A stretch of DNA of 47,854 bases from Clostridia bacterium (GTDB lineage: Bacteria > Bacillota > Clostridia > Oscillospirales > Acutalibacteraceae): positions 1 to 47,854 of the forward strand of contig JAFSEF010000069.1 in the NCBI GenBank assembly GCA_017435865.1. Direction: 5' to 3'. The notes beneath the pieces are model-generated. The model saw only the letters and a list, made by a program, of their open reading frames with translations. It was not told the DNA's origin and did not search any database. Positions 1 to 47,854 of this stretch are shown one piece after another (within the stretch, counting starts at the first letter, position 1; the number at the start of each line of letters is the position of its first letter). The position numbers and the translations under genes are program-made.

Positions 1-1
1 A

Positions 2-1228
2 CCGCCACCGCCACCACCGGATAAAAAGAAAATCTACAAAAAGGCGATTGCAATTGTTGCAGCTGCGATCTGTGCAGTTGTGGTGATTGGTTTGGTGAAC
101 AGAGATTATTTCGTCGCACGAAGGGCTGCCGAACAGGGAGATGCGGAGGCACAGTATGCTCTTGGAGAAATTTATTCTGTAGGCATCGATGTAGGCATCG
201 GTAGAATTCATCATTCAGATAAAAAAGCCGTTGAATGGTATCAGTAAGCGGCAGAACAGGGGCATGCGGAGGCACAGTATGAACTCGGATTATGTTATTA
301 TTACCGCAAAGGTGTAACGCAATCCTATGAAACAGCCGTGGAATGGTTTCAGAAAGCGGCAGAACAGGGGCATGCGGAGGCACAGGATATACTCGCGGAG
401 GCACAGTATGAACTTGGAGTATGTTATGAAAACGGCGACGGTGTAACGAAATCATACGAAAAAGCCGTTGAATGGTATCAGAAAGCGGCAGAACAGGGGC
501 ATGCGGAGGCACAGGATATACTCGCGAAGGCACAGTATGAACTCGGATTATGTTATGCACGTGGCAACGGTGTAACGCAATCGTATGAAAAAGCCGTGGA
601 ATGGTTTCAGAAAGCCGCCGAGCAGGGAAATGCGGCAGCACAGAATGAACTCGCGGCAGCACAGTATAAACTCGGAGTATGTTATGAAAACGGCTACGGT
701 GTAACGCAATCGTATGAAAAAGCCGTTGAATGGTATCAGAAAGCGGCAGAACAGGGGCATGCGACGGCACAGTATAAGCTCGGAGTATGTTATTATTACG
801 GCAAAGGTGTAACGAAATCATACGAAAAAGCCGTGGAATGGTTGCAGAAAGCCGCCGAGCAGGGATATGCGGCAGCACAGAGAGATCTCGGATTATGTTA
901 TGAAAACGGAGAAGGTGTAACGCAATCGTATGAAAAAGCCGTTGAATGGTATCAGAAAGCGGCCGAGCAGGGATATGCGGCAGCACAGAGAGATCTCGGA
1001 TTATGTTATGAAAACGGAGAAGGTGTAACGCAATCGTATGAAAAAGCCGTTGAATGGTATCAGAAAGCGGCCGAGCGGGGCAATGCTTATGCACAATGGA
1101 ATCTCGGTTTGTGTTATCTGGAAGGAAAAGGTGTAACCGAAAACCGGGACAAGGCGATTGCGTTGTTTGAACAAGCAGCAGCACAGGGCATTGAGAAAGC
1201 CAAGGAATGGCTCGATAAAAATACATAA
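2..1228 (+). pseudogene. Membrane-anchored Sel1-repeat protein interrupted by an in-frame stop (5' end outside window)
   Basis: One reading frame runs from the left edge to 1228 but is cut by a TAA at 245-247. Before the stop it encodes a Pro-run, a basic stretch, one transmembrane helix (about 50-110 bp) and a first Sel1 repeat. After it come about eight more Sel1 units (about 36 residues, pattern AEAQYELG..Y..G.GV..S..KAVEW.QKAAEQG) and a degenerate last unit. Every other complete unit reads CAG AAA GCG at this place, so a single A-to-T change explains the stop. Sel1 repeats are alpha-solenoid scaffolds of the TPR superfamily for protein contacts. A GTG at 338 could restart translation but has no clear ribosome site. 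It could be a true pseudogene, a phase-variable or rare stop, or an assembly error. The kinase follows after a hairpin, and a shared signalling role is plausible. Confidence 0.8.
885..1100 (+). repeat. Near-perfect 108-bp tandem duplication of a Sel1 unit
   Basis: Two consecutive Sel1 units (AAEQGYAAAQRDLG... ) give identical 36-residue peptides and differ at very few bases. Earlier units at about 350-700 carry an extra seven-residue DILAEAQ-like insertion, which makes a 43-residue period. Near-identity at the DNA level indicates recent duplication by slippage or recombination. Boundaries are approximate. Confidence 0.8.
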
Positions 1229-1268
1229 TGCGATGTGTAACTGAAAAATCGCAAAAGATTGTTGCAAA

Positions 1269-1320
1269 AAGAGCGGGAATATGCTTAAATGAAAACAGTG
1301 TTCCTGCTCTTAATTTTATA
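1269..1320 (+). terminator. Candidate intrinsic terminator after the Sel1 gene
   Basis: An 11-bp stem (1269-1279 with 1301-1311, one G-U pair) with a 21-nt loop precedes the weak T-rich tail AATTTTATATTT. A possible kinase promoter (TTGCAA 1262-1267, 17-bp spacer, TTAAAT 1285-1290) overlaps it. Confidence 0.5.
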
Positions 1321-1336
1321 TTTCGAGGATTTTATT

Positions 1337-3433
1337 ATGCAAAATGCGATGTATATTGCCCGCTGCTGGCCGGAATGGAAAGCGGTCGAAAAATTAGGCA
1401 CAGGCAGCTACGGTACGGTTTACAAGTGCTGTAAGACTGAACACGGTGTGGATGTGTATTCCGCAATCAAAGTCATTTCCATTCCGCAGAATGATGTAAC
1501 GGATGTGAGCTCCATCGGTATCGATGAGGGTTCTGTGCGGCAGTTTTACAAAAGCATTCTTGAGGATTGCGTGGAAGAAATTCGTCTGCTTGAATCTGTC
1601 AAGGGTTGCGTGAACATTGTTGCCGTAGAGGACTTTCAGGTGATTGAGAATCCGAACGGCATCGGCGGAACGGTTTTCATCAGAATGGAGCTGCTGAACA
1701 GATTTTCGGATTATATGCAGATGCATACCTTCGACGAAACGGAAGCCATACGGTTCGGTATTGACATCTGTTCTGCTCTGCTGACTTGTGAAACGAATCA
1801 TATCATGCACAGGGATGTAAAGCCCGGGAACATTCTGATGACCCGCTACGGCACATACAAGCTCGGTGATTTCGGTATCTCCAAAAAGCTTGCAAGTGCA
1901 ACCGGCGGTTTGTCAAGCAAGGGAACACGTATGTATATGGCTCCCGAAATACTCAAAGGGGAGCGGTACGGAATTGATGTGGATCTGTATTCTTTGGGGA
2001 TCGTCCTGTATCAGATGATGAACAAAAGCCGCATACCGTTTCTTGATCCTTACAGCACAAGTGTGAGTCATACGGACATTGAAAATGCACTCGATCGTCG
2101 TTTTGCAGGTGAAACCTTGCCGGCCCCCTGCAGTGCATCGTCAGCCTTTGCAAAAATCATCCTCAAAGCCTGTGCATTCAAACCGCAGGACCGCTATGCA
2201 AACGCGTCAGTTATGAAAAAGGATCTCGAAATGCTTTTGCTTTTGCGTACACAGGCAGCGGACAATGATTATGACAAGACCATCCCGATACAGGAACTGA
2301 CCATGCCTGTATATGATGCAGATGCAACGGATGGCGGAAAAACAGATGGCGGAACAGTGGGACCCGAAAAGAAGCCTGACAGGAAAGAAAAGGACAACCG
2401 TGTCAAGCAAACAAATTCTGCCAAACGGATCCTACCGCTTGTTGCGGCACTGCTTTGTGTTTGTGCCGTTGCTTTCGGAGTATTTTACTATTTCTCGCAG
2501 CAAGACGGACTGCAGGCAGAACCCACCGCAACGGACCCTGCAGCAGAAGCTTACCCGACTGTCGATGCAGAAGAACTGGAAGAAAAACAACAGCAGGCAC
2601 GTCATTATTATCTGTCGGGTGATTATAAGCAGGCTGTGATTGCTTACCGTGAACTTGTTGCCATGCAGGGTGCGGATGATGATTTCACGGCCGCTTTGGT
2701 GGACAGTGAAAATGCCTACCGTGCGGTGATTATGGAAGAATCGGAGTACCTTGTGATGCAAGGCAAGGTCACAGCTGCCATTGCTGTGCTGGATGAAGCA
2801 CTGACGCTACTGCCGCAGGATAACAGGCTGCAGGAACGCAGAAAAACGCTTGCAGAGCATTTTGAGGATGCAACACAAGCACCTGAAACCACAACCGCAC
2901 AAACAAGTACCGTTGCAACTTCTTATGTGTATGTACCGCAGACAATGCAGGTGACAAACGATTTATCTCCCGAGGACAGCGGTTCTTACTCGCAGACGGC
3001 ATACATCAGCACCGACACACCGGGGAATGCCGGTGTCAATCTTCGCAGTGAACCTTCCGCCGATTCTGAAGCACTTGCCGTTCTTGCAGAGGGAACACAG
3101 CTCACTGTGACCGACCGCACGCAGAATGATTATACCTATTGTTATGTCAATGGTGTTTACGGTTGGATTCTGACAAAGTATATAACCGGTACTACAGGAT
3201 CATCACAGCAGATAGTCGGTGATGATATCGTCGGCACGGCAAGAATCAGCACCGAAACGCCGGGGAATGCAGGTGTGAATCTGCGCAGCGAACCGTCCAC
3301 CTATTCGAACGGTCTGGGTGTGATTGCCGAGGGTACGCTTATCCGGTATACAAACCGTACGGAAAAAGGGTATACGTATTGCCTTGTCAACGGAACATAC
3401 GGCTGGATTCTGACACAATATATTGTTTTCTGA
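1337..3433 (+). CDS. Transmembrane Ser/Thr protein kinase with TPR-like and two SH3 extracellular domains
   Basis: A 698-residue Hanks-type kinase that phosphorylates Ser/Thr on cytoplasmic targets. Visible motifs: Gly-rich loop GTGSYGTVYK at 21-30, AIK Lys45, HRDVKPGN at 158-165, DFG 178-180 and APE 202-204. A Lys/Asp-rich linker and one membrane helix (about 365-386) follow. The outside part has a TPR-like helical stretch (about 415-510), a Thr/Gln linker and two SH3-like repeats (about 560-625 and 635-698), each with the signature NAGVNLRSEPS...GWILT.YI. ATG 1337 has GAGG eight bases upstream and is preferred over the in-frame ATG at 1289, which would add a hydrophobic tail before the kinase fold. 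PASTA-type bacterial kinases sense cell wall; here SH3 domains replace PASTA, so wall or glycan sensing is inferred. The upstream neighbour is the broken Sel1 gene. Confidence 0.93.
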   Translation: MQNAMYIARCWPEWKAVEKLGTGSYGTVYKCCKTEHGVDVYSAIKVISIPQNDVTDVSSIGIDEGSVRQFYKSILEDCVEEIRLLESVKGCVNIVAVEDFQVIENPNGIGGTVFIRMELLNRFSDYMQMHTFDETEAIRFGIDICSALLTCETNHIMHRDVKPGNILMTRYGTYKLGDFGISKKLASATGGLSSKGTRMYMAPEILKGERYGIDVDLYSLGIVLYQMMNKSRIPFLDPYSTSVSHTDIENALDRRFAGETLPAPCSASSAFAKIILKACAFKPQDRYANASVMKKDLEMLLLLRTQAADNDYDKTIPIQELTMPVYDADATDGGKTDGGTVGPEKKPDRKEKDNRVKQTNSAKRILPLVAALLCVCAVAFGVFYYFSQQDGLQAEPTATDPAAEAYPTVDAEELEEKQQQARHYYLSGDYKQAVIAYRELVAMQGADDDFTAALVDSENAYRAVIMEESEYLVMQGKVTAAIAVLDEALTLLPQDNRLQERRKTLAEHFEDATQAPETTTAQTSTVATSYVYVPQTMQVTNDLSPEDSGSYSQTAYISTDTPGNAGVNLRSEPSADSEALAVLAEGTQLTVTDRTQNDYTYCYVNGVYGWILTKYITGTTGSSQQIVGDDIVGTARISTETPGNAGVNLRSEPSTYSNGLGVIAEGTLIRYTNRTEKGYTYCLVNGTYGWILTQYIVF

Positions 3434-3437
3434 TATG

Positions 3438-3478
3438 AAAAAACAGGGGCTGTGATGTTGCACAGTCCCTGTTGCTTT
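3438..3478. terminator. Terminator between convergent kinase and FAD oxidoreductase genes
   Basis: An 11-bp stem (3444-3454 with 3461-3471, one G-U pair) and a 6-nt loop. The T-run is strong on the minus strand (A6 at 3438-3443 on plus), so it mainly ends the oxidoreductase transcript. Confidence 0.75.
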
Positions 3479-3485
3479 ATTCAGT

Positions 3486-4886
3486 TTAGTTTTCGTAGCC
3501 GAGTTTTTTGAGAATGGCAGGATCGCAGGTGTCTGCCATACCGCCGATTTCATCCCACAAGGCATCTGCCTGCTTTTTCCATGCCTGAAAATCGGCAGGT
3601 GATGTCGGATAATTGTCATACAGTTTGCCGACTTTTCCGCTTTGCAGCAGACCCTTTACAATTTTTCCGACCGTTTCCGTACGCAGCTTCTTCGTTGCGA
3701 TTCCGCGGGTGATGACAGCCAGCATTTTTGCAATGTCGCCTGCGGTGAGATCCAGTTCTTCACCCATACCGCCGAGGATTTTTGTGCTGAATATGCAGTC
3801 ATTGGCGAACAGGTATTCCGCTTCGTCATAATCAGCGGAAATGACACCGAACAGCATCGGACGCAGTGCATCGAAGTCTTTGCCCTGTGCTTTCATGTAG
3901 CGGCAGTTGATCGGCCAAAGATTTTCCTTTGTGAGATAGCCATCCTTTTTAAGCAGACCCGAAATGACGTCCACCGCAATTTCGCCCTGTACCATAGAAG
4001 ACGTCACACCTTCACCGCAGGTGGGTTTGGTCAGGAATGCAGCATCACCCATGGCAATAAAACCGTCGTCCACGCAGGAATAGAGTGTTCTGTGGTAAGG
4101 TGTCATGCCTTTTTCCACTTTTTCTACTCTGAATGCAGGGCGTTTGATATTCTGCAGGTAATCCTTGAACACTTCTTCCGCATAGTCATATCCGTAACCT
4201 GCACCGATGCCGAGGATGGCTCCGTGTTCGTTGCCTGACGGTGCCGACCATGCTTTGTATTGCATACAAAAACCGTCCATGGAACGCGGTTTGACGTTCT
4301 TGTCTTCGTATTCAACATAATAAAGCACAACAAAGAAGATGTCTTTGTTGGTCAGTTTGTAATTTTCAACAACCGAAGAATCGGGCAGCTTTGTGCGTGC
4401 CGCAGAAGGAATGCCGCTGCAATCCGCAACAATGCGTGCAAGCACTTCCTGTTTTCCGTCTTTTGTGACAAACGATGCACCGATGATGCGTTTGTTGTCA
4501 TCAAAAATAAAGTCATCAAAAGCAGCACCGTATATGATGTCGGCACCTGCTGCTCTTGCGGCATCATTCATACGCATAATGTAGTCATGCTTGTGTACAC
4601 CGATTACGGGACTCGGTGTGCCGATTTTCGGATGATTGCCGTACGGAGAAAAAATGCAGGAAGAAGCAAATGTAAATCCCCAGTCTTTGTCCGTGACGGC
4701 GGGAATCTCCATGCCGAATTTTTCCATGTCTTCTTTGCCGAAATGAATAATATCGTAAGCTCTGTTGACATCGTTCTGTTCTTCTTTTTCAATCACAAGA
4801 ACACTGAATCCCTGTTTTGCCATTTTCTGTGCAAACCAGCTGCCGGTTGTGGAAGCACCGACAACAAGAATATCATACTGTTTCAT
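3486..4886 (-). CDS. FAD-dependent oxidoreductase, geranylgeranyl-reductase/monooxygenase-like
   Basis: A 466-residue flavoprotein. An N-terminal Rossmann strand carries GASTTG (10-15), a variant of GxGxxG, with an acidic ribose-binding end at VIEKE (31-35). The second FAD signature GFIAMGDAA is at 275-283, followed by PTCGEGV. This layout is typical of the geranylgeranyl-reductase/p-hydroxybenzoate-hydroxylase superfamily, whose members reduce isoprenoid double bonds or hydroxylate substrates; the substrate here is unknown. ATG 4886 has GGGGG seven bases upstream; an in-frame ATG two codons earlier sits too close to that site. It is divergent from the GH3 gene with back-to-back promoters, suggesting joint control, so it may modify the acyl or amine part of the island's product. 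Confidence 0.8.
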   Translation of the reverse strand: MKQYDILVVGASTTGSWFAQKMAKQGFSVLVIEKEEQNDVNRAYDIIHFGKEDMEKFGMEIPAVTDKDWGFTFASSCIFSPYGNHPKIGTPSPVIGVHKHDYIMRMNDAARAAGADIIYGAAFDDFIFDDNKRIIGASFVTKDGKQEVLARIVADCSGIPSAARTKLPDSSVVENYKLTNKDIFFVVLYYVEYEDKNVKPRSMDGFCMQYKAWSAPSGNEHGAILGIGAGYGYDYAEEVFKDYLQNIKRPAFRVEKVEKGMTPYHRTLYSCVDDGFIAMGDAAFLTKPTCGEGVTSSMVQGEIAVDVISGLLKKDGYLTKENLWPINCRYMKAQGKDFDALRPMLFGVISADYDEAEYLFANDCIFSTKILGGMGEELDLTAGDIAKMLAVITRGIATKKLRTETVGKIVKGLLQSGKVGKLYDNYPTSPADFQAWKKQADALWDEIGGMADTCDPAILKKLGYEN

Positions 4887-4907
4887 ATTCATTCCCCCTT
4901 TTTTTCC

Positions 4908-4936
4908 ATTATACCATTGTTGTTTTCTGCTTGCAA
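4908..4936 (-). promoter_or_regulatory. Promoter of the FAD oxidoreductase gene
   Basis: On the minus strand: TTGCAA (4936-4931), 17-bp spacer, TATAAT (4913-4908) preceded by TGG, an extended -10. Confidence 0.75.
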
Positions 4937-5010
4937 TATACATTTTTTGCAGCACTTCGGAGACATTATGCTGTATTTGTCGTTTTTGCTTTTTCAGAAT
5001 GTTTTAGACG

Positions 5011-5039
5011 TTGCATTTTATTATTTTATATGATATAAT
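5011..5039 (+). promoter_or_regulatory. Promoter of the GH3/ATP-grasp operon
   Basis: TTGCAT (5011-5016), 17-bp spacer, TATAAT (5034-5039) with TGA just before it. The start codon follows 30 bp downstream. Confidence 0.8.
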
Positions 5040-5069
5040 AAATCGAATACTGACAAAGGGAGTGAGAAC

Positions 5070-6761
5070 ATGGGGAATGATTTTGCCTGGCGTAAAATGT
5101 CACAATTCTGCGGACATCTCGGAAATATTGTTTTTCGTGTTTCTTCGCGGTACACGGCTGACCCGATGCCCAATCAGCAGCAGCTGCTTGAAATGCTGAT
5201 GCAGAAGAATGCTGCCACCGAATACGGAAAAAAATACGGTTTTGAAAATATCACAACCTTTGAGCAGTATCAGGATTGTGTTCCGCTCACGTCTTATGAG
5301 GACTATGAACCCTATATTGACCGTATGCTCAACGGCGAACAGGGTCTTATTACTTACAAAAAAATCAAACGCTATGTGCAGACCTCAGGCAGTGCAGGCA
5401 AGCCGAAACTGATTCCGCTTTGCGGTAAGGCGATCTGGAATTTTCAGATCATGGGCTTTTGTGCACCGATGGGCTCTTCACTGAATTACTATAAACAACG
5501 CGGCGAAGAACTGCCTGCACAACGCAGTTTTCTGTTGATTGAAGTTGTCAACAAAGACCTGCCCAACGGCAACAAATCGAGTTGTCTGTCCGCACTTCCG
5601 TTCAACCTGCTGCGTCCGTTTTCTTCTTTCTTCTCGGTCACGCCGAAGGAAATCTTTTATCCCGAAAAACCCGACGAAACGGATATGAATTATTTCAAAC
5701 TTCGTTTTGCCCTTGAAAATGAAGGTGTAACAGCCCTGACGGCTGCCCTTGTCACATACATCGAGAGTATGTTCGAATACCTCGAAAAGAACTGGCAGAT
5801 TCTTGTGGATGATATCGAAAAGGGAACCATCGATTCGTCTGTTCGTTGTCCTGAACAACTGCGTAAAAAGTTGCTCAGGAAATGCAGACCGAACCCCGAA
5901 CGTGCGGCATGGTTACGCAGGGAGTTTGAAAAAGGATTCGACACACCCATTGCACCGCGAATCTGGCCGGAACTTGCATGGACATCTGCTATGCGAAGCG
6001 GTTCACTGGCTCTGTTTGCAGAAAAACTCAAAAAATATTGCGGCGATTTGCCGTTTAACAACACAGGCTATGTTGCCTCCGAATCGCTGATGGCAATGCC
6101 GCTTGAAATGAGTGCAACGGACGGTGTGCTGCTGCCCAAGAGCTGTCTTTTTGAATTCCTGCCCGTGGGTGCTCCCGAGGGAACAAGACCGCTGCTTTTG
6201 GATCAGCTTGAGGTCGGTAAGGACTATGAAGTCATCATCACCAACCTTGCAGGCTTGTACCGTTACCGTATGTATGACGTTGTGCGTGTGACGGGATATT
6301 ATCAGAAAACCCCGAAGGTGGAATTTTTGTATCGTTCCAACCTTGTTCTGAACATCACGGGTGAAAAAACAACCCAGAAAATGCTTGACTGGGCAGTGGA
6401 CAAGGCCTGTGCCGAGGTCGGTATGCAGTACGATCGTTTCTGTTTTGAAGGTGTTCTGCAGGACGGTCAGGCACCGTATTACAAAATTCTGTTTGAAGCA
6501 CCCGAAGCCGATGCGGAAGTTCGTGCAAAAATCGGCCCTGTGCTTGATAAATACCTGCGTGAGTCCAATCTTTATATTGATGTGCGTCGTCGTGAAGATG
6601 TGCTTGCCTGTCCGCAGGTGCAGTTCCTGATTCCGGGTACGTTTGATGCTTACACGCAGTCTTTGCGTGAAAAAGGTGTCAATATAAACCAGGTCAAACC
6701 CGTGACCATTCTGAATACGCAGGAACGCAAAGACTTTTTCCTTGCCCGTGTTGCAGACTGA
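5070..6761 (+). CDS. GH3-family acyl-adenylate amide synthetase (auxin/jasmonate-conjugase-like)
   Basis: A 563-residue member of the GH3 branch of the adenylate-forming (ANL) superfamily. In plants GH3 enzymes adenylate a carboxylate such as jasmonate or indole-acetate and join it to an amino acid. Seen here: the Ser/Thr/Gly ATP loop TSGSAGKPKLIP (105-116), an LYRYRMYDVV block near 396-405 that matches the GH3 hinge, and NITGEKTTQ near 428-436. ATG 5070 has GGGAG seven bases upstream. The next gene, an ATP-grasp ligase, starts 14 bp after the stop, so the two are probably cotranscribed. Bacterial GH3 proteins are mostly uncharacterised. The carboxylate could be a fatty acid and the amine an amino acid, but neither is shown. 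There is no signal peptide, so it is cytoplasmic. Confidence 0.88.
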   Translation: MGNDFAWRKMSQFCGHLGNIVFRVSSRYTADPMPNQQQLLEMLMQKNAATEYGKKYGFENITTFEQYQDCVPLTSYEDYEPYIDRMLNGEQGLITYKKIKRYVQTSGSAGKPKLIPLCGKAIWNFQIMGFCAPMGSSLNYYKQRGEELPAQRSFLLIEVVNKDLPNGNKSSCLSALPFNLLRPFSSFFSVTPKEIFYPEKPDETDMNYFKLRFALENEGVTALTAALVTYIESMFEYLEKNWQILVDDIEKGTIDSSVRCPEQLRKKLLRKCRPNPERAAWLRREFEKGFDTPIAPRIWPELAWTSAMRSGSLALFAEKLKKYCGDLPFNNTGYVASESLMAMPLEMSATDGVLLPKSCLFEFLPVGAPEGTRPLLLDQLEVGKDYEVIITNLAGLYRYRMYDVVRVTGYYQKTPKVEFLYRSNLVLNITGEKTTQKMLDWAVDKACAEVGMQYDRFCFEGVLQDGQAPYYKILFEAPEADAEVRAKIGPVLDKYLRESNLYIDVRRREDVLACPQVQFLIPGTFDAYTQSLREKGVNINQVKPVTILNTQERKDFFLARVAD

Positions 6762-6775
6762 AAGGTGTGAATGCA

Positions 6776-7855
6776 ATGGCAAAAATCAGTATACCTTATT
6801 CAAAAGTGCCCGGATTTATTCTGGGCATTTATTCTCGGGTTCCTTTTTACAATATGCTGTTTTATCGTATGCTCAACAACGAACCCGAAGCGTATCTTGA
6901 AAAGTTTTTTCCGACTTCCGGCTATCCGCAGGAAGAAAAAGAAAAAGTACGCAAAGACATGGAACGCGAATTCTGGTTCCACGGCACACATTTTGATGAA
7001 TATTTTTATTATGATTTTTACGGCAAAGACCGTGCTTATAAAGATGCTTTCATCAACGAAACACAGCGTTTTTCTTATTACAACAAGCTCAATACCATCA
7101 AAGGTATGAAGCAGTTTGACAATAAATGGAAAACATATCAGAAACTGTCTGCTTTTTACAAAAGAGAAGTTATTTACTGCAAAACGAAGGACGATTTTGC
7201 TGCTTTTGATTCTTTTCTGAAAAAGCACGGTACTGTCATTAAAAAGCCTGTGGATTCATATTTCGGTAACGGTGTGGAGATTCTGAAATCAGAACAGATT
7301 TCCGATGTGCAGCTTATTTTTGACGGGTTGCTGCAAAAGGGCAGTTTTCTTTGTGAAGAGTTGGTGCGACAGACCGGATTTTTCGCATCTCTGAATGCAA
7401 GTTCCCTGAACACGGTACGTATTCCTACGGTGCTGACGGGCAGCTCACCCGATACTTACAAAGTGCACGTGTTTTATCCTTGCCTGCGTATCGGCAGACA
7501 GGGGAGCATTGTGGACAATGCAGGTGCAGGCGGTCTGCTGGTGCAGGTCGATGCCGCCACGGGGGCTTTGTATCATACCGCCCGCGATGAAGCCAACAAT
7601 GCATACACAGCACATCCCGACAGCGGCATTGTGTTTGACGGTCTTTTTATTCCCGCATGGGAAGAAGCTGTCAGAACCGCAGAACAACTTGCTTTGTCCG
7701 TGCCCGAAAACCGCTATACAGGGTGGGATCTTGCCCTGACGGACAACGGATGGGTGCTGATTGAGGGCAACGCAAGAGCCCAGTTTCTGGTCGGACAAAT
7801 CTGCGACCGCATCGGAAAAAAACACGAACTGAACGCATTGCTGCATGAATCATAA
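6776..7855 (+). CDS. ATP-grasp ligase, sugar-transfer-associated (ATPgrasp_ST-like), copy 1
   Basis: A 359-residue ATP-grasp protein. The C-terminal signature GWDLALTDNGWVLIEGN (about 317-333) is the Mg/ATP-binding end of this family; a KKPVDSYFGNGVEIL block near residues 158-172 forms the Gly-rich ATP lid. ATP-grasp enzymes activate a carboxylate as acyl-phosphate and couple it to an amine, thiol or hydroxyl. The ATPgrasp_ST branch is often found near polysaccharide or capsule genes. ATG 6776 with AAAGGTG eight bases upstream is chosen over an in-frame GTG at 6767 that overlaps the ribosome site. It follows GH3 directly, and a homologue lies on the opposite strand at 9035-10072. The substrate is unknown. 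Confidence 0.85.
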   Translation: MAKISIPYSKVPGFILGIYSRVPFYNMLFYRMLNNEPEAYLEKFFPTSGYPQEEKEKVRKDMEREFWFHGTHFDEYFYYDFYGKDRAYKDAFINETQRFSYYNKLNTIKGMKQFDNKWKTYQKLSAFYKREVIYCKTKDDFAAFDSFLKKHGTVIKKPVDSYFGNGVEILKSEQISDVQLIFDGLLQKGSFLCEELVRQTGFFASLNASSLNTVRIPTVLTGSSPDTYKVHVFYPCLRIGRQGSIVDNAGAGGLLVQVDAATGALYHTARDEANNAYTAHPDSGIVFDGLFIPAWEEAVRTAEQLALSVPENRYTGWDLALTDNGWVLIEGNARAQFLVGQICDRIGKKHELNALLHES

Positions 7856-7859
7856 AAAT

Positions 7860-7898
7860 AAACGACCGGTGTACACGTTTTGTGTATGCCGGTCGTTT
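7860..7898. terminator. Bidirectional terminator between convergent operons
   Basis: A long stem (AAACGACCGG at 7860-7869 with CCGGTCGTTT at 7889-7898, extended inward by GTGTACAC/GTGTATGC with two G-U pairs). A-rich sequence before it and T-rich after it serve both strands. Confidence 0.85.
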
Positions 7899-7904
7899 CG
7901 GTTG

Positions 7905-9050
7905 TTATATGGAAAGTTTGTTGCCGAGGACTGCAGCAATGCGGTTGAAAGCTTTCGGATCGCTGTCTTTGGTAACAGGGACGGTGTGATGATCCGTATC
8001 TTCTTTGGTGACGATGGTGCAGCAGGGAATGCCGCTGACACAAGCCTGTGTTTTGCCGTTTTCCTTTTTCAGGTTGACGTTGAGAATCACCGTGTCCTGT
8101 GTGCCGTCCATGGTTTGCGAAGAAATGAAATTGCCGAAGGAATACAGGCAGGGTTTGCCGTTGACATAGTCAAACGCCTGCAGCACGTGCACATGGGAGC
8201 CTGCAATCAGGTCGCAACCTGCAGCGACAAGCTGTTTGGCCATTTTTTGCTGCCGTTTACTGACGTAGTGCTTGTATTCAATGCCCCAGTGCATATAGGT
8301 GATCACAAAGTCCGCACCGTCTTTTTTTGCTGCTGCAATGTCTTTTTTTGCTTTCGCTGCGGAATAGAGGTTGAGCATGGTGTTGCGGTCTTTTTTGCTC
8401 ATGTAGCAATCCTTGAAATTGTACCATGTTGCGTACGCAAGCACTGCCACGCGGATGCCGTTGACGTCGATGAGCAGGTATCTTTTCTTTTCGCTGCCGT
8501 CGAAAATGCCTGTTACGGGGATGCCTGCATTTCTGATGTTCTGCAAAGTTTGCAGGATGCCGTTTTTGCCGCCGTCACAGTTGTGGTTGTTGGCACTGAC
8601 AAGGGCATCAATGCCTGCTTCGCGGATGGCGGTGAGCCATTCATGCGGTGCATTCAGATGCGGCAGACCTTCGGAAAACGGACAATCGTCCATGTTTGGC
8701 AAAGAGTGGGAAACGATGGTTTCGAGGTTGCCCACCACAAGATCCGCTTTGTTGAACAAGGGTTTTACGGCATCAAAACTGCCCGAAAAATCATAACCGC
8801 TGTCTTTTTTGCAGGCAAGCTGCTGTTTTCTCTGACACATCAGGTCGCCGAGAAGAAGAATCTGTGCTTCGTCGGTTTTGCTTTCGTTGGTCAGGGAGGC
8901 ATCCTCACGGACTTTGAAACGGCTGTCACTCTTGTGTACGGGGGCAGCGGGATTGTTGACGGTTTGCAGCGGAATGGCTCTGGTCTTGCCCGACAATTCA
9001 TACAGAAGATAGTCAAGGAATAAACGGATGATTTTCAGCATTGTTCGCAT
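7905..9050 (-). CDS. CapA-family protein (poly-gamma-glutamate capsule type, metallophosphatase fold)
   Basis: A 381-residue protein with the CapA/PgsA signatures in order: GDLMC (about 68-72), VGNLETIVS (about 104-112), SANNHNCDGG, MHWGIEYKHY, AGSHVHVLQ and YSFGNF. Asp, Asn and His residues in these blocks match the calcineurin-like metal site. CapA proteins work in poly-gamma-glutamate synthesis or export, but homologues are widespread and often of unknown role. The N-terminus is an amphipathic helix, not a clear membrane anchor as in PgsA, so a cytoplasmic or peripheral membrane location is inferred. ATG 9050 has AGGAG eight bases upstream and overlaps the end of the ATP-grasp gene by 16 bp, indicating coupled translation. 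No CapB or CapC homologue is present, so it is not a standard capsule operon. Confidence 0.88.
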   Translation of the reverse strand: MRTMLKIIRLFLDYLLYELSGKTRAIPLQTVNNPAAPVHKSDSRFKVREDASLTNESKTDEAQILLLGDLMCQRKQQLACKKDSGYDFSGSFDAVKPLFNKADLVVGNLETIVSHSLPNMDDCPFSEGLPHLNAPHEWLTAIREAGIDALVSANNHNCDGGKNGILQTLQNIRNAGIPVTGIFDGSEKKRYLLIDVNGIRVAVLAYATWYNFKDCYMSKKDRNTMLNLYSAAKAKKDIAAAKKDGADFVITYMHWGIEYKHYVSKRQQKMAKQLVAAGCDLIAGSHVHVLQAFDYVNGKPCLYSFGNFISSQTMDGTQDTVILNVNLKKENGKTQACVSGIPCCTIVTKEDTDHHTVPVTKDSDPKAFNRIAAVLGNKLSI

Positions 9051-10072
9051 TTGTAATTCTCCTCTTTCAAAATGTTTTTCAACAGATCGGCTTTGCCGTT
9101 TTGTTTACATTGAATCAGTGTCAGCCCCTGGTTCCAGTTGCCTTCAATGATGACAGCACCCTGCGGTGTGATTGCAACATCCCATCCGATCCAATGGCCG
9201 TCACCGTTTTTTTCGCACAAAACGGAAGCTTTGCTGACCGTGTCAAGCAGCTTGTCCCAGTGCGGAATTGTGAAACCGCGGAATGTAAGACCGCTGACGG
9301 GGTGCTTTTCGTAGGTTTTCAGATCGTGGTCAAAGCCGTCGGAACACACAATACCTGTTTTTGTGTCCACCGCACAGCCGATTCCGCCGCGGACAAGATT
9401 GTCAACATCCGTTTTGCCGCAACCCGTTTTGAAGCAGGCACCGAGCAAACGGAAATGGCCGTTGATGCACACCCCTGAAATACGCAATGTGTTGACGGTT
9501 TGCGGATTGAAAGCCGTTATGCTTTCATGCTGCAGCAGAATTTCTTCCGCAAGACCGTGCTGCTTTTGCAGAGACTCGAATTGTGCAGCGGCATCCGCAT
9601 CGGAAGTGTATGTATATCTTTTTACCCCTCTGCCCTGAAACGCATCGGGTATTTTAAATACCGCTTCATTGTGCTTTTTTAAGAATGCAATAAAATCTTC
9701 CCGTGTGCAGGTGTCGCAGTCAATCCATTCTCTGCCGAGGAAATCGCTGTACCTGCTGTTGAACGTCTTTTTGCTGCCTGTGATGGTCAGGGCGGCATGA
9801 CGGTCACCGAGCAAAGACAAAATCCTGTGCTTGCGGTACATGGTCAGATATTGACGGATGACGTCATCTTCTTTGCCGTACAACTCATAATCCGTGTATT
9901 CGCTCAGCGTGCAGCGGATCAGCAGAACCGCGTGCAGGTAATGGCGGTAAGAAATTTGTTCTGCAGCAACACCGCGTTGCAGCATTGCCTTTTTGAATCT
10001 CCACGGGGAGGCAAGCAGCGTAAAACGGTATATGAATGCTTGTTCGGAAAAAAAGTGATACAGTTTACGCAT
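9035..10072 (-). CDS. ATP-grasp ligase, ATPgrasp_ST-like, copy 2
   Basis: A 345-residue paralogue of the ligase at 6776-7855. It shares the C-terminal GWDVAITPQGAVIIEGNWNQG signature (about 296-316), a KIPDAFQGRGVKRY lid near 139-152, and the TVNTLRI block that corresponds to LNTVRIP in copy 1. It overlaps both neighbours: its start ATGCGTAA shares 8 bp with the MFS stop, with AGGAGG eight to nine bases upstream inside the MFS gene, and its end overlaps the CapA start by 16 bp. Two ligases of one family in facing operons suggest two successive or alternative condensations on related substrates. The chemistry is inferred from fold only. Confidence 0.85.
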   Translation of the reverse strand: MRKLYHFFSEQAFIYRFTLLASPWRFKKAMLQRGVAAEQISYRHYLHAVLLIRCTLSEYTDYELYGKEDDVIRQYLTMYRKHRILSLLGDRHAALTITGSKKTFNSRYSDFLGREWIDCDTCTREDFIAFLKKHNEAVFKIPDAFQGRGVKRYTYTSDADAAAQFESLQKQHGLAEEILLQHESITAFNPQTVNTLRISGVCINGHFRLLGACFKTGCGKTDVDNLVRGGIGCAVDTKTGIVCSDGFDHDLKTYEKHPVSGLTFRGFTIPHWDKLLDTVSKASVLCEKNGDGHWIGWDVAITPQGAVIIEGNWNQGLTLIQCKQNGKADLLKNILKEENYKCEQC

Positions 10073-11351
10073 CTTCTGCGACCTCCTTTTGTGCGGGTGT
10101 TCTCACATTGCCGTGACGGATAAACGGTGTGCACAGCAATGCAGGCAGCATGGTGACGGCTGACAGGGGATACAGTGCTTTGTAACCTGCCTTGGTGCGG
10201 TCACACAGCAGACCCGCAAGGAAAGGTCCCGTTACCCTGCCGAGTTTGCAGGAATCCGTGTAAACGGAAGTAATGATGCCCACCGTACCCGAACCGGACA
10301 GTTCTATAAGCATGGGCAGCGGCAGAACGCTTTCCATGGACCAACCGATGCCGATGAACAGCAGTGACACAATGGCAGTAAAACCGAAACGGTCTGTCAA
10401 AGATGCAACCGCAAATCCGCCGAACATGAAAATATAAGACAGCAGCAAGGTTGTTTTTCTGCCGAGTCTGTCGGCAATTCTTGCGGTGAAAAGAATGCTG
10501 AAAAGGCCTGCAAGGTACAAACCGAACGTCAGCAAACCGGTGTGCGAAAACTGCATTCCCCACTGTGCGACCGCATAATTGAGATATGCCGAAGAAAAAG
10601 CATAGTAGGCAAATTTTGCAAAGAAATTGGCAGCCAGAATCAGGAAAAAGCTCTTTTTTTCACTTTGGCTGAACTGTCTGAGCAAAGCGGTCAGCGAGGT
10701 TTTTTCATCGCTTGACGGGCCGTTGCAGAGGTTCAGAATGTCTTTTTGCTGTTCGCGGAGTTTGTTTTCGCGTACCGCAAAGATGTAAAAGAGTGTGCAA
10801 TTGAGCACCGTGCCTGCGGATACGAGATAAATGACCGTGAAATCGGTGTCGAAAATGAGAATCAGCAGCACGACCCATGCACCGCCGAGTGAACAGACAA
10901 TGCGGTTGATGACACTTGCGTGTGCGTTTCGGTGTTTTGGTGTCAGATCGGGAACCAGTGCCGTTGCGGCGGGATTGACCATGCATATACCGATTGCACC
11001 TGCAAAAATGCAAAGCAGGAAAAAGGTCAGATTTTGCTGTTCATAAAACAGGACCGACCCTGCAAGGAATGCGGCACACACGAAACCGCCTGTCACAATG
11101 AACGGAGTCCGTCTGCCGAATTTTGATTTGCAGCGATCCGAAAGAGCCCCCCACAGCGGCAGCAGCAACATAGTCAGCAGTTGACTTGCGGCAATGACGG
11201 TTCCCTTGAATGTTTCGCTTTTTGAAAAACCGGATACAAGCACATTCTGCAGCGTGGAGTTCATAATTTCATCCCATATTCCGATTGCAAGCTGAATGAC
11301 GGATATTTTTATGATCAATGCGGTGTTGGTTGCAGGTTGTTTTGTCTGCAA
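10065..11351 (-). CDS. MFS transporter, GPH/SLC45-like
   Basis: A 428-residue protein with about twelve membrane helices. The motif GALSDRCKSKFGRRTPFI between helices 2 and 3 resembles the GPH:cation symporter and SLC45 branches, which carry sugars; a second motif ADRLGRKTT lies in the other half. The start is taken as TTG at 11351, because GGGGG lies exactly seven bases upstream and no ATG exists before the first helix. It opens an operon with ATP-grasp copy 2 and CapA. It could import a building block or export a product of those enzymes; the family name suggests sugar, but this is not proof. Confidence 0.87.
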   Translation of the reverse strand: MQTKQPATNTALIIKISVIQLAIGIWDEIMNSTLQNVLVSGFSKSETFKGTVIAASQLLTMLLLPLWGALSDRCKSKFGRRTPFIVTGGFVCAAFLAGSVLFYEQQNLTFFLLCIFAGAIGICMVNPAATALVPDLTPKHRNAHASVINRIVCSLGGAWVVLLILIFDTDFTVIYLVSAGTVLNCTLFYIFAVRENKLREQQKDILNLCNGPSSDEKTSLTALLRQFSQSEKKSFFLILAANFFAKFAYYAFSSAYLNYAVAQWGMQFSHTGLLTFGLYLAGLFSILFTARIADRLGRKTTLLLSYIFMFGGFAVASLTDRFGFTAIVSLLFIGIGWSMESVLPLPMLIELSGSGTVGIITSVYTDSCKLGRVTGPFLAGLLCDRTKAGYKALYPLSAVTMLPALLCTPFIRHGNVRTPAQKEVAEDA

Positions 11352-11372
11352 ATGAACACCCCCTTTTTATTT

Positions 11373-11401
11373 ATTTTAACCTTTCGGCACGCATCTGTCA
11401 A
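11373..11401 (-). promoter_or_regulatory. Promoter of the MFS/ATP-grasp/CapA operon
   Basis: Minus strand: perfect TTGACA (11401-11396), 17-bp spacer, TAAAAT (11378-11373). Confidence 0.75.
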
Positions 11402-11471
11402 CCGTCCTGCACAATCAGCCGCAAATACAAGCGACAATTCTTTCAAAAATGTATCATTTTTATGAATATGT

Positions 11472-11500
11472 TTGACATTGTGTGCTGTTCGTGTTACTCT
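11472..11500 (+). promoter_or_regulatory. Promoter of the patatin gene
   Basis: Perfect TTGACA (11472-11477), 17-bp spacer, TACTCT (11495-11500) with TGT before it. The argF promoter has the same unusual TACTCT -10 element. Confidence 0.6.
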
Positions 11501-11532
11501 AATATACATTGATATCAAAATGGGGAAGTAAA

Positions 11533-12381
11533 ATGAAAAAATTCGGTTTGGTGCTGGAAGGCGGTGCTGCACGCGGCATTTACACGGCAGGCGTGCTGGA
11601 TGTTTTGCTTGAAAACGGTCTGCGTGCCGACGGTGTTATGGGTGTGTCTGCCGGGGCAATCCACGGCATCAGCTATGCTGCAGGACAGTGCGGACGTTCC
11701 TACTGTTTCAGTGTAAAATACTGCAAAGACAGCCGCTTTATGAGCTTTCGTTCTTTTTTGCGTACGGGGGATATCTGCGGAGCAAAGTTTTGTTATTATG
11801 ACATTCCGCAACATCTGGTACCGTTTGCACATGAATCTTTCATCAACAGCAAAACCGATTTTTACTGCGTATGCACGGATGTGAAAACAGGCTTGCCCGT
11901 GTATCACAAATGTGAAGATATGCGTGGAGCCGAAATCGAATGGGTGCGTGCTTCCGCTTCCATGCCGCTGGTTTCCAATACGGTTGAAATCGACGGGCAA
12001 ATGCTGCTTGACGGCGGTGTTGCGGATTCCATTCCGTTCCGTGCATTCATGCAGATGGACTACGGCAAAACGATAGTTGTCTGCACGCAGCATGACGGCT
12101 ATCGCAAGGAAACAGATGTTACGGCAAAACTTATGCCGCTGCGGTACGGGAAATATCCGGCTTTTGTGCAGACCATGCAGAACAGAGCCGAAATGTACAA
12201 TGCACAGCTTGACGACCTGAAAACGGCCGAAAACAATGGTGAAGTGCTTGTGATTCGTCCGAGTGAACCGCTTGCAATCGGCAGAATTGAACATGATCCC
12301 GCCGTTATCCGTTCTGTTTATATGCTCGGCAGGCAAGATGCACTTCGTCGGCTGGAAGAAATAATAAAATTCGTCAATTAA
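11533..12381 (+). CDS. Patatin-like phospholipase / acyl hydrolase
   Basis: A 282-residue patatin-fold protein. Residues 10-14 (GGAAR, then G) form the oxyanion loop, GVSAG carries the nucleophilic Ser near residue 43, and LLDGGVAD near residues 158-165 holds the catalytic Asp of the Ser-Asp dyad. Such enzymes hydrolyse phospholipids or other lipids to free fatty acids in the cytoplasm or at the membrane; many small bacterial ones (RssA/YjjU type) have no known substrate. ATG 11533 has GGGG seven bases upstream. It is divergent from the MFS operon and lies 89 bp before the acyl-AMP ligase operon, which has its own promoter. It could supply free fatty acids to those ligases; this is inference from position. 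Confidence 0.9.
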   Translation: MKKFGLVLEGGAARGIYTAGVLDVLLENGLRADGVMGVSAGAIHGISYAAGQCGRSYCFSVKYCKDSRFMSFRSFLRTGDICGAKFCYYDIPQHLVPFAHESFINSKTDFYCVCTDVKTGLPVYHKCEDMRGAEIEWVRASASMPLVSNTVEIDGQMLLDGGVADSIPFRAFMQMDYGKTIVVCTQHDGYRKETDVTAKLMPLRYGKYPAFVQTMQNRAEMYNAQLDDLKTAENNGEVLVIRPSEPLAIGRIEHDPAVIRSVYMLGRQDALRRLEEIIKFVN

Positions 12382-12406
12382 TTGTATATTATTTATATTA
12401 TTAAGC

Positions 12407-12435
12407 TTGATTTTCCGCAACATATTGTGTATACT
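12407..12435 (+). promoter_or_regulatory. Promoter of the acyl-ligase/ACP operon
   Basis: TTGATT (12407-12412), 17-bp spacer, TATACT (12430-12435). The -10 lies inside a palindrome described in the next entry. Confidence 0.8.
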
Positions 12436-12450
12436 GAAACAGTATGTTGC
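12417..12450. promoter_or_regulatory. Operator-like inverted repeat over the -10 region
   Basis: ATACTG-AAA-CAGTAT (12431-12445) is a perfect inverted repeat overlapping the -10 and the expected start of transcription. It is bounded by GCAACATA (12417-12424) and TATGTTGC (12443-12450). The position suits repression by a dimeric regulator such as a TetR-type protein. No regulator gene is nearby. Confidence 0.6.
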
Positions 12451-12470
12451 ATTTTGTGTAAGGAGGGGAA

Positions 12471-14237
12471 ATGATGGCGGAACGTCCCGTTTTTTCGGAG
12501 CACCGTAAGGCAATGCTGGCTCTCGGACCGCTGCAAACCCTCCGTGATCTTCTGCACCGTGTTGCGTTGCAGGGCGGCGACGATGTACTTGTCGTCGAAA
12601 AAGACGGCAACGAAAAAATCTGCTATACCGCATCTCAGATTTACGAGGATGTATGTGCCGTCGGGACGTATCTGACCGCAAACGGTTTTTGCGGAAAAAA
12701 CATTGTTTTGCTCGGGGAGAATTCCTATCGCTGGATCGTCAGTTTCCTTGCAATTACCTGCAGCGGTGCCGTAGCGGTGCCTCTGGATCGCGAACTGACG
12801 GATGCCGACCTTTGCAAACTTGCATCCCTCGGTGATGCACAAGCCGTTTTTTGTTCGGAAACCTTTGCACCTCTTGCATTGCAGATCGCAGAGCAAAACG
12901 GTTGCGGCAGTGTTTTTCTGATGGGTGATGAAGCAACTGCACCGGATGCGGTTGCATGGACTTCTCTTGTGGAGCAAGGGCAGCAGTTGCGAGAACAGTA
13001 TGTTTTTGCGGATGACCGTCTGCAAGGAACGGATGTCGCTGCGATTGTGTTTACTTCCGGCACCACGGGGTTCAACAAAGGGGTTTTGCTGACCCACGGC
13101 AATCTCGCAAGCAACATCAATTCCGTTGCACAGAATGTTGCTCTTGAGGACAGCACGATCTCGGTGCTGCCGATGAATCATATTTACGAACTCAACTGCA
13201 ATATTTTACCCATGCTTTACCTGCATACCGTCATCTGCATCAATGACCGTATGCGCAATCTGATGCACAACCTGCGGTTCTTCCAACCCCGTATGGCTGT
13301 GGTGGTTCCGCTTTTTCTGGAGAGTTTTTACAATAACATCTGGCAGAAATTCAGAAAAGAAGGCAGCGATCAGCGTATGAAAAGGCTGCTTGCAATAAGC
13401 AACCGCCTGCTTGAAAGCGGAATTGATTTACGCAGGGTGATTTTTAAGCGACTGCATTCCTATTTCGGTTCGGAACTGAAATTGATTATCTGCGGCGGTG
13501 CACCCGTGAATCAGAGATATGTCAACGGACTGACCGAACTCGGCTTTGATATATACGTCGGTTACGGGCTGACGGAAGCGTCTCCCATAGCCGCCCTGAA
13601 TACAAATCCCTTTGCACATCCCGACAGTGTCGGACAACCTTTTGCACAGACCCGTGTGCATATTTTTGCTCCCGACAGTGACGGCGAAGGTGAAATCTGG
13701 CTGCAGGGAGATAACATTACGGCAGGGTATTACAAAGATGACCAGGCAACGAAGGATTCTTTTGAAAACGGTTGGTTCAAAACAGGTGACTACGGCAGGT
13801 TCACTTCTGACGGGTATCTGCAGGTCACCGGCAGAAAAAAGAATCTGATCGTACTTGACAACGGCAAAAACGTACATCCCGAGGAAATCGAGGAATTGAT
13901 ACGAACGCAACTGCCGTATGTGTGTGAAGTTGTTGTCATGGAAACCGAAAAAGAGATATTCGGCAGCAGACAAAAGATTATTGCCGCCGTGTTATATGTG
14001 GATTCGGATGCATTTCCGGGTCTTTCAACCGAAGAAATTGAAAAAATCACAAAAAAAGATATGATAACCGTCAACGAAAAACTGCCCGGTTACAAATCAG
14101 TCAATCACATTTTTATATCCGCAGACCGTTTTCAGAAAAATTCCACCAAAAAGGTTTTACGTAGCAAGGTGATTGAACAATACGGAGAAGTGTTCGGAAA
14201 ACAAAAGACACAAAGGGGAGGAGTCTTTGATGTTTGA
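12471..14237 (+). CDS. Long-chain fatty acyl-AMP ligase / acyl-ACP synthetase, copy 1
   Basis: A 588-residue ANL-superfamily enzyme that adenylates a carboxylate and passes it to a thiol. Motifs: VFTSGTTGFNKGV (about 192-204), GYGLTEASP, WFKTGDYGR, and GRKKNLIVLDNGKNVHPEE. The catalytic Lys is probably in KNSTKKVLR near residue 560. The last motif set is typical of fatty acid ligases. The next gene, an ACP, overlaps its stop by 8 bp (ATGTTTGA), so the acyl acceptor is probably that ACP instead of CoA. AGGAGG lies four bases before ATG 12471 and seven before ATG 12474, so the second Met may be the true start. A paralogue is encoded at 16564-18357. Confidence 0.88.
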   Translation: MMAERPVFSEHRKAMLALGPLQTLRDLLHRVALQGGDDVLVVEKDGNEKICYTASQIYEDVCAVGTYLTANGFCGKNIVLLGENSYRWIVSFLAITCSGAVAVPLDRELTDADLCKLASLGDAQAVFCSETFAPLALQIAEQNGCGSVFLMGDEATAPDAVAWTSLVEQGQQLREQYVFADDRLQGTDVAAIVFTSGTTGFNKGVLLTHGNLASNINSVAQNVALEDSTISVLPMNHIYELNCNILPMLYLHTVICINDRMRNLMHNLRFFQPRMAVVVPLFLESFYNNIWQKFRKEGSDQRMKRLLAISNRLLESGIDLRRVIFKRLHSYFGSELKLIICGGAPVNQRYVNGLTELGFDIYVGYGLTEASPIAALNTNPFAHPDSVGQPFAQTRVHIFAPDSDGEGEIWLQGDNITAGYYKDDQATKDSFENGWFKTGDYGRFTSDGYLQVTGRKKNLIVLDNGKNVHPEEIEELIRTQLPYVCEVVVMETEKEIFGSRQKIIAAVLYVDSDAFPGLSTEEIEKITKKDMITVNEKLPGYKSVNHIFISADRFQKNSTKKVLRSKVIEQYGEVFGKQKTQRGGVFDV

Positions 14238-14457
14238 ACGGTTAATTGCAGTGCTTGCGGAATATATTTCCGTTGATGCGAAAAAGATTGATACGGATTC
14301 CTCTTTGCGAATGGATTTGGGGCTCAATTCGCTGGATCTTGTCAATCTTGCCGTTTCCGTTGAGAACGAGTTCGGGGTGGATATCTCCGACAGAGATCTC
14401 AGCATAATGAAAACTGTCGGTGATATGCTGTATCATCTTGAACACGCCGGCAGATAA
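14230..14457 (+). CDS. Acyl carrier protein 1
   Basis: A 75-residue ACP. Phosphopantetheine attaches to Ser34 in DLGLNSLDLVNLAV; the usual DSL motif is NSL here, an Asp-to-Asn change shared with ACP 2. The four-helix pattern and acidic composition fit the family. ATG 14230 has GGAGGAG six to seven bases upstream, within the end of the ligase gene, so translation is coupled to it. Its likely role is to carry an acyl chain loaded by ligase copy 1. No fatty acid synthase genes are present, so a dedicated secondary ACP is likely. Confidence 0.93.
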   Translation: MFERLIAVLAEYISVDAKKIDTDSSLRMDLGLNSLDLVNLAVSVENEFGVDISDRDLSIMKTVGDMLYHLEHAGR

Positions 14458-14473
14458 AATCGAGGGAAAGAGA

Positions 14474-15472
14474 ATGAACAACAAAACCAAATACTACATC
14501 ATACTCGGCGTAAGCGTGCTTGTTTTCTGCATCGCACTGGTGTTTGTCAGCAAGCTGACCAATGATGCGGCAGGGGATATGCTCATCGGTCTGCACGATG
14601 CCGCTTCGAATGCTTACGCACAGCAGGGCGGTTCTGTGCCGACTACGCAGAATGTGCAGAATCCTTATACATATCCCGATATGCAGTATGTGCCGTCCGA
14701 ACAGCAGACCGCAGTCATTCCGCAGCCTTCCGTGCAGCAGCAGATGCCTGTGGATCCGTATGCAACGCAGTATTATGCACAGCAGCCCGCAACACAGATG
14801 CCGCAGAATGCACCTGTTGCAGGAACCGTGCTTGATGTCAATGCCGGAAAAACACAGATTCTGGAAGCCATGTGCATGGCGGTCAATTCCGTAAAAACCG
14901 CACAGAATTTCGGTGCTGTCAAATACCAGAACATCAGCATCAATCTTGATGATTGCAGTGTTCCGATGGCAGTCTCCCTTGTGAATCCCATTATTCAGAA
15001 TTTTACGGGGGAAGAAACGCTGAATTATCAGTTTGTCAACGGTACCTGTATCGGCCCGAAATCGGGTGAACCCGTAACACCCAACCTTGTCATTCCGCCG
15101 TCGGACCGTCTGTTTGCACTCGATCCCAACGGTGTCACGGCTGCCGTGGTGACCAAAAACGGAACGGAAACCACTTACAGCATTTCTGTTGTCGGTGAAA
15201 CGGCAACGCTTGAGAGTCCCGCACCGTATTATCATGCCATGTGCATGGATTATCTCGACATGAATGCACTGGATCTCGGTATTGCAAAAATCAACAGCGG
15301 TTCTTATACCTATCCGGGCTCAACGGTGAATGTGACCGTCAACCAGCTCGGACAGATCATCCGCTACGAAGAATATATGCCTTTGTCCGCGTACGGTGAA
15401 GGTACACTCGGTTTTACGGCTTCGGGAACCATCAGCGGTTTCCTGCACGAAGTCTGGACATTTACTTGGTAA
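14474..15472 (+). CDS. Exported single-pass membrane protein with Pro/Gln-rich linker, function unknown
   Basis: A 332-residue protein not assigned to a named family. Residues 7-25 form one membrane helix (an uncleaved signal anchor is likely). Residues about 45-115 are rich in Gln, Pro and Tyr, a flexible wall-spanning linker. Residues about 120-332 alternate polar and hydrophobic residues, like a beta-rich extracellular domain with few charges. ATG 14474 has GAGGGA five bases or more upstream, and the gene lies 16 bp after ACP 1 and 32 bp before the reductase gene. Its place inside an acyl-activation operon suggests contact with a lipid product outside the cell, for instance as a LolA/LppX-like lipid binder. 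That is speculation from position and strand pattern. Confidence 0.75.
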   Translation: MNNKTKYYIILGVSVLVFCIALVFVSKLTNDAAGDMLIGLHDAASNAYAQQGGSVPTTQNVQNPYTYPDMQYVPSEQQTAVIPQPSVQQQMPVDPYATQYYAQQPATQMPQNAPVAGTVLDVNAGKTQILEAMCMAVNSVKTAQNFGAVKYQNISINLDDCSVPMAVSLVNPIIQNFTGEETLNYQFVNGTCIGPKSGEPVTPNLVIPPSDRLFALDPNGVTAAVVTKNGTETTYSISVVGETATLESPAPYYHAMCMDYLDMNALDLGIAKINSGSYTYPGSTVNVTVNQLGQIIRYEEYMPLSAYGEGTLGFTASGTISGFLHEVWTFTW

Positions 15473-15504
15473 ATTAATATTTTTATTAACAGGGGGATAT
15501 TAAA

Positions 15505-16515
15505 ATGAAAGTATTGTTGGTCGGTTCCGGTGCAATCGGTTCCTGTATTGCTGTTCTTGTTAAGGAAGCAGGTTATGATATTGATGTTCTGGAACTCAAA
15601 AGTGAATTTGCGGACATCATCCGCAACAAAGGTATTCATCTGACCGGTGCGAAGGGTGAACATACCATGAAGCTGAACGCATATTCTTCCGTTGACGAAC
15701 TGCCCGGAAAATATGATGTCTGTTTTATTGCTACCAAGACATTCTCTATGGCACCTGCTGCCAAGAGTGTTCTGCCCGTACTCAAGGACGATGCTCTTGT
15801 CATTTCCATGCAGAACGGTATCTGCACTGAAATTCTTGCAGAAGTTGTCGGTGCAAACCGCACTGTCGGTTGTGCCATCGGTTACGGTGCCACCATGCAT
15901 ACATTCGGTGAAGTCGAAATGACCTCTTCGGGCGACCTGTACATCGGTATGCTCAAGGGTCAGTCTTCCCCGAAACTTGAAGAAGTCCGCAAGATGATGT
16001 CTGCACTTCTTCCCACCATCGTTGACAAAGACATCATTGCTCGTCAGTACTCCAAGCTCATCATCAACTCCTGCATCAACGCACTGGCTGCCATCTGCGG
16101 AGAAAAGCTCGGTGTTCTGCTTGATGACCCCAGAGCCTGCAAGGTATTCCTCGGCATTGCAAGAGAGGGTATCTATGTTGCAAAGGCAATGGGACTCAAA
16201 GTGCCTCCCTTCAAAAAGGTACTTGACTACAATCTGCTGACACTGACAGATGCTGCATGGTTTGATGCTTGTGCTACATTCCTGTTCCGTCTGATCGGTA
16301 AAAAAGGCTTCGGTGCCGTCAAGCCCTCCACTTTGCAGGCACTTGAACGCGGCGAAGTGACCGAAATTGATTATTTCAACGGTTACATTGCAGCCAACGG
16401 TGCAAAGTACGGTGTGGCAACACCTGTCAATTCTCTTGCCGTGCAGATGGTCAAGGAAATTGAAAAGGGCGAACGCAAGATGACGCTTGATAATCTTGAT
16501 GAATTTAAGCTGTAA
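15505..16515 (+). CDS. Ketopantoate reductase family protein (PanE/ApbA-like)
   Basis: A 336-residue NADP-dependent reductase. The N-terminal GSGAIGS (7-13) is the dinucleotide loop. The block YSKLIINSCINALAAICG places the family's catalytic Lys at about 184, followed by the Asn of helix I. A C-terminal EIDYFNGYI segment matches the GE(i/v)d.lnG.i motif. True PanE reduces 2-dehydropantoate to pantoate for CoA synthesis; many homologues act on other 2-oxo acids. GGGGG lies eight bases before ATG 15505. It is embedded between two ligase/ACP pairs and upstream of the phosphopantetheinyl transferase, so it either supplies pantoate for the ACP prosthetic group or reduces an island-specific substrate. 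The sequence cannot decide between these. Confidence 0.85.
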   Translation: MKVLLVGSGAIGSCIAVLVKEAGYDIDVLELKSEFADIIRNKGIHLTGAKGEHTMKLNAYSSVDELPGKYDVCFIATKTFSMAPAAKSVLPVLKDDALVISMQNGICTEILAEVVGANRTVGCAIGYGATMHTFGEVEMTSSGDLYIGMLKGQSSPKLEEVRKMMSALLPTIVDKDIIARQYSKLIINSCINALAAICGEKLGVLLDDPRACKVFLGIAREGIYVAKAMGLKVPPFKKVLDYNLLTLTDAAWFDACATFLFRLIGKKGFGAVKPSTLQALERGEVTEIDYFNGYIAANGAKYGVATPVNSLAVQMVKEIEKGERKMTLDNLDEFKL

Positions 16516-16563
16516 AAATCGGTTATAAGCCGTTTTAATAACCTCTTATAAGGAGAAAAAAGA

Positions 16564-18357
16564 ATGACTTCCATTGAATTGACCGCACAGGAAAAGAAAA
16601 TACTTGATGCTCTTCGTCATGAAGTGCATATGATCGGCCCGCTTGCCCACCTCAAGGACATGGTCACGCGTGTTGAAACCGGCTACGGTGAAGAACGTGT
16701 TGCTTTTGTTGAAAAGCAAAAGATCAAAGGCCGTGAATTTGAAGTTGTTTCGCATACCATCGGCGAATTCAAAGCCAAAAGAGCTGCTTTGGGCACTGCT
16801 TTGACTGCAATGGGTTTAAAAGGCAAGCACATTGCAATCATCGGCGAAACATCCTTCAACTGGATTCTTTCCTTCTATGCAACCGTTTGCGGTGTCGGTG
16901 TTGCCGTTCCGCTCGATAAGGAAATGACTGACGAAGAAATCAGCCATCTCATTGACAAAGCTGACTGCGATGCTGTTTTTTGCTCCAAAACATATTTCAA
17001 AGCCGCAAAAGCATATATGGATACGCATCCCGATTGCATTTGTTGCGTTACATTCAACAAGGAAGTTGCAGAGGACAGATATTTTACCATTGATGCTCTG
17101 ATTGAAAAAGGTAAGCAACTGCTTGCGTCCGGCAATACCGAATATGTGGATGCAGTTGTGGATTCCGAAGATCTTTGTGCCATTATTTTTACATCGGGTA
17201 CAACCGGTGCAAATAAAGGTGTTATGCTTTCTCACCGCAATTTCTGTGCGAATGTCGATAATGTTATCGAAACCATTCCGACCGAATATTCTTCGTTCTC
17301 GCTGCTGCCGATCAACCATGTTTTTGAGCTCAGCTGCAATATCATGGTTGCATTCTATATGAATGCCGTCATTTACATCAATGACAGCCTCAAGAACATT
17401 CTTCCCAATATTCAGCTCTTCCAGCCCGATGCCATGAATGCCGTTCCGTTGGTGCTTGAGGGCATTTACAACGGTATCTGGGCAAAGGCAAAAGAAGGCG
17501 GAAAAGCAGAAATTCTGCAAAAGCTCGTCAAAGTCAGCAACAAGCTTCGCAAGCACGGTATCGACCTGCGTCATGTGCTGTTCAAAACCATCAGCAGAAG
17601 CTTCGGTAACCGTTTCCCGACTCTGATCTGCGGCGGTGCACCGTCGAGAAAAGACTATGTCACAGGTCTTGGTGATCTCGGTTTCCGTGTTTACAACGGC
17701 TATGGTCTGACCGAAACCGCACCCTCTGTTACCCTGAATATGCAGGCTGACAAAGACCCGACTTCTGCAGGTTTTGCACTGCCTCGTTGTGAGTTCAAGA
17801 TCAACGAACCCGATGCGGACGGTGTCGGTGAAATCTGGGTACGCGGTACCAATGTGTTCCGCGGATACTACAAGGATGAAGAAGCCACAAAGGCCTCCTT
17901 TGAAGGCGAATGGTTCAAGACCGGTGACTACGGTACTGCAACCGCTGAAGGCGAACTGTTTGTTGTCGGCAGAAAGAAAACACTCATTATTCTTGACAAC
18001 GGCAAGAACGTATTCCCCGAAGACATTGAATTTGCCGTTATGGATAATCTGCACTACATCCGTGAAGCCTGTGCTCTGGAAGCCGAAAAGGTAATCGCAG
18101 GTGAACTTCGCAAGATCATTGCTGTCGTCATTTATGTTGAACCCGCTGATTTTGAAGGCATGACCGAAGAAGAAATCAAAAAGAAGGTTGCCGACGATAT
18201 TTATAACGATGTCAACCGTAAGATGATTTCTTACAAAAAGGTGCAGGATGTTGTTGTGGTCTTCAATGAATTTGAAAAGACCACCACAAGAAAAGTCATT
18301 CGCGCAAAAGTTACAGATACGTACAATACTGCTGTCAAAACAGCTGCTAAGGTATAA
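16564..18357 (+). CDS. Long-chain fatty acyl-AMP ligase / acyl-ACP synthetase, copy 2
   Basis: A 597-residue paralogue of the ligase at 12471-14237, with the same motif order: IIFTSGTTGANKGVMLSH (about 207-224), GYGLTETAPS, WFKTGDYGT, GRKKTLIILDNGKNVFPED, and a C-terminal TTTRKVIR near 573-580 with the expected catalytic Lys. AAGGAG precedes ATG 16564. ACP 2 begins 13 bp after its stop. The repeated ligase-ACP order suggests duplication of a two-gene module. Each ligase may prefer its own ACP or its own chain length. The protein is cytoplasmic, with no membrane segment. Confidence 0.9.
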   Translation: MTSIELTAQEKKILDALRHEVHMIGPLAHLKDMVTRVETGYGEERVAFVEKQKIKGREFEVVSHTIGEFKAKRAALGTALTAMGLKGKHIAIIGETSFNWILSFYATVCGVGVAVPLDKEMTDEEISHLIDKADCDAVFCSKTYFKAAKAYMDTHPDCICCVTFNKEVAEDRYFTIDALIEKGKQLLASGNTEYVDAVVDSEDLCAIIFTSGTTGANKGVMLSHRNFCANVDNVIETIPTEYSSFSLLPINHVFELSCNIMVAFYMNAVIYINDSLKNILPNIQLFQPDAMNAVPLVLEGIYNGIWAKAKEGGKAEILQKLVKVSNKLRKHGIDLRHVLFKTISRSFGNRFPTLICGGAPSRKDYVTGLGDLGFRVYNGYGLTETAPSVTLNMQADKDPTSAGFALPRCEFKINEPDADGVGEIWVRGTNVFRGYYKDEEATKASFEGEWFKTGDYGTATAEGELFVVGRKKTLIILDNGKNVFPEDIEFAVMDNLHYIREACALEAEKVIAGELRKIIAVVIYVEPADFEGMTEEEIKKKVADDIYNDVNRKMISYKKVQDVVVVFNEFEKTTTRKVIRAKVTDTYNTAVKTAAKV

Positions 18358-18370
18358 AGGAGAAAGAATT

Positions 18371-18601
18371 ATGCTTGAAAAACTCAGAGAAATCATTTGT
18401 GAATTTGTCCAGATGGATCCGCAGAGCATCACCGAACAGACCAACATCCGTTCCGATCTCGGTCTGAATTCGCTTGAACTTGTCAACCTTGCCGTTGCCA
18501 TCGAAGATGCTTTCGATCTTGAAATTCCCGACCGTGCTGTTGTCGGCATCGAAACCGTTGCAGACGTTATGGCACTGCTCGAAGAATACAGCGAAGATTG
18601 A
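18371..18601 (+). CDS. Acyl carrier protein 2
   Basis: A 76-residue ACP with Ser34 in DLGLNSLELVNLAV, the same NSL variant as ACP 1. AAGGAG lies eight bases before the ATG. It follows ligase copy 2 and ends just before a terminator-like hairpin. It is expected to be converted to the holo form by the phosphopantetheinyl transferase encoded next. Confidence 0.93.
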   Translation: MLEKLREIICEFVQMDPQSITEQTNIRSDLGLNSLELVNLAVAIEDAFDLEIPDRAVVGIETVADVMALLEEYSED

Positions 18602-18607
18602 TTGACA

Positions 18608-18642
18608 AAGTTCGCAGGACCTTGTGTCTTGCGAACTTTTTT
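18608..18642 (+). terminator. Intrinsic terminator or attenuator between ACP 2 and the PPTase gene
   Basis: A 13-bp stem (18608-18620 with 18626-18638, one G-U pair), 5-nt loop and six T. The PPTase ribosome site GGAG starts two bases after the T-run, leaving no room for a promoter, so PPTase expression probably depends on read-through. Confidence 0.85.
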
Positions 18643-18654
18643 CGGAGATAATAT

Positions 18655-19308
18655 ATGGTATATTATTTTGCTTGGCAACCCGATGCTTTACCGGTGCTGC
18701 CGGAAGATTGGCAGAAATATCTGTCACCGCAGCGACTTGAAAAAGCACTCGCATATAAAAATGAAAAAGATAAAATCGCAAGTGTATATGCGTTTTTGCT
18801 TTTGCGTTATGCTTTGTATAAGGAATACGGCATAACGGAAATGCCGGATATTTACACGGACGAAAACGGAAAACCGCAGGAAAAAAACGGCAGATATCAT
18901 TTTAATATATCGCATTGTGCCACAGGGGTCGCCTGTGCGGTGGATACGACTTGCATCGGAGTGGATGTGCAGGATTTCCGCCCGATCCGTAATAATGTGC
19001 TGCCAAAAGTCTGTTCGGAGAATGAACAAGCATTGCTTTTGCAGTGCTCGACTCCTGAAAAGCTCTTTGCCGCATTCTGGGCAGGGAAGGAAGCATATGG
19101 TAAGTACACAGGCGAAGGCATCGGCTATGCAATGAATGAGAAGTCCTTTTGTGCGGATGGAGTATTGCCTTCTGTTGCTTTTGAGGGAAATTGTATGGTA
19201 CAGACTGATATGCATGAAAACTTCGCACTCTCTGTCTGCTCCGGATTTGAAATGCAGATGCAGGAAATAAAAGAACGGGACTTGCAGTTGTTTCTGCATC
19301 TTCTTTAA
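18655..19308 (+). CDS. Sfp-type 4'-phosphopantetheinyl transferase
   Basis: A 217-residue enzyme that moves phosphopantetheine from CoA to the Ser of carrier proteins. Seen: FNISHCATG (83-91), IGVDVQD (101-107) and FWAGKEAYGKYTGEG (141-155), which match the Sfp substrate and Mg-binding motifs. Residue Gln106 stands where Sfp usually has Glu, a known type of variation. GGAG lies seven bases before ATG 18655. Its place at the end of the ligase/ACP operon makes ACP 1 and ACP 2 its probable substrates; a local transferase is typical of secondary-metabolite or specialised lipid clusters. Confidence 0.92.
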   Translation: MVYYFAWQPDALPVLPEDWQKYLSPQRLEKALAYKNEKDKIASVYAFLLLRYALYKEYGITEMPDIYTDENGKPQEKNGRYHFNISHCATGVACAVDTTCIGVDVQDFRPIRNNVLPKVCSENEQALLLQCSTPEKLFAAFWAGKEAYGKYTGEGIGYAMNEKSFCADGVLPSVAFEGNCMVQTDMHENFALSVCSGFEMQMQEIKERDLQLFLHLL

Positions 19309-19420
19309 ACATATGTTTGTAAGCTGATGAACAAAATGTGAATATAGTGTTGAACTTTTTTGTCAAAAGCAGGCAATAATGTAAAAAAATTTATTACCTC
19401 CGGAATTTTTTGTTTTTTAC

Positions 19421-19449
19421 TTGCTTTTTTTTTATTTTCGCTTTATAAT
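19421..19449 (+). promoter_or_regulatory. Promoter of LCAT-like gene 1
   Basis: TTGCTT (19421-19426), 17-bp spacer, TATAAT (19444-19449). The AT-rich gap from 19309 shows nothing else clear. Confidence 0.75.
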
Positions 19450-19504
19450 AAACTTATAACAAATACAATATAATTTGTTCAATAATGAATTCGGGGGTAT
19501 ATGT

Positions 19505-21055
19505 ATGAAAAAAACTCTGAAGTCTGTGCTTGCCGCTTTGTTGGCAGTTCTCATTCTTCTTCCCATGGCAGCACCCGCAGGTGCGGTATCCGGTGCTGCG
19601 GTGCCCACGGTTTACTGTCAGGGACAGGGAAGCGTATTGTTGAATGCGAACCGTGAGGAGATCTATCCGATGAATGTCGAGATTATGCCCATTGTGGAAG
19701 AGTGTATGCCGCTGTTCATAGATGCAATTACCAAAGGTGCCTACGATGCATGGTACGATAAACTGCGCGAAGAAGTGATTCCGCTTTTTGCTGACATTCA
19801 GCTCGATAAAAACGGCGAGGCATCGAACGGCTCCCACGTTGCATGGGATTGGACGTATCAGTCCATAAAAGGTAAATCATCGGTCTATTATCTGATGGAT
19901 TACTTCTTCCAGTCTGATTGGCGTCTTGATCCCTTTGCCAATGCGCAACGCCTTCATGCTTACATAACCGATATTATGAATAAAACAGGATCCGATAAAG
20001 TTAATCTCGTCGGACGTTGCGAGGGAGCCAATATTGTAATGGCTTACCTTGCCGAATACGGTTATGAGCATATTAACTGTGTTGAGTTCTATGTGCACTC
20101 CGTTTACGGTGTAGATGCCGTAAGTGCCGCATTCAGCGGAAATATTGATTTTGATACCGTATCGCTCGAAGATTGGATGAAAGAATTCGTTCCCATTGAA
20201 GATGATATTCTTTCCGAATTGCTATATTCTTTTATTTCTCTTGCGCAGGCAACCTATTCTTTGCCTGTGACAGCGGAAGTTCTTGAATTGTTTGCGAATA
20301 AACTTTATAAGGATATCATGCCCGATTTGCTTTTGGAAACGTACGGTACGTTCCCCGGTATTTGGGCACTTGTAAACGAGGAAGATTATGAACAGGCAAA
20401 GAAAGTCGTTTTCGGCGGCCGTGAAGAAGAATATGCGGGTTTGATCGAAAAGCTTGATGATTATGACGTAAGGGTTCGTCAGTGTGTGAATGAGATTCTG
20501 AAAGATGCCTCCGATGCAGGTGTAAAAATAGCTGTCTTTGCGAAATACGGCTACATCAATATTCCGCTTGATGAAACGGCATCCGAACTTTCCGACGGCA
20601 CAGTAACGCTTGCAAATGCAACTTTGGGGGCTACCTGTGCGCCCAGAGGCTCGGTGTTGTCAAAAGCTTATCTTGAATCGGTCACCGAGAACGGAAATGA
20701 AAAGTATCTTTCCCCCGACAACAATATCGATGCTTCAACTGCCATGTTCCGTGATACAACGTGGATATTCAAAAACGCCGACCATAAAGAATTTCCTGCC
20801 AGCATTCACGTACTGATGGAAAAGTTTATTCACTCCGACGGCACAATGACGGTCTTTACGGATCCGTTATATCCGCAGTACATGATTTTTGACAAAGACT
20901 CACAGCAGATCACTCCTTACGAGGGCTTGCCCGTCGAAGACGTGGTCAATGAACCCATGAGCATCAAAGATTATTGCCTGCGTTTTGTCAATGCCATTCT
21001 TGCCTTCTTCTACCGCATTCTCAACAACTGGTTTGCATCAGACAAGGCGGAATAA
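19505..21055 (+). CDS. Secreted LCAT-like alpha/beta hydrolase 1 with Cys in the nucleophile position
   Basis: A 516-residue exported protein. Signal peptide: MKK, hydrophobic core to about 26, AGA cleavage region. The lecithin:cholesterol acyltransferase-like layout shows the SDWRLDP block (137-143) and the nucleophile elbow LVGRCEG (168-174), where Cys172 replaces the usual Ser of GxSxG. A candidate catalytic His lies in ADHKEFP and Asp-rich segments precede it. A hydrophobic amphipathic C-terminal helix may hold it to the membrane. GGGGG lies seven bases before ATG 19505. LCAT-fold enzymes move acyl chains between lipids or hydrolyse them. GxCxG elbows occur in PHA synthases, which accept thioesters, so acyl transfer is possible; loss of activity is the alternative. 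Confidence 0.8.
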   Translation: MKKTLKSVLAALLAVLILLPMAAPAGAVSGAAVPTVYCQGQGSVLLNANREEIYPMNVEIMPIVEECMPLFIDAITKGAYDAWYDKLREEVIPLFADIQLDKNGEASNGSHVAWDWTYQSIKGKSSVYYLMDYFFQSDWRLDPFANAQRLHAYITDIMNKTGSDKVNLVGRCEGANIVMAYLAEYGYEHINCVEFYVHSVYGVDAVSAAFSGNIDFDTVSLEDWMKEFVPIEDDILSELLYSFISLAQATYSLPVTAEVLELFANKLYKDIMPDLLLETYGTFPGIWALVNEEDYEQAKKVVFGGREEEYAGLIEKLDDYDVRVRQCVNEILKDASDAGVKIAVFAKYGYINIPLDETASELSDGTVTLANATLGATCAPRGSVLSKAYLESVTENGNEKYLSPDNNIDASTAMFRDTTWIFKNADHKEFPASIHVLMEKFIHSDGTMTVFTDPLYPQYMIFDKDSQQITPYEGLPVEDVVNEPMSIKDYCLRFVNAILAFFYRILNNWFASDKAE

Positions 21056-21073
21056 AAATTATTAATCATCTTC

Positions 21074-21106
21074 AAACGGACTGTTGGTTTCAGCAGTCCG
21101 TTTTTT
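21074..21106 (+). terminator. Terminator after LCAT-like gene 1
   Basis: A 10-bp stem (21074-21083 with 21094-21103), 10-nt loop and a T6 tail. Confidence 0.85.
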
Positions 21107-21127
21107 ACAGTATTTACAAACTGTCTA

Positions 21128-21156
21128 TTGATTTTTGAAAATTTTTACAATATAAT
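21128..21156 (+). promoter_or_regulatory. Promoter of LCAT-like gene 2
   Basis: TTGATT (21128-21133), 17-bp spacer, perfect TATAAT (21151-21156). It starts 22 bp after the preceding terminator. Confidence 0.8.
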
Positions 21157-21226
21157 AATATGTATATACTGTAAGATAGGGTTTTGTGTTCTTAAATTCT
21201 GTCTGACAACTAAGGAGCGAACCAAA

Positions 21227-22783
21227 ATGAAAAAAGCAATCCGTATTCTTTCTGTTCTGATGTGTGCAGTGCTGCTGCTCGGCATTGCTGCACCCGTAAC
21301 CGCATTCTCCAAGGTGCGTACATCGGATCCCGTTATTTATGTCCGCGGACAGGGTACACCGCTTTATAACAAAGACGGTGAACAGATTTATCCCCTCGAT
21401 GTGGAAGACGGCTATCTGTCAAAAGCAGTAAAAGATTGTATGCCGAGTTTTCTGGATGCAGTCCGCAATGACACATGGGAAGTGTACTGTGAAGACCTGT
21501 ACAATGCCGTGTATCCGATTTTTGAGGAAATTGCATTGAACGAAGACGGCGAAGTCACTGACGGTTCCGGTGTTGAGTGGACATGGTCCCGTTCCACCCT
21601 CAAGAACACCAAGAAAAACGGCACCTACGGTATGCAGGACTATATGTTCTATTATGACTGGCGACTGGATCCCTTTACAGTTGCAGCTGATTTGTCCCGT
21701 TACATCAATGATGTTCTTTATGTTACAGGGGCTTCCAAGGTCAACATCATCGGCCGTTGCGAAGGTGCTTGCGTTGTGCAGGCGTATCTGAAACAATACG
21801 GTGTATCCAAAATTGACAACTATTGTCTTTACAGCCAGGCGGTGTCCGGTGTCAATACCGTCAGCGGTACTTTCAGCGGAAAGATTCAGCTTGACGCATC
21901 CTCCATTGATCGTTATGCCGATTATTATCTTGATCTCGACAATGCGCTGCTGGATGAACTGCTCGGTGCAACGCTTGATCTTGCCGTGGCAACCAACGGA
22001 CTGAACCTTGCTACAGGCTACATCAATCAGATCTACGCAAAAGCATACAACATTGTTCTTCCGCGTCTGATTCTTGCTACATACGGAACCATGCCCGGCA
22101 TCTGGGCCATGGTCTCCACGGATGATTACGAAGAAGCAATGGAGTTGAATTTCAGCGGCAAAGAAGCCCAATACAGCAAACTCATTGCCAAGATCGAAAA
22201 TTACCACAACAAAATCAGCGTTCCTTTTGAAAAAGATCTCAGAAATTACCGCCGCAACGGTGTGGATCTGATGGTCATTTCAAAATACGGTTTCCAGGCA
22301 GCACCGTTGTTCCAGAACAATGAAGAACTTTCCGACGGTGCCGCAACCGTAACACGCACCACAATGGGTGCTACCACAAGCCTTGTCGGTAAGACACTGG
22401 ATGCAAGCTACATCGAAGCCCGGGAAGCTGCAGGTTACGGCCACTACATTTCCGCTGACAAGCAGGTGGATATGTCCACTTGTCTGTTACCCAATTACAC
22501 ATGGATCGTAAAAGGTCTTGAGCATAAGGTGTTCCCGGTGTGTGTTGAAGAACTCATTTCCGCTTTCTTCATTACGGACGGTGATATGAATATCAACACC
22601 TACGATGTGTTCCCGCAGTTTTTGGTTTATGATGCCAACACCAACTCCATGGAACCGATGACGGAAGAAAACAGCGGTTATCAGTCCTGGGAAGACAACA
22701 GTATTTTCAGTGCCCTTATCAGATTCTTCCGCTCCATCATTGCCATGTTTGCCCGTCTGTTCGGTATCGAAGGACTTTTATAA
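21227..22783 (+). CDS. Secreted LCAT-like alpha/beta hydrolase 2 with Cys in the nucleophile position
   Basis: A 518-residue paralogue of gene 1. The signal peptide spans about 1-26. YDWRLDPF is at 143-150, and the elbow IIGRCEG (174-180) places Cys178 where Ser is expected. The His block LEHKVFP matches ADHKEFP of gene 1, and both share TYGT.PGIWA and ELSDG segments. The C-terminus ends in an amphipathic, hydrophobic helix. AAGGAG lies nine bases before ATG 21227; a longer upstream frame without a ribosome site is ignored. Keeping the same Cys within a conserved GRCEG in two diverged copies argues for selection and against random decay. The substrate is unknown. Confidence 0.8.
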   Translation: MKKAIRILSVLMCAVLLLGIAAPVTAFSKVRTSDPVIYVRGQGTPLYNKDGEQIYPLDVEDGYLSKAVKDCMPSFLDAVRNDTWEVYCEDLYNAVYPIFEEIALNEDGEVTDGSGVEWTWSRSTLKNTKKNGTYGMQDYMFYYDWRLDPFTVAADLSRYINDVLYVTGASKVNIIGRCEGACVVQAYLKQYGVSKIDNYCLYSQAVSGVNTVSGTFSGKIQLDASSIDRYADYYLDLDNALLDELLGATLDLAVATNGLNLATGYINQIYAKAYNIVLPRLILATYGTMPGIWAMVSTDDYEEAMELNFSGKEAQYSKLIAKIENYHNKISVPFEKDLRNYRRNGVDLMVISKYGFQAAPLFQNNEELSDGAATVTRTTMGATTSLVGKTLDASYIEAREAAGYGHYISADKQVDMSTCLLPNYTWIVKGLEHKVFPVCVEELISAFFITDGDMNINTYDVFPQFLVYDANTNSMEPMTEENSGYQSWEDNSIFSALIRFFRSIIAMFARLFGIEGLL

Positions 22784-22797
22784 AATCTGCAATATGC

Positions 22798-22834
22798 CGC
22801 CTGTCGGCTTTCCGACAGGCGAGTTTTCTTTTTT
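22798..22834 (+). terminator. Terminator after LCAT-like gene 2
   Basis: A perfect 10-bp GC-rich stem (22798-22807 with 22812-22821), tetraloop and a T-rich tail. The next gene's GGAGG begins at 22840. Confidence 0.9.
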
Positions 22835-22849
22835 ATTATGGAGGAAAAT

Positions 22850-23950
22850 ATGATACAAACCTTACGTTTGCAACATTCTGAAGCGGTACAGTTTTTGCCG
22901 CCGAAATCGGGAAACGCACGCAACAGTGAGGGTGATTTTGTCAGACTCAAAGACGGGCGTATTCTGTTTGCATACAGCCGCTACAACGGCGACAGTTCGC
23001 ATGACGATGCATCGTGTGACATTGCAGGCTTGTTTTCGGATGACAACGGGCAGACTTTTTCCGAACCTGTTATGCTGGTTTCCGCAAAGGAACACAACAC
23101 GCTGAATCTGATGAGTGTGTCTTTGTTGCGTTTGCAGAACGGAAGACTTGCCTTGTTTTATTTGTGCAAAGTCGATCCGTATTCCGAGTATTATATGCGG
23201 CTTGCCAATGAGGATGAAACCGCTTTCGGTGAAGCCGTCAAATGTTTTCCCCATGATGAAGAATGCTATTATGTTGTCAACAATGCCCGCGTGATACAGC
23301 TGCAGAACGGCAGATTGCTTGTTCCGGCAGCCCGTCATGAAGTGAAAACGCGTGCTGACGGCAGCAGAAATGCACAGTACTTTGCCAAATCACGGGTGTT
23401 CGGCTCGGATGATGACGGACAGACATGGAAAGACCTGAGTGGTCTGATTGCAATGCCGGATCCCGGGTATTCGGAAACAGGTTTGCAGGAGCCCGGTCTT
23501 GTTGAGCTACCCGACGGACGGGTGTATCAGTATTTCCGCACCGACAGAATGTTCCAGTTTGAAAGCTTTTCTGCCGACAGGGGTGAAACGTGGACAAAAC
23601 CGATTGCATCCCGTTTCACGGCACCCGAATCCCCGATGCTGATCAGGCGAAATCCTTTTTCGGGACAATATGTTGCTTTGTGGAATCCTGTTCCTTTGTA
23701 CAACGGTAGAATCGGCAGAAATGAACCGTGGGTTCACGCAGGCAGAACCCCCTTTGTGATTGCCGTGAGCGATGACGGCGTTGCATTTTCAGATTATGCC
23801 GTGATTGAAAACGAACCCGACCACGGTTATTGTTATCCGTCCGTGTTTTTTCTGAACGAAAAAGAGATGATTTTGTCCTATTGCAGCGGCGGTCCCGAAG
23901 ACGACAATTGCCTGACCAAGACCACCATCCGAAAAATTACCATTGAATAA
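22850..23950 (+). CDS. Asp-box (BNR) beta-propeller protein, sialidase-like, cytoplasmic
   Basis: A 366-residue protein with at least three Asp-box motifs ([27 protein letters not shown]), the turn motif of six-bladed sialidase propellers, and a [10 protein letters not shown] start typical of the BNR_2 group. It lacks a signal peptide and a clear RIP/FRIP arginine motif, so calling it a true GH33 sialidase is unsafe; it may act on another glycoside inside the cell. GGAGG lies five bases before ATG 22850; an ATG at 22838 overlaps that site. It starts right after the LCAT 2 terminator with no visible promoter, so read-through or an internal promoter must express it. Confidence 0.8.
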
Positions 23951-23962
23951 GTATAATAATAC

Positions 23963-23992
23963 TTGACATGAATATGCAAAATATGCTACTCT
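23963..23992 (+). promoter_or_regulatory. argF promoter
   Basis: TTGACA (23963-23968), 18-bp spacer, TACTCT (23987-23992) preceded by TGC, an extended -10. The spacer carries the left arm of the ArgR-like operator. Confidence 0.7.
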
Positions 23993-24020
23993 GTTCAATG
24001 TATTTTTGCATATTGATTCA
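23967..24020. promoter_or_regulatory. ArgR/AhrC-like operator pair
   Basis: AATATGCAAAATA (23971-23983) is the inverse of TATTTTTGCATATT (24001-24014) with one extra base. The left arm begins CATGAATA as in Bacillus ARG boxes. The right side reads TGCATATTGATTCA (24007-24020), close to the TGAAT-N4-ATTCA core. The two arms flank the -10 and probable start site, which fits arginine-dependent repression. Confidence 0.65.
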
Positions 24021-24036
24021 AGAGAGGTTTTTATTT

Positions 24037-25023
24037 ATGACTTTAAAAGGCAGAGACTTTTTAACATTACTTGACTATACACCCGAAGAAATTGCTTACC
24101 TGCTGGACTTGTCCGCAGAGCTGAAAGCCAAAAAGAAAGCAGGCATTCTGCATGACACGCTTCGCGGTAAAAATGTCGCTTTGATATTTGAAAAAACAAG
24201 TACCCGCACCCGTTCGAGTTTTGAGGTCGCAGCACATGATCTCGGTATGGGCAGCACCTACCTTGATCCGTCCGCTTCGCAGATCGGTAAAAAAGAAAGC
24301 ATTGCCGACACCGCACGTGTGTTGTCGGGCATGTTTGACGGTATCGAATACCGCGGCTACGGACAGGAAAAAGTGGAAGAACTGGCAAAATTTGCGGATG
24401 TACCCGTGTGGAACGGACTTACAAACGAGTATCATCCCACGCAGATTCTTGCAGATTTTTTGACCATCCGCGAACATTTCGGCAGACTCAAGGATATTAA
24501 ATTTGTTTACATGGGCGATGCCCGTTACAACATGGGCAATTCCCTGATGATCGGCTGTGCAAAAATGGGACTTCATTTCACGGCTTGTTCTCCTGCAAAG
24601 TATTTCCCCGACGAACAGCTTGTTGAAAAGTGCCGTGCCATTGCAGCCGAAACAGGTGCAACGCTGACTTTTGAAGAAGATCCCATGAAAGCCACCAAGG
24701 GAGCCGATGTCATTTATACCGATATCTGGGTCTCCATGGGTGAACCCATTGAAGCATGGGAAGAACGTGTCGGCGATCTGCTGCCCTATCAGGTCAACAA
24801 AAAACTCATGGACAATGCCGGTGAACAATGTATTTTCATGCATTGCCTGCCCTCATACCACGACCACAAAACACAGGTCGGTAAGGAAATGGGAGAACGC
24901 TTCGGCCTTGATGCGTTCGAGGTGACGGATGAAGTGTTTGAAAGTGCAGCTTCCGTTGTGTTCAAAGAGGCAGAAAACCGTATGCACAACATCAAAGCGG
25001 TTATTCTTGCCACTTTGCAATAA
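24037..25023 (+). CDS. argF: Ornithine carbamoyltransferase
   Basis: A 328-residue cytoplasmic enzyme that makes citrulline from ornithine and carbamoyl phosphate. Signatures: carbamoyl-phosphate loop STRTR (55-59), HPTQ (133-136) and HCLP (269-272), in the order and size normal for the family. ATG 24037 has GAGAGG ten bases upstream; an earlier in-frame start at 23968 would overlap the promoter. No other arginine gene is adjacent. LCAT-like gene 3 starts 27 bp after the stop with no terminator between, so the two are probably cotranscribed. The ARG-box-like operator suggests an anabolic role (argF) over the catabolic arcB, though sequence alone cannot fully separate them. Confidence 0.95.
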
Positions 25024-25049
25024 AGAAGAATTATTAAGGAGTCAGAGTT

Positions 25050-26498
25050 ATGAAAAAACTTATCAGCGTATTGCTTTGTGTTGTCATGCTTTTCGGTTGC
25101 ATCGTTCCCGCGTTTGCTGCTGAAGAAAATGATTATGACGGTGCCCCCGTTGTCATAGTCCGCGGTTTTGATTTTATGGGACTGCATTATGAAGACGGCA
25201 GTCCTGCGCTGACCTTTTCGTTCGGTAACATTTTCCCCGGTGTTGTGAAGCTGCTGTTCAATATGGTTCTCGGCAATGAAATCGGCATGGTCAACACACT
25301 TGTGGATACCGCCAACACCTTGTTTGGGCCCATCTCTGCCGATAATGACGGTAATTCCATTGAAAATATCGGAGTGACCAAGTATACCGGTTCTCTTGCA
25401 GAATATCCCGATTTCTATGAAACACATGGTTATGACAACGAAGAAGGTGTGCTTGCAACCGCTATTGATGAAGTCGGTGCCGAAAATTGCTACTTCTTCA
25501 CCTATGACTGGCGTCAGACTCCGCGTGAGCTTGCAGAACAGCTCAACACTCTTATCGAAACCGCCAAGGAAGAAACAGGGGAGGACAAAGTCCGCCTTGT
25601 CAGTGCAAGTATGGGTACGGTCGTCGCTTGTGCATATATGTATTATTACGGCTATGATTCGGTTTATAATTGCATCTTCCTGTCCGGTGCTCTCAACGGC
25701 ATTTACACCATCGGCGATCTTTTCAAAGGTGAAGTTGCTTTTGATGCAGAAGGTCTTGTCAATTTCCTGAATCTTCTTGTGCAGGACAGCAATCCCTTTG
25801 TGAAATTCCTTGTCAAGCTTGTTGCCAATGAAAAACTGCTCTCTGTTCTTTGCGGTTATATCAACGGTATGGTGGATGAGCACAAGGAGCTTGTTTTTGA
25901 TAAAGGAATGCGTAATTCCTTCGGTCTTGCAATGGGCCTGTGGTCCATGTGTCCCGATGCCGATTTTGATGCTTGCGTTGAATTTATGTTCGGTGACTGC
26001 AAGGATGAATATCCGCTTGTCATGGCGGAACTTGCCGAAATGCGTAACTTCCTGTTTGCAACCGAGACAATAGTGGACGGTGCCATTGCACGTGGTATCC
26101 CCGTTGCATTTCTTTCCAACTACAATCTTCCCATGACCCCTGTCAACACTCGTTGCAAAGCACAAGGTGACCGCGTTATCGAAACCTACGGTACTTCTTT
26201 CTTTGCAACCGCAGCCGATTACGGCACGGTGCTGACTGACGAACAGATTGCAGGTGTTGCAGAAGAATACATTTCTCCTGACCGCATTATCAATGCATCC
26301 ACCTGCCGCTACCCCGCATATACATGGTTCATCAAGGATGCTGCTCATGTTGCATCTGATTATGAAACCGATTATGCCGCATTTGTTGCATGGCTTCTGA
26401 TGAGCGATACGCAGAAAACGGTATATGACAATGCAAAGTATCCGCGTTTCATGCTTTCCGGATCCGATCAGACCCTGACCCCTGCAACGGCTGAATAA
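25050..26498 (+). CDS. Secreted LCAT-like alpha/beta hydrolase 3, Ser nucleophile
   Basis: A 482-residue exported protein with a signal peptide (about 1-23, cleavage after AFA). YDWRQTP (152-158) and the elbow LVSASMG (183-189) give Ser187 in an S-x-S-x-G box with Ser in place of the first Gly. DAAH near the end supplies a candidate catalytic His. Compared with genes 1 and 2 it keeps the canonical Ser and lacks the hydrophobic C-terminal tail, ending in a polar stretch. AAGGAG precedes ATG 25050. Expected role: lipid hydrolase or acyltransferase outside the membrane. Sharing a transcript with argF is unusual and may be fortuitous. Confidence 0.82.
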   Translation: MKKLISVLLCVVMLFGCIVPAFAAEENDYDGAPVVIVRGFDFMGLHYEDGSPALTFSFGNIFPGVVKLLFNMVLGNEIGMVNTLVDTANTLFGPISADNDGNSIENIGVTKYTGSLAEYPDFYETHGYDNEEGVLATAIDEVGAENCYFFTYDWRQTPRELAEQLNTLIETAKEETGEDKVRLVSASMGTVVACAYMYYYGYDSVYNCIFLSGALNGIYTIGDLFKGEVAFDAEGLVNFLNLLVQDSNPFVKFLVKLVANEKLLSVLCGYINGMVDEHKELVFDKGMRNSFGLAMGLWSMCPDADFDACVEFMFGDCKDEYPLVMAELAEMRNFLFATETIVDGAIARGIPVAFLSNYNLPMTPVNTRCKAQGDRVIETYGTSFFATAADYGTVLTDEQIAGVAEEYISPDRIINASTCRYPAYTWFIKDAAHVASDYETDYAAFVAWLLMSDTQKTVYDNAKYPRFMLSGSDQTLTPATAE

Positions 26499-26556
26499 GC
26501 TGAAATAAAAAACAACAACGGGAACTGTAATTGTGCAGTTTCCTATAAAGTAAAAT

Positions 26557-26587
26557 AAGAGCATCCGTCATTGCAGCGGATGCTCTT
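26557..26587. terminator. Bidirectional terminator between LCAT-like genes 3 and 4
   Basis: A perfect 11-bp stem (26557-26567 with 26577-26587) and 9-nt loop with T/A tails on both sides. A weaker 8-bp hairpin lies at 26520-26543. Confidence 0.85.
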
Positions 26588-26599
26588 TTGAATCTGTTG

Positions 26600-28300
26600 T
26601 TATGTTGTAGTCTGCATTGCAGGTTCTTCGTTTGCTGCCTTTGCATTTGCCGTTTTCTTTTTCTTGCGGCGGACAACTGCAAAAACAATCAACGCAATCA
26701 CAAGAACAGGGAAAATGCACACAGCTGCAAGAATAAGTCTGATTGTGGTTGCCAGTTTTGCAGCTTCTTCATCCTGTGCAATGCTGTCTTCGATGGCAAC
26801 GGGCGGGTCGGGAAGATTCTCCTGTGTCAGCGGTACAAGCGAATCACCTTCACGGACAAGATACTGCGGTAAGTCCTCATAAGTCCACACGGTGATTTCC
26901 TCTTCCGAATACGTAACAAGGTCAATCAGTTTTGCAAGCAGGGCAGAGTCAAACACATGGAACATATCTCTTCCGAACCATGTTGTGTCTGCAAATGCAC
27001 AGGTGGATGCATCGATCTGCAGGTCAGGGGAGACATGGTTTTTGCCGCACGGACACTCTTTTGCCTGTTTGTAATCCTGACCGAGTGTTTCATCTGTAGC
27101 GGTCGATATTGCACCAAAACTCGACGCAGTCACGGTGATTGTGCCGTCGGACATTCTGTCATTGTCGGAAGTAATGGGCAGTATATCATAACCGTACTGT
27201 GAAAAAACAGCCGTACGGATTCCGCTGTCCTTCATCTTCTGTATGATGTTGACGTTGTTGGGCTGCACTTCATAATGGAAAAAGTCTCCGCTTGCAAGAA
27301 TGGTGGTAAATTTTTCCTGTTTATCGGGTGTGTTGTAAATCAATTCTCTGACCTGTGTGTAGCGTTCAGCGTTCATAAGGGCATGGAAGCCGGGAATGGT
27401 CGCCAGTGTGGAGTCCACGCTGTCATACAGCCCGTTGTCAACCAATCCCTGTACCAGCTCACCGACATATGTAAGCACAGGCTCAAAAATTCCCATTTTG
27501 TACAACGCACGCAGCACGGGAACCGAAGTACCTGTAAGACCTTCAATATATCTTACAAGAGCTTCCGCATTCAGTGTGATGTTTGCCGAAAACGGGTCTT
27601 CGCAGTTTGCAACACCGTTCATGGTACCTGCAATGAAGACGGCAGAATGAATGTGATTGCTGTCTTTGTAGTTCTCATTTGTGTAGAATGTTTTATACAG
27701 ATAGGTCATCAGAATGCTGTTGCCCATGCTTGTTGCAACAAACGCAACTTTGTCGGAACCTGTCAGTTCCATGACCTGTTTTACATATGCATCAAGCTGT
27801 TCGGCAAGGGTAACAACATCATATCTCCAGTCAAACAGGAAATCGTAGCTGTTTGCATATCCGTTGGGATTGCGTAATGTGTCGGTACTGTTTTCCTTTT
27901 TGCCCGTGTCGGGATCGGGAATGCCGTTGTTGTCGCAGGAAAACGGTCCGAAAATACCTTCGGCAGCCATTTTGAGAATCGCATTGGCTTTGTCGTAATT
28001 CTTTGTCAGAATGGCACTGACCAGAGAAAAAGCGTGTTCTTTTATGACGGGCATGATGATTTCCATGGTAGGTTCCCAGATCCGCACGTCATCCTCTTCC
28101 GTTTCCGTTAACAAGCCGCTGTGGTATTGTCCGCCCAGACCCGTTACAAGAATCAGCGGAACATCTCTTTGCAGTTGTTCGCAGGCGATGTCGCTTTCTG
28201 TTTTTTCTGTCTTTTCTTCGGCTGATGCTGCAACAGAAAAACAGGTAGTCAGCAGCAAAATCGATAGGATAACAGACAGCCATTTTTTCATGTTTTTCAT
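26600..28300 (-). CDS. Secreted, C-terminally membrane-anchored LCAT-like alpha/beta hydrolase 4
   Basis: A 566-residue exported protein. The signal peptide covers about 1-27 (ASA cleavage). The N-terminal strand-loop LVTGLGG (51-57) is followed by FDWRYD (156-161) and the elbow FVATSMG (187-193) with Ser191. The DMFHVFD segment holds a probable catalytic His. The C-terminus has a membrane helix followed by RRKKKK, a stop-transfer anchor, so the enzyme faces outside. ATG 28300 has GGGAG ten bases upstream; the next Met is three codons on. It has its own promoter and is convergent with gene 3. An A-x-S-x-G box in place of G-x-S-x-G is common in LCAT-like bacterial proteins. Confidence 0.83.
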   Translation of the reverse strand: MKNMKKWLSVILSILLLTTCFSVAASAEEKTEKTESDIACEQLQRDVPLILVTGLGGQYHSGLLTETEEDDVRIWEPTMEIIMPVIKEHAFSLVSAILTKNYDKANAILKMAAEGIFGPFSCDNNGIPDPDTGKKENSTDTLRNPNGYANSYDFLFDWRYDVVTLAEQLDAYVKQVMELTGSDKVAFVATSMGNSILMTYLYKTFYTNENYKDSNHIHSAVFIAGTMNGVANCEDPFSANITLNAEALVRYIEGLTGTSVPVLRALYKMGIFEPVLTYVGELVQGLVDNGLYDSVDSTLATIPGFHALMNAERYTQVRELIYNTPDKQEKFTTILASGDFFHYEVQPNNVNIIQKMKDSGIRTAVFSQYGYDILPITSDNDRMSDGTITVTASSFGAISTATDETLGQDYKQAKECPCGKNHVSPDLQIDASTCAFADTTWFGRDMFHVFDSALLAKLIDLVTYSEEEITVWTYEDLPQYLVREGDSLVPLTQENLPDPPVAIEDSIAQDEEAAKLATTIRLILAAVCIFPVLVIALIVFAVVRRKKKKTANAKAANEEPAMQTTT

Positions 28301-28327
28301 TTTTTTCTCACTCCCGGCTTTTTTTAC

Positions 28328-28356
28328 AGTGTAACATATTCAAAAAAATTCGTCAA
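28328..28356 (-). promoter_or_regulatory. Promoter of LCAT-like gene 4
   Basis: Minus strand: TTGACG (28356-28351), 17-bp spacer, TACACT (28333-28328), with TGT before the -10. Confidence 0.75.
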
Positions 28357-28415
28357 TCTTAAAAATATATTGTAAAAAAATTCAGTATTTTTTGCAAATT
28401 TATCACTTTAACATA

Positions 28416-28444
28416 TTGCATTATTGCAGTTTTTGTGATAATAT
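28416..28444 (+). promoter_or_regulatory. Promoter of putP
   Basis: TTGCAT (28416-28421), 17-bp spacer, TAATAT (28439-28444). It is divergent from the LCAT-like gene 4 promoter. Confidence 0.6.
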
Positions 28445-28483
28445 TAGAAAAATATAAAATCAGAAAAAGGAGAATGAAGAAAA

Positions 28484-29986
28484 ATGACAACTCAATTATT
28501 AGCATTTATTCTTTATTTTGTTGTTGTTTTGGGAATCGGTGTATTTTTTATGCTGAAATCCAAAAACGAAGGCGAAGCAGACTATTTCCTTGGTGGTCGC
28601 TCCATGGGACCGTGGGTCACTGCCATGAGTGCACAGGCATCCGATATGAGCGGTTGGTTGCTGATGGGATTCCCCGGCAGTATCCTTGCATTCGGTATGG
28701 GACAGATGTGGATCGGTATCGGTCTTGCTCTCGGTACGGCAGCAAACTGGATATTTGTTGCCAAAAGACTGCGTAACTTTTCAAAAGCGGCAAATGACTC
28801 CATCACTTTGCCCCAGTATCTGAATAACCGTTTTGCAGCCACGAATCCTGCATTGCAGATTATCTGTGCAGTTGTGTTCCTTGTGTTTTTCACGGTTTAC
28901 GTTGCTTCCAGCTTTGTTGCAGGTGCTACGGTACTTACAAGTGTTGTTCCGCAGCTTGCAGGTAAAGAATCACTTGCCTTGGTTATCTTTGCCGTGATTC
29001 TTGTTGCCTACACATTTTCCGGCGGTTTCAAGGCTGTTTGCTGGACAGACTTTTTCCAGGGAATCATGATGCTTGTTGCATTGCTTGCAGTGCCGATTAT
29101 GATTCTTGTATTCAAAGATTTTGACGTTGCCAAGTTGAATTTTGCCATGGCTGACGGCACAATGAACACTTTTGAAGCAAACCCCTTCTCTGTTCCCGTG
29201 AGTGACATCATTTCCGGTCTCGGTTGGGGTCTCGGTTACTTCGGTATGCCTCACATTCTGGTTAGATTTATGTCCATTAAAAAGGCATCCATGGTCAAAA
29301 CTTCTGCTACGGTTGCTATCGTATGGGTCGTTCTCAGCCTCGGTGCATCCATGGCTATTGCCGTTCTCGGCAGAATGATCGTCGGTGAAGCACTTGTAAA
29401 CGCAGGTGCACAGCAGACCATCTTTATTGAACTGGTGCAGAGATATTTCCCCGCATTCATTGCAGGTCTTTTGCTTTCTGCTATTGTTGCAGCTGCTATG
29501 AGTACGGCTGACTCGCAGCTTCTGGTTGCATCTTCTTCCTTTACCAGCGATATCTACAAAGCTGTGTTCAGAAAGAATGCTTCCAACAAGGAAATTCTTT
29601 GGATCGGCAGACTTGTTGTTATGATTGTTGCTGTTGTCGCATTCTTTATCGCAAACAGTGAAGGTAAAGGTGCACAGGCTATTATGAACATGGTTGAAAA
29701 TGCATGGGGCGGCTTCGGTTCCGCATTCGGACCTGTCATTCTGCTTTCCCTGTTCTGGAAACGTACAACATACAAAGGAGCCATTGCAGGTGTTGTAACA
29801 GGTGCGGTTGTTGACGTTGTATGGCTGCTTACTCTTTCTTCTTCCACAGGTATTTATGAAATCGTTCCCGGTTTCATTGCAGGCTTTATCGCTTGTCTGG
29901 CAGTATCTCTGCTCGATAAGAACCTGCCGGCAGAAGTGGTTGCCATTTTTGAAAAGGCAAGTGCGAAGGAATACGACGGCGATTGA
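28484..29986 (+). CDS. putP: Sodium/proline symporter
   Basis: A 500-residue member of the sodium:solute symporter family with about 13 membrane helices. The segment DYFLGGRSMGPWVTAMSAQA, then DMSGWLLMGFPG, is the PutP-type helix-2 region that binds sodium and proline, and SGGFKAVCWTDFFQG is the other hallmark. It imports proline with sodium, for osmotic balance or nitrogen. AAGGAG lies eleven bases before ATG 28484. The gene is monocistronic, with its own promoter and a strong terminator, and shows no obvious link to the lipid island. Confidence 0.93.
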   Translation: MTTQLLAFILYFVVVLGIGVFFMLKSKNEGEADYFLGGRSMGPWVTAMSAQASDMSGWLLMGFPGSILAFGMGQMWIGIGLALGTAANWIFVAKRLRNFSKAANDSITLPQYLNNRFAATNPALQIICAVVFLVFFTVYVASSFVAGATVLTSVVPQLAGKESLALVIFAVILVAYTFSGGFKAVCWTDFFQGIMMLVALLAVPIMILVFKDFDVAKLNFAMADGTMNTFEANPFSVPVSDIISGLGWGLGYFGMPHILVRFMSIKKASMVKTSATVAIVWVVLSLGASMAIAVLGRMIVGEALVNAGAQQTIFIELVQRYFPAFIAGLLLSAIVAAAMSTADSQLLVASSSFTSDIYKAVFRKNASNKEILWIGRLVVMIVAVVAFFIANSEGKGAQAIMNMVENAWGGFGSAFGPVILLSLFWKRTTYKGAIAGVVTGAVVDVVWLLTLSSSTGIYEIVPGFIAGFIACLAVSLLDKNLPAEVVAIFEKASAKEYDGD

Positions 29987-30016
29987 TTTGCTTTCTTGTA
30001 ATCCGATAAATATATA

Positions 30017-30060
30017 AAAAGAAAACAGCGGTGATTTGAAAAACACTGCTGTTTTCTTTT
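30017..30060. terminator. Bidirectional terminator between putP and the vWA/LPETG gene
   Basis: A 17-bp stem (30017-30033 with 30044-30060, one G-U pair) with A/T-rich outer arms that serve both directions. Confidence 0.9.
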
Positions 30061-30075
30061 TTTGTTATAAAGCTT

Positions 30076-33000
30076 TTATAAAGCTTTTTGCTTTTTTCTG
30101 TGTCGGATTGCGACATACACAACAGGGAATGCCATCAATGCAAGTCCGCACACAAACGGAAGTACAATTCCCGTACCGCCTGTTTCAGGTAAAATGTAAA
30201 CATATGCCCGGTTGACAAAGACAAAATCACCGTCGCCAGTCCACAGTGTTCCTTCCGTATCGTCTGCCGATTCATAGATGCGTATGGAGATTTCATCCAA
30301 TGCAACGGTCACTTTGTATATTTTGTCAGAGGCGAAGTAGCCTTCAGGAGTGACGGTCTCTTGCAGCGTGTAGATGTGTCCCGACGGGATTCTGCTGAAT
30401 ACCACCGAACCGTCTGCTGTCGATGTGAAGGGGCCTAAAGTACTGACACTTGTAACAGGCTGACCGTTGCCCTGGCAAACGGAACAGGCTTCGTCATCGT
30501 GCGTCATGGTAAAGACGGCACCTGCAATGGGATCGCCGAGATCGCTTTGTTTTAAGAAGGTAAACTGCTCGTAATAGCCCTCAACAGCCGGCTTTTCAAA
30601 ATACATGACCTTGTTGGCTGAGACCGTTGTTTCATCGTTGGTTGTGGTAACGGTCTTGTACTCAAGGAATGCGTCACCGTTGGTGTTGTAGGTCGTGTAC
30701 TCAACGAATTGAGCATTCTCATTATAAAGTCGGATCCTGTATCTTATTTTATAGAAGAAATAGGTCGTGTTACCGTCTTCGGAGGTATAGGTTTCATAGC
30801 CCGAGTCTTTCAGATCCCAATAAATCGTGGCGTCCTTATGGAAAGCGGTGTTTTCGAGACCGACACCGAATTCACCGTCAATATACTCGAATCCGCCTGT
30901 TTCATTGACGTCATAAACGGGATTGCCGTCCTTGTCGAAGAAATTGATAAATTCAACAACGTGTGCATCTTCACCGAGGACGGGTAAGGGGTCGGTCGTG
31001 GTCCAGATGGTTTCACGGCTTTCCTTGTTCAGACTTTCGATCTCCGCAAAAATAGTGTTGAAAGCAGCCGTGATTTCAGCCTGGTTCGTACTGTCATAGT
31101 AATACCCGGAACCGATGCCGTTACGAAGCCAGTTCTGATAAGCTGCGGTGCTGCTGGCATCCCCTATTTCATAGGAGGTGCTTGTTCGGTCGATAACCGA
31201 AAGACCGGTTCTGCCGTCATACCCTGCAATGGTCTGACCGCCGACGTCAATACCGATGGAGAATATTTTTGCACCGGCATTTTTGATATTGTCAGCCATG
31301 ACTCTCGCTTTGATGGATGCCTTGTCACTGTAGCTTGTACCGTAAGAGCAGTAATAACCCGTCACATAATCATAGAAGACACCGTCTGCACCCTTTGTGC
31401 CGCTGGGTGTGTAGGGGTCATACCCTTCATAAAATGTATCGCTATTATTACTGCTGTTATTGACAAGGTAAGTGGTCGGGAAACCGTCCGACAGGAAGAT
31501 GATATACTTGTTTTCGTTGTCGGTGGCATTGAGCATATCATAGCCCATTTTCAGACCGCCTTCAACGTTTGTAAAACGGGTTTTGTCATCAGTGACATAG
31601 TTATGGATGATATTCCCGGTATCCGATTTCATTTCACTGATCAGGGCTTTGGCATTGGCCGTTGTACATTGCTGCAGTTCGAAAATTTCGTGTGCATGCG
31701 TATTGAACGCAACAAAGCCCAACTGGCTGATGCCTTTTGCCCGTTCGGCAAACTGATTGATAAAGTTTTCAGCCGCAACAACAGCCGCATCATATCTTGA
31801 AGTGGAGCTGCCTGCCGGATACTTGTTGTTCATGGTGTTGGAAATATCCATAACGATGACAACTGCCATATCTGGGTCGGCAAGATAGGTCTGCATACTG
31901 CTTTCGGTGCGTACCGTGAGGGTGATGTCGAATACGTTTTCGATATCGGTACCGTCAATGGTTTTGCTGATTTCAACATCGCCTGCCGCAGAGGTGGTCT
32001 TGCCGCCTGCATCCTTGACCTGCACATCGGAAAGCTCACCATCGTCAATATCCGAAACCGGGATATCCTCCACAACGGGAGGTCCGTCAGGTGTGTCGGG
32101 AACGTCGGGAGTTGATGGTGTTTCGGGTGGTACATAATCGCTGAATGTGACCGTGCCGAAGCTGCCCGTATTTTTGCCCGAAGTGTTCAGGTAGTCAAAA
32201 TTGACAGTGACCTCATCACCGATTTCACAATCAAACGTGTTGCTGTCGCCGTGCGAAAGCAGAACAAAACCTTTTTCGGTGGTCGGCTGCAGATTGCTTT
32301 TGTTGGTCAACTCATAGCCGTACTTGTTTGTAACGATCAGCTCGCCGTATTCGTTTTCATCAACAACCACCGCATACCACCAGTAAAAACCGAAGCTGCT
32401 GTAAGCACCGACCTTGTTGCTGTGGATCAGTACGGTTTTGGAAGCTGTTGCGTTGTCGTAATAGTTGACAAATTCGACCGTTCTGGTTTCCGTGACTGCC
32501 ATGGTGCTTATACCGCTGTAGAGCCATTCGTATTCCAGAAGGCGGTCGCGGTTCACAACGGTTTCACGCAGATCAAGAAGCAGGTTTTCATAGTTTACAA
32601 AGGCTTTGCAAACCGTATCATAAACCTCTTTGTAATAGGCTTCATAGCCGTCGTAATCTTCGTTCTGATCGTATTCGGTGAGCGTATTGTCAAATGTGTC
32701 CGCATCGGGAATGAGGTTAATAAGATAACTGACATATTTCACTGCCTGATCGCGGAATGCTTCGCTTTCCCAATCCAGTGCCCAGGGTTCTTCCAATCCC
32801 CACTGTGTGCAGATCAGCAAACCGTCCGATGTGTAGCAGGCATCTGTATGTGTGTGTCCGTTCAGGTCTGCGGACGCTTGGTTGTCCGTCCCGTCGGTTG
32901 TGTCCTGCGTGATGTCTTCTTCTGTGGCAGGTTCAGCAGCGACAGCATCATCTGCAACAGAAACATCCTCAACAGGTATTGTTGTTTCCGGTTGTGTTTT

Positions 33001-33912
33001 TTCAACACTGAGCTTGTATGTAAGGCCGTAACCGATGATGTGCAGGCTGTCTTCGATCACCATTTCTTCAACGCGGTTGTTGTGATCGCCGACGATAACC
33101 TTGATTTCTGTTTTTGCGGTTTCTTCGGTTTCTTTTTCGGTTAGTTCGCTGATGACGGCAACATGGTCAATGGTTTCGTCTTTGTCCATGTCAAGGAACA
33201 GCAGTTCGCCGACTTTTGCTTCGTGGTTTGCTGCCTCTTCGAACAAGTCTGCCTCCTGCCACTTCTGATGCATGGTCTCGGCATTGGAGCTGAAAAGAGC
33301 ATCATTCTTTTGCATATTACTGTAATGCAGACAGAAGGATACAAACATCGCATTCCAGTTGCCGTAAGGATTGCCGTACCACTCACCGTAGCGTGTGTAG
33401 CCTTGTTTTTTTCCTTCGCTGTCATATTCAAAATTCTGTTTGCTTTCTTCGTAATCCGTCTGCGAAGCGGCAATTTTTATCAGGTTTTCGGGAACAGAGT
33501 CGGAGAGAACAACATCCTCAAACGTTTTTTTCCAGTCTGCAGCGGTTTCAACATCGACGGTTTTGTCGGGGAAGCATTCTGCGGAATGAATGTGTTCCGC
33601 TTTTGTGCAAATGAGCGTTGTCTGATAGCACTCGTCTGTATGTACATGAGGTTCGGAATCTGCCTGTGTGTCTGTTTCGGTGTTTTCGTCAAATTCGCAG
33701 ACGGTTTCACTGATATAGCATTCGTCTGTATGAATATGTGCTTCAAGATCGCAGAACGCATCACCCGTAGCAGTGATGCCGACAAGCTTGAGCCACCAGA
33801 ACACAATGATTGCAACGAGCAAAGCAAAGAAGATGCACAACATGGCAAGTCTTTTTTTGTCAATTCTGAACTTTTTGTGTCTGATGAGATAAAGAATGTC
33901 CGTACTTGCCAA
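30076..33912 (-). CDS. Sortase-anchored vWA surface protein with CHAP-like and SpaA-like domains
   Basis: A 1278-residue surface protein. In order: N-terminal membrane/signal helix (about 22-46); three H-x-H-x-x-x-C motifs (HIHTDECY, HVHTDECY, HIHSAECF; about 60-115); a CHAP-like domain (NWNAMFVSFCLHYS, then VGELLFLDMDKD and DHVAVI); a fourth HTHTDACY; a Pro-rich hinge (PPETPSTPDVPDTPDG); a vWA domain with VIVMDISNT and FLSDGFPT; a SpaA/Cna-B-like domain near 1120-1230; and LPETG (about 1241-1245), a membrane helix and a basic tail. Sortase links such proteins to peptidoglycan or pili. TTG 33912 has GGGGG eight bases upstream; a GTG at 33921 lies against that site. vWA tip adhesins bind host or matrix surfaces; no sortase or pilin gene is in view. 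The MIDAS reads DxSxT. Confidence 0.88.
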   Translation of the reverse strand: MASTDILYLIRHKKFRIDKKRLAMLCIFFALLVAIIVFWWLKLVGITATGDAFCDLEAHIHTDECYISETVCEFDENTETDTQADSEPHVHTDECYQTTLICTKAEHIHSAECFPDKTVDVETAADWKKTFEDVVLSDSVPENLIKIAASQTDYEESKQNFEYDSEGKKQGYTRYGEWYGNPYGNWNAMFVSFCLHYSNMQKNDALFSSNAETMHQKWQEADLFEEAANHEAKVGELLFLDMDKDETIDHVAVISELTEKETEETAKTEIKVIVGDHNNRVEEMVIEDSLHIIGYGLTYKLSVEKTQPETTIPVEDVSVADDAVAAEPATEEDITQDTTDGTDNQASADLNGHTHTDACYTSDGLLICTQWGLEEPWALDWESEAFRDQAVKYVSYLINLIPDADTFDNTLTEYDQNEDYDGYEAYYKEVYDTVCKAFVNYENLLLDLRETVVNRDRLLEYEWLYSGISTMAVTETRTVEFVNYYDNATASKTVLIHSNKVGAYSSFGFYWWYAVVVDENEYGELIVTNKYGYELTNKSNLQPTTEKGFVLLSHGDSNTFDCEIGDEVTVNFDYLNTSGKNTGSFGTVTFSDYVPPETPSTPDVPDTPDGPPVVEDIPVSDIDDGELSDVQVKDAGGKTTSAAGDVEISKTIDGTDIENVFDITLTVRTESSMQTYLADPDMAVVIVMDISNTMNNKYPAGSSTSRYDAAVVAAENFINQFAERAKGISQLGFVAFNTHAHEIFELQQCTTANAKALISEMKSDTGNIIHNYVTDDKTRFTNVEGGLKMGYDMLNATDNENKYIIFLSDGFPTTYLVNNSSNNSDTFYEGYDPYTPSGTKGADGVFYDYVTGYYCSYGTSYSDKASIKARVMADNIKNAGAKIFSIGIDVGGQTIAGYDGRTGLSVIDRTSTSYEIGDASSTAAYQNWLRNGIGSGYYYDSTNQAEITAAFNTIFAEIESLNKESRETIWTTTDPLPVLGEDAHVVEFINFFDKDGNPVYDVNETGGFEYIDGEFGVGLENTAFHKDATIYWDLKDSGYETYTSEDGNTTYFFYKIRYRIRLYNENAQFVEYTTYNTNGDAFLEYKTVTTTNDETTVSANKVMYFEKPAVEGYYEQFTFLKQSDLGDPIAGAVFTMTHDDEACSVCQGNGQPVTSVSTLGPFTSTADGSVVFSRIPSGHIYTLQETVTPEGYFASDKIYKVTVALDEISIRIYESADDTEGTLWTGDGDFVFVNRAYVYILPETGGTGIVLPFVCGLALMAFPVVYVAIRHRKKQKAL

Positions 33913-34012
33913 AGTTGTCACCCCCCTTAACAGAATCAGGATTGTGCCGATGCAAATGTCATTTGTTCGGATTGGATCCCGCCATTGAAAAAAATTAATT
34001 ATTAATAAACTT

Positions 34013-34041
34013 AATATAACACATTATAAACTTTTTAGCAA
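34013..34041 (-). promoter_or_regulatory. Promoter of the vWA/LPETG gene
   Basis: Minus strand: TTGCTA (34041-34036), 17-bp spacer, TATATT (34018-34013) with TGT before it. The untranslated leader is about 95 nt. Confidence 0.65.
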
Positions 34042-34194
34042 CAAAAAATTAAAAACATAATAAATAATAATTATTATTGTGCCGAATGCACATGAAAAAG
34101 AAAAAATGACCTTCTGTTTTTATTCAAAAAGGATTGTGAAATTCTATATCAGAATATAATAAAATGTGAATAATGATAAAAAGGAAAAATAAAA

Positions 34195-34266
34195 ATGCCT
34201 GTGACGACATTGTCGGCACAAGCGAAGCTGAACAAAAAAAGAGATGCAAGGAAAAAGTTGTCGTAA
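34195..34266 (+). CDS. Possible 23-residue basic peptide, unrecognised
   Basis: ATG 34195 follows AAGGAAAA by five to nine bases and opens a 23-codon frame rich in Lys/Arg and Ala, ending at TAA 34264-34266, 14 bp before the convergent beta-helix gene stop. A TATAAT at 34155-34160 has only a weak TTGTGA at 15 bp. I recognise no family. It may be a real small protein, the leader of an RNA, or chance. Confidence 0.25.
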   Translation: MPVTTLSAQAKLNKKRDARKKLS

Positions 34267-34280
34267 ATGCAATAGTTCAA

Positions 34281-35564
34281 TTATCGGATTGCGGGTTCTG
34301 AAACACACAGTCTGATCGGGTGTCCGGGTGTTGCATGAATTGTGTCTTCGTTGAAAATAACATTTTGGGCATTGATTTGTACTTCGGGGTAGGCGATATC
34401 TGCCTGCTCAACAACGTCAAAACAAAGTTTTGCATTTTTGAAATCAATGTTTTTCAGTGTAATATCCGCACTCGGGTAGTTGGAATGCAGCAGATTTTCC
34501 ACGTCATTTTCTGTGACGATATTTTCGAGCGTGATGTTGCTTTGCGGCACACATTTGCAACCGGGATAAACACTGCGTGCATATGTGTCATGGTTCAGGC
34601 TGATGGCAATGGCTGTACTGCGTTTTTTCTGTAGCGTGCAATCACGGATCACGATGTTTCTGCAACCGCAGTCAAGCACTTGCGTATCACGCACTTTGAC
34701 CCAGTTGATACCGTCATACTCTGCAATTCCTGTTTCGTGACAAGGCGGTGTGAGGGATGTATACAGCTTACCGTCTTTGGGATTCATCAGAACGCGGTAT
34801 GTTTTTCCGTTGACCGCCACGGTGTCCGAGTGTTGCACCTGCATTCCCTTGTGCCAGTTGCACCACGCACCGCCGAGAATACGACAGAAGAACCCCGTTG
34901 TTGTGTCATCATCCAGATCCGTGCAGTTTTCGATGATTCCATTTTCGATCCAACCTACATGCGTGTTTGAGGTGGCATAATCAAAGGCATTGAGTGCAAT
35001 CGGGTCATCGAAGGTGCGGAATCTGCCGTTTCGGATGGCAAAACCGTCACCCCAACCGAGGTGCACACCGTCCTTTCTGCCTGTTATGTACAGGTCATTC
35101 AGAACAATATTTTTGAAGGCACTGACCTGAATTGCATAATCCTTTTCGAGCAAGCCGTGGCACGTAAAACCTTCGATTTTTAAGTTTTCAACATAAATCA
35201 TCGCGACCTGTGCACGCAATCCTGCAATGCGGCTGTTTACACCGAAATCGCTGCTTTCAATGCCGTTGCATTCAAGGTGCAGGCCGATTATTTCGATATT
35301 GCGGTTGTTTTGTCCTGTCAGGGCACCTTTGTTTATAAAAGCATTGCCGTTTTTACCGCACATGCTTGCTTCACGCTGCACAACGGCACCCTCGCAGAAA
35401 ATGAGTTTTGTGTTGTCACCGATCTCAATTTGTTCGGATATTCTGTATACTCCGGGAAGCGTAATCTGTACAATTCCGCCCTGATTGACAGCGTTTTGCA
35501 ACGCTGTTGCATTATCATAGGGATTGTTTTCAGGCAAAAAGCCATAGTCAGCTGCATTGATCAT
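34281..35564 (-). CDS. Right-handed beta-helix glycosidase, GH28/polygalacturonase-like
   Basis: A 427-residue protein that begins with the pectate-lyase-3-like strand INAADYGFLPENNPYDNATALQ..., the usual start of GH28 and phage-tail beta-helix enzymes. Many turns of the form N(I/V)xL.x(I/L)xxxx follow, for example NIVLNDLYITG, NIVIRDCTL and NITLENIVTEND. It carries DDDTTTGF and GWGDGF blocks with Asp pairs that may be catalytic, but the exact GH28 NTDG and DD motifs are not evident. There is no signal peptide, so it acts in the cytoplasm on imported oligosaccharides. ATG 35564, nine bases after AGGA, is preferred to ATG 35573, which abuts that site. It is the last gene of the glycosidase run. 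Confidence 0.75.
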   Translation of the reverse strand: MINAADYGFLPENNPYDNATALQNAVNQGGIVQITLPGVYRISEQIEIGDNTKLIFCEGAVVQREASMCGKNGNAFINKGALTGQNNRNIEIIGLHLECNGIESSDFGVNSRIAGLRAQVAMIYVENLKIEGFTCHGLLEKDYAIQVSAFKNIVLNDLYITGRKDGVHLGWGDGFAIRNGRFRTFDDPIALNAFDYATSNTHVGWIENGIIENCTDLDDDTTTGFFCRILGGAWCNWHKGMQVQHSDTVAVNGKTYRVLMNPKDGKLYTSLTPPCHETGIAEYDGINWVKVRDTQVLDCGCRNIVIRDCTLQKKRSTAIAISLNHDTYARSVYPGCKCVPQSNITLENIVTENDVENLLHSNYPSADITLKNIDFKNAKLCFDVVEQADIAYPEVQINAQNVIFNEDTIHATPGHPIRLCVSEPAIR

Positions 35565-35647
35565 CGTTTTCATTCCTGTAAAATTGATTGAATCGTATCT
35601 GAAGAGCAGGGGAGAGTTTGCTTGCTGTGAAATGGTTATGGTTCTGT

Positions 35648-36466
35648 TCAGCTGTTGTTCTGTTTGTTGCCCAGCTGGTAAAAAGCCACCGCGGAAGCTG
35701 CCGCCACATTCAGCGAATCCACACCGTGATACATGGGAATTCTGACGGTGTAATCGCAGTCGGCAATGGTCTGATCGGCAAGTCCGTCACCCTCTGTACC
35801 CATGATGACGGCAAGCTTCTTTTCGGCTGTCAGCCGCGGGTCACGTATATCAAGAGATTGCTCTTTCAGTGCCATTGCCACCGTTTTAAAGCCGAGAGAT
35901 TTGATTTCGTCAAGGCTGTCATCGGGTGCAAATGTCCAGTCGATCTGAAACACGGTACCCATGCTGACCCTTGCGGCACGTCTGTACAAAGGATCTGCAC
36001 AGCCGGGTGTGAGGATGACCGCATCCATTCCGAGAGCTGCCGCGGAACGGATGATTGCCCCTACATTGGTCGGATTCATTACTTTGTCGAGAATCACGAT
36101 TCTGCTTTTGTCCTTGCAGAGTTCGCTGACGGAAGGCAGCGGTTTGCGTTTCATGGCACACAGCATCCCTCTTGTGAGCTTGAATCCCGTCAGCTGTGTC
36201 AGTACATCAAATTCCGCACAAAACACAGGCACGTCTTTCATGGCGGCAAGAATCTGTTTCCCTTCACCGTCAATATGTTTTTTCTCCATGAGGCAGGAAA
36301 CAGGTGCGTAGCCTGCACCAAGTGCCCGTTCAATGACCTTCGGGCTTTCCGCTATGAACAGACCCTTTTCAGGGAACTCTCTGTTGAGTAACTGCACTTC
36401 GGTGAGACGTGCGTATGCATCCAGCTCAGGAGCAAGAAAATCTGTTATTTCTATGATCTTATTCAT
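35648..36466 (-). CDS. SpoU/TrmH-family RNA 2'-O-methyltransferase
   Basis: A 272-residue protein. The N-terminal RNA-binding part (EFPEKGLFIAESPKVIERAL) is followed by the SPOUT knot with its three motifs: NPTNVGAIIRSAAALG (motif 1), IMGTEGDGL (motif 2) and IPMYHGVDSLNVAAASAVA (motif 3). The enzyme transfers methyl from S-adenosylmethionine to a ribose 2'-OH in rRNA or tRNA. ATG 36466 (GGAG six bases or more upstream) overlaps the P-loop gene's stop by 8 bp, so the two are cotranslated. Its place within a glycosidase run looks functionally unrelated. Confidence 0.92.
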   Translation of the reverse strand: MNKIIEITDFLAPELDAYARLTEVQLLNREFPEKGLFIAESPKVIERALGAGYAPVSCLMEKKHIDGEGKQILAAMKDVPVFCAEFDVLTQLTGFKLTRGMLCAMKRKPLPSVSELCKDKSRIVILDKVMNPTNVGAIIRSAAALGMDAVILTPGCADPLYRRAARVSMGTVFQIDWTFAPDDSLDEIKSLGFKTVAMALKEQSLDIRDPRLTAEKKLAVIMGTEGDGLADQTIADCDYTVRIPMYHGVDSLNVAAASAVAFYQLGNKQNNS

Positions 36467-36992
36467 GTTCTTCTCCGTCTGAATCAATGTTGATTTCATA
36501 TTTGTCATCAATCAGAATGGTATTGACCCGATGTTGCTGTGCAAGCGTCAGAATTTGTGCATTGTCTCGCAAAACACTTTCCAACGTGCAGTCTTCGTCA
36601 TCCCCTCGATTTTCAATTGCATTTGCATATTTCTTTATGTCTGCAAAATGATTTTTTATATAGGTTTCACTCATCACAAGGCAGTAAAATCTGATGTTTT
36701 CAAGATACTCATTTTCAAAATCCTTTTGCCAATCAAAAGGAATATAGCAACCTTCCACGATCAGATTCTGTTTGTTTTCGATCGCGGTTTTTATCATTTC
36801 ACGCACAACAGGCCAGAGGTAAGCGGTCAATTCCGTATCATCGCTCAAAGGAGTCAGGGAAGTGTAACCGCTGCGGATGAGTCCCATTTTCAGATGGTCA
36901 ACAGACAGATACGGATATTTGTATTTTTCAAGCAATCTTTGTGCGAGCAGTGTTTTGCCCGTGTGGGATGCACCTGTAATCAGAATAATCAT
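36459..36992 (-). CDS. P-loop NTPase, adenylate/2-phosphoglycerate-kinase-like
   Basis: A 177-residue protein with a Walker A loop at the N-terminus (ITGASHTGKT, 5-14), then SVDHLKMGL, the position of the Asp used by small-molecule kinases, and LIVEGCYIP, similar to uncharacterised zeta-toxin/AK-like kinases. It probably phosphorylates a small molecule or an RNA-related substrate. AAGGA lies eight bases before ATG 36992. It is coupled to the methyltransferase by overlap. It might phosphorylate a released sugar, since it lies downstream of the GH43 genes, but its sequence does not resemble known sugar kinases. Confidence 0.75.
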   Translation of the reverse strand: MIILITGASHTGKTLLAQRLLEKYKYPYLSVDHLKMGLIRSGYTSLTPLSDDTELTAYLWPVVREMIKTAIENKQNLIVEGCYIPFDWQKDFENEYLENIRFYCLVMSETYIKNHFADIKKYANAIENRGDDEDCTLESVLRDNAQILTLAQQHRVNTILIDDKYEINIDSDGEEHE

Positions 36993-37031
36993 ATTTTCAT
37001 TCCTTTTTGTGAAGTGATCGGAACTGCTGTC

Positions 37032-37922
37032 TCAGAAAGCTGCATTTTTCAGTGCATTGTATTCCTGTTCGGTGATGTGCAGAACCGAACCGTGACGAGG
37101 GGACAGATGGTTGAGTGCAAAGCTGTCCTCACTGACTTTTGTAAAATGAATCAGATCTGTTGTTTCCTGCATAAAATAGCCGCCTTTCTGAAACTGATCG
37201 GCAATCATCACAAACCTGTCAGTACCGAGTATTCTGTATATGCAGTTGCCCTCCAAAGCGGTGTCGGCAACCGAAATTTTGTTGCTGTCGGGTTCAAAAT
37301 ACGGTCCGTCGGGTTTGTCTGCCACGCAATAACAAATGGCTTCTTTTTCGCCGTCTGCTTGATAGAGATAATACTTTCCGTCATGTTCAAGAATGTCGGC
37401 ATCAATTGCACACAGACCGCTTTTTGGGCTGAAAAGCACTTTCGGTGTAGTTGTCAGCGTGCAGAAGTCCTTTGTATAAGCATACCATGTGATTGTATCA
37501 AGTGCAGCATCGGCATTGTGATGTGTCCAGTAAATCATATATTCCTGTCTGTTTTTGTCAAAAAGCACCTGCGGTGCCCACACTCTGTCGGCAGTTTTTG
37601 TTTCTTCAAACTGCGAAAAATCAAGGATGCGTTCATTCTGCCAGTGAATCAGATCGGGACTGTCCCATATAACCATTGAATTGTTGTTGCACCAACCGTC
37701 CTGCGATCGCATATCGGTTGCAATGATGTGAAACTGATTGTTCTGATCGCGGAAAACAAAGGGATCACGGCAGCATTTTTTGCCCATGGTCTGCAGAATA
37801 ACAGGCTGTCCGCCATGCAGGGCAGAAAAATGATATCCGTCCTCGGAAACGGCAAAATGAATTCTTTCTTCCTGCGGCAAATTGCCTGTGAAATAGCAAA
37901 AAAGGTAATGTGTGAATTCCAT
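37032..37922 (-). CDS. GH43-like glycosidase (arabinofuranosidase/xylosidase type)
   Basis: A 296-residue five-bladed propeller protein. Visible GH43-like blocks are RDPFVFRDQNNQFHIIATDM (about 52-71), VWAPQVLFD, CAIDADIL and ALEGNCIYR, where Asp and Glu fit the catalytic triad of this clan, and RHGSVLHI at the end. GH43 enzymes remove arabinose, xylose or galactose side chains of pectin and arabinoxylan. No signal peptide. GAGAGG lies five bases before ATG 37922. It follows the other GH43-like gene by 44 bp. Confidence 0.82.
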   Translation of the reverse strand: MEFTHYLFCYFTGNLPQEERIHFAVSEDGYHFSALHGGQPVILQTMGKKCCRDPFVFRDQNNQFHIIATDMRSQDGWCNNNSMVIWDSPDLIHWQNERILDFSQFEETKTADRVWAPQVLFDKNRQEYMIYWTHHNADAALDTITWYAYTKDFCTLTTTPKVLFSPKSGLCAIDADILEHDGKYYLYQADGEKEAICYCVADKPDGPYFEPDSNKISVADTALEGNCIYRILGTDRFVMIADQFQKGGYFMQETTDLIHFTKVSEDSFALNHLSPRHGSVLHITEQEYNALKNAAF

Positions 37923-37966
37923 AACAACCTCTCAAAAAATGACTCTGAAAACTGTATACTCTGCAT

Positions 37967-38818
37967 TTATTTCCATGCAAGCGGTGCGATTGAAACGCAG
38001 CCTTTGTTGGCAACAGGTTTGTCACGCCATCCGCAGGTTGTAATAAAATATTCTCCGTTTTCTTCAAGGATTTCGGGTGCGTGTGCCGAAAGCTTTGTGA
38101 TCGGTATTGCACCGCCGATTCCGCCGTTGTATTCACCGAACTGCAGCGGATCATCGGAGCAAAACACCAGTGTATCATTGTACGTTTCATCGGACGAATC
38201 GGTGTAGGTTATAAAAAGATAATACAAGCCGTCTTTTTTCACCACAAAAGGCGATTCCATGGCACCCCAACCCGGCTTCAGCGGAGCCGCATCTCCTGAA
38301 GTCAGTGCAAAGCTTGCAAAATCCCATGTCAGCAGATCACAGGACGAAAAGCACGAAACCGCCCCTTTTTTGTTGTGCACCCCGACAACATACATAAGGT
38401 ATTTGTTATCTTCAACCTGCAGCACAAAATGATCGCGGTGTGCTGCCATGGGTGGTTCGTTTTGCAGTACAACATTGTATCCGTACCATTCGTTCATATC
38501 AAAGGATACGGCAAGCGATGTCGGTGACGGACCGTAAAACATATAGTAGTTTTCATCCTTGCGGATGACACAGGGCGCCCATGCAAGTGTGCCGCGGTCA
38601 ATTGATTTTCCGACTTCAACAAAGGCACTGTGCAAACTTTCACCTCTGCCGTGGACAAAATAGCGTTCCTCCCAGGAATGTCCGCCGTGGCTTGTTATGC
38701 CATACAGATGCCAGTTGCCGTCTGCACCTTTTACAATCGTATGGTCGTTTACATAATTGCCGTACTGCTGCGGTTGGAACAATATTTTCCATGAATCGGA
38801 AATGTAAGGGATCTTCAT
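37967..38818 (-). CDS. GH43/GH32-clan five-bladed propeller glycosidase
   Basis: A 283-residue protein. An early VNDHTIVKGADGNWHLYGITS holds the nucleophile-type Asp; WAPCVIRKDENYYMFYG is the second blade; MESPFVVKKDGLYYLFIT carries a Glu in the general-acid place; HAPEILEENGEYFITTCGW ends the fold. It is cytoplasmic by absence of a signal peptide. ATG 38818, eight bases after GGGTGG, is chosen over GTG codons at 38830/38827 that overlap the site. It is the first gene of the run to 35648. The likely substrate is an arabinose- or fructose-containing oligosaccharide. Confidence 0.82.
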   Translation of the reverse strand: MKIPYISDSWKILFQPQQYGNYVNDHTIVKGADGNWHLYGITSHGGHSWEERYFVHGRGESLHSAFVEVGKSIDRGTLAWAPCVIRKDENYYMFYGPSPTSLAVSFDMNEWYGYNVVLQNEPPMAAHRDHFVLQVEDNKYLMYVVGVHNKKGAVSCFSSCDLLTWDFASFALTSGDAAPLKPGWGAMESPFVVKKDGLYYLFITYTDSSDETYNDTLVFCSDDPLQFGEYNGGIGGAIPITKLSAHAPEILEENGEYFITTCGWRDKPVANKGCVSIAPLAWK

Positions 38819-38862
38819 ACTTTTCACCACCCGGATTTGTACATTCTTGTTTGATCGGGATA

Positions 38863-38892
38863 ATTATACCATCCGAAACAAGAAAAAAGCAA
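38863..38892 (-). promoter_or_regulatory. Promoter of the GH43 operon, embedded in the upstream terminator
   Basis: Minus strand: TTGCTT (38892-38887), 18-bp spacer, TATAAT (38868-38863) with TGG before it. The -35 lies within the stem of the preceding terminator. Confidence 0.7.
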
Positions 38893-38914
38893 CAGTTTTC
38901 GGACTGTTGCTTTT
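38885..38914 (-). terminator. Terminator of the CAT-to-lipoprotein operon
   Basis: A perfect 12-bp stem (38885-38896 with 38903-38914), 6-nt loop, and a T-run on the minus strand. Confidence 0.85.
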
Positions 38915-38957
38915 AAATATGCACTTAATAATTGAAGAAATCAGACAATTTGCATCA

Positions 38958-39365
38958 TCAATTGTACGCAAACGCAAAATCACCATCCGCACATTTGTCT
39001 GTCGATTCGAGAATAATGTAAATTGCTTTTTCGTTATCATATTTTTCGTCGAGTGCAATCGTTTCATCGTAGGCTTCACCGCCCTGTACGGTAAGGAGCA
39101 ATTCTTTTTCACCGTCAACACCGACAAAAATGTGCATCTCACCTTCAGTAAGACTTGCTTCAATCTGAAGTGTGTTTTCAGAAATACCATCTCTTTTTAA
39201 TTTGAAATTGTTCGTGCCCTTGAAAGTATCAAATCTCATACTTGCTTCATTGCCGTGGTTGGAAGTAATTAAAATGGTTGCCAAATAGCTTTTGTCATAT
39301 GCTGTGCAGCTGCACAGCATAAGCAGAGAAAGCAACAACACCAATACAAAAACAGCTTTTTTCAT
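38958..39365 (-). CDS. Small lipoprotein, function unknown
   Basis: A 135-residue protein with a lipoprotein signal (MKKAVFVLVLLLSLLMLCSC; Cys at about 20), so it is anchored outside the membrane. The mature part is short, beta-rich and acidic, with no motif I know. AAGGAG lies eight bases before ATG 39365. It ends the operon that contains the esterase and rhamnosidase genes; a substrate-binding or wall role is possible but unsupported. Confidence 0.7.
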   Translation of the reverse strand: MKKAVFVLVLLLSLLMLCSCTAYDKSYLATILITSNHGNEASMRFDTFKGTNNFKLKRDGISENTLQIEASLTEGEMHIFVGVDGEKELLLTVQGGEAYDETIALDEKYDNEKAIYIILESTDKCADGDFAFAYN

Positions 39366-39414
39366 ATCTGACTCCTTTTTTTGCTGCAAATAATAAGTCG
39401 AAACGCAACAGGTA

Positions 39415-40053
39415 TTAAAACTCGTTTATATACTTTTCAAGCACCTTTTGTAATTCTTCTTTGATCAAATGATGACCTGCAATGGTGGGGTGAACACCGT
39501 CTTCACTCCAGTAGCCTGCATTTTTGTCGTTCGACAGTGCATCGAATTTATCCTGCAACGGCACAAAATCAAAACCGTATTTTTCAGCAACCTGCTGTGA
39601 TATGGCAGCCATTTTTCTGACTTCCGTGTAGAATTCGGTCCACAATTTTTCAGTTGCCGTACCTTTGAGGACAAACGGTTCCATAATTATAATTCTGATT
39701 TCGGGCAGGCATTCTTTGATTTCGTCGATCAGCATTTCATAGATCATTCTGAATTTTTTCGGACTGACACCGCACTGCATGGTAAGCTCGTGCGAAACAT
39801 CGTTGATGCCTATGAGGATCGACATGATGTCGGGTTTTAAATTGATGATATCTTCTTTGATTCTTGCATACACGTCAGTGATACGGTCACCGCTGTCACC
39901 TCGATTGATAAAACGAAGCATACCCTGATGCTGCTTTTCAAATTCAGAAGCAAGGAAGAACGCATAGCCGCATCCGAGACCTGCATTCACAATCTCTTCA
40001 TCATCTCTGCTTGCATCTGTTATTGAATCACCCTGAAATAAAAACGTTTTCAT
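39415..40053 (-). CDS. SGNH/GDSL-type esterase
   Basis: A 212-residue cytoplasmic hydrolase with all SGNH blocks: GDSIT (8-12, nucleophile Ser10), INRGDSGDR (Gly block), GINDVSH (Asn block) and DGVHPTIAGH (catalytic Asp/His pair). In polysaccharide loci such enzymes remove acetyl groups from rhamnogalacturonan or xylan oligosaccharides. AAAGGAG precedes ATG 40053 by about nine bases. It lies 35 bp after the rhamnosidase-like gene. Confidence 0.92.
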   Translation of the reverse strand: MKTFLFQGDSITDASRDDEEIVNAGLGCGYAFFLASEFEKQHQGMLRFINRGDSGDRITDVYARIKEDIINLKPDIMSILIGINDVSHELTMQCGVSPKKFRMIYEMLIDEIKECLPEIRIIIMEPFVLKGTATEKLWTEFYTEVRKMAAISQQVAEKYGFDFVPLQDKFDALSNDKNAGYWSEDGVHPTIAGHHLIKEELQKVLEKYINEF

Positions 40054-40088
40054 ATCAATACACTCCTTTTATATAATCTGACAATCCA

Positions 40089-42374
40089 TTATTCCGTATA
40101 CAGCGTAACAGGTCCGTATAAACCGCCTGCGCAGAAGTCTTTTGCATATTCAACTTCGCCGTCGAAATATTGGGATAATTCTTCTGTTTTCCACTTTTTG
40201 AAATAATCTGTATGTACATACCAGTTTGCTGAGGTATTTGTCACAACTATTTTTAATGTATTATTTTCACAAAGCACACCGGCAGGAATTTTAAACTTGT
40301 ACGGCGGTGCGAACGCAACACCAAGGGGCTGCCCGTTCAGATAAACGGATGCCGCAAAACGCACATCGCCTGCATGCAGTTCACCCTGTTTTCCTGTTTT
40401 CTCAGGCGGAAGAACAAAACTTGTTTCATACACACCGCTGCCGGAAAAAGCACTGCCGACCAACGAAGACCAGTCGCCAAGGTGCACGGGAGCTGCATTT
40501 TCCGAATGCATAACAGTATCAAATCCGTTTTCACCACAAACAAGCTCTGTTTCTTTTCTGAATGTAAAGTCACTTGCAATCTTAAATGCATCCTTGAAAC
40601 AGTTTTGTTTTTCTGCCTGCAGAACTTCGTCGGTCAATAAAACAACAGCCGTTTCACCTACAGCAAGACAAATTCTGAGAATGCCGTTTTCGGTTTCGAT
40701 GTGTTGCAGCTCACCATTGGTTAAGTCAAGCAAATAGCCGTTTGATGATGGTAAATGAATGCTGTAATCCCCGCATGCACCTGTTTCTCTGAAGAGAATG
40801 AACAAATCTCCGTTTTCACATTTTCTGTGCATGGCACGAAGACCGCAGCCATCGGCTTTTACTGCAGGTGTGAGATCTGAAAGCGTATGCGAAACGCAAC
40901 CGCCTCGTTTTACAAAATCCTCCAACACAATTTTCGTAGCTTCGGGAATAAATGCACCTTGCGGAATGATGATATGCTTATATTTCGCAGAGCCTATGCA
41001 CATATAGCCGTCCTCTGAAATTGCAGCTTTTTGCAAAACATCGTCATCTGCAATATCAAAATCAACCAACATATTTTCGAGTATTCTTCCGAGGGTGTCA
41101 AACTCTTTTGACAGTTTTTCTGCATTCAATCTGCCCTGAAAATCGGAAACAGGGTAATAAAGAGCCGTGTCATAAACACGCTCTCCGAGTGCACTTATGT
41201 AAGACAGGCTTTCCGTGTAGCGGTTAAAGTGGCTGAGATATCGGCAGAAGGGTTGATTTTCCGTGAATACAGGCAGCTCCTGTGCAAGAAGCTGACCGCT
41301 TCTGCCGAGCGGAAAGTTAAACGGATTGAAAATGTTAATTCCCCGCACCGCACCGTAGCCGACCGTATAACGCATGATGTCGTAAGAAACACCTGCCCCG
41401 GCAACACCGAAAATTTCACTCAACGCAAATCTTGTGCTGTTGTGTGCGGCAGCAGAGGACGCATACCGCGGAAAAAATCCGTTATACGCATTGAAATCAT
41501 CTTTGTGAGAGACTCTGTTTTCAGGGTAAACCTGCCGCCATATAAAATCAACACCGGGAATATCAAAGCATCTGAGTGCCCGCATAAGATTGAAATTGCA
41601 ACCGCCGTTCACACAGCCTGCAGGACTGTGATCAACATCCAGATGTCCCGTAAAGGCGATCCCTTTTTCATTCGCCCATTTTTTGCAGGGCAAAAGATAA
41701 TTTTCACAGAAAACATGACTGCACAAATCATACCATTGTTGTAATATCTTAACGGTTTCTTCTGTTGGTGCAATTTCCCCCTCAATGACAGGAATATACG
41801 GTAATATTGATTCGCCGTACATTTCTTCATATCGGTTTTGTAACTCTTTGTTGCAGGCAGCAAACGATGCTTTCGGTTCATCCGTGAATACGGCGGCAAC
41901 ATAATTTTTGAAATCTTCGCCTATTGCGGAAGCGTATTTTTCGTGCGTGATCTCTATAAAATATTGTGTTGCTTTTTTGTTGAGCAAATCGGGATAACGT
42001 GAATCTTCAACTGCATATTCGGGGTGATCTTCTGTCACTTTTCCGCAGGCACTGCCGGACGGCCAACCGCCTTCATCATAAATCCAACAGTTCATACCGC
42101 GTGCTTTTCCTTGTTTGATTGCGTATTCACAAAGCACAAAAAACTCGTCCGTGAGATAATCCGGCGTCAGATTGGTAGGCATGCTGTCGGGACGAAAGCT
42201 TTTGGGTTCGGGAAGAATATAAAATGCCCGTATACCGAGATTCTGCATTTCATGCAGTTGCGCATCTATAATTTCTTTTGTACAAACATCGTTCCACACC
42301 CATATATACACGGGTGCACACGAAACATCCGGAGCAAGAAAACTGTTTATATTGAAAATATCATTATTTTTCAT
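40089..42374 (-). CDS. GH106-like (alpha-L-rhamnosidase-type) glycoside hydrolase
   Basis: A 761-residue protein. The start region PVYIWVWNDVCTKEIIDAQLHEMQNLGIRAFYILPEP closely follows the (beta/alpha)8-barrel opening typical of GH106-like enzymes, and WIYDEGGWPSG continues it. A Glu-rich mid-barrel (VFTDEP, TGHLDVDHS) and C-terminal beta-sandwich (GVYETSFVLP, VYLNGQPLG) complete the architecture. GH106 proteins are often longer and exported; this one is cytoplasmic and compact. ATG 42374 has AAGGA eight bases upstream and lies one base after the MFS stop. It likely removes rhamnose from imported pectic oligosaccharides; GH2-related activity is an alternative. Confidence 0.78.
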   Translation of the reverse strand: MKNNDIFNINSFLAPDVSCAPVYIWVWNDVCTKEIIDAQLHEMQNLGIRAFYILPEPKSFRPDSMPTNLTPDYLTDEFFVLCEYAIKQGKARGMNCWIYDEGGWPSGSACGKVTEDHPEYAVEDSRYPDLLNKKATQYFIEITHEKYASAIGEDFKNYVAAVFTDEPKASFAACNKELQNRYEEMYGESILPYIPVIEGEIAPTEETVKILQQWYDLCSHVFCENYLLPCKKWANEKGIAFTGHLDVDHSPAGCVNGGCNFNLMRALRCFDIPGVDFIWRQVYPENRVSHKDDFNAYNGFFPRYASSAAAHNSTRFALSEIFGVAGAGVSYDIMRYTVGYGAVRGINIFNPFNFPLGRSGQLLAQELPVFTENQPFCRYLSHFNRYTESLSYISALGERVYDTALYYPVSDFQGRLNAEKLSKEFDTLGRILENMLVDFDIADDDVLQKAAISEDGYMCIGSAKYKHIIIPQGAFIPEATKIVLEDFVKRGGCVSHTLSDLTPAVKADGCGLRAMHRKCENGDLFILFRETGACGDYSIHLPSSNGYLLDLTNGELQHIETENGILRICLAVGETAVVLLTDEVLQAEKQNCFKDAFKIASDFTFRKETELVCGENGFDTVMHSENAAPVHLGDWSSLVGSAFSGSGVYETSFVLPPEKTGKQGELHAGDVRFAASVYLNGQPLGVAFAPPYKFKIPAGVLCENNTLKIVVTNTSANWYVHTDYFKKWKTEELSQYFDGEVEYAKDFCAGGLYGPVTLYTE

Positions 42375-42375
42375 T

Positions 42376-43557
42376 TTAAACATCCTTATTGTATCTGCCT
42401 TGTTTTTTCAAGCGGTTTGCAAAACAATAAATCGCAGCAAACATCACAACATAAAGCAATGCAAGTAAAATCGGGTATACTTTTATGCCGAATATGCCGC
42501 TTATAAGACTTACCATGGGCGGTGCCAGCATAACGCCGATATACGCAAAGGCAATTTGCGACCCCATGATTGACTGCGACACTTCTTTGCCGAAATTGTG
42601 CGGTGTCAGGTGTATCATATTCGGATAAATGGATCCGTTTCCGAGCCCTATAAGGAACAAGCCGACAACTGCAAAAATACCGTTTACGGGAAGAAGCATA
42701 ATAACAATGGCAGGTGCAAGAATCACGCAACCGATAAAAATACGCATCCATGTTTTGATTTTATTTGCAAGCAGACCCGAAGCAAAACGACCGATCGACA
42801 TGCCGACATAATAAATAGTTAATGCAAGTGCACCGTGTTCAAGTGCGAACCCCTTCTCTTCTACCAGATACGTACTTCCCCAGACGCCGCAGGCATATTC
42901 AATTGCATTGGTCGCAAGCATAATGATCCAGACCTGTCTGACTTCTGCCTTTTTTATCATTTCTGCAATGGAAAGGGTGACTCCGTTTTCTTCTTCCGTT
43001 TCTTGCGTTGCAGAATTCTTTTTCCATAACGGAATGGAAAACAGTAATAACAAGGCAATCGCAAACTGAACATAAAAAGCATAGCGATAACCGCCGCGCC
43101 AACCGACATTGCTGAAAGCCTGCGACATAATATACGGACTGATCGAGACCCCAACGCCATAGAAGCAATGCAGAAAATTCATGTGACTTGCTTTGCAGTG
43201 AAGTGCCACATAATTGTTAAGTCCCGAATCGATTGCACCTGCACCAAGTCCCGAGACCACGGCCAAAGGGATCATAAACCAAAACGAAGGTGCCAGCGAA
43301 AAGCCGAGCAAAGCAAATGCAGTCATGGCCGTGCTGAAAGCTGTCACCTTTGCAGTGCCCAGTTTATTGAGAATTCTTGTGCTGAACATACTTGAAAGCA
43401 CAGTGCAGCCTGAAATAATAAATGTGAGAATGCTCACCATTTCAACAGGAATGCCGAGTTCTGCATGCATTGCAGGCCAGGCAGAACCGATCAGCGAATC
43501 GGGCACACCAAGCCCGATAAAAGCAATATAAATAACGACCAAAAGCAAGCTTGCCAT
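42376..43557 (-). CDS. MFS sugar transporter, FucP-like
   Basis: A 393-residue protein with about twelve membrane helices. The block GLGAGAIDSGLNNYVALH with MNFLHCFYGVG is typical of a Clostridia branch related to fucose-type permeases. GGAG lies seven bases before ATG 43557. Between the CAT-like gene and the rhamnosidase-like gene, it is the probable importer for the oligosaccharide or released sugar that the cytoplasmic enzymes process. Confidence 0.88.
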   Translation of the reverse strand: MASLLLVVIYIAFIGLGVPDSLIGSAWPAMHAELGIPVEMVSILTFIISGCTVLSSMFSTRILNKLGTAKVTAFSTAMTAFALLGFSLAPSFWFMIPLAVVSGLGAGAIDSGLNNYVALHCKASHMNFLHCFYGVGVSISPYIMSQAFSNVGWRGGYRYAFYVQFAIALLLLFSIPLWKKNSATQETEEENGVTLSIAEMIKKAEVRQVWIIMLATNAIEYACGVWGSTYLVEEKGFALEHGALALTIYYVGMSIGRFASGLLANKIKTWMRIFIGCVILAPAIVIMLLPVNGIFAVVGLFLIGLGNGSIYPNMIHLTPHNFGKEVSQSIMGSQIAFAYIGVMLAPPMVSLISGIFGIKVYPILLALLYVVMFAAIYCFANRLKKQGRYNKDV

Positions 43558-43589
43558 AATAAATCTCCACAAATTCTTACTTGTCTCTT

Positions 43590-44231
43590 TTATTTAAGTG
43601 CAGCAATTTTTTCTTCAAGCTTCTGCACGAACTGACCGACAAAATATCCGTCAATGAACCGGTGGTTAACATCAAGTGTCATATTGATCATATACTTGCC
43701 GTTTTGTTCGGTATATTTACCCCAAACAAGAATCGGCGCAGTATCGTCTTTGAGCTTCGGGTCGGTGTAATCACGCTCGTTTGAACACATTGTAATATCC
43801 GCCCACGGAATGCAGGAAAAAACAATCTGCGATTCTCTGAGTCCGCCGAGCGAATAAACGGACAAGGGATTGTTTTCGCTTTCCTTGCGTGCATTTGTTG
43901 CAAATTCAATAATATCTCCGTCGCAGGGAAGTGACACCATATGAAAGCTTGTTGCACCCTTTTTCAGATCCGTAAAGCAGGGCACACGGCGGTCAATTTT
44001 ATAGACCTTGTTATCTTCTGTTTCAAGCAAAAACTCATCAATTTCATTCATCGACTGCGTACATAAACAGATGAGCGAATAATAAAAAGATATTTTATGC
44101 TTTCTTGTGAATGCAAGCAGATTGGTTATATCAATATTGAAAGCTACACAATAATGGGGTGTTGCAATGTTTGAATAAAACTCAAAATGCTCTTTTCTTT
44201 CCCAAGTATTTATATCAATTTCTTTTCTCAT
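43590..44231 (-). CDS. Chloramphenicol-acetyltransferase-fold (CAT family) acyltransferase
   Basis: A 213-residue protein. It opens with WERKEHFEFYSN (like the W.R..HF.fY CAT start), and ends with NHRFIDGYFVGQF, where His and Asp have the CAT spacing (H-x3-D-G); the usual first His is Asn, as in many uncharacterised homologues. Members acetylate small molecules with acetyl-CoA; in this sugar locus the acceptor may be a sugar. The antibiotic-resistance name should not be assumed. GAGG precedes ATG 44231 by about seven bases. First gene of the operon to 38958. Confidence 0.85.
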   Translation of the reverse strand: MRKEIDINTWERKEHFEFYSNIATPHYCVAFNIDITNLLAFTRKHKISFYYSLICLCTQSMNEIDEFLLETEDNKVYKIDRRVPCFTDLKKGATSFHMVSLPCDGDIIEFATNARKESENNPLSVYSLGGLRESQIVFSCIPWADITMCSNERDYTDPKLKDDTAPILVWGKYTEQNGKYMINMTLDVNHRFIDGYFVGQFVQKLEEKIAALK

Positions 44232-44256
44232 AATACACCTCTGCAATTCTGTTTTT

Positions 44257-44301
44257 GATGAACTGATTATAACATATCTGTTTCTGAATCACGGTTCATC
44301 A
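44257..44301. promoter_or_regulatory. Promoter -10 of the CAT operon flanked by inverted arms
   Basis: Minus strand TATAAT (44271-44266) with TGT before it; no good -35. TGATGAAC (44257-44264) and GTTCATCA (44294-44301) form an 8-bp inverted repeat around the promoter, an operator candidate. Confidence 0.45.
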
Positions 44302-44310
44302 GACCGATAT

Positions 44311-45570
44311 TTATATTCCGACAAGTTTTCTTATTTCACTTGCATCTATATGATTCAGATTGCGGTTTTGCAAAGCGGAGATACAGGCCGCTGCACCTGC
44401 CGCTTCACCGATGCCGACACAGATCGGCATGACCCTGAAATTGGAATGTGCCATATGTGTGCCTGAAATATTTCTGCCGCAAAGCAAAAGGTTTTCTTTT
44501 GTTTCCGGCAACAGGCAACGGTAGGGGATTGTATATCCTTTTTTCTGCTTGAAATGCTTCTGCACGCCTGTTTTGTCAAGACCGGCACCCGTAATATTAT
44601 GCACATCAAAATTGAAGTAAGCATCTTTTACAACATAATCGTCAAAGACCTTCGCTTTGAGAATATCCTGTTCATTGAGAGTGTATTTGCCCTTGAAATG
44701 TCTTGTTTCGCGGATTCCCATAAGCGAAGCAGAGCTTAGAATGTAACAATTTTCGTAACCGGGAACAAATTCACGCAGATACCGGACAATCGCATCCATT
44801 TGTCTGCGGCATGTAAGCGTGGCGCGCGTCAGGTCCTCTGCATTTGTGCCGTCAACATCAATGGCATTTGTCATATTGCAGGTAACAACACCGGGGAGGG
44901 TTGATTTGTAAGTAAGAATGTGGCCGGCGGGATAGGGGATATGTTCTTTTGCAAGAGCCTGCAGTTCACCCTTTGGGGTATCATAAGATGATTCAAATGC
45001 ACCTAAAAAAACGGCACGGTCATAATCAACACCGCCGACTTTGAACATCAGTGTTGCAGGCTGCATTTTGTTGTCATTTTCTCTGCCGAGAACGAATTCT
45101 GCCCCTGCTCTTGCGGCAATATCTCCGTCCCCCGTAGCATCGATCGTGATTTTTGCATAAATATCCGTTTTGCCCGATTTGTTGAGAACGGTTGCACCGA
45201 GAATTTTATCTCCGTCGCAGATTGCATCTTCCGCAAACGTGTAAAGCATCAATCTGCAACCAACCTCACAAAGCATTTCAAGATAAAGCGTTTTCAGTTT
45301 TTCGGGGTCAATGAGGTTGGTGATTTCATTTTTGAATTTTCCCTCATTGTTTGCGGCAGATCTTTTCAGAATCTCATAATACAAAGGACTGCCGCAACTG
45401 CCTGTCCAATGACTCATAAGTCCCGAGGTGGAGATTCCGCCAATGTCGCCGCTTTGTTCAACCAGAATGACCGCAGCACCGTTTTTGGCAGCGGTATATG
45501 CAGCAGCAAACCCGGAAGGACCGCTTCCGAGAACGAGAACATCAGTATGTATTTCAAACTTTTCAATCAT
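44311..45570 (-). CDS. FAD-dependent oxidoreductase (FAD_oxidored / PF12831-like)
   Basis: A 419-residue flavoprotein. GSGPSG at 15-20, VEQSGDIGGISTSGL next, then TIDATGDGDIAARAGAE and a C-terminal NLLLCGRNISGTHMAHSNFRVMPICVGIGEAAGAAA, the standard set for this family. Such proteins are frequent in polysaccharide-degradation loci; their substrate is generally unknown. ATG 45570 has GGGG eight bases upstream. It is a single gene with its own -10, between the GH16 gene and the CAT operon. Confidence 0.85.
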   Translation of the reverse strand: MIEKFEIHTDVLVLGSGPSGFAAAYTAAKNGAAVILVEQSGDIGGISTSGLMSHWTGSCGSPLYYEILKRSAANNEGKFKNEITNLIDPEKLKTLYLEMLCEVGCRLMLYTFAEDAICDGDKILGATVLNKSGKTDIYAKITIDATGDGDIAARAGAEFVLGRENDNKMQPATLMFKVGGVDYDRAVFLGAFESSYDTPKGELQALAKEHIPYPAGHILTYKSTLPGVVTCNMTNAIDVDGTNAEDLTRATLTCRRQMDAIVRYLREFVPGYENCYILSSASLMGIRETRHFKGKYTLNEQDILKAKVFDDYVVKDAYFNFDVHNITGAGLDKTGVQKHFKQKKGYTIPYRCLLPETKENLLLCGRNISGTHMAHSNFRVMPICVGIGEAAGAAACISALQNRNLNHIDASEIRKLVGI

Positions 45571-45606
45571 AATCAACACCCCTGCAGATCCTTACTTGAT
45601 AAGTAG

Positions 45607-45612
45607 AGTATA
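45607..45612 (-). promoter_or_regulatory. Extended -10 for the FAD oxidoreductase gene
   Basis: Minus strand TGATATACT: TATACT at 45612-45607 with TGA before it. No convincing -35. Confidence 0.45.
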
Positions 45613-45643
45613 TCACACATATGTATAAAAAATTGCAGCAGGT

Positions 45644-46558
45644 TTACGCATAACCGTTTATATCTTTATAAACACGGACATAATCTATCAGCCATTCAAT
45701 CGGATATTCATTTTCAGGTTCATCCCAACCGCTGAAATCCGAGTTGATATACATAGAAAGAATCATACACATTCTGTATTGCGGTGATTCTTCGGTCTGT
45801 GCCACTTCTTTTCCGTCCACATAAAAGGTGATCCCTTCAGGTCTCCAGTCCATTGCATACGTGTGAAATTCGTTCATATAATTCTTTGAGAAGCCCTTGA
45901 GATTCACTTTACTTGACCATTCATTAAGATCAGGATCATCCCATGCGTGTACCTTGGGTTCAAAAACGCCCGGATTATCAAAGAACGTCTCCAATACATC
46001 TATTTCACCATTCTGCACGGACTCTGCTGTGTCGGTATCATCTTGAGTACCAATAAGCCACCAGGCTGCATATCCGCCGCCCTTGGTGTCAGGCATCTTC
46101 ATTCGTATCTCAAAATAACCGTACTGCGTGGCATAGCCTTCAAAGGGTTCTACTTCCATCTGTTGTGCACCACCGGGATGCAAATGGTTCTTTTCCCATG
46201 TCTGAATACCATTCGCTATCCATAAAAGATTATCAGGATCAACCGAACCCGGCTGACCGCCGAAATAATCCGGCGAATCTTTTGTGATATACAGATTCAG
46301 GCAACCATCCTCCACTTTATATCTTGCAGAGGAGCCTTCCGTGTTCATTGTGCAGTGAGGAAGATATTGCGGCAGCCAGTATTCTGTACTTAAATTGCCA
46401 TCATTGAATTCTGTGCTGAAATCAAGAACATAACCTTCTTTTTCGGGAACAACATCCACAACGGTACTTTCTTCTGCAGAATTTGCACCGCAGCCTCCTG
46501 ACAACAAACCGATCAACATCGTTAATGCAAGTAACAAAGATAATTTTGTTCTGTGCAT
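45644..46558 (-). CDS. GH16 lipoprotein (beta-glucanase/agarase clan)
   Basis: A 304-residue lipoprotein; lipobox LLSGGC with Cys at about 23. The catalytic strand NGEIDVLETFF carries the GH16 E-x-D-x-x-E motif (nucleophile, helper Asp, acid/base), and aromatic-rich blocks (GGYAAWWLIG, YHTYAMDW-like FHTYAMDWRPEGITFYVDGKEV) match the jelly roll. It cuts beta-1,3/1,4-glucans or related galactans outside the cell. AGAGG precedes ATG 46558 by about ten bases or more. It is the only clearly exported glycosidase here, so it could begin degradation before import. Confidence 0.9.
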   Translation of the reverse strand: MHRTKLSLLLALTMLIGLLSGGCGANSAEESTVVDVVPEKEGYVLDFSTEFNDGNLSTEYWLPQYLPHCTMNTEGSSARYKVEDGCLNLYITKDSPDYFGGQPGSVDPDNLLWIANGIQTWEKNHLHPGGAQQMEVEPFEGYATQYGYFEIRMKMPDTKGGGYAAWWLIGTQDDTDTAESVQNGEIDVLETFFDNPGVFEPKVHAWDDPDLNEWSSKVNLKGFSKNYMNEFHTYAMDWRPEGITFYVDGKEVAQTEESPQYRMCMILSMYINSDFSGWDEPENEYPIEWLIDYVRVYKDINGYA

Positions 46559-46599
46559 AGCACACCATCCTCTGATAAATATTTTTATTGGTCAAACCG

Positions 46600-46628
46600 A
46601 TTATATCACACTTGATTTGCACTTGCAA
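46600..46628 (-). promoter_or_regulatory. Promoter of the GH16 gene
   Basis: Minus strand: TTGCAA (46628-46623), 17-bp spacer, TATAAT (46605-46600) with TGA before it. Confidence 0.75.
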
Positions 46629-46780
46629 TCGGGTGCGGGTGTCCCGCATCACTTTTTCACTATTCCTTCTTACTTCTTACCTTCCAAAAAGCGACCCGAA
46701 GATTCGTGAAGGGTGAAAAGTGAAGAAGCAAAAAGTAAAATCGACGAACTTCTGTCGAAATTCGTCGATTTCTGGAGGTA
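46629..46780. repeat. Hairpin-rich intergenic element
   Basis: It contains GTGCGGG-TGT-CCCGCAT near 46634-46650, a C/T-rich arm (about 46650-46685) that is roughly the inverse of the G/A-rich arm at about 46708-46732, and a 10-bp stem AATCGACGAA/TTCGTCGATT (about 46738-46771). No coding frame fits. The layout resembles a miniature inverted-repeat or REP-like element. Confidence 0.45.
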
Positions 46781-46787
46781 CTTCACT

Positions 46788-46809
46788 GAAATAAACCATT
46801 GTTTATTTC
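46788..46809 (-). terminator. Possible terminator of the last lipoprotein gene
   Basis: GAAATAAAC (46788-46796) pairs with GTTTATTTC (46801-46809) around CATT. The stem is AT-rich, so it is a weak call. Confidence 0.4.
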
Positions 46810-46812
46810 TGT

Positions 46813-47730
46813 TTAAATCTCCCACTCAGCAAGCCATTCTGCAAATTCTCTGTAAATAGCTTCCATTTCTTTTTCGTATGTATCAGCATTATTCATCTTA
46901 TACTGACTTCTGCCATCACCAAATGAACCGCTGTATTCGGCAGTTGTTGCATATTCCTCTGCTTTGAGATCTGCAAATGCACGTTCTGCAAGTGATTTTG
47001 CCTTTTTGATATTCTCAACAAGAGTAATAAAATCTGTAGTGCTTACTTCTTCGATAGTATTTATCATAGAATCGAAATAGCCTTCAGCATAGCCGTAATT
47101 AAACTGAGCCCCTTCAGTTTCTATAAAATGGATTGCATCTGTCGGGTACAGGTAGTCTTTGCCACCCTCAAATTCAGCAGTGTATGTAGGCCAAAAACAA
47201 AGGAAGTTTACATACTCATACATATTATAAACATCGCTGATTACATTTGTTGAAGCGAGCTGCTGCCACAACTTCATCTTGTCAGACATTTCGCTTGTAT
47301 CGACCTCAGTATAGGTTGCATCTGTGATTCTGTAACCGTATTCATAGCCGTATTCGTCGGTATAGTCACCGAACTCAAGGGTACCCGTAACTTTTATAGC
47401 TCTGTCGGTAAACGCAAAAGAGTCACCGCTTTTCGCATAAACAGCCATTGTGTTTGAAAGCTGGGTTGTGTTGGGCACACAGAAAGGACAGCTCTGATAA
47501 GGCAGATTCATCAAGTACATAAAACTGCCGTTAATCGGTGAAAGGGTTGACATATACCCGATGATGTTTACCTGTTGACCGTCAAGCTTCTGCATGGCTT
47601 CGACACTGTTAGCCTGAGAGAAACTAAGGGTATTGTCGATGATTTCATCACCGCCGTTATCATTGCCGCAGGCAGCAAAAACAAACACAGCAAAACAGGA
47701 TATAAGAATGAATGAGATTACTTTTTTCAT
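46813..47730 (-). CDS. Lipoprotein with OB-fold-like domain, function unknown
   Basis: A 305-residue lipoprotein; lipobox VFAAC with Cys at about 21. Residues about 45-140 (QKLDGQQVNIIGYMS...YLMNLPYQSCPFC...IKVTGTLEFGDYTDEYG) look like an OB-fold strand set with a CxxC pair that may bind metal or form a disulfide; the rest is helical and acidic. The start ATG overlaps the upstream stop (ATGA), so it is coupled to the membrane protein gene. An accessory role for an ABC exporter is likely but unproven. Confidence 0.75.
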   Translation of the reverse strand: MKKVISFILISCFAVFVFAACGNDNGGDEIIDNTLSFSQANSVEAMQKLDGQQVNIIGYMSTLSPINGSFMYLMNLPYQSCPFCVPNTTQLSNTMAVYAKSGDSFAFTDRAIKVTGTLEFGDYTDEYGYEYGYRITDATYTEVDTSEMSDKMKLWQQLASTNVISDVYNMYEYVNFLCFWPTYTAEFEGGKDYLYPTDAIHFIETEGAQFNYGYAEGYFDSMINTIEEVSTTDFITLVENIKKAKSLAERAFADLKAEEYATTAEYSGSFGDGRSQYKMNNADTYEKEMEAIYREFAEWLAEWEI

Positions 47731-47854
47731 TGTGAAATACCGTCCTTTTTAGACATATTCACCGTACAGATAACGGTTGGAAGCACACTTATGACAAATA
47801 CAACAGCCATAATCATCAACTCAACGGGATAGATTTTTGCCGTATCAAGAACAA
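47727..47854 (-). CDS. C-terminus of a membrane protein, FtsX/MacB-type permease-like (partial)
   Basis: The last 41 codons of a minus-strand frame that enters from the right edge. They encode a final hydrophobic helix (LMIMAVVFVISVLPTVICTV) and a short basic tail ending SKKDGISQ. This end is what FtsX-like ABC permeases show, but the fragment is too short for certainty. Its TGA shares 4 bp with the start of the lipoprotein gene. Confidence 0.55.
   Translation of the reverse strand, partial: VLDTAKIYPVELMIMAVVFVISVLPTVICTVNMSKKDGISQ

Follow-up and report, generated by a model that had tools for sequence, protein, structure and literature searches.

A candidate acyl-amide biosynthetic locus with two ligase/carrier pairs and a GH3 enzyme in a Clostridia bacterium, with the putative condensing enzyme encoded in trans

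The window, i.e. the whole stretch of 47,854 nucleotides that was analysed (contig JAFSEF010000069.1 of a Clostridia bacterium), carries between positions 3486 and 19308 an island of genes related to acyl activation and amide ligation. All genes named there in an earlier note on this DNA were recovered by open reading frames and Pfam, and the activity classes assigned to them were supported. The features of the island and of the region following it are:

3486-4886, minus strand: FADox, FAD reductase of the geranylgeranyl reductase family (NCBIfam DGGGPL_reductase 148.8 bits, below the cut-off of 580)
5070-6761, plus strand: GH3 acyl-acid amido synthetase (PF03321 5e-72, GH3_M, GH3_C)
6767-7855, plus strand: AG1, ATPgrasp_ST ligase with GTG start, 5 bases 3' of GH3 (PF14397 4e-47)
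7860-7898, no strand: terminator-like hairpin of 18 pairs, placed where the AG1 and CapA genes converge (consensus match only)
7905-9050, minus strand: CapA/PgsA-like protein (PF09587, PGA_cap, 1e-64)
9035-10072, minus strand: AG2, second ATPgrasp_ST ligase (PF14397 4e-37)
10065-11351, minus strand: MFS transporter (PF07690 7e-37)
about 11533-12381, plus strand: patatin-like lipase with DUF6363 (PF01734, PF19890; GVSAG)
12471-14237, plus strand: Lig1, acyl-AMP ligase (PF00501 and AMP-binding_C_3)
14230-14457, plus strand: ACP1, carrier protein (PF00550 2e-13; GLNSL serine)
14474-15472, plus strand: Unk10, membrane-anchored protein without Pfam match, between ACP1 and PanE
15505-16515, plus strand: PanE/ApbA reductase (TIGR00745 178.6 bits, above the cut-off of 141.35)
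16564-18357, plus strand: Lig2, acyl-AMP ligase (PF00501)
18371-18601, plus strand: ACP2, carrier protein (PF00550 9e-15; GLNSL serine)
18655-19308, plus strand: Sfp-type phosphopantetheinyl transferase, PPTase (PF01648; WAGKEA motif; AusB model 57.7 bits versus a cut-off of 225)
19505-21055, plus strand: ABH1, alpha/beta hydrolase with signal-peptide-like start (GRCEG box with Cys)
21227-22783, plus strand: ABH2, alpha/beta hydrolase with signal-peptide-like start (GRCEG box with Cys)

Ketosynthase, acyltransferase and ketoreductase families were, as stated previously, absent among the 18 window proteins scanned with Pfam. Unk10 (14474-15472), ABH1 and ABH2 were missing from the earlier gene list, and both hydrolases lie in the same conserved block.

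The island comprises four transcription units with strand changes. Paired promoters had been claimed. Of the two divergent gaps, this applies to the one between FADox and GH3, where each strand carries a promoter-like site (4936-4908 and 5005-5034), but not to the one between the MFS transporter and patatin genes, with a single site on the minus strand (11401-11373). The total of the promoter scan, 36, is weakly above shuffled sequences (mean 25.7, sd 5.5).

The genes of Lig1 and ACP1 overlap by 8 bases, and ACP2 lies 13 bases from Lig2. Stand-alone acyl-AMP ligases with a separate ACP, as present here twice, are known from the fatty-acid-amide (FAA) pathway, of which Chang et al. 2021 is reportedly the original report. 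In gut Clostridia this pathway is represented by OaaA/OaaACP/OaaC of Coprococcus eutactus (PMC13142362). In the ligase tree, Lig1 groups with the C-domain-adjacent ligases of G008, G044 and G163 (99/99), and Lig2 with the ligases of G056, G060 and G108 (99/97) and of G076 and G138 (98/95), all of which except that of G108 are likewise adjacent to a condensation (C) domain. As the two ligases come from separate lineages, a tandem duplication of ligase and ACP within the island was rejected, and their grouping with different C-domain-adjacent ligases was counted in favour of an acyl-amide locus. Relatives of ACP2 (51-73% identity) occur in eight C-ligase-ACP cassettes; the gene order is C-Lig2-ACP2-PPTase in G076 and GH3-C-Lig2-ACP2 in G056. 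The view that pre-made acids are activated on stand-alone carriers is supported.

The condensing enzyme that usually accompanies such ligase/ACP pairs was not found in the window: no C domain was found on the island contig (C52) when the genome was searched with PF00668, or among the 18 window proteins by Pfam. In this respect the earlier interpretation, which holds in part, is incomplete; the candidate enzyme lies on another contig. PF00668 matches were obtained on contigs C9, C118, C37 and C115, and one below the cut-off on C10. The domain on C118 (C72) has its best PDB match in 12KH (E 8.6e-53; next best 2.3e-9), which is OaaC, the FAA condensation enzyme. Concerning the (D/H)HxxxDS or DA motif of FAA-class C domains, it is this domain that represents the class in the genome; its motif, SHIIMDA, has Ala for the canonical Gly and S, not D/H, as the first letter. 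Ala in this position occurs in 36% of the FAA domains of PMC13142362. Eleven genomes, the own one included, encode a Lig2 homologue (at least 46% identity); in 8 of them a C72-type C domain is directly adjacent, together with an ACP2-like carrier, and three of these eight cases (G008, G044, G163) are of the Lig1 lineage. In the own genome and in G187, the C domain is encoded and unlinked to Lig2. Against the acyl-amide reading, no C72 match was obtained in G108 (95% complete), although its Lig2 (65%) is nearer than any other beyond the island group.

The GH3 protein shows PF03321, GH3_M and GH3_C above the cut-off and matches plant GH3 structures (JAR1, GH3.8 and others; E to 2.5e-49), from which it differs in being bacterial and in its lipid-loading context. 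Of 200 genomes from this bacterial family, 24 have a GH3 match. For the analysis of neighbourhoods, 85 of 111 GH3 loci were used, some of them likewise from the island's genus, after the four island loci, loci below 11 kb and loci with a GH3 protein already counted had been dropped; as controls, 35 of 38 stretches (at least 15 kb; arbitrary, not random; mean 19.8 kb versus 17.9 kb for the GH3 loci) were kept. By tblastn, C domains (14/85 versus 0/35), ACPs (13/85 versus 0/35), the acyltransferase AcT5 (17/85 versus 0/35) and ABH relatives (26/85 versus 4/35) were detected more often near GH3 than in the controls. Ligases showed no enrichment (10/85 versus 4/35), some controls being on contigs known to hold ligases. 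This count misses distant relatives; a profile search added loci with Unk10 and the one patatin found near a GH3 elsewhere (L141). GH3 also co-occurs with C72 (20 and 17 genomes, both in 13, p 1.7e-12; by genus 12, 11 and 8 of 135, p 3e-8), the thresholds (at least 38% identity for GH3, at least 40% for C72) having been picked after viewing the lists, with 201 instead of 200 genomes and without correction for relatedness. The GH3 tree, a quick one with long branches, shows no clustering of the label 'C72type' (6 changes for 6 rows), a point against the acyl-amide reading, while the AcT5-adjacent GH3s come close to a single group (2 changes for 19 rows).

The sequence shows two FAA-type ligase/ACP pairs, a PPTase, a GH3 enzyme and two ATP-grasp ligases at the locus, and an FAA-type C domain elsewhere in the genome. 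With slightly better than even confidence, we regard the island as a biosynthetic locus for acyl amides (fatty-acid amides or lipoamino acids), which employs a condensing enzyme in trans plus the carrier-free GH3. Patatin and the secreted hydrolases would supply fatty acids, which Lig1 and Lig2 would adenylate and load onto ACP1 and ACP2, armed by the PPTase; the C domain on C118 would then join the loaded acyl chains with a free amine. GH3, in turn, may join an adenylated acid and an amino acid directly, as OlsH does, and AG1, coupled to GH3, may add a further amino acid or amine to the carboxyl group of the product, whereas AG2, CapA and the MFS transporter would modify and export a related product. 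An amide product, as proposed earlier, is supported, as both ligases group with FAA-cassette ligases and the GH3 family includes OlsH (PMC12493201). The locus resembles the FAA pathway in the stand-alone ligase, the separate ACP and the occurrence in gut Clostridia, and in that the genome encodes a free-standing C domain whose motif is non-canonical; it differs in the absence of a C domain from the island, in two ligase/ACP pairs from two lineages and in the additional GH3, ATP-grasp, CapA and PPTase genes. The term 'undescribed' was too strong, because FAA cassettes have been published (PMC13142362), as has a GH3 from a bacterium that acts as N-acyl amino acid synthetase (PMC12493201). A literature search, which covered few subscription journals, found no title or abstract describing a link of GH3 to FAA or ATPgrasp_ST. 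If GH3s provide a second, carrier-free route to acyl amides in gut Clostridia, and if the loading modules can function with an unlinked condensing enzyme, searches for complete ligase-ACP-C clusters would miss producers. Acyl amides of gut bacteria act on host receptors, as PMC13142362 describes.

A less probable, though serious, alternative is that two or three unrelated modules without a common product lie side by side: one for FAA loading, which runs from patatin to PPTase, one of GH3 and ATP-grasp, and one for a surface polymer, made up of CapA, ATP-grasp and MFS. The division into four transcription units and the strong terminator-like hairpin agree with this. A widely co-conserved neighbourhood of GH3, ATPgrasp_ST, ligase/ACP and PPTase, as had been envisaged, was not observed: in the GH3 loci outside the island, tblastn detected an ATPgrasp_ST-like match in 1/85, a PPTase in 1/85, and CapA and MFS in 0/85 each, and PanE hardly recurs. 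Membership of these genes in one pathway is therefore argued from their clustering only; apart from the single ATP-grasp case, the ATP-grasp/CapA/MFS arm was not seen again beside GH3. A neighbourhood of GH3 and ATPgrasp_ST in the distant genus of L070 speaks against separate modules, as does the start of AG1 directly behind GH3. AG1 reached only 33 bits with a RimK-related glutamate ligase model (cut-off 314, NCBIfam) and had no PDB match at E<=1; its best relatives that were fetched stand in other contexts, in line with separate modules, e.g. L192, a cluster that appears polysaccharide-like by eye and contains another ATP-grasp. The CapA-like protein shares PF09587 with CapA/PgsA of the poly-gamma-glutamate capsule and with the MslH epimerase, but the matches are weak (poly-gamma-glutamate synthesis protein structures, E 3e-7; MslH model, 49 bits versus 700, NCBIfam), and the 18 window proteins scanned with Pfam include no other capsule family, such as CapB or CapC. 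A conserved CapA-ATP-grasp pair outside the window was rejected, since no two lay close together among the matches listed.

The whole array was found only in the own genome and three close relatives, G187 (= L077, G473), G472 (= L076) and G474 (= L078), so that a widely conserved island was rejected; its sub-modules recur. All four retain the block, in spite of an identity of only 27-62% at fourfold-degenerate sites (window versus G474), which favours the acyl-amide reading. This retention, together with the breaks on both sides of the block in G187, also speaks against unrelated modules. A recent transfer of PanE, Lig2 and ACP2 was rejected; with 52-62% identical fourfold sites, somewhat above most neighbours, these genes have long diverged. 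The block also contains an ornithine carbamoyltransferase (OTC) and a BNR protein, and therefore collinearity is no proof of common function, a point in favour of unrelated modules. Around the gene on C118, too, gene order is preserved over short range within the genus.

If the acyl-amide reading is followed, two different amide products rather than one are possible, because amino acids are not accepted by the condensation domains of the FAA pathway (PMC13142362), whereas GH3s use them. As a bolder reading of low probability, we put forward a two-stage lipopeptide assembly without a modular NRPS, in which an N-acyl amino acid from GH3 would be extended by the coupled ATP-grasp ligase to an N-acyl dipeptide, which the CapA-like protein would epimerise or trim; in parallel, two FAA modules of different lineages would share one unlinked condensation enzyme and form mixed acyl amides from dietary fatty acids.

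It is unlikely that Lig1/ACP1 and Lig2/ACP2 are salvage acyl-ACP synthetases channelling exogenous fatty acids into membrane lipids, with GH3 forming an OlsH-like lyso-amino-lipid. In its favour, Lig2, ACP2 and FADox are under strong constraint (window versus G474: 91, 96 and 88% identical amino acids, with fourfold sites at 59, 62 and 44%), and OlsH of the OlsH/OlsI ornithine-lipid pathway of Singulisphaera acidiphila is a GH3-family N-acyl-ornithine synthetase for membrane lipids (PMC12493201). The island GH3 is likewise expected to join an acid and an amino acid with ATP, and alpha/beta hydrolases, as OlsI, occur in the region. The relatives of Lig2, however, stand in C-Lig-ACP cassettes, and GH3 obtained 72.1 bits with the OlsH model NF052613 (cut-off 620, NCBIfam) while matching plant GH3s well. 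It also differs in the ATP-grasp gene 3' of it, and no OlsI-type hydrolase was found in one operon with GH3; ABH1 and ABH2 lie 13-16 kb downstream and possess signal-like starts and a Cys nucleophile box. That the ligases are ordinary acyl-CoA ligases of fatty acid degradation and chance neighbours is highly improbable: acyl-CoA ligases are indeed their top NCBIfam models, but no curated one exceeded its cut-off among the 25 matches listed for each (of 101 and 93), each ligase has its own closely placed ACP, and no beta-oxidation family was named among the 18 window proteins scanned with Pfam.

For the remaining genes, FADox matches structures of archaeal proteins at E about 3e-22 (4opi and 3atq, among others). 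In L043/L084 and in L057, relatives of it stand 5-6 kb away from a GH3. It may act on the acyl chain by saturating a double bond. The genome, 85% complete, yielded two ApbA genes, one of them PanE, which most likely serves in pantothenate or 2-keto-acid reduction. A pathway role of OTC was rejected: no other OTC was found, the second match being a 305-aa paralogue (32-34% identity), and a housekeeping role is therefore likelier. The Unk10 profile gave a best E of 0.014 against the PDB; in L049, L088, L092 and L101 its relatives lie directly upstream of GH3, and in L279 a relative lies directly upstream of a C domain. ABH1 is present in G472 and G474 and missing from the G187 block, and in other genera relatives of ABH2 occur inside the GH3 stretches. 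The nucleophile box contains Cys in 31 of 39 hydrolase rows (45 counted, six truncated copies left out).

The contig carrying the island (C52) belongs to a genome of 3.1 Mb in 133 contigs, which is 85% complete. ORF calling and a Pfam scan confirmed all island genes named in the earlier note, and these fall into four units:

Unit 1, minus strand: FAD reductase (FADox)
Unit 2, plus strand: GH3 amido synthetase and ATPgrasp_ST ligase AG1, 5 bases apart
Unit 3, minus strand: MFS carrier, ATPgrasp_ST ligase AG2 and CapA, with overlapping gene ends
Unit 4, plus strand: patatin, acyl-AMP ligase Lig1, carrier ACP1, membrane-anchored Unk10, PanE, Lig2, ACP2 and PPTase; two hydrolases whose starts resemble signal peptides come next

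Promoter-like and terminator-like sites, which are consensus matches only, agree in part with this layout.

The related genome G187 retains the order FADox-GH3-AG1-CapA-AG2-MFS-patatin-Lig1-ACP1-Unk10-PanE-Lig2-ACP2-PPTase-ABH2-BNR-OTC-ABH3. Among the matches listed, neither the hydrolases ABH1 and ABH4 nor any of 16 other window genes queried (a kinase, a symporter and 14 more) had a place of their own in the 92 kb of the G187 contig searched. G472 and G474 keep the G187 order, with ABH1 in addition. Those island-bearing relatives with a description are uncultured Oscillospiraceae/Clostridia bacteria, and goat cecum is named for two of the three. Between the window and G474, fourfold-degenerate sites are 27–62% and proteins 53–96% identical; therefore, the block has been maintained for a long time. 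This conservation has to be read with caution, as OTC and the BNR protein also lie inside without evident link, and the gene order around the condensation gene on contig C118 is likewise kept. Apart from the OTC at 24037–25023, no ornithine carbamoyltransferase was found in the genome; this OTC shares 92–96% identity with its copies in the three island-bearing relatives.

Homologues of Lig2 with at least 46% identity occur in 11 of the 200 genomes examined in the family, own included. In eight of these, G056 among them, a condensation (C) domain related to that of C118 (C72 type) directly adjoins the homologue and an ACP2-like carrier is also present, which gives the gene order C-ligase-ACP; in G076, C, Lig2, ACP2 and PPTase all lie together. 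In a maximum-likelihood tree of 25 ligases, Lig2 groups with those of G056, G060 and G108 (support 99/97), joined one node deeper by those of G076 and G138 (98/95); all are C72-adjacent except that of G108, where no C72-type condensation match was found. G108 possesses two FAA-type ligase/ACP pairs (L272, L273). Lig1 groups with the likewise C72-adjacent ligases of G008, G044 and G163 (99/99). Since Lig1 and Lig2 fall into separate C72-adjacent groups and the own C domain is unlinked, the island joins two loading modules of the fatty-acid-amide (FAA) type of different descent, without their usual partner.

The own C domain is encoded on C118 and that of G187 lies 171 kb away; the two are 89% identical. 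The C118 product best matches the FAA condensation enzyme OaaC (8.6e-53, almost full length; PDB 12KH, the code in PMC13142362), and the next solved C domain follows at 2.3e-9. Its motif SHIIMDA retains the conserved His and Asp, with Ala in place of the canonical Gly. The same paper finds this replacement in 36% of its FAA domains, but the first motif letter is Ser in C118, not Asp/His.

The island GH3 contains PF03321 and both companion domains. Its solved relatives found are plant GH3s, and it matches the curated model of OlsH far under the cut-off. OlsH uses ATP to join a fatty acid to ornithine, yielding N-acyl ornithine. The authors of that work (PMC12493201) propose that bacterial GH3s besides OlsH produce different N-acyl amino acids, and they refer to compounds of this kind in gut Clostridia. 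Of 200 genomes in the family, 24 have a GH3 match; in the class, 20 genomes out of 291 have one, 19 of them above cut-off. Three GH3s are present in the own genome. After the third (L052, G000:C10, 1–6466) come a PapA/condensation-like acyltransferase (AcT5) and a ligase; the GH3s that neighbour an AcT5 form nearly one clade.

Compared with 35 arbitrarily, not randomly, chosen control stretches, 85 GH3 loci other than the island's more often had nearby a C domain (14 vs 0, p 0.006), ACP (13 vs 0, p 0.008), AcT5 (17 vs 0, p 0.002) or ABH hydrolase (26 vs 4, p 0.02). No enrichment was found for ligases (10 vs 4), FADox (2 vs 0), Unk10 (6 vs 0, p 0.12), ATP-grasp (1 vs 0), PPTase (1 vs 0), CapA and MFS (each 0 vs 0), or patatin and PanE (each 0 vs 1). 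Two loci of other genera hold a fuller set, ligase-C-ACP-GH3-AcT5-ligase (L057, L152), with FADox too in L057. Relatives of Unk10 (14474–15472), a family without Pfam match, lie immediately upstream of GH3 in L049, L088, L092 and L101, and of a C domain in L279. In L070 (G196:C238), a distant GH3 adjoins ATPgrasp_ST, a SpoIIE-domain protein and a MatE transporter, with a C-ACP-ligase set about 6.5 kb away.

The island is most likely an acyl-amide locus with two routes for activating pre-made acids: one would load them on carriers for a condensation enzyme working in trans, and in the other GH3 would activate them directly. The partnership with the C domain, the substrates, the order of steps and the product are putative. 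The ATP-grasp/CapA/MFS arm, seen here in this group only, is an addition, with a chemistry predicted from family membership. Acid activation and amide joining, the core of the earlier proposal, are supported; its claim of one conserved and undescribed pathway was not borne out. Gene content, homology and linkage patterns were observed directly. The island combines known parts in a new way and makes a prediction that can be tested.

The two hydrolases at 19505–22783, with signal-like starts, carry the nucleophile box GRCEG, with Cys instead of Ser. Among their relatives in the fetched loci, truncated copies left aside, 31 of 39 share the Cys, which would favour acyl transfer over hydrolysis. 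ABH3 and ABH4 (25050–28300) of the same family have a Ser box (SASMG, ATSMG). At 30076–33921, inspection by eye shows a surface protein of 1281 aa with HTDECY-like repeats and an LPETG-type C-terminal end.
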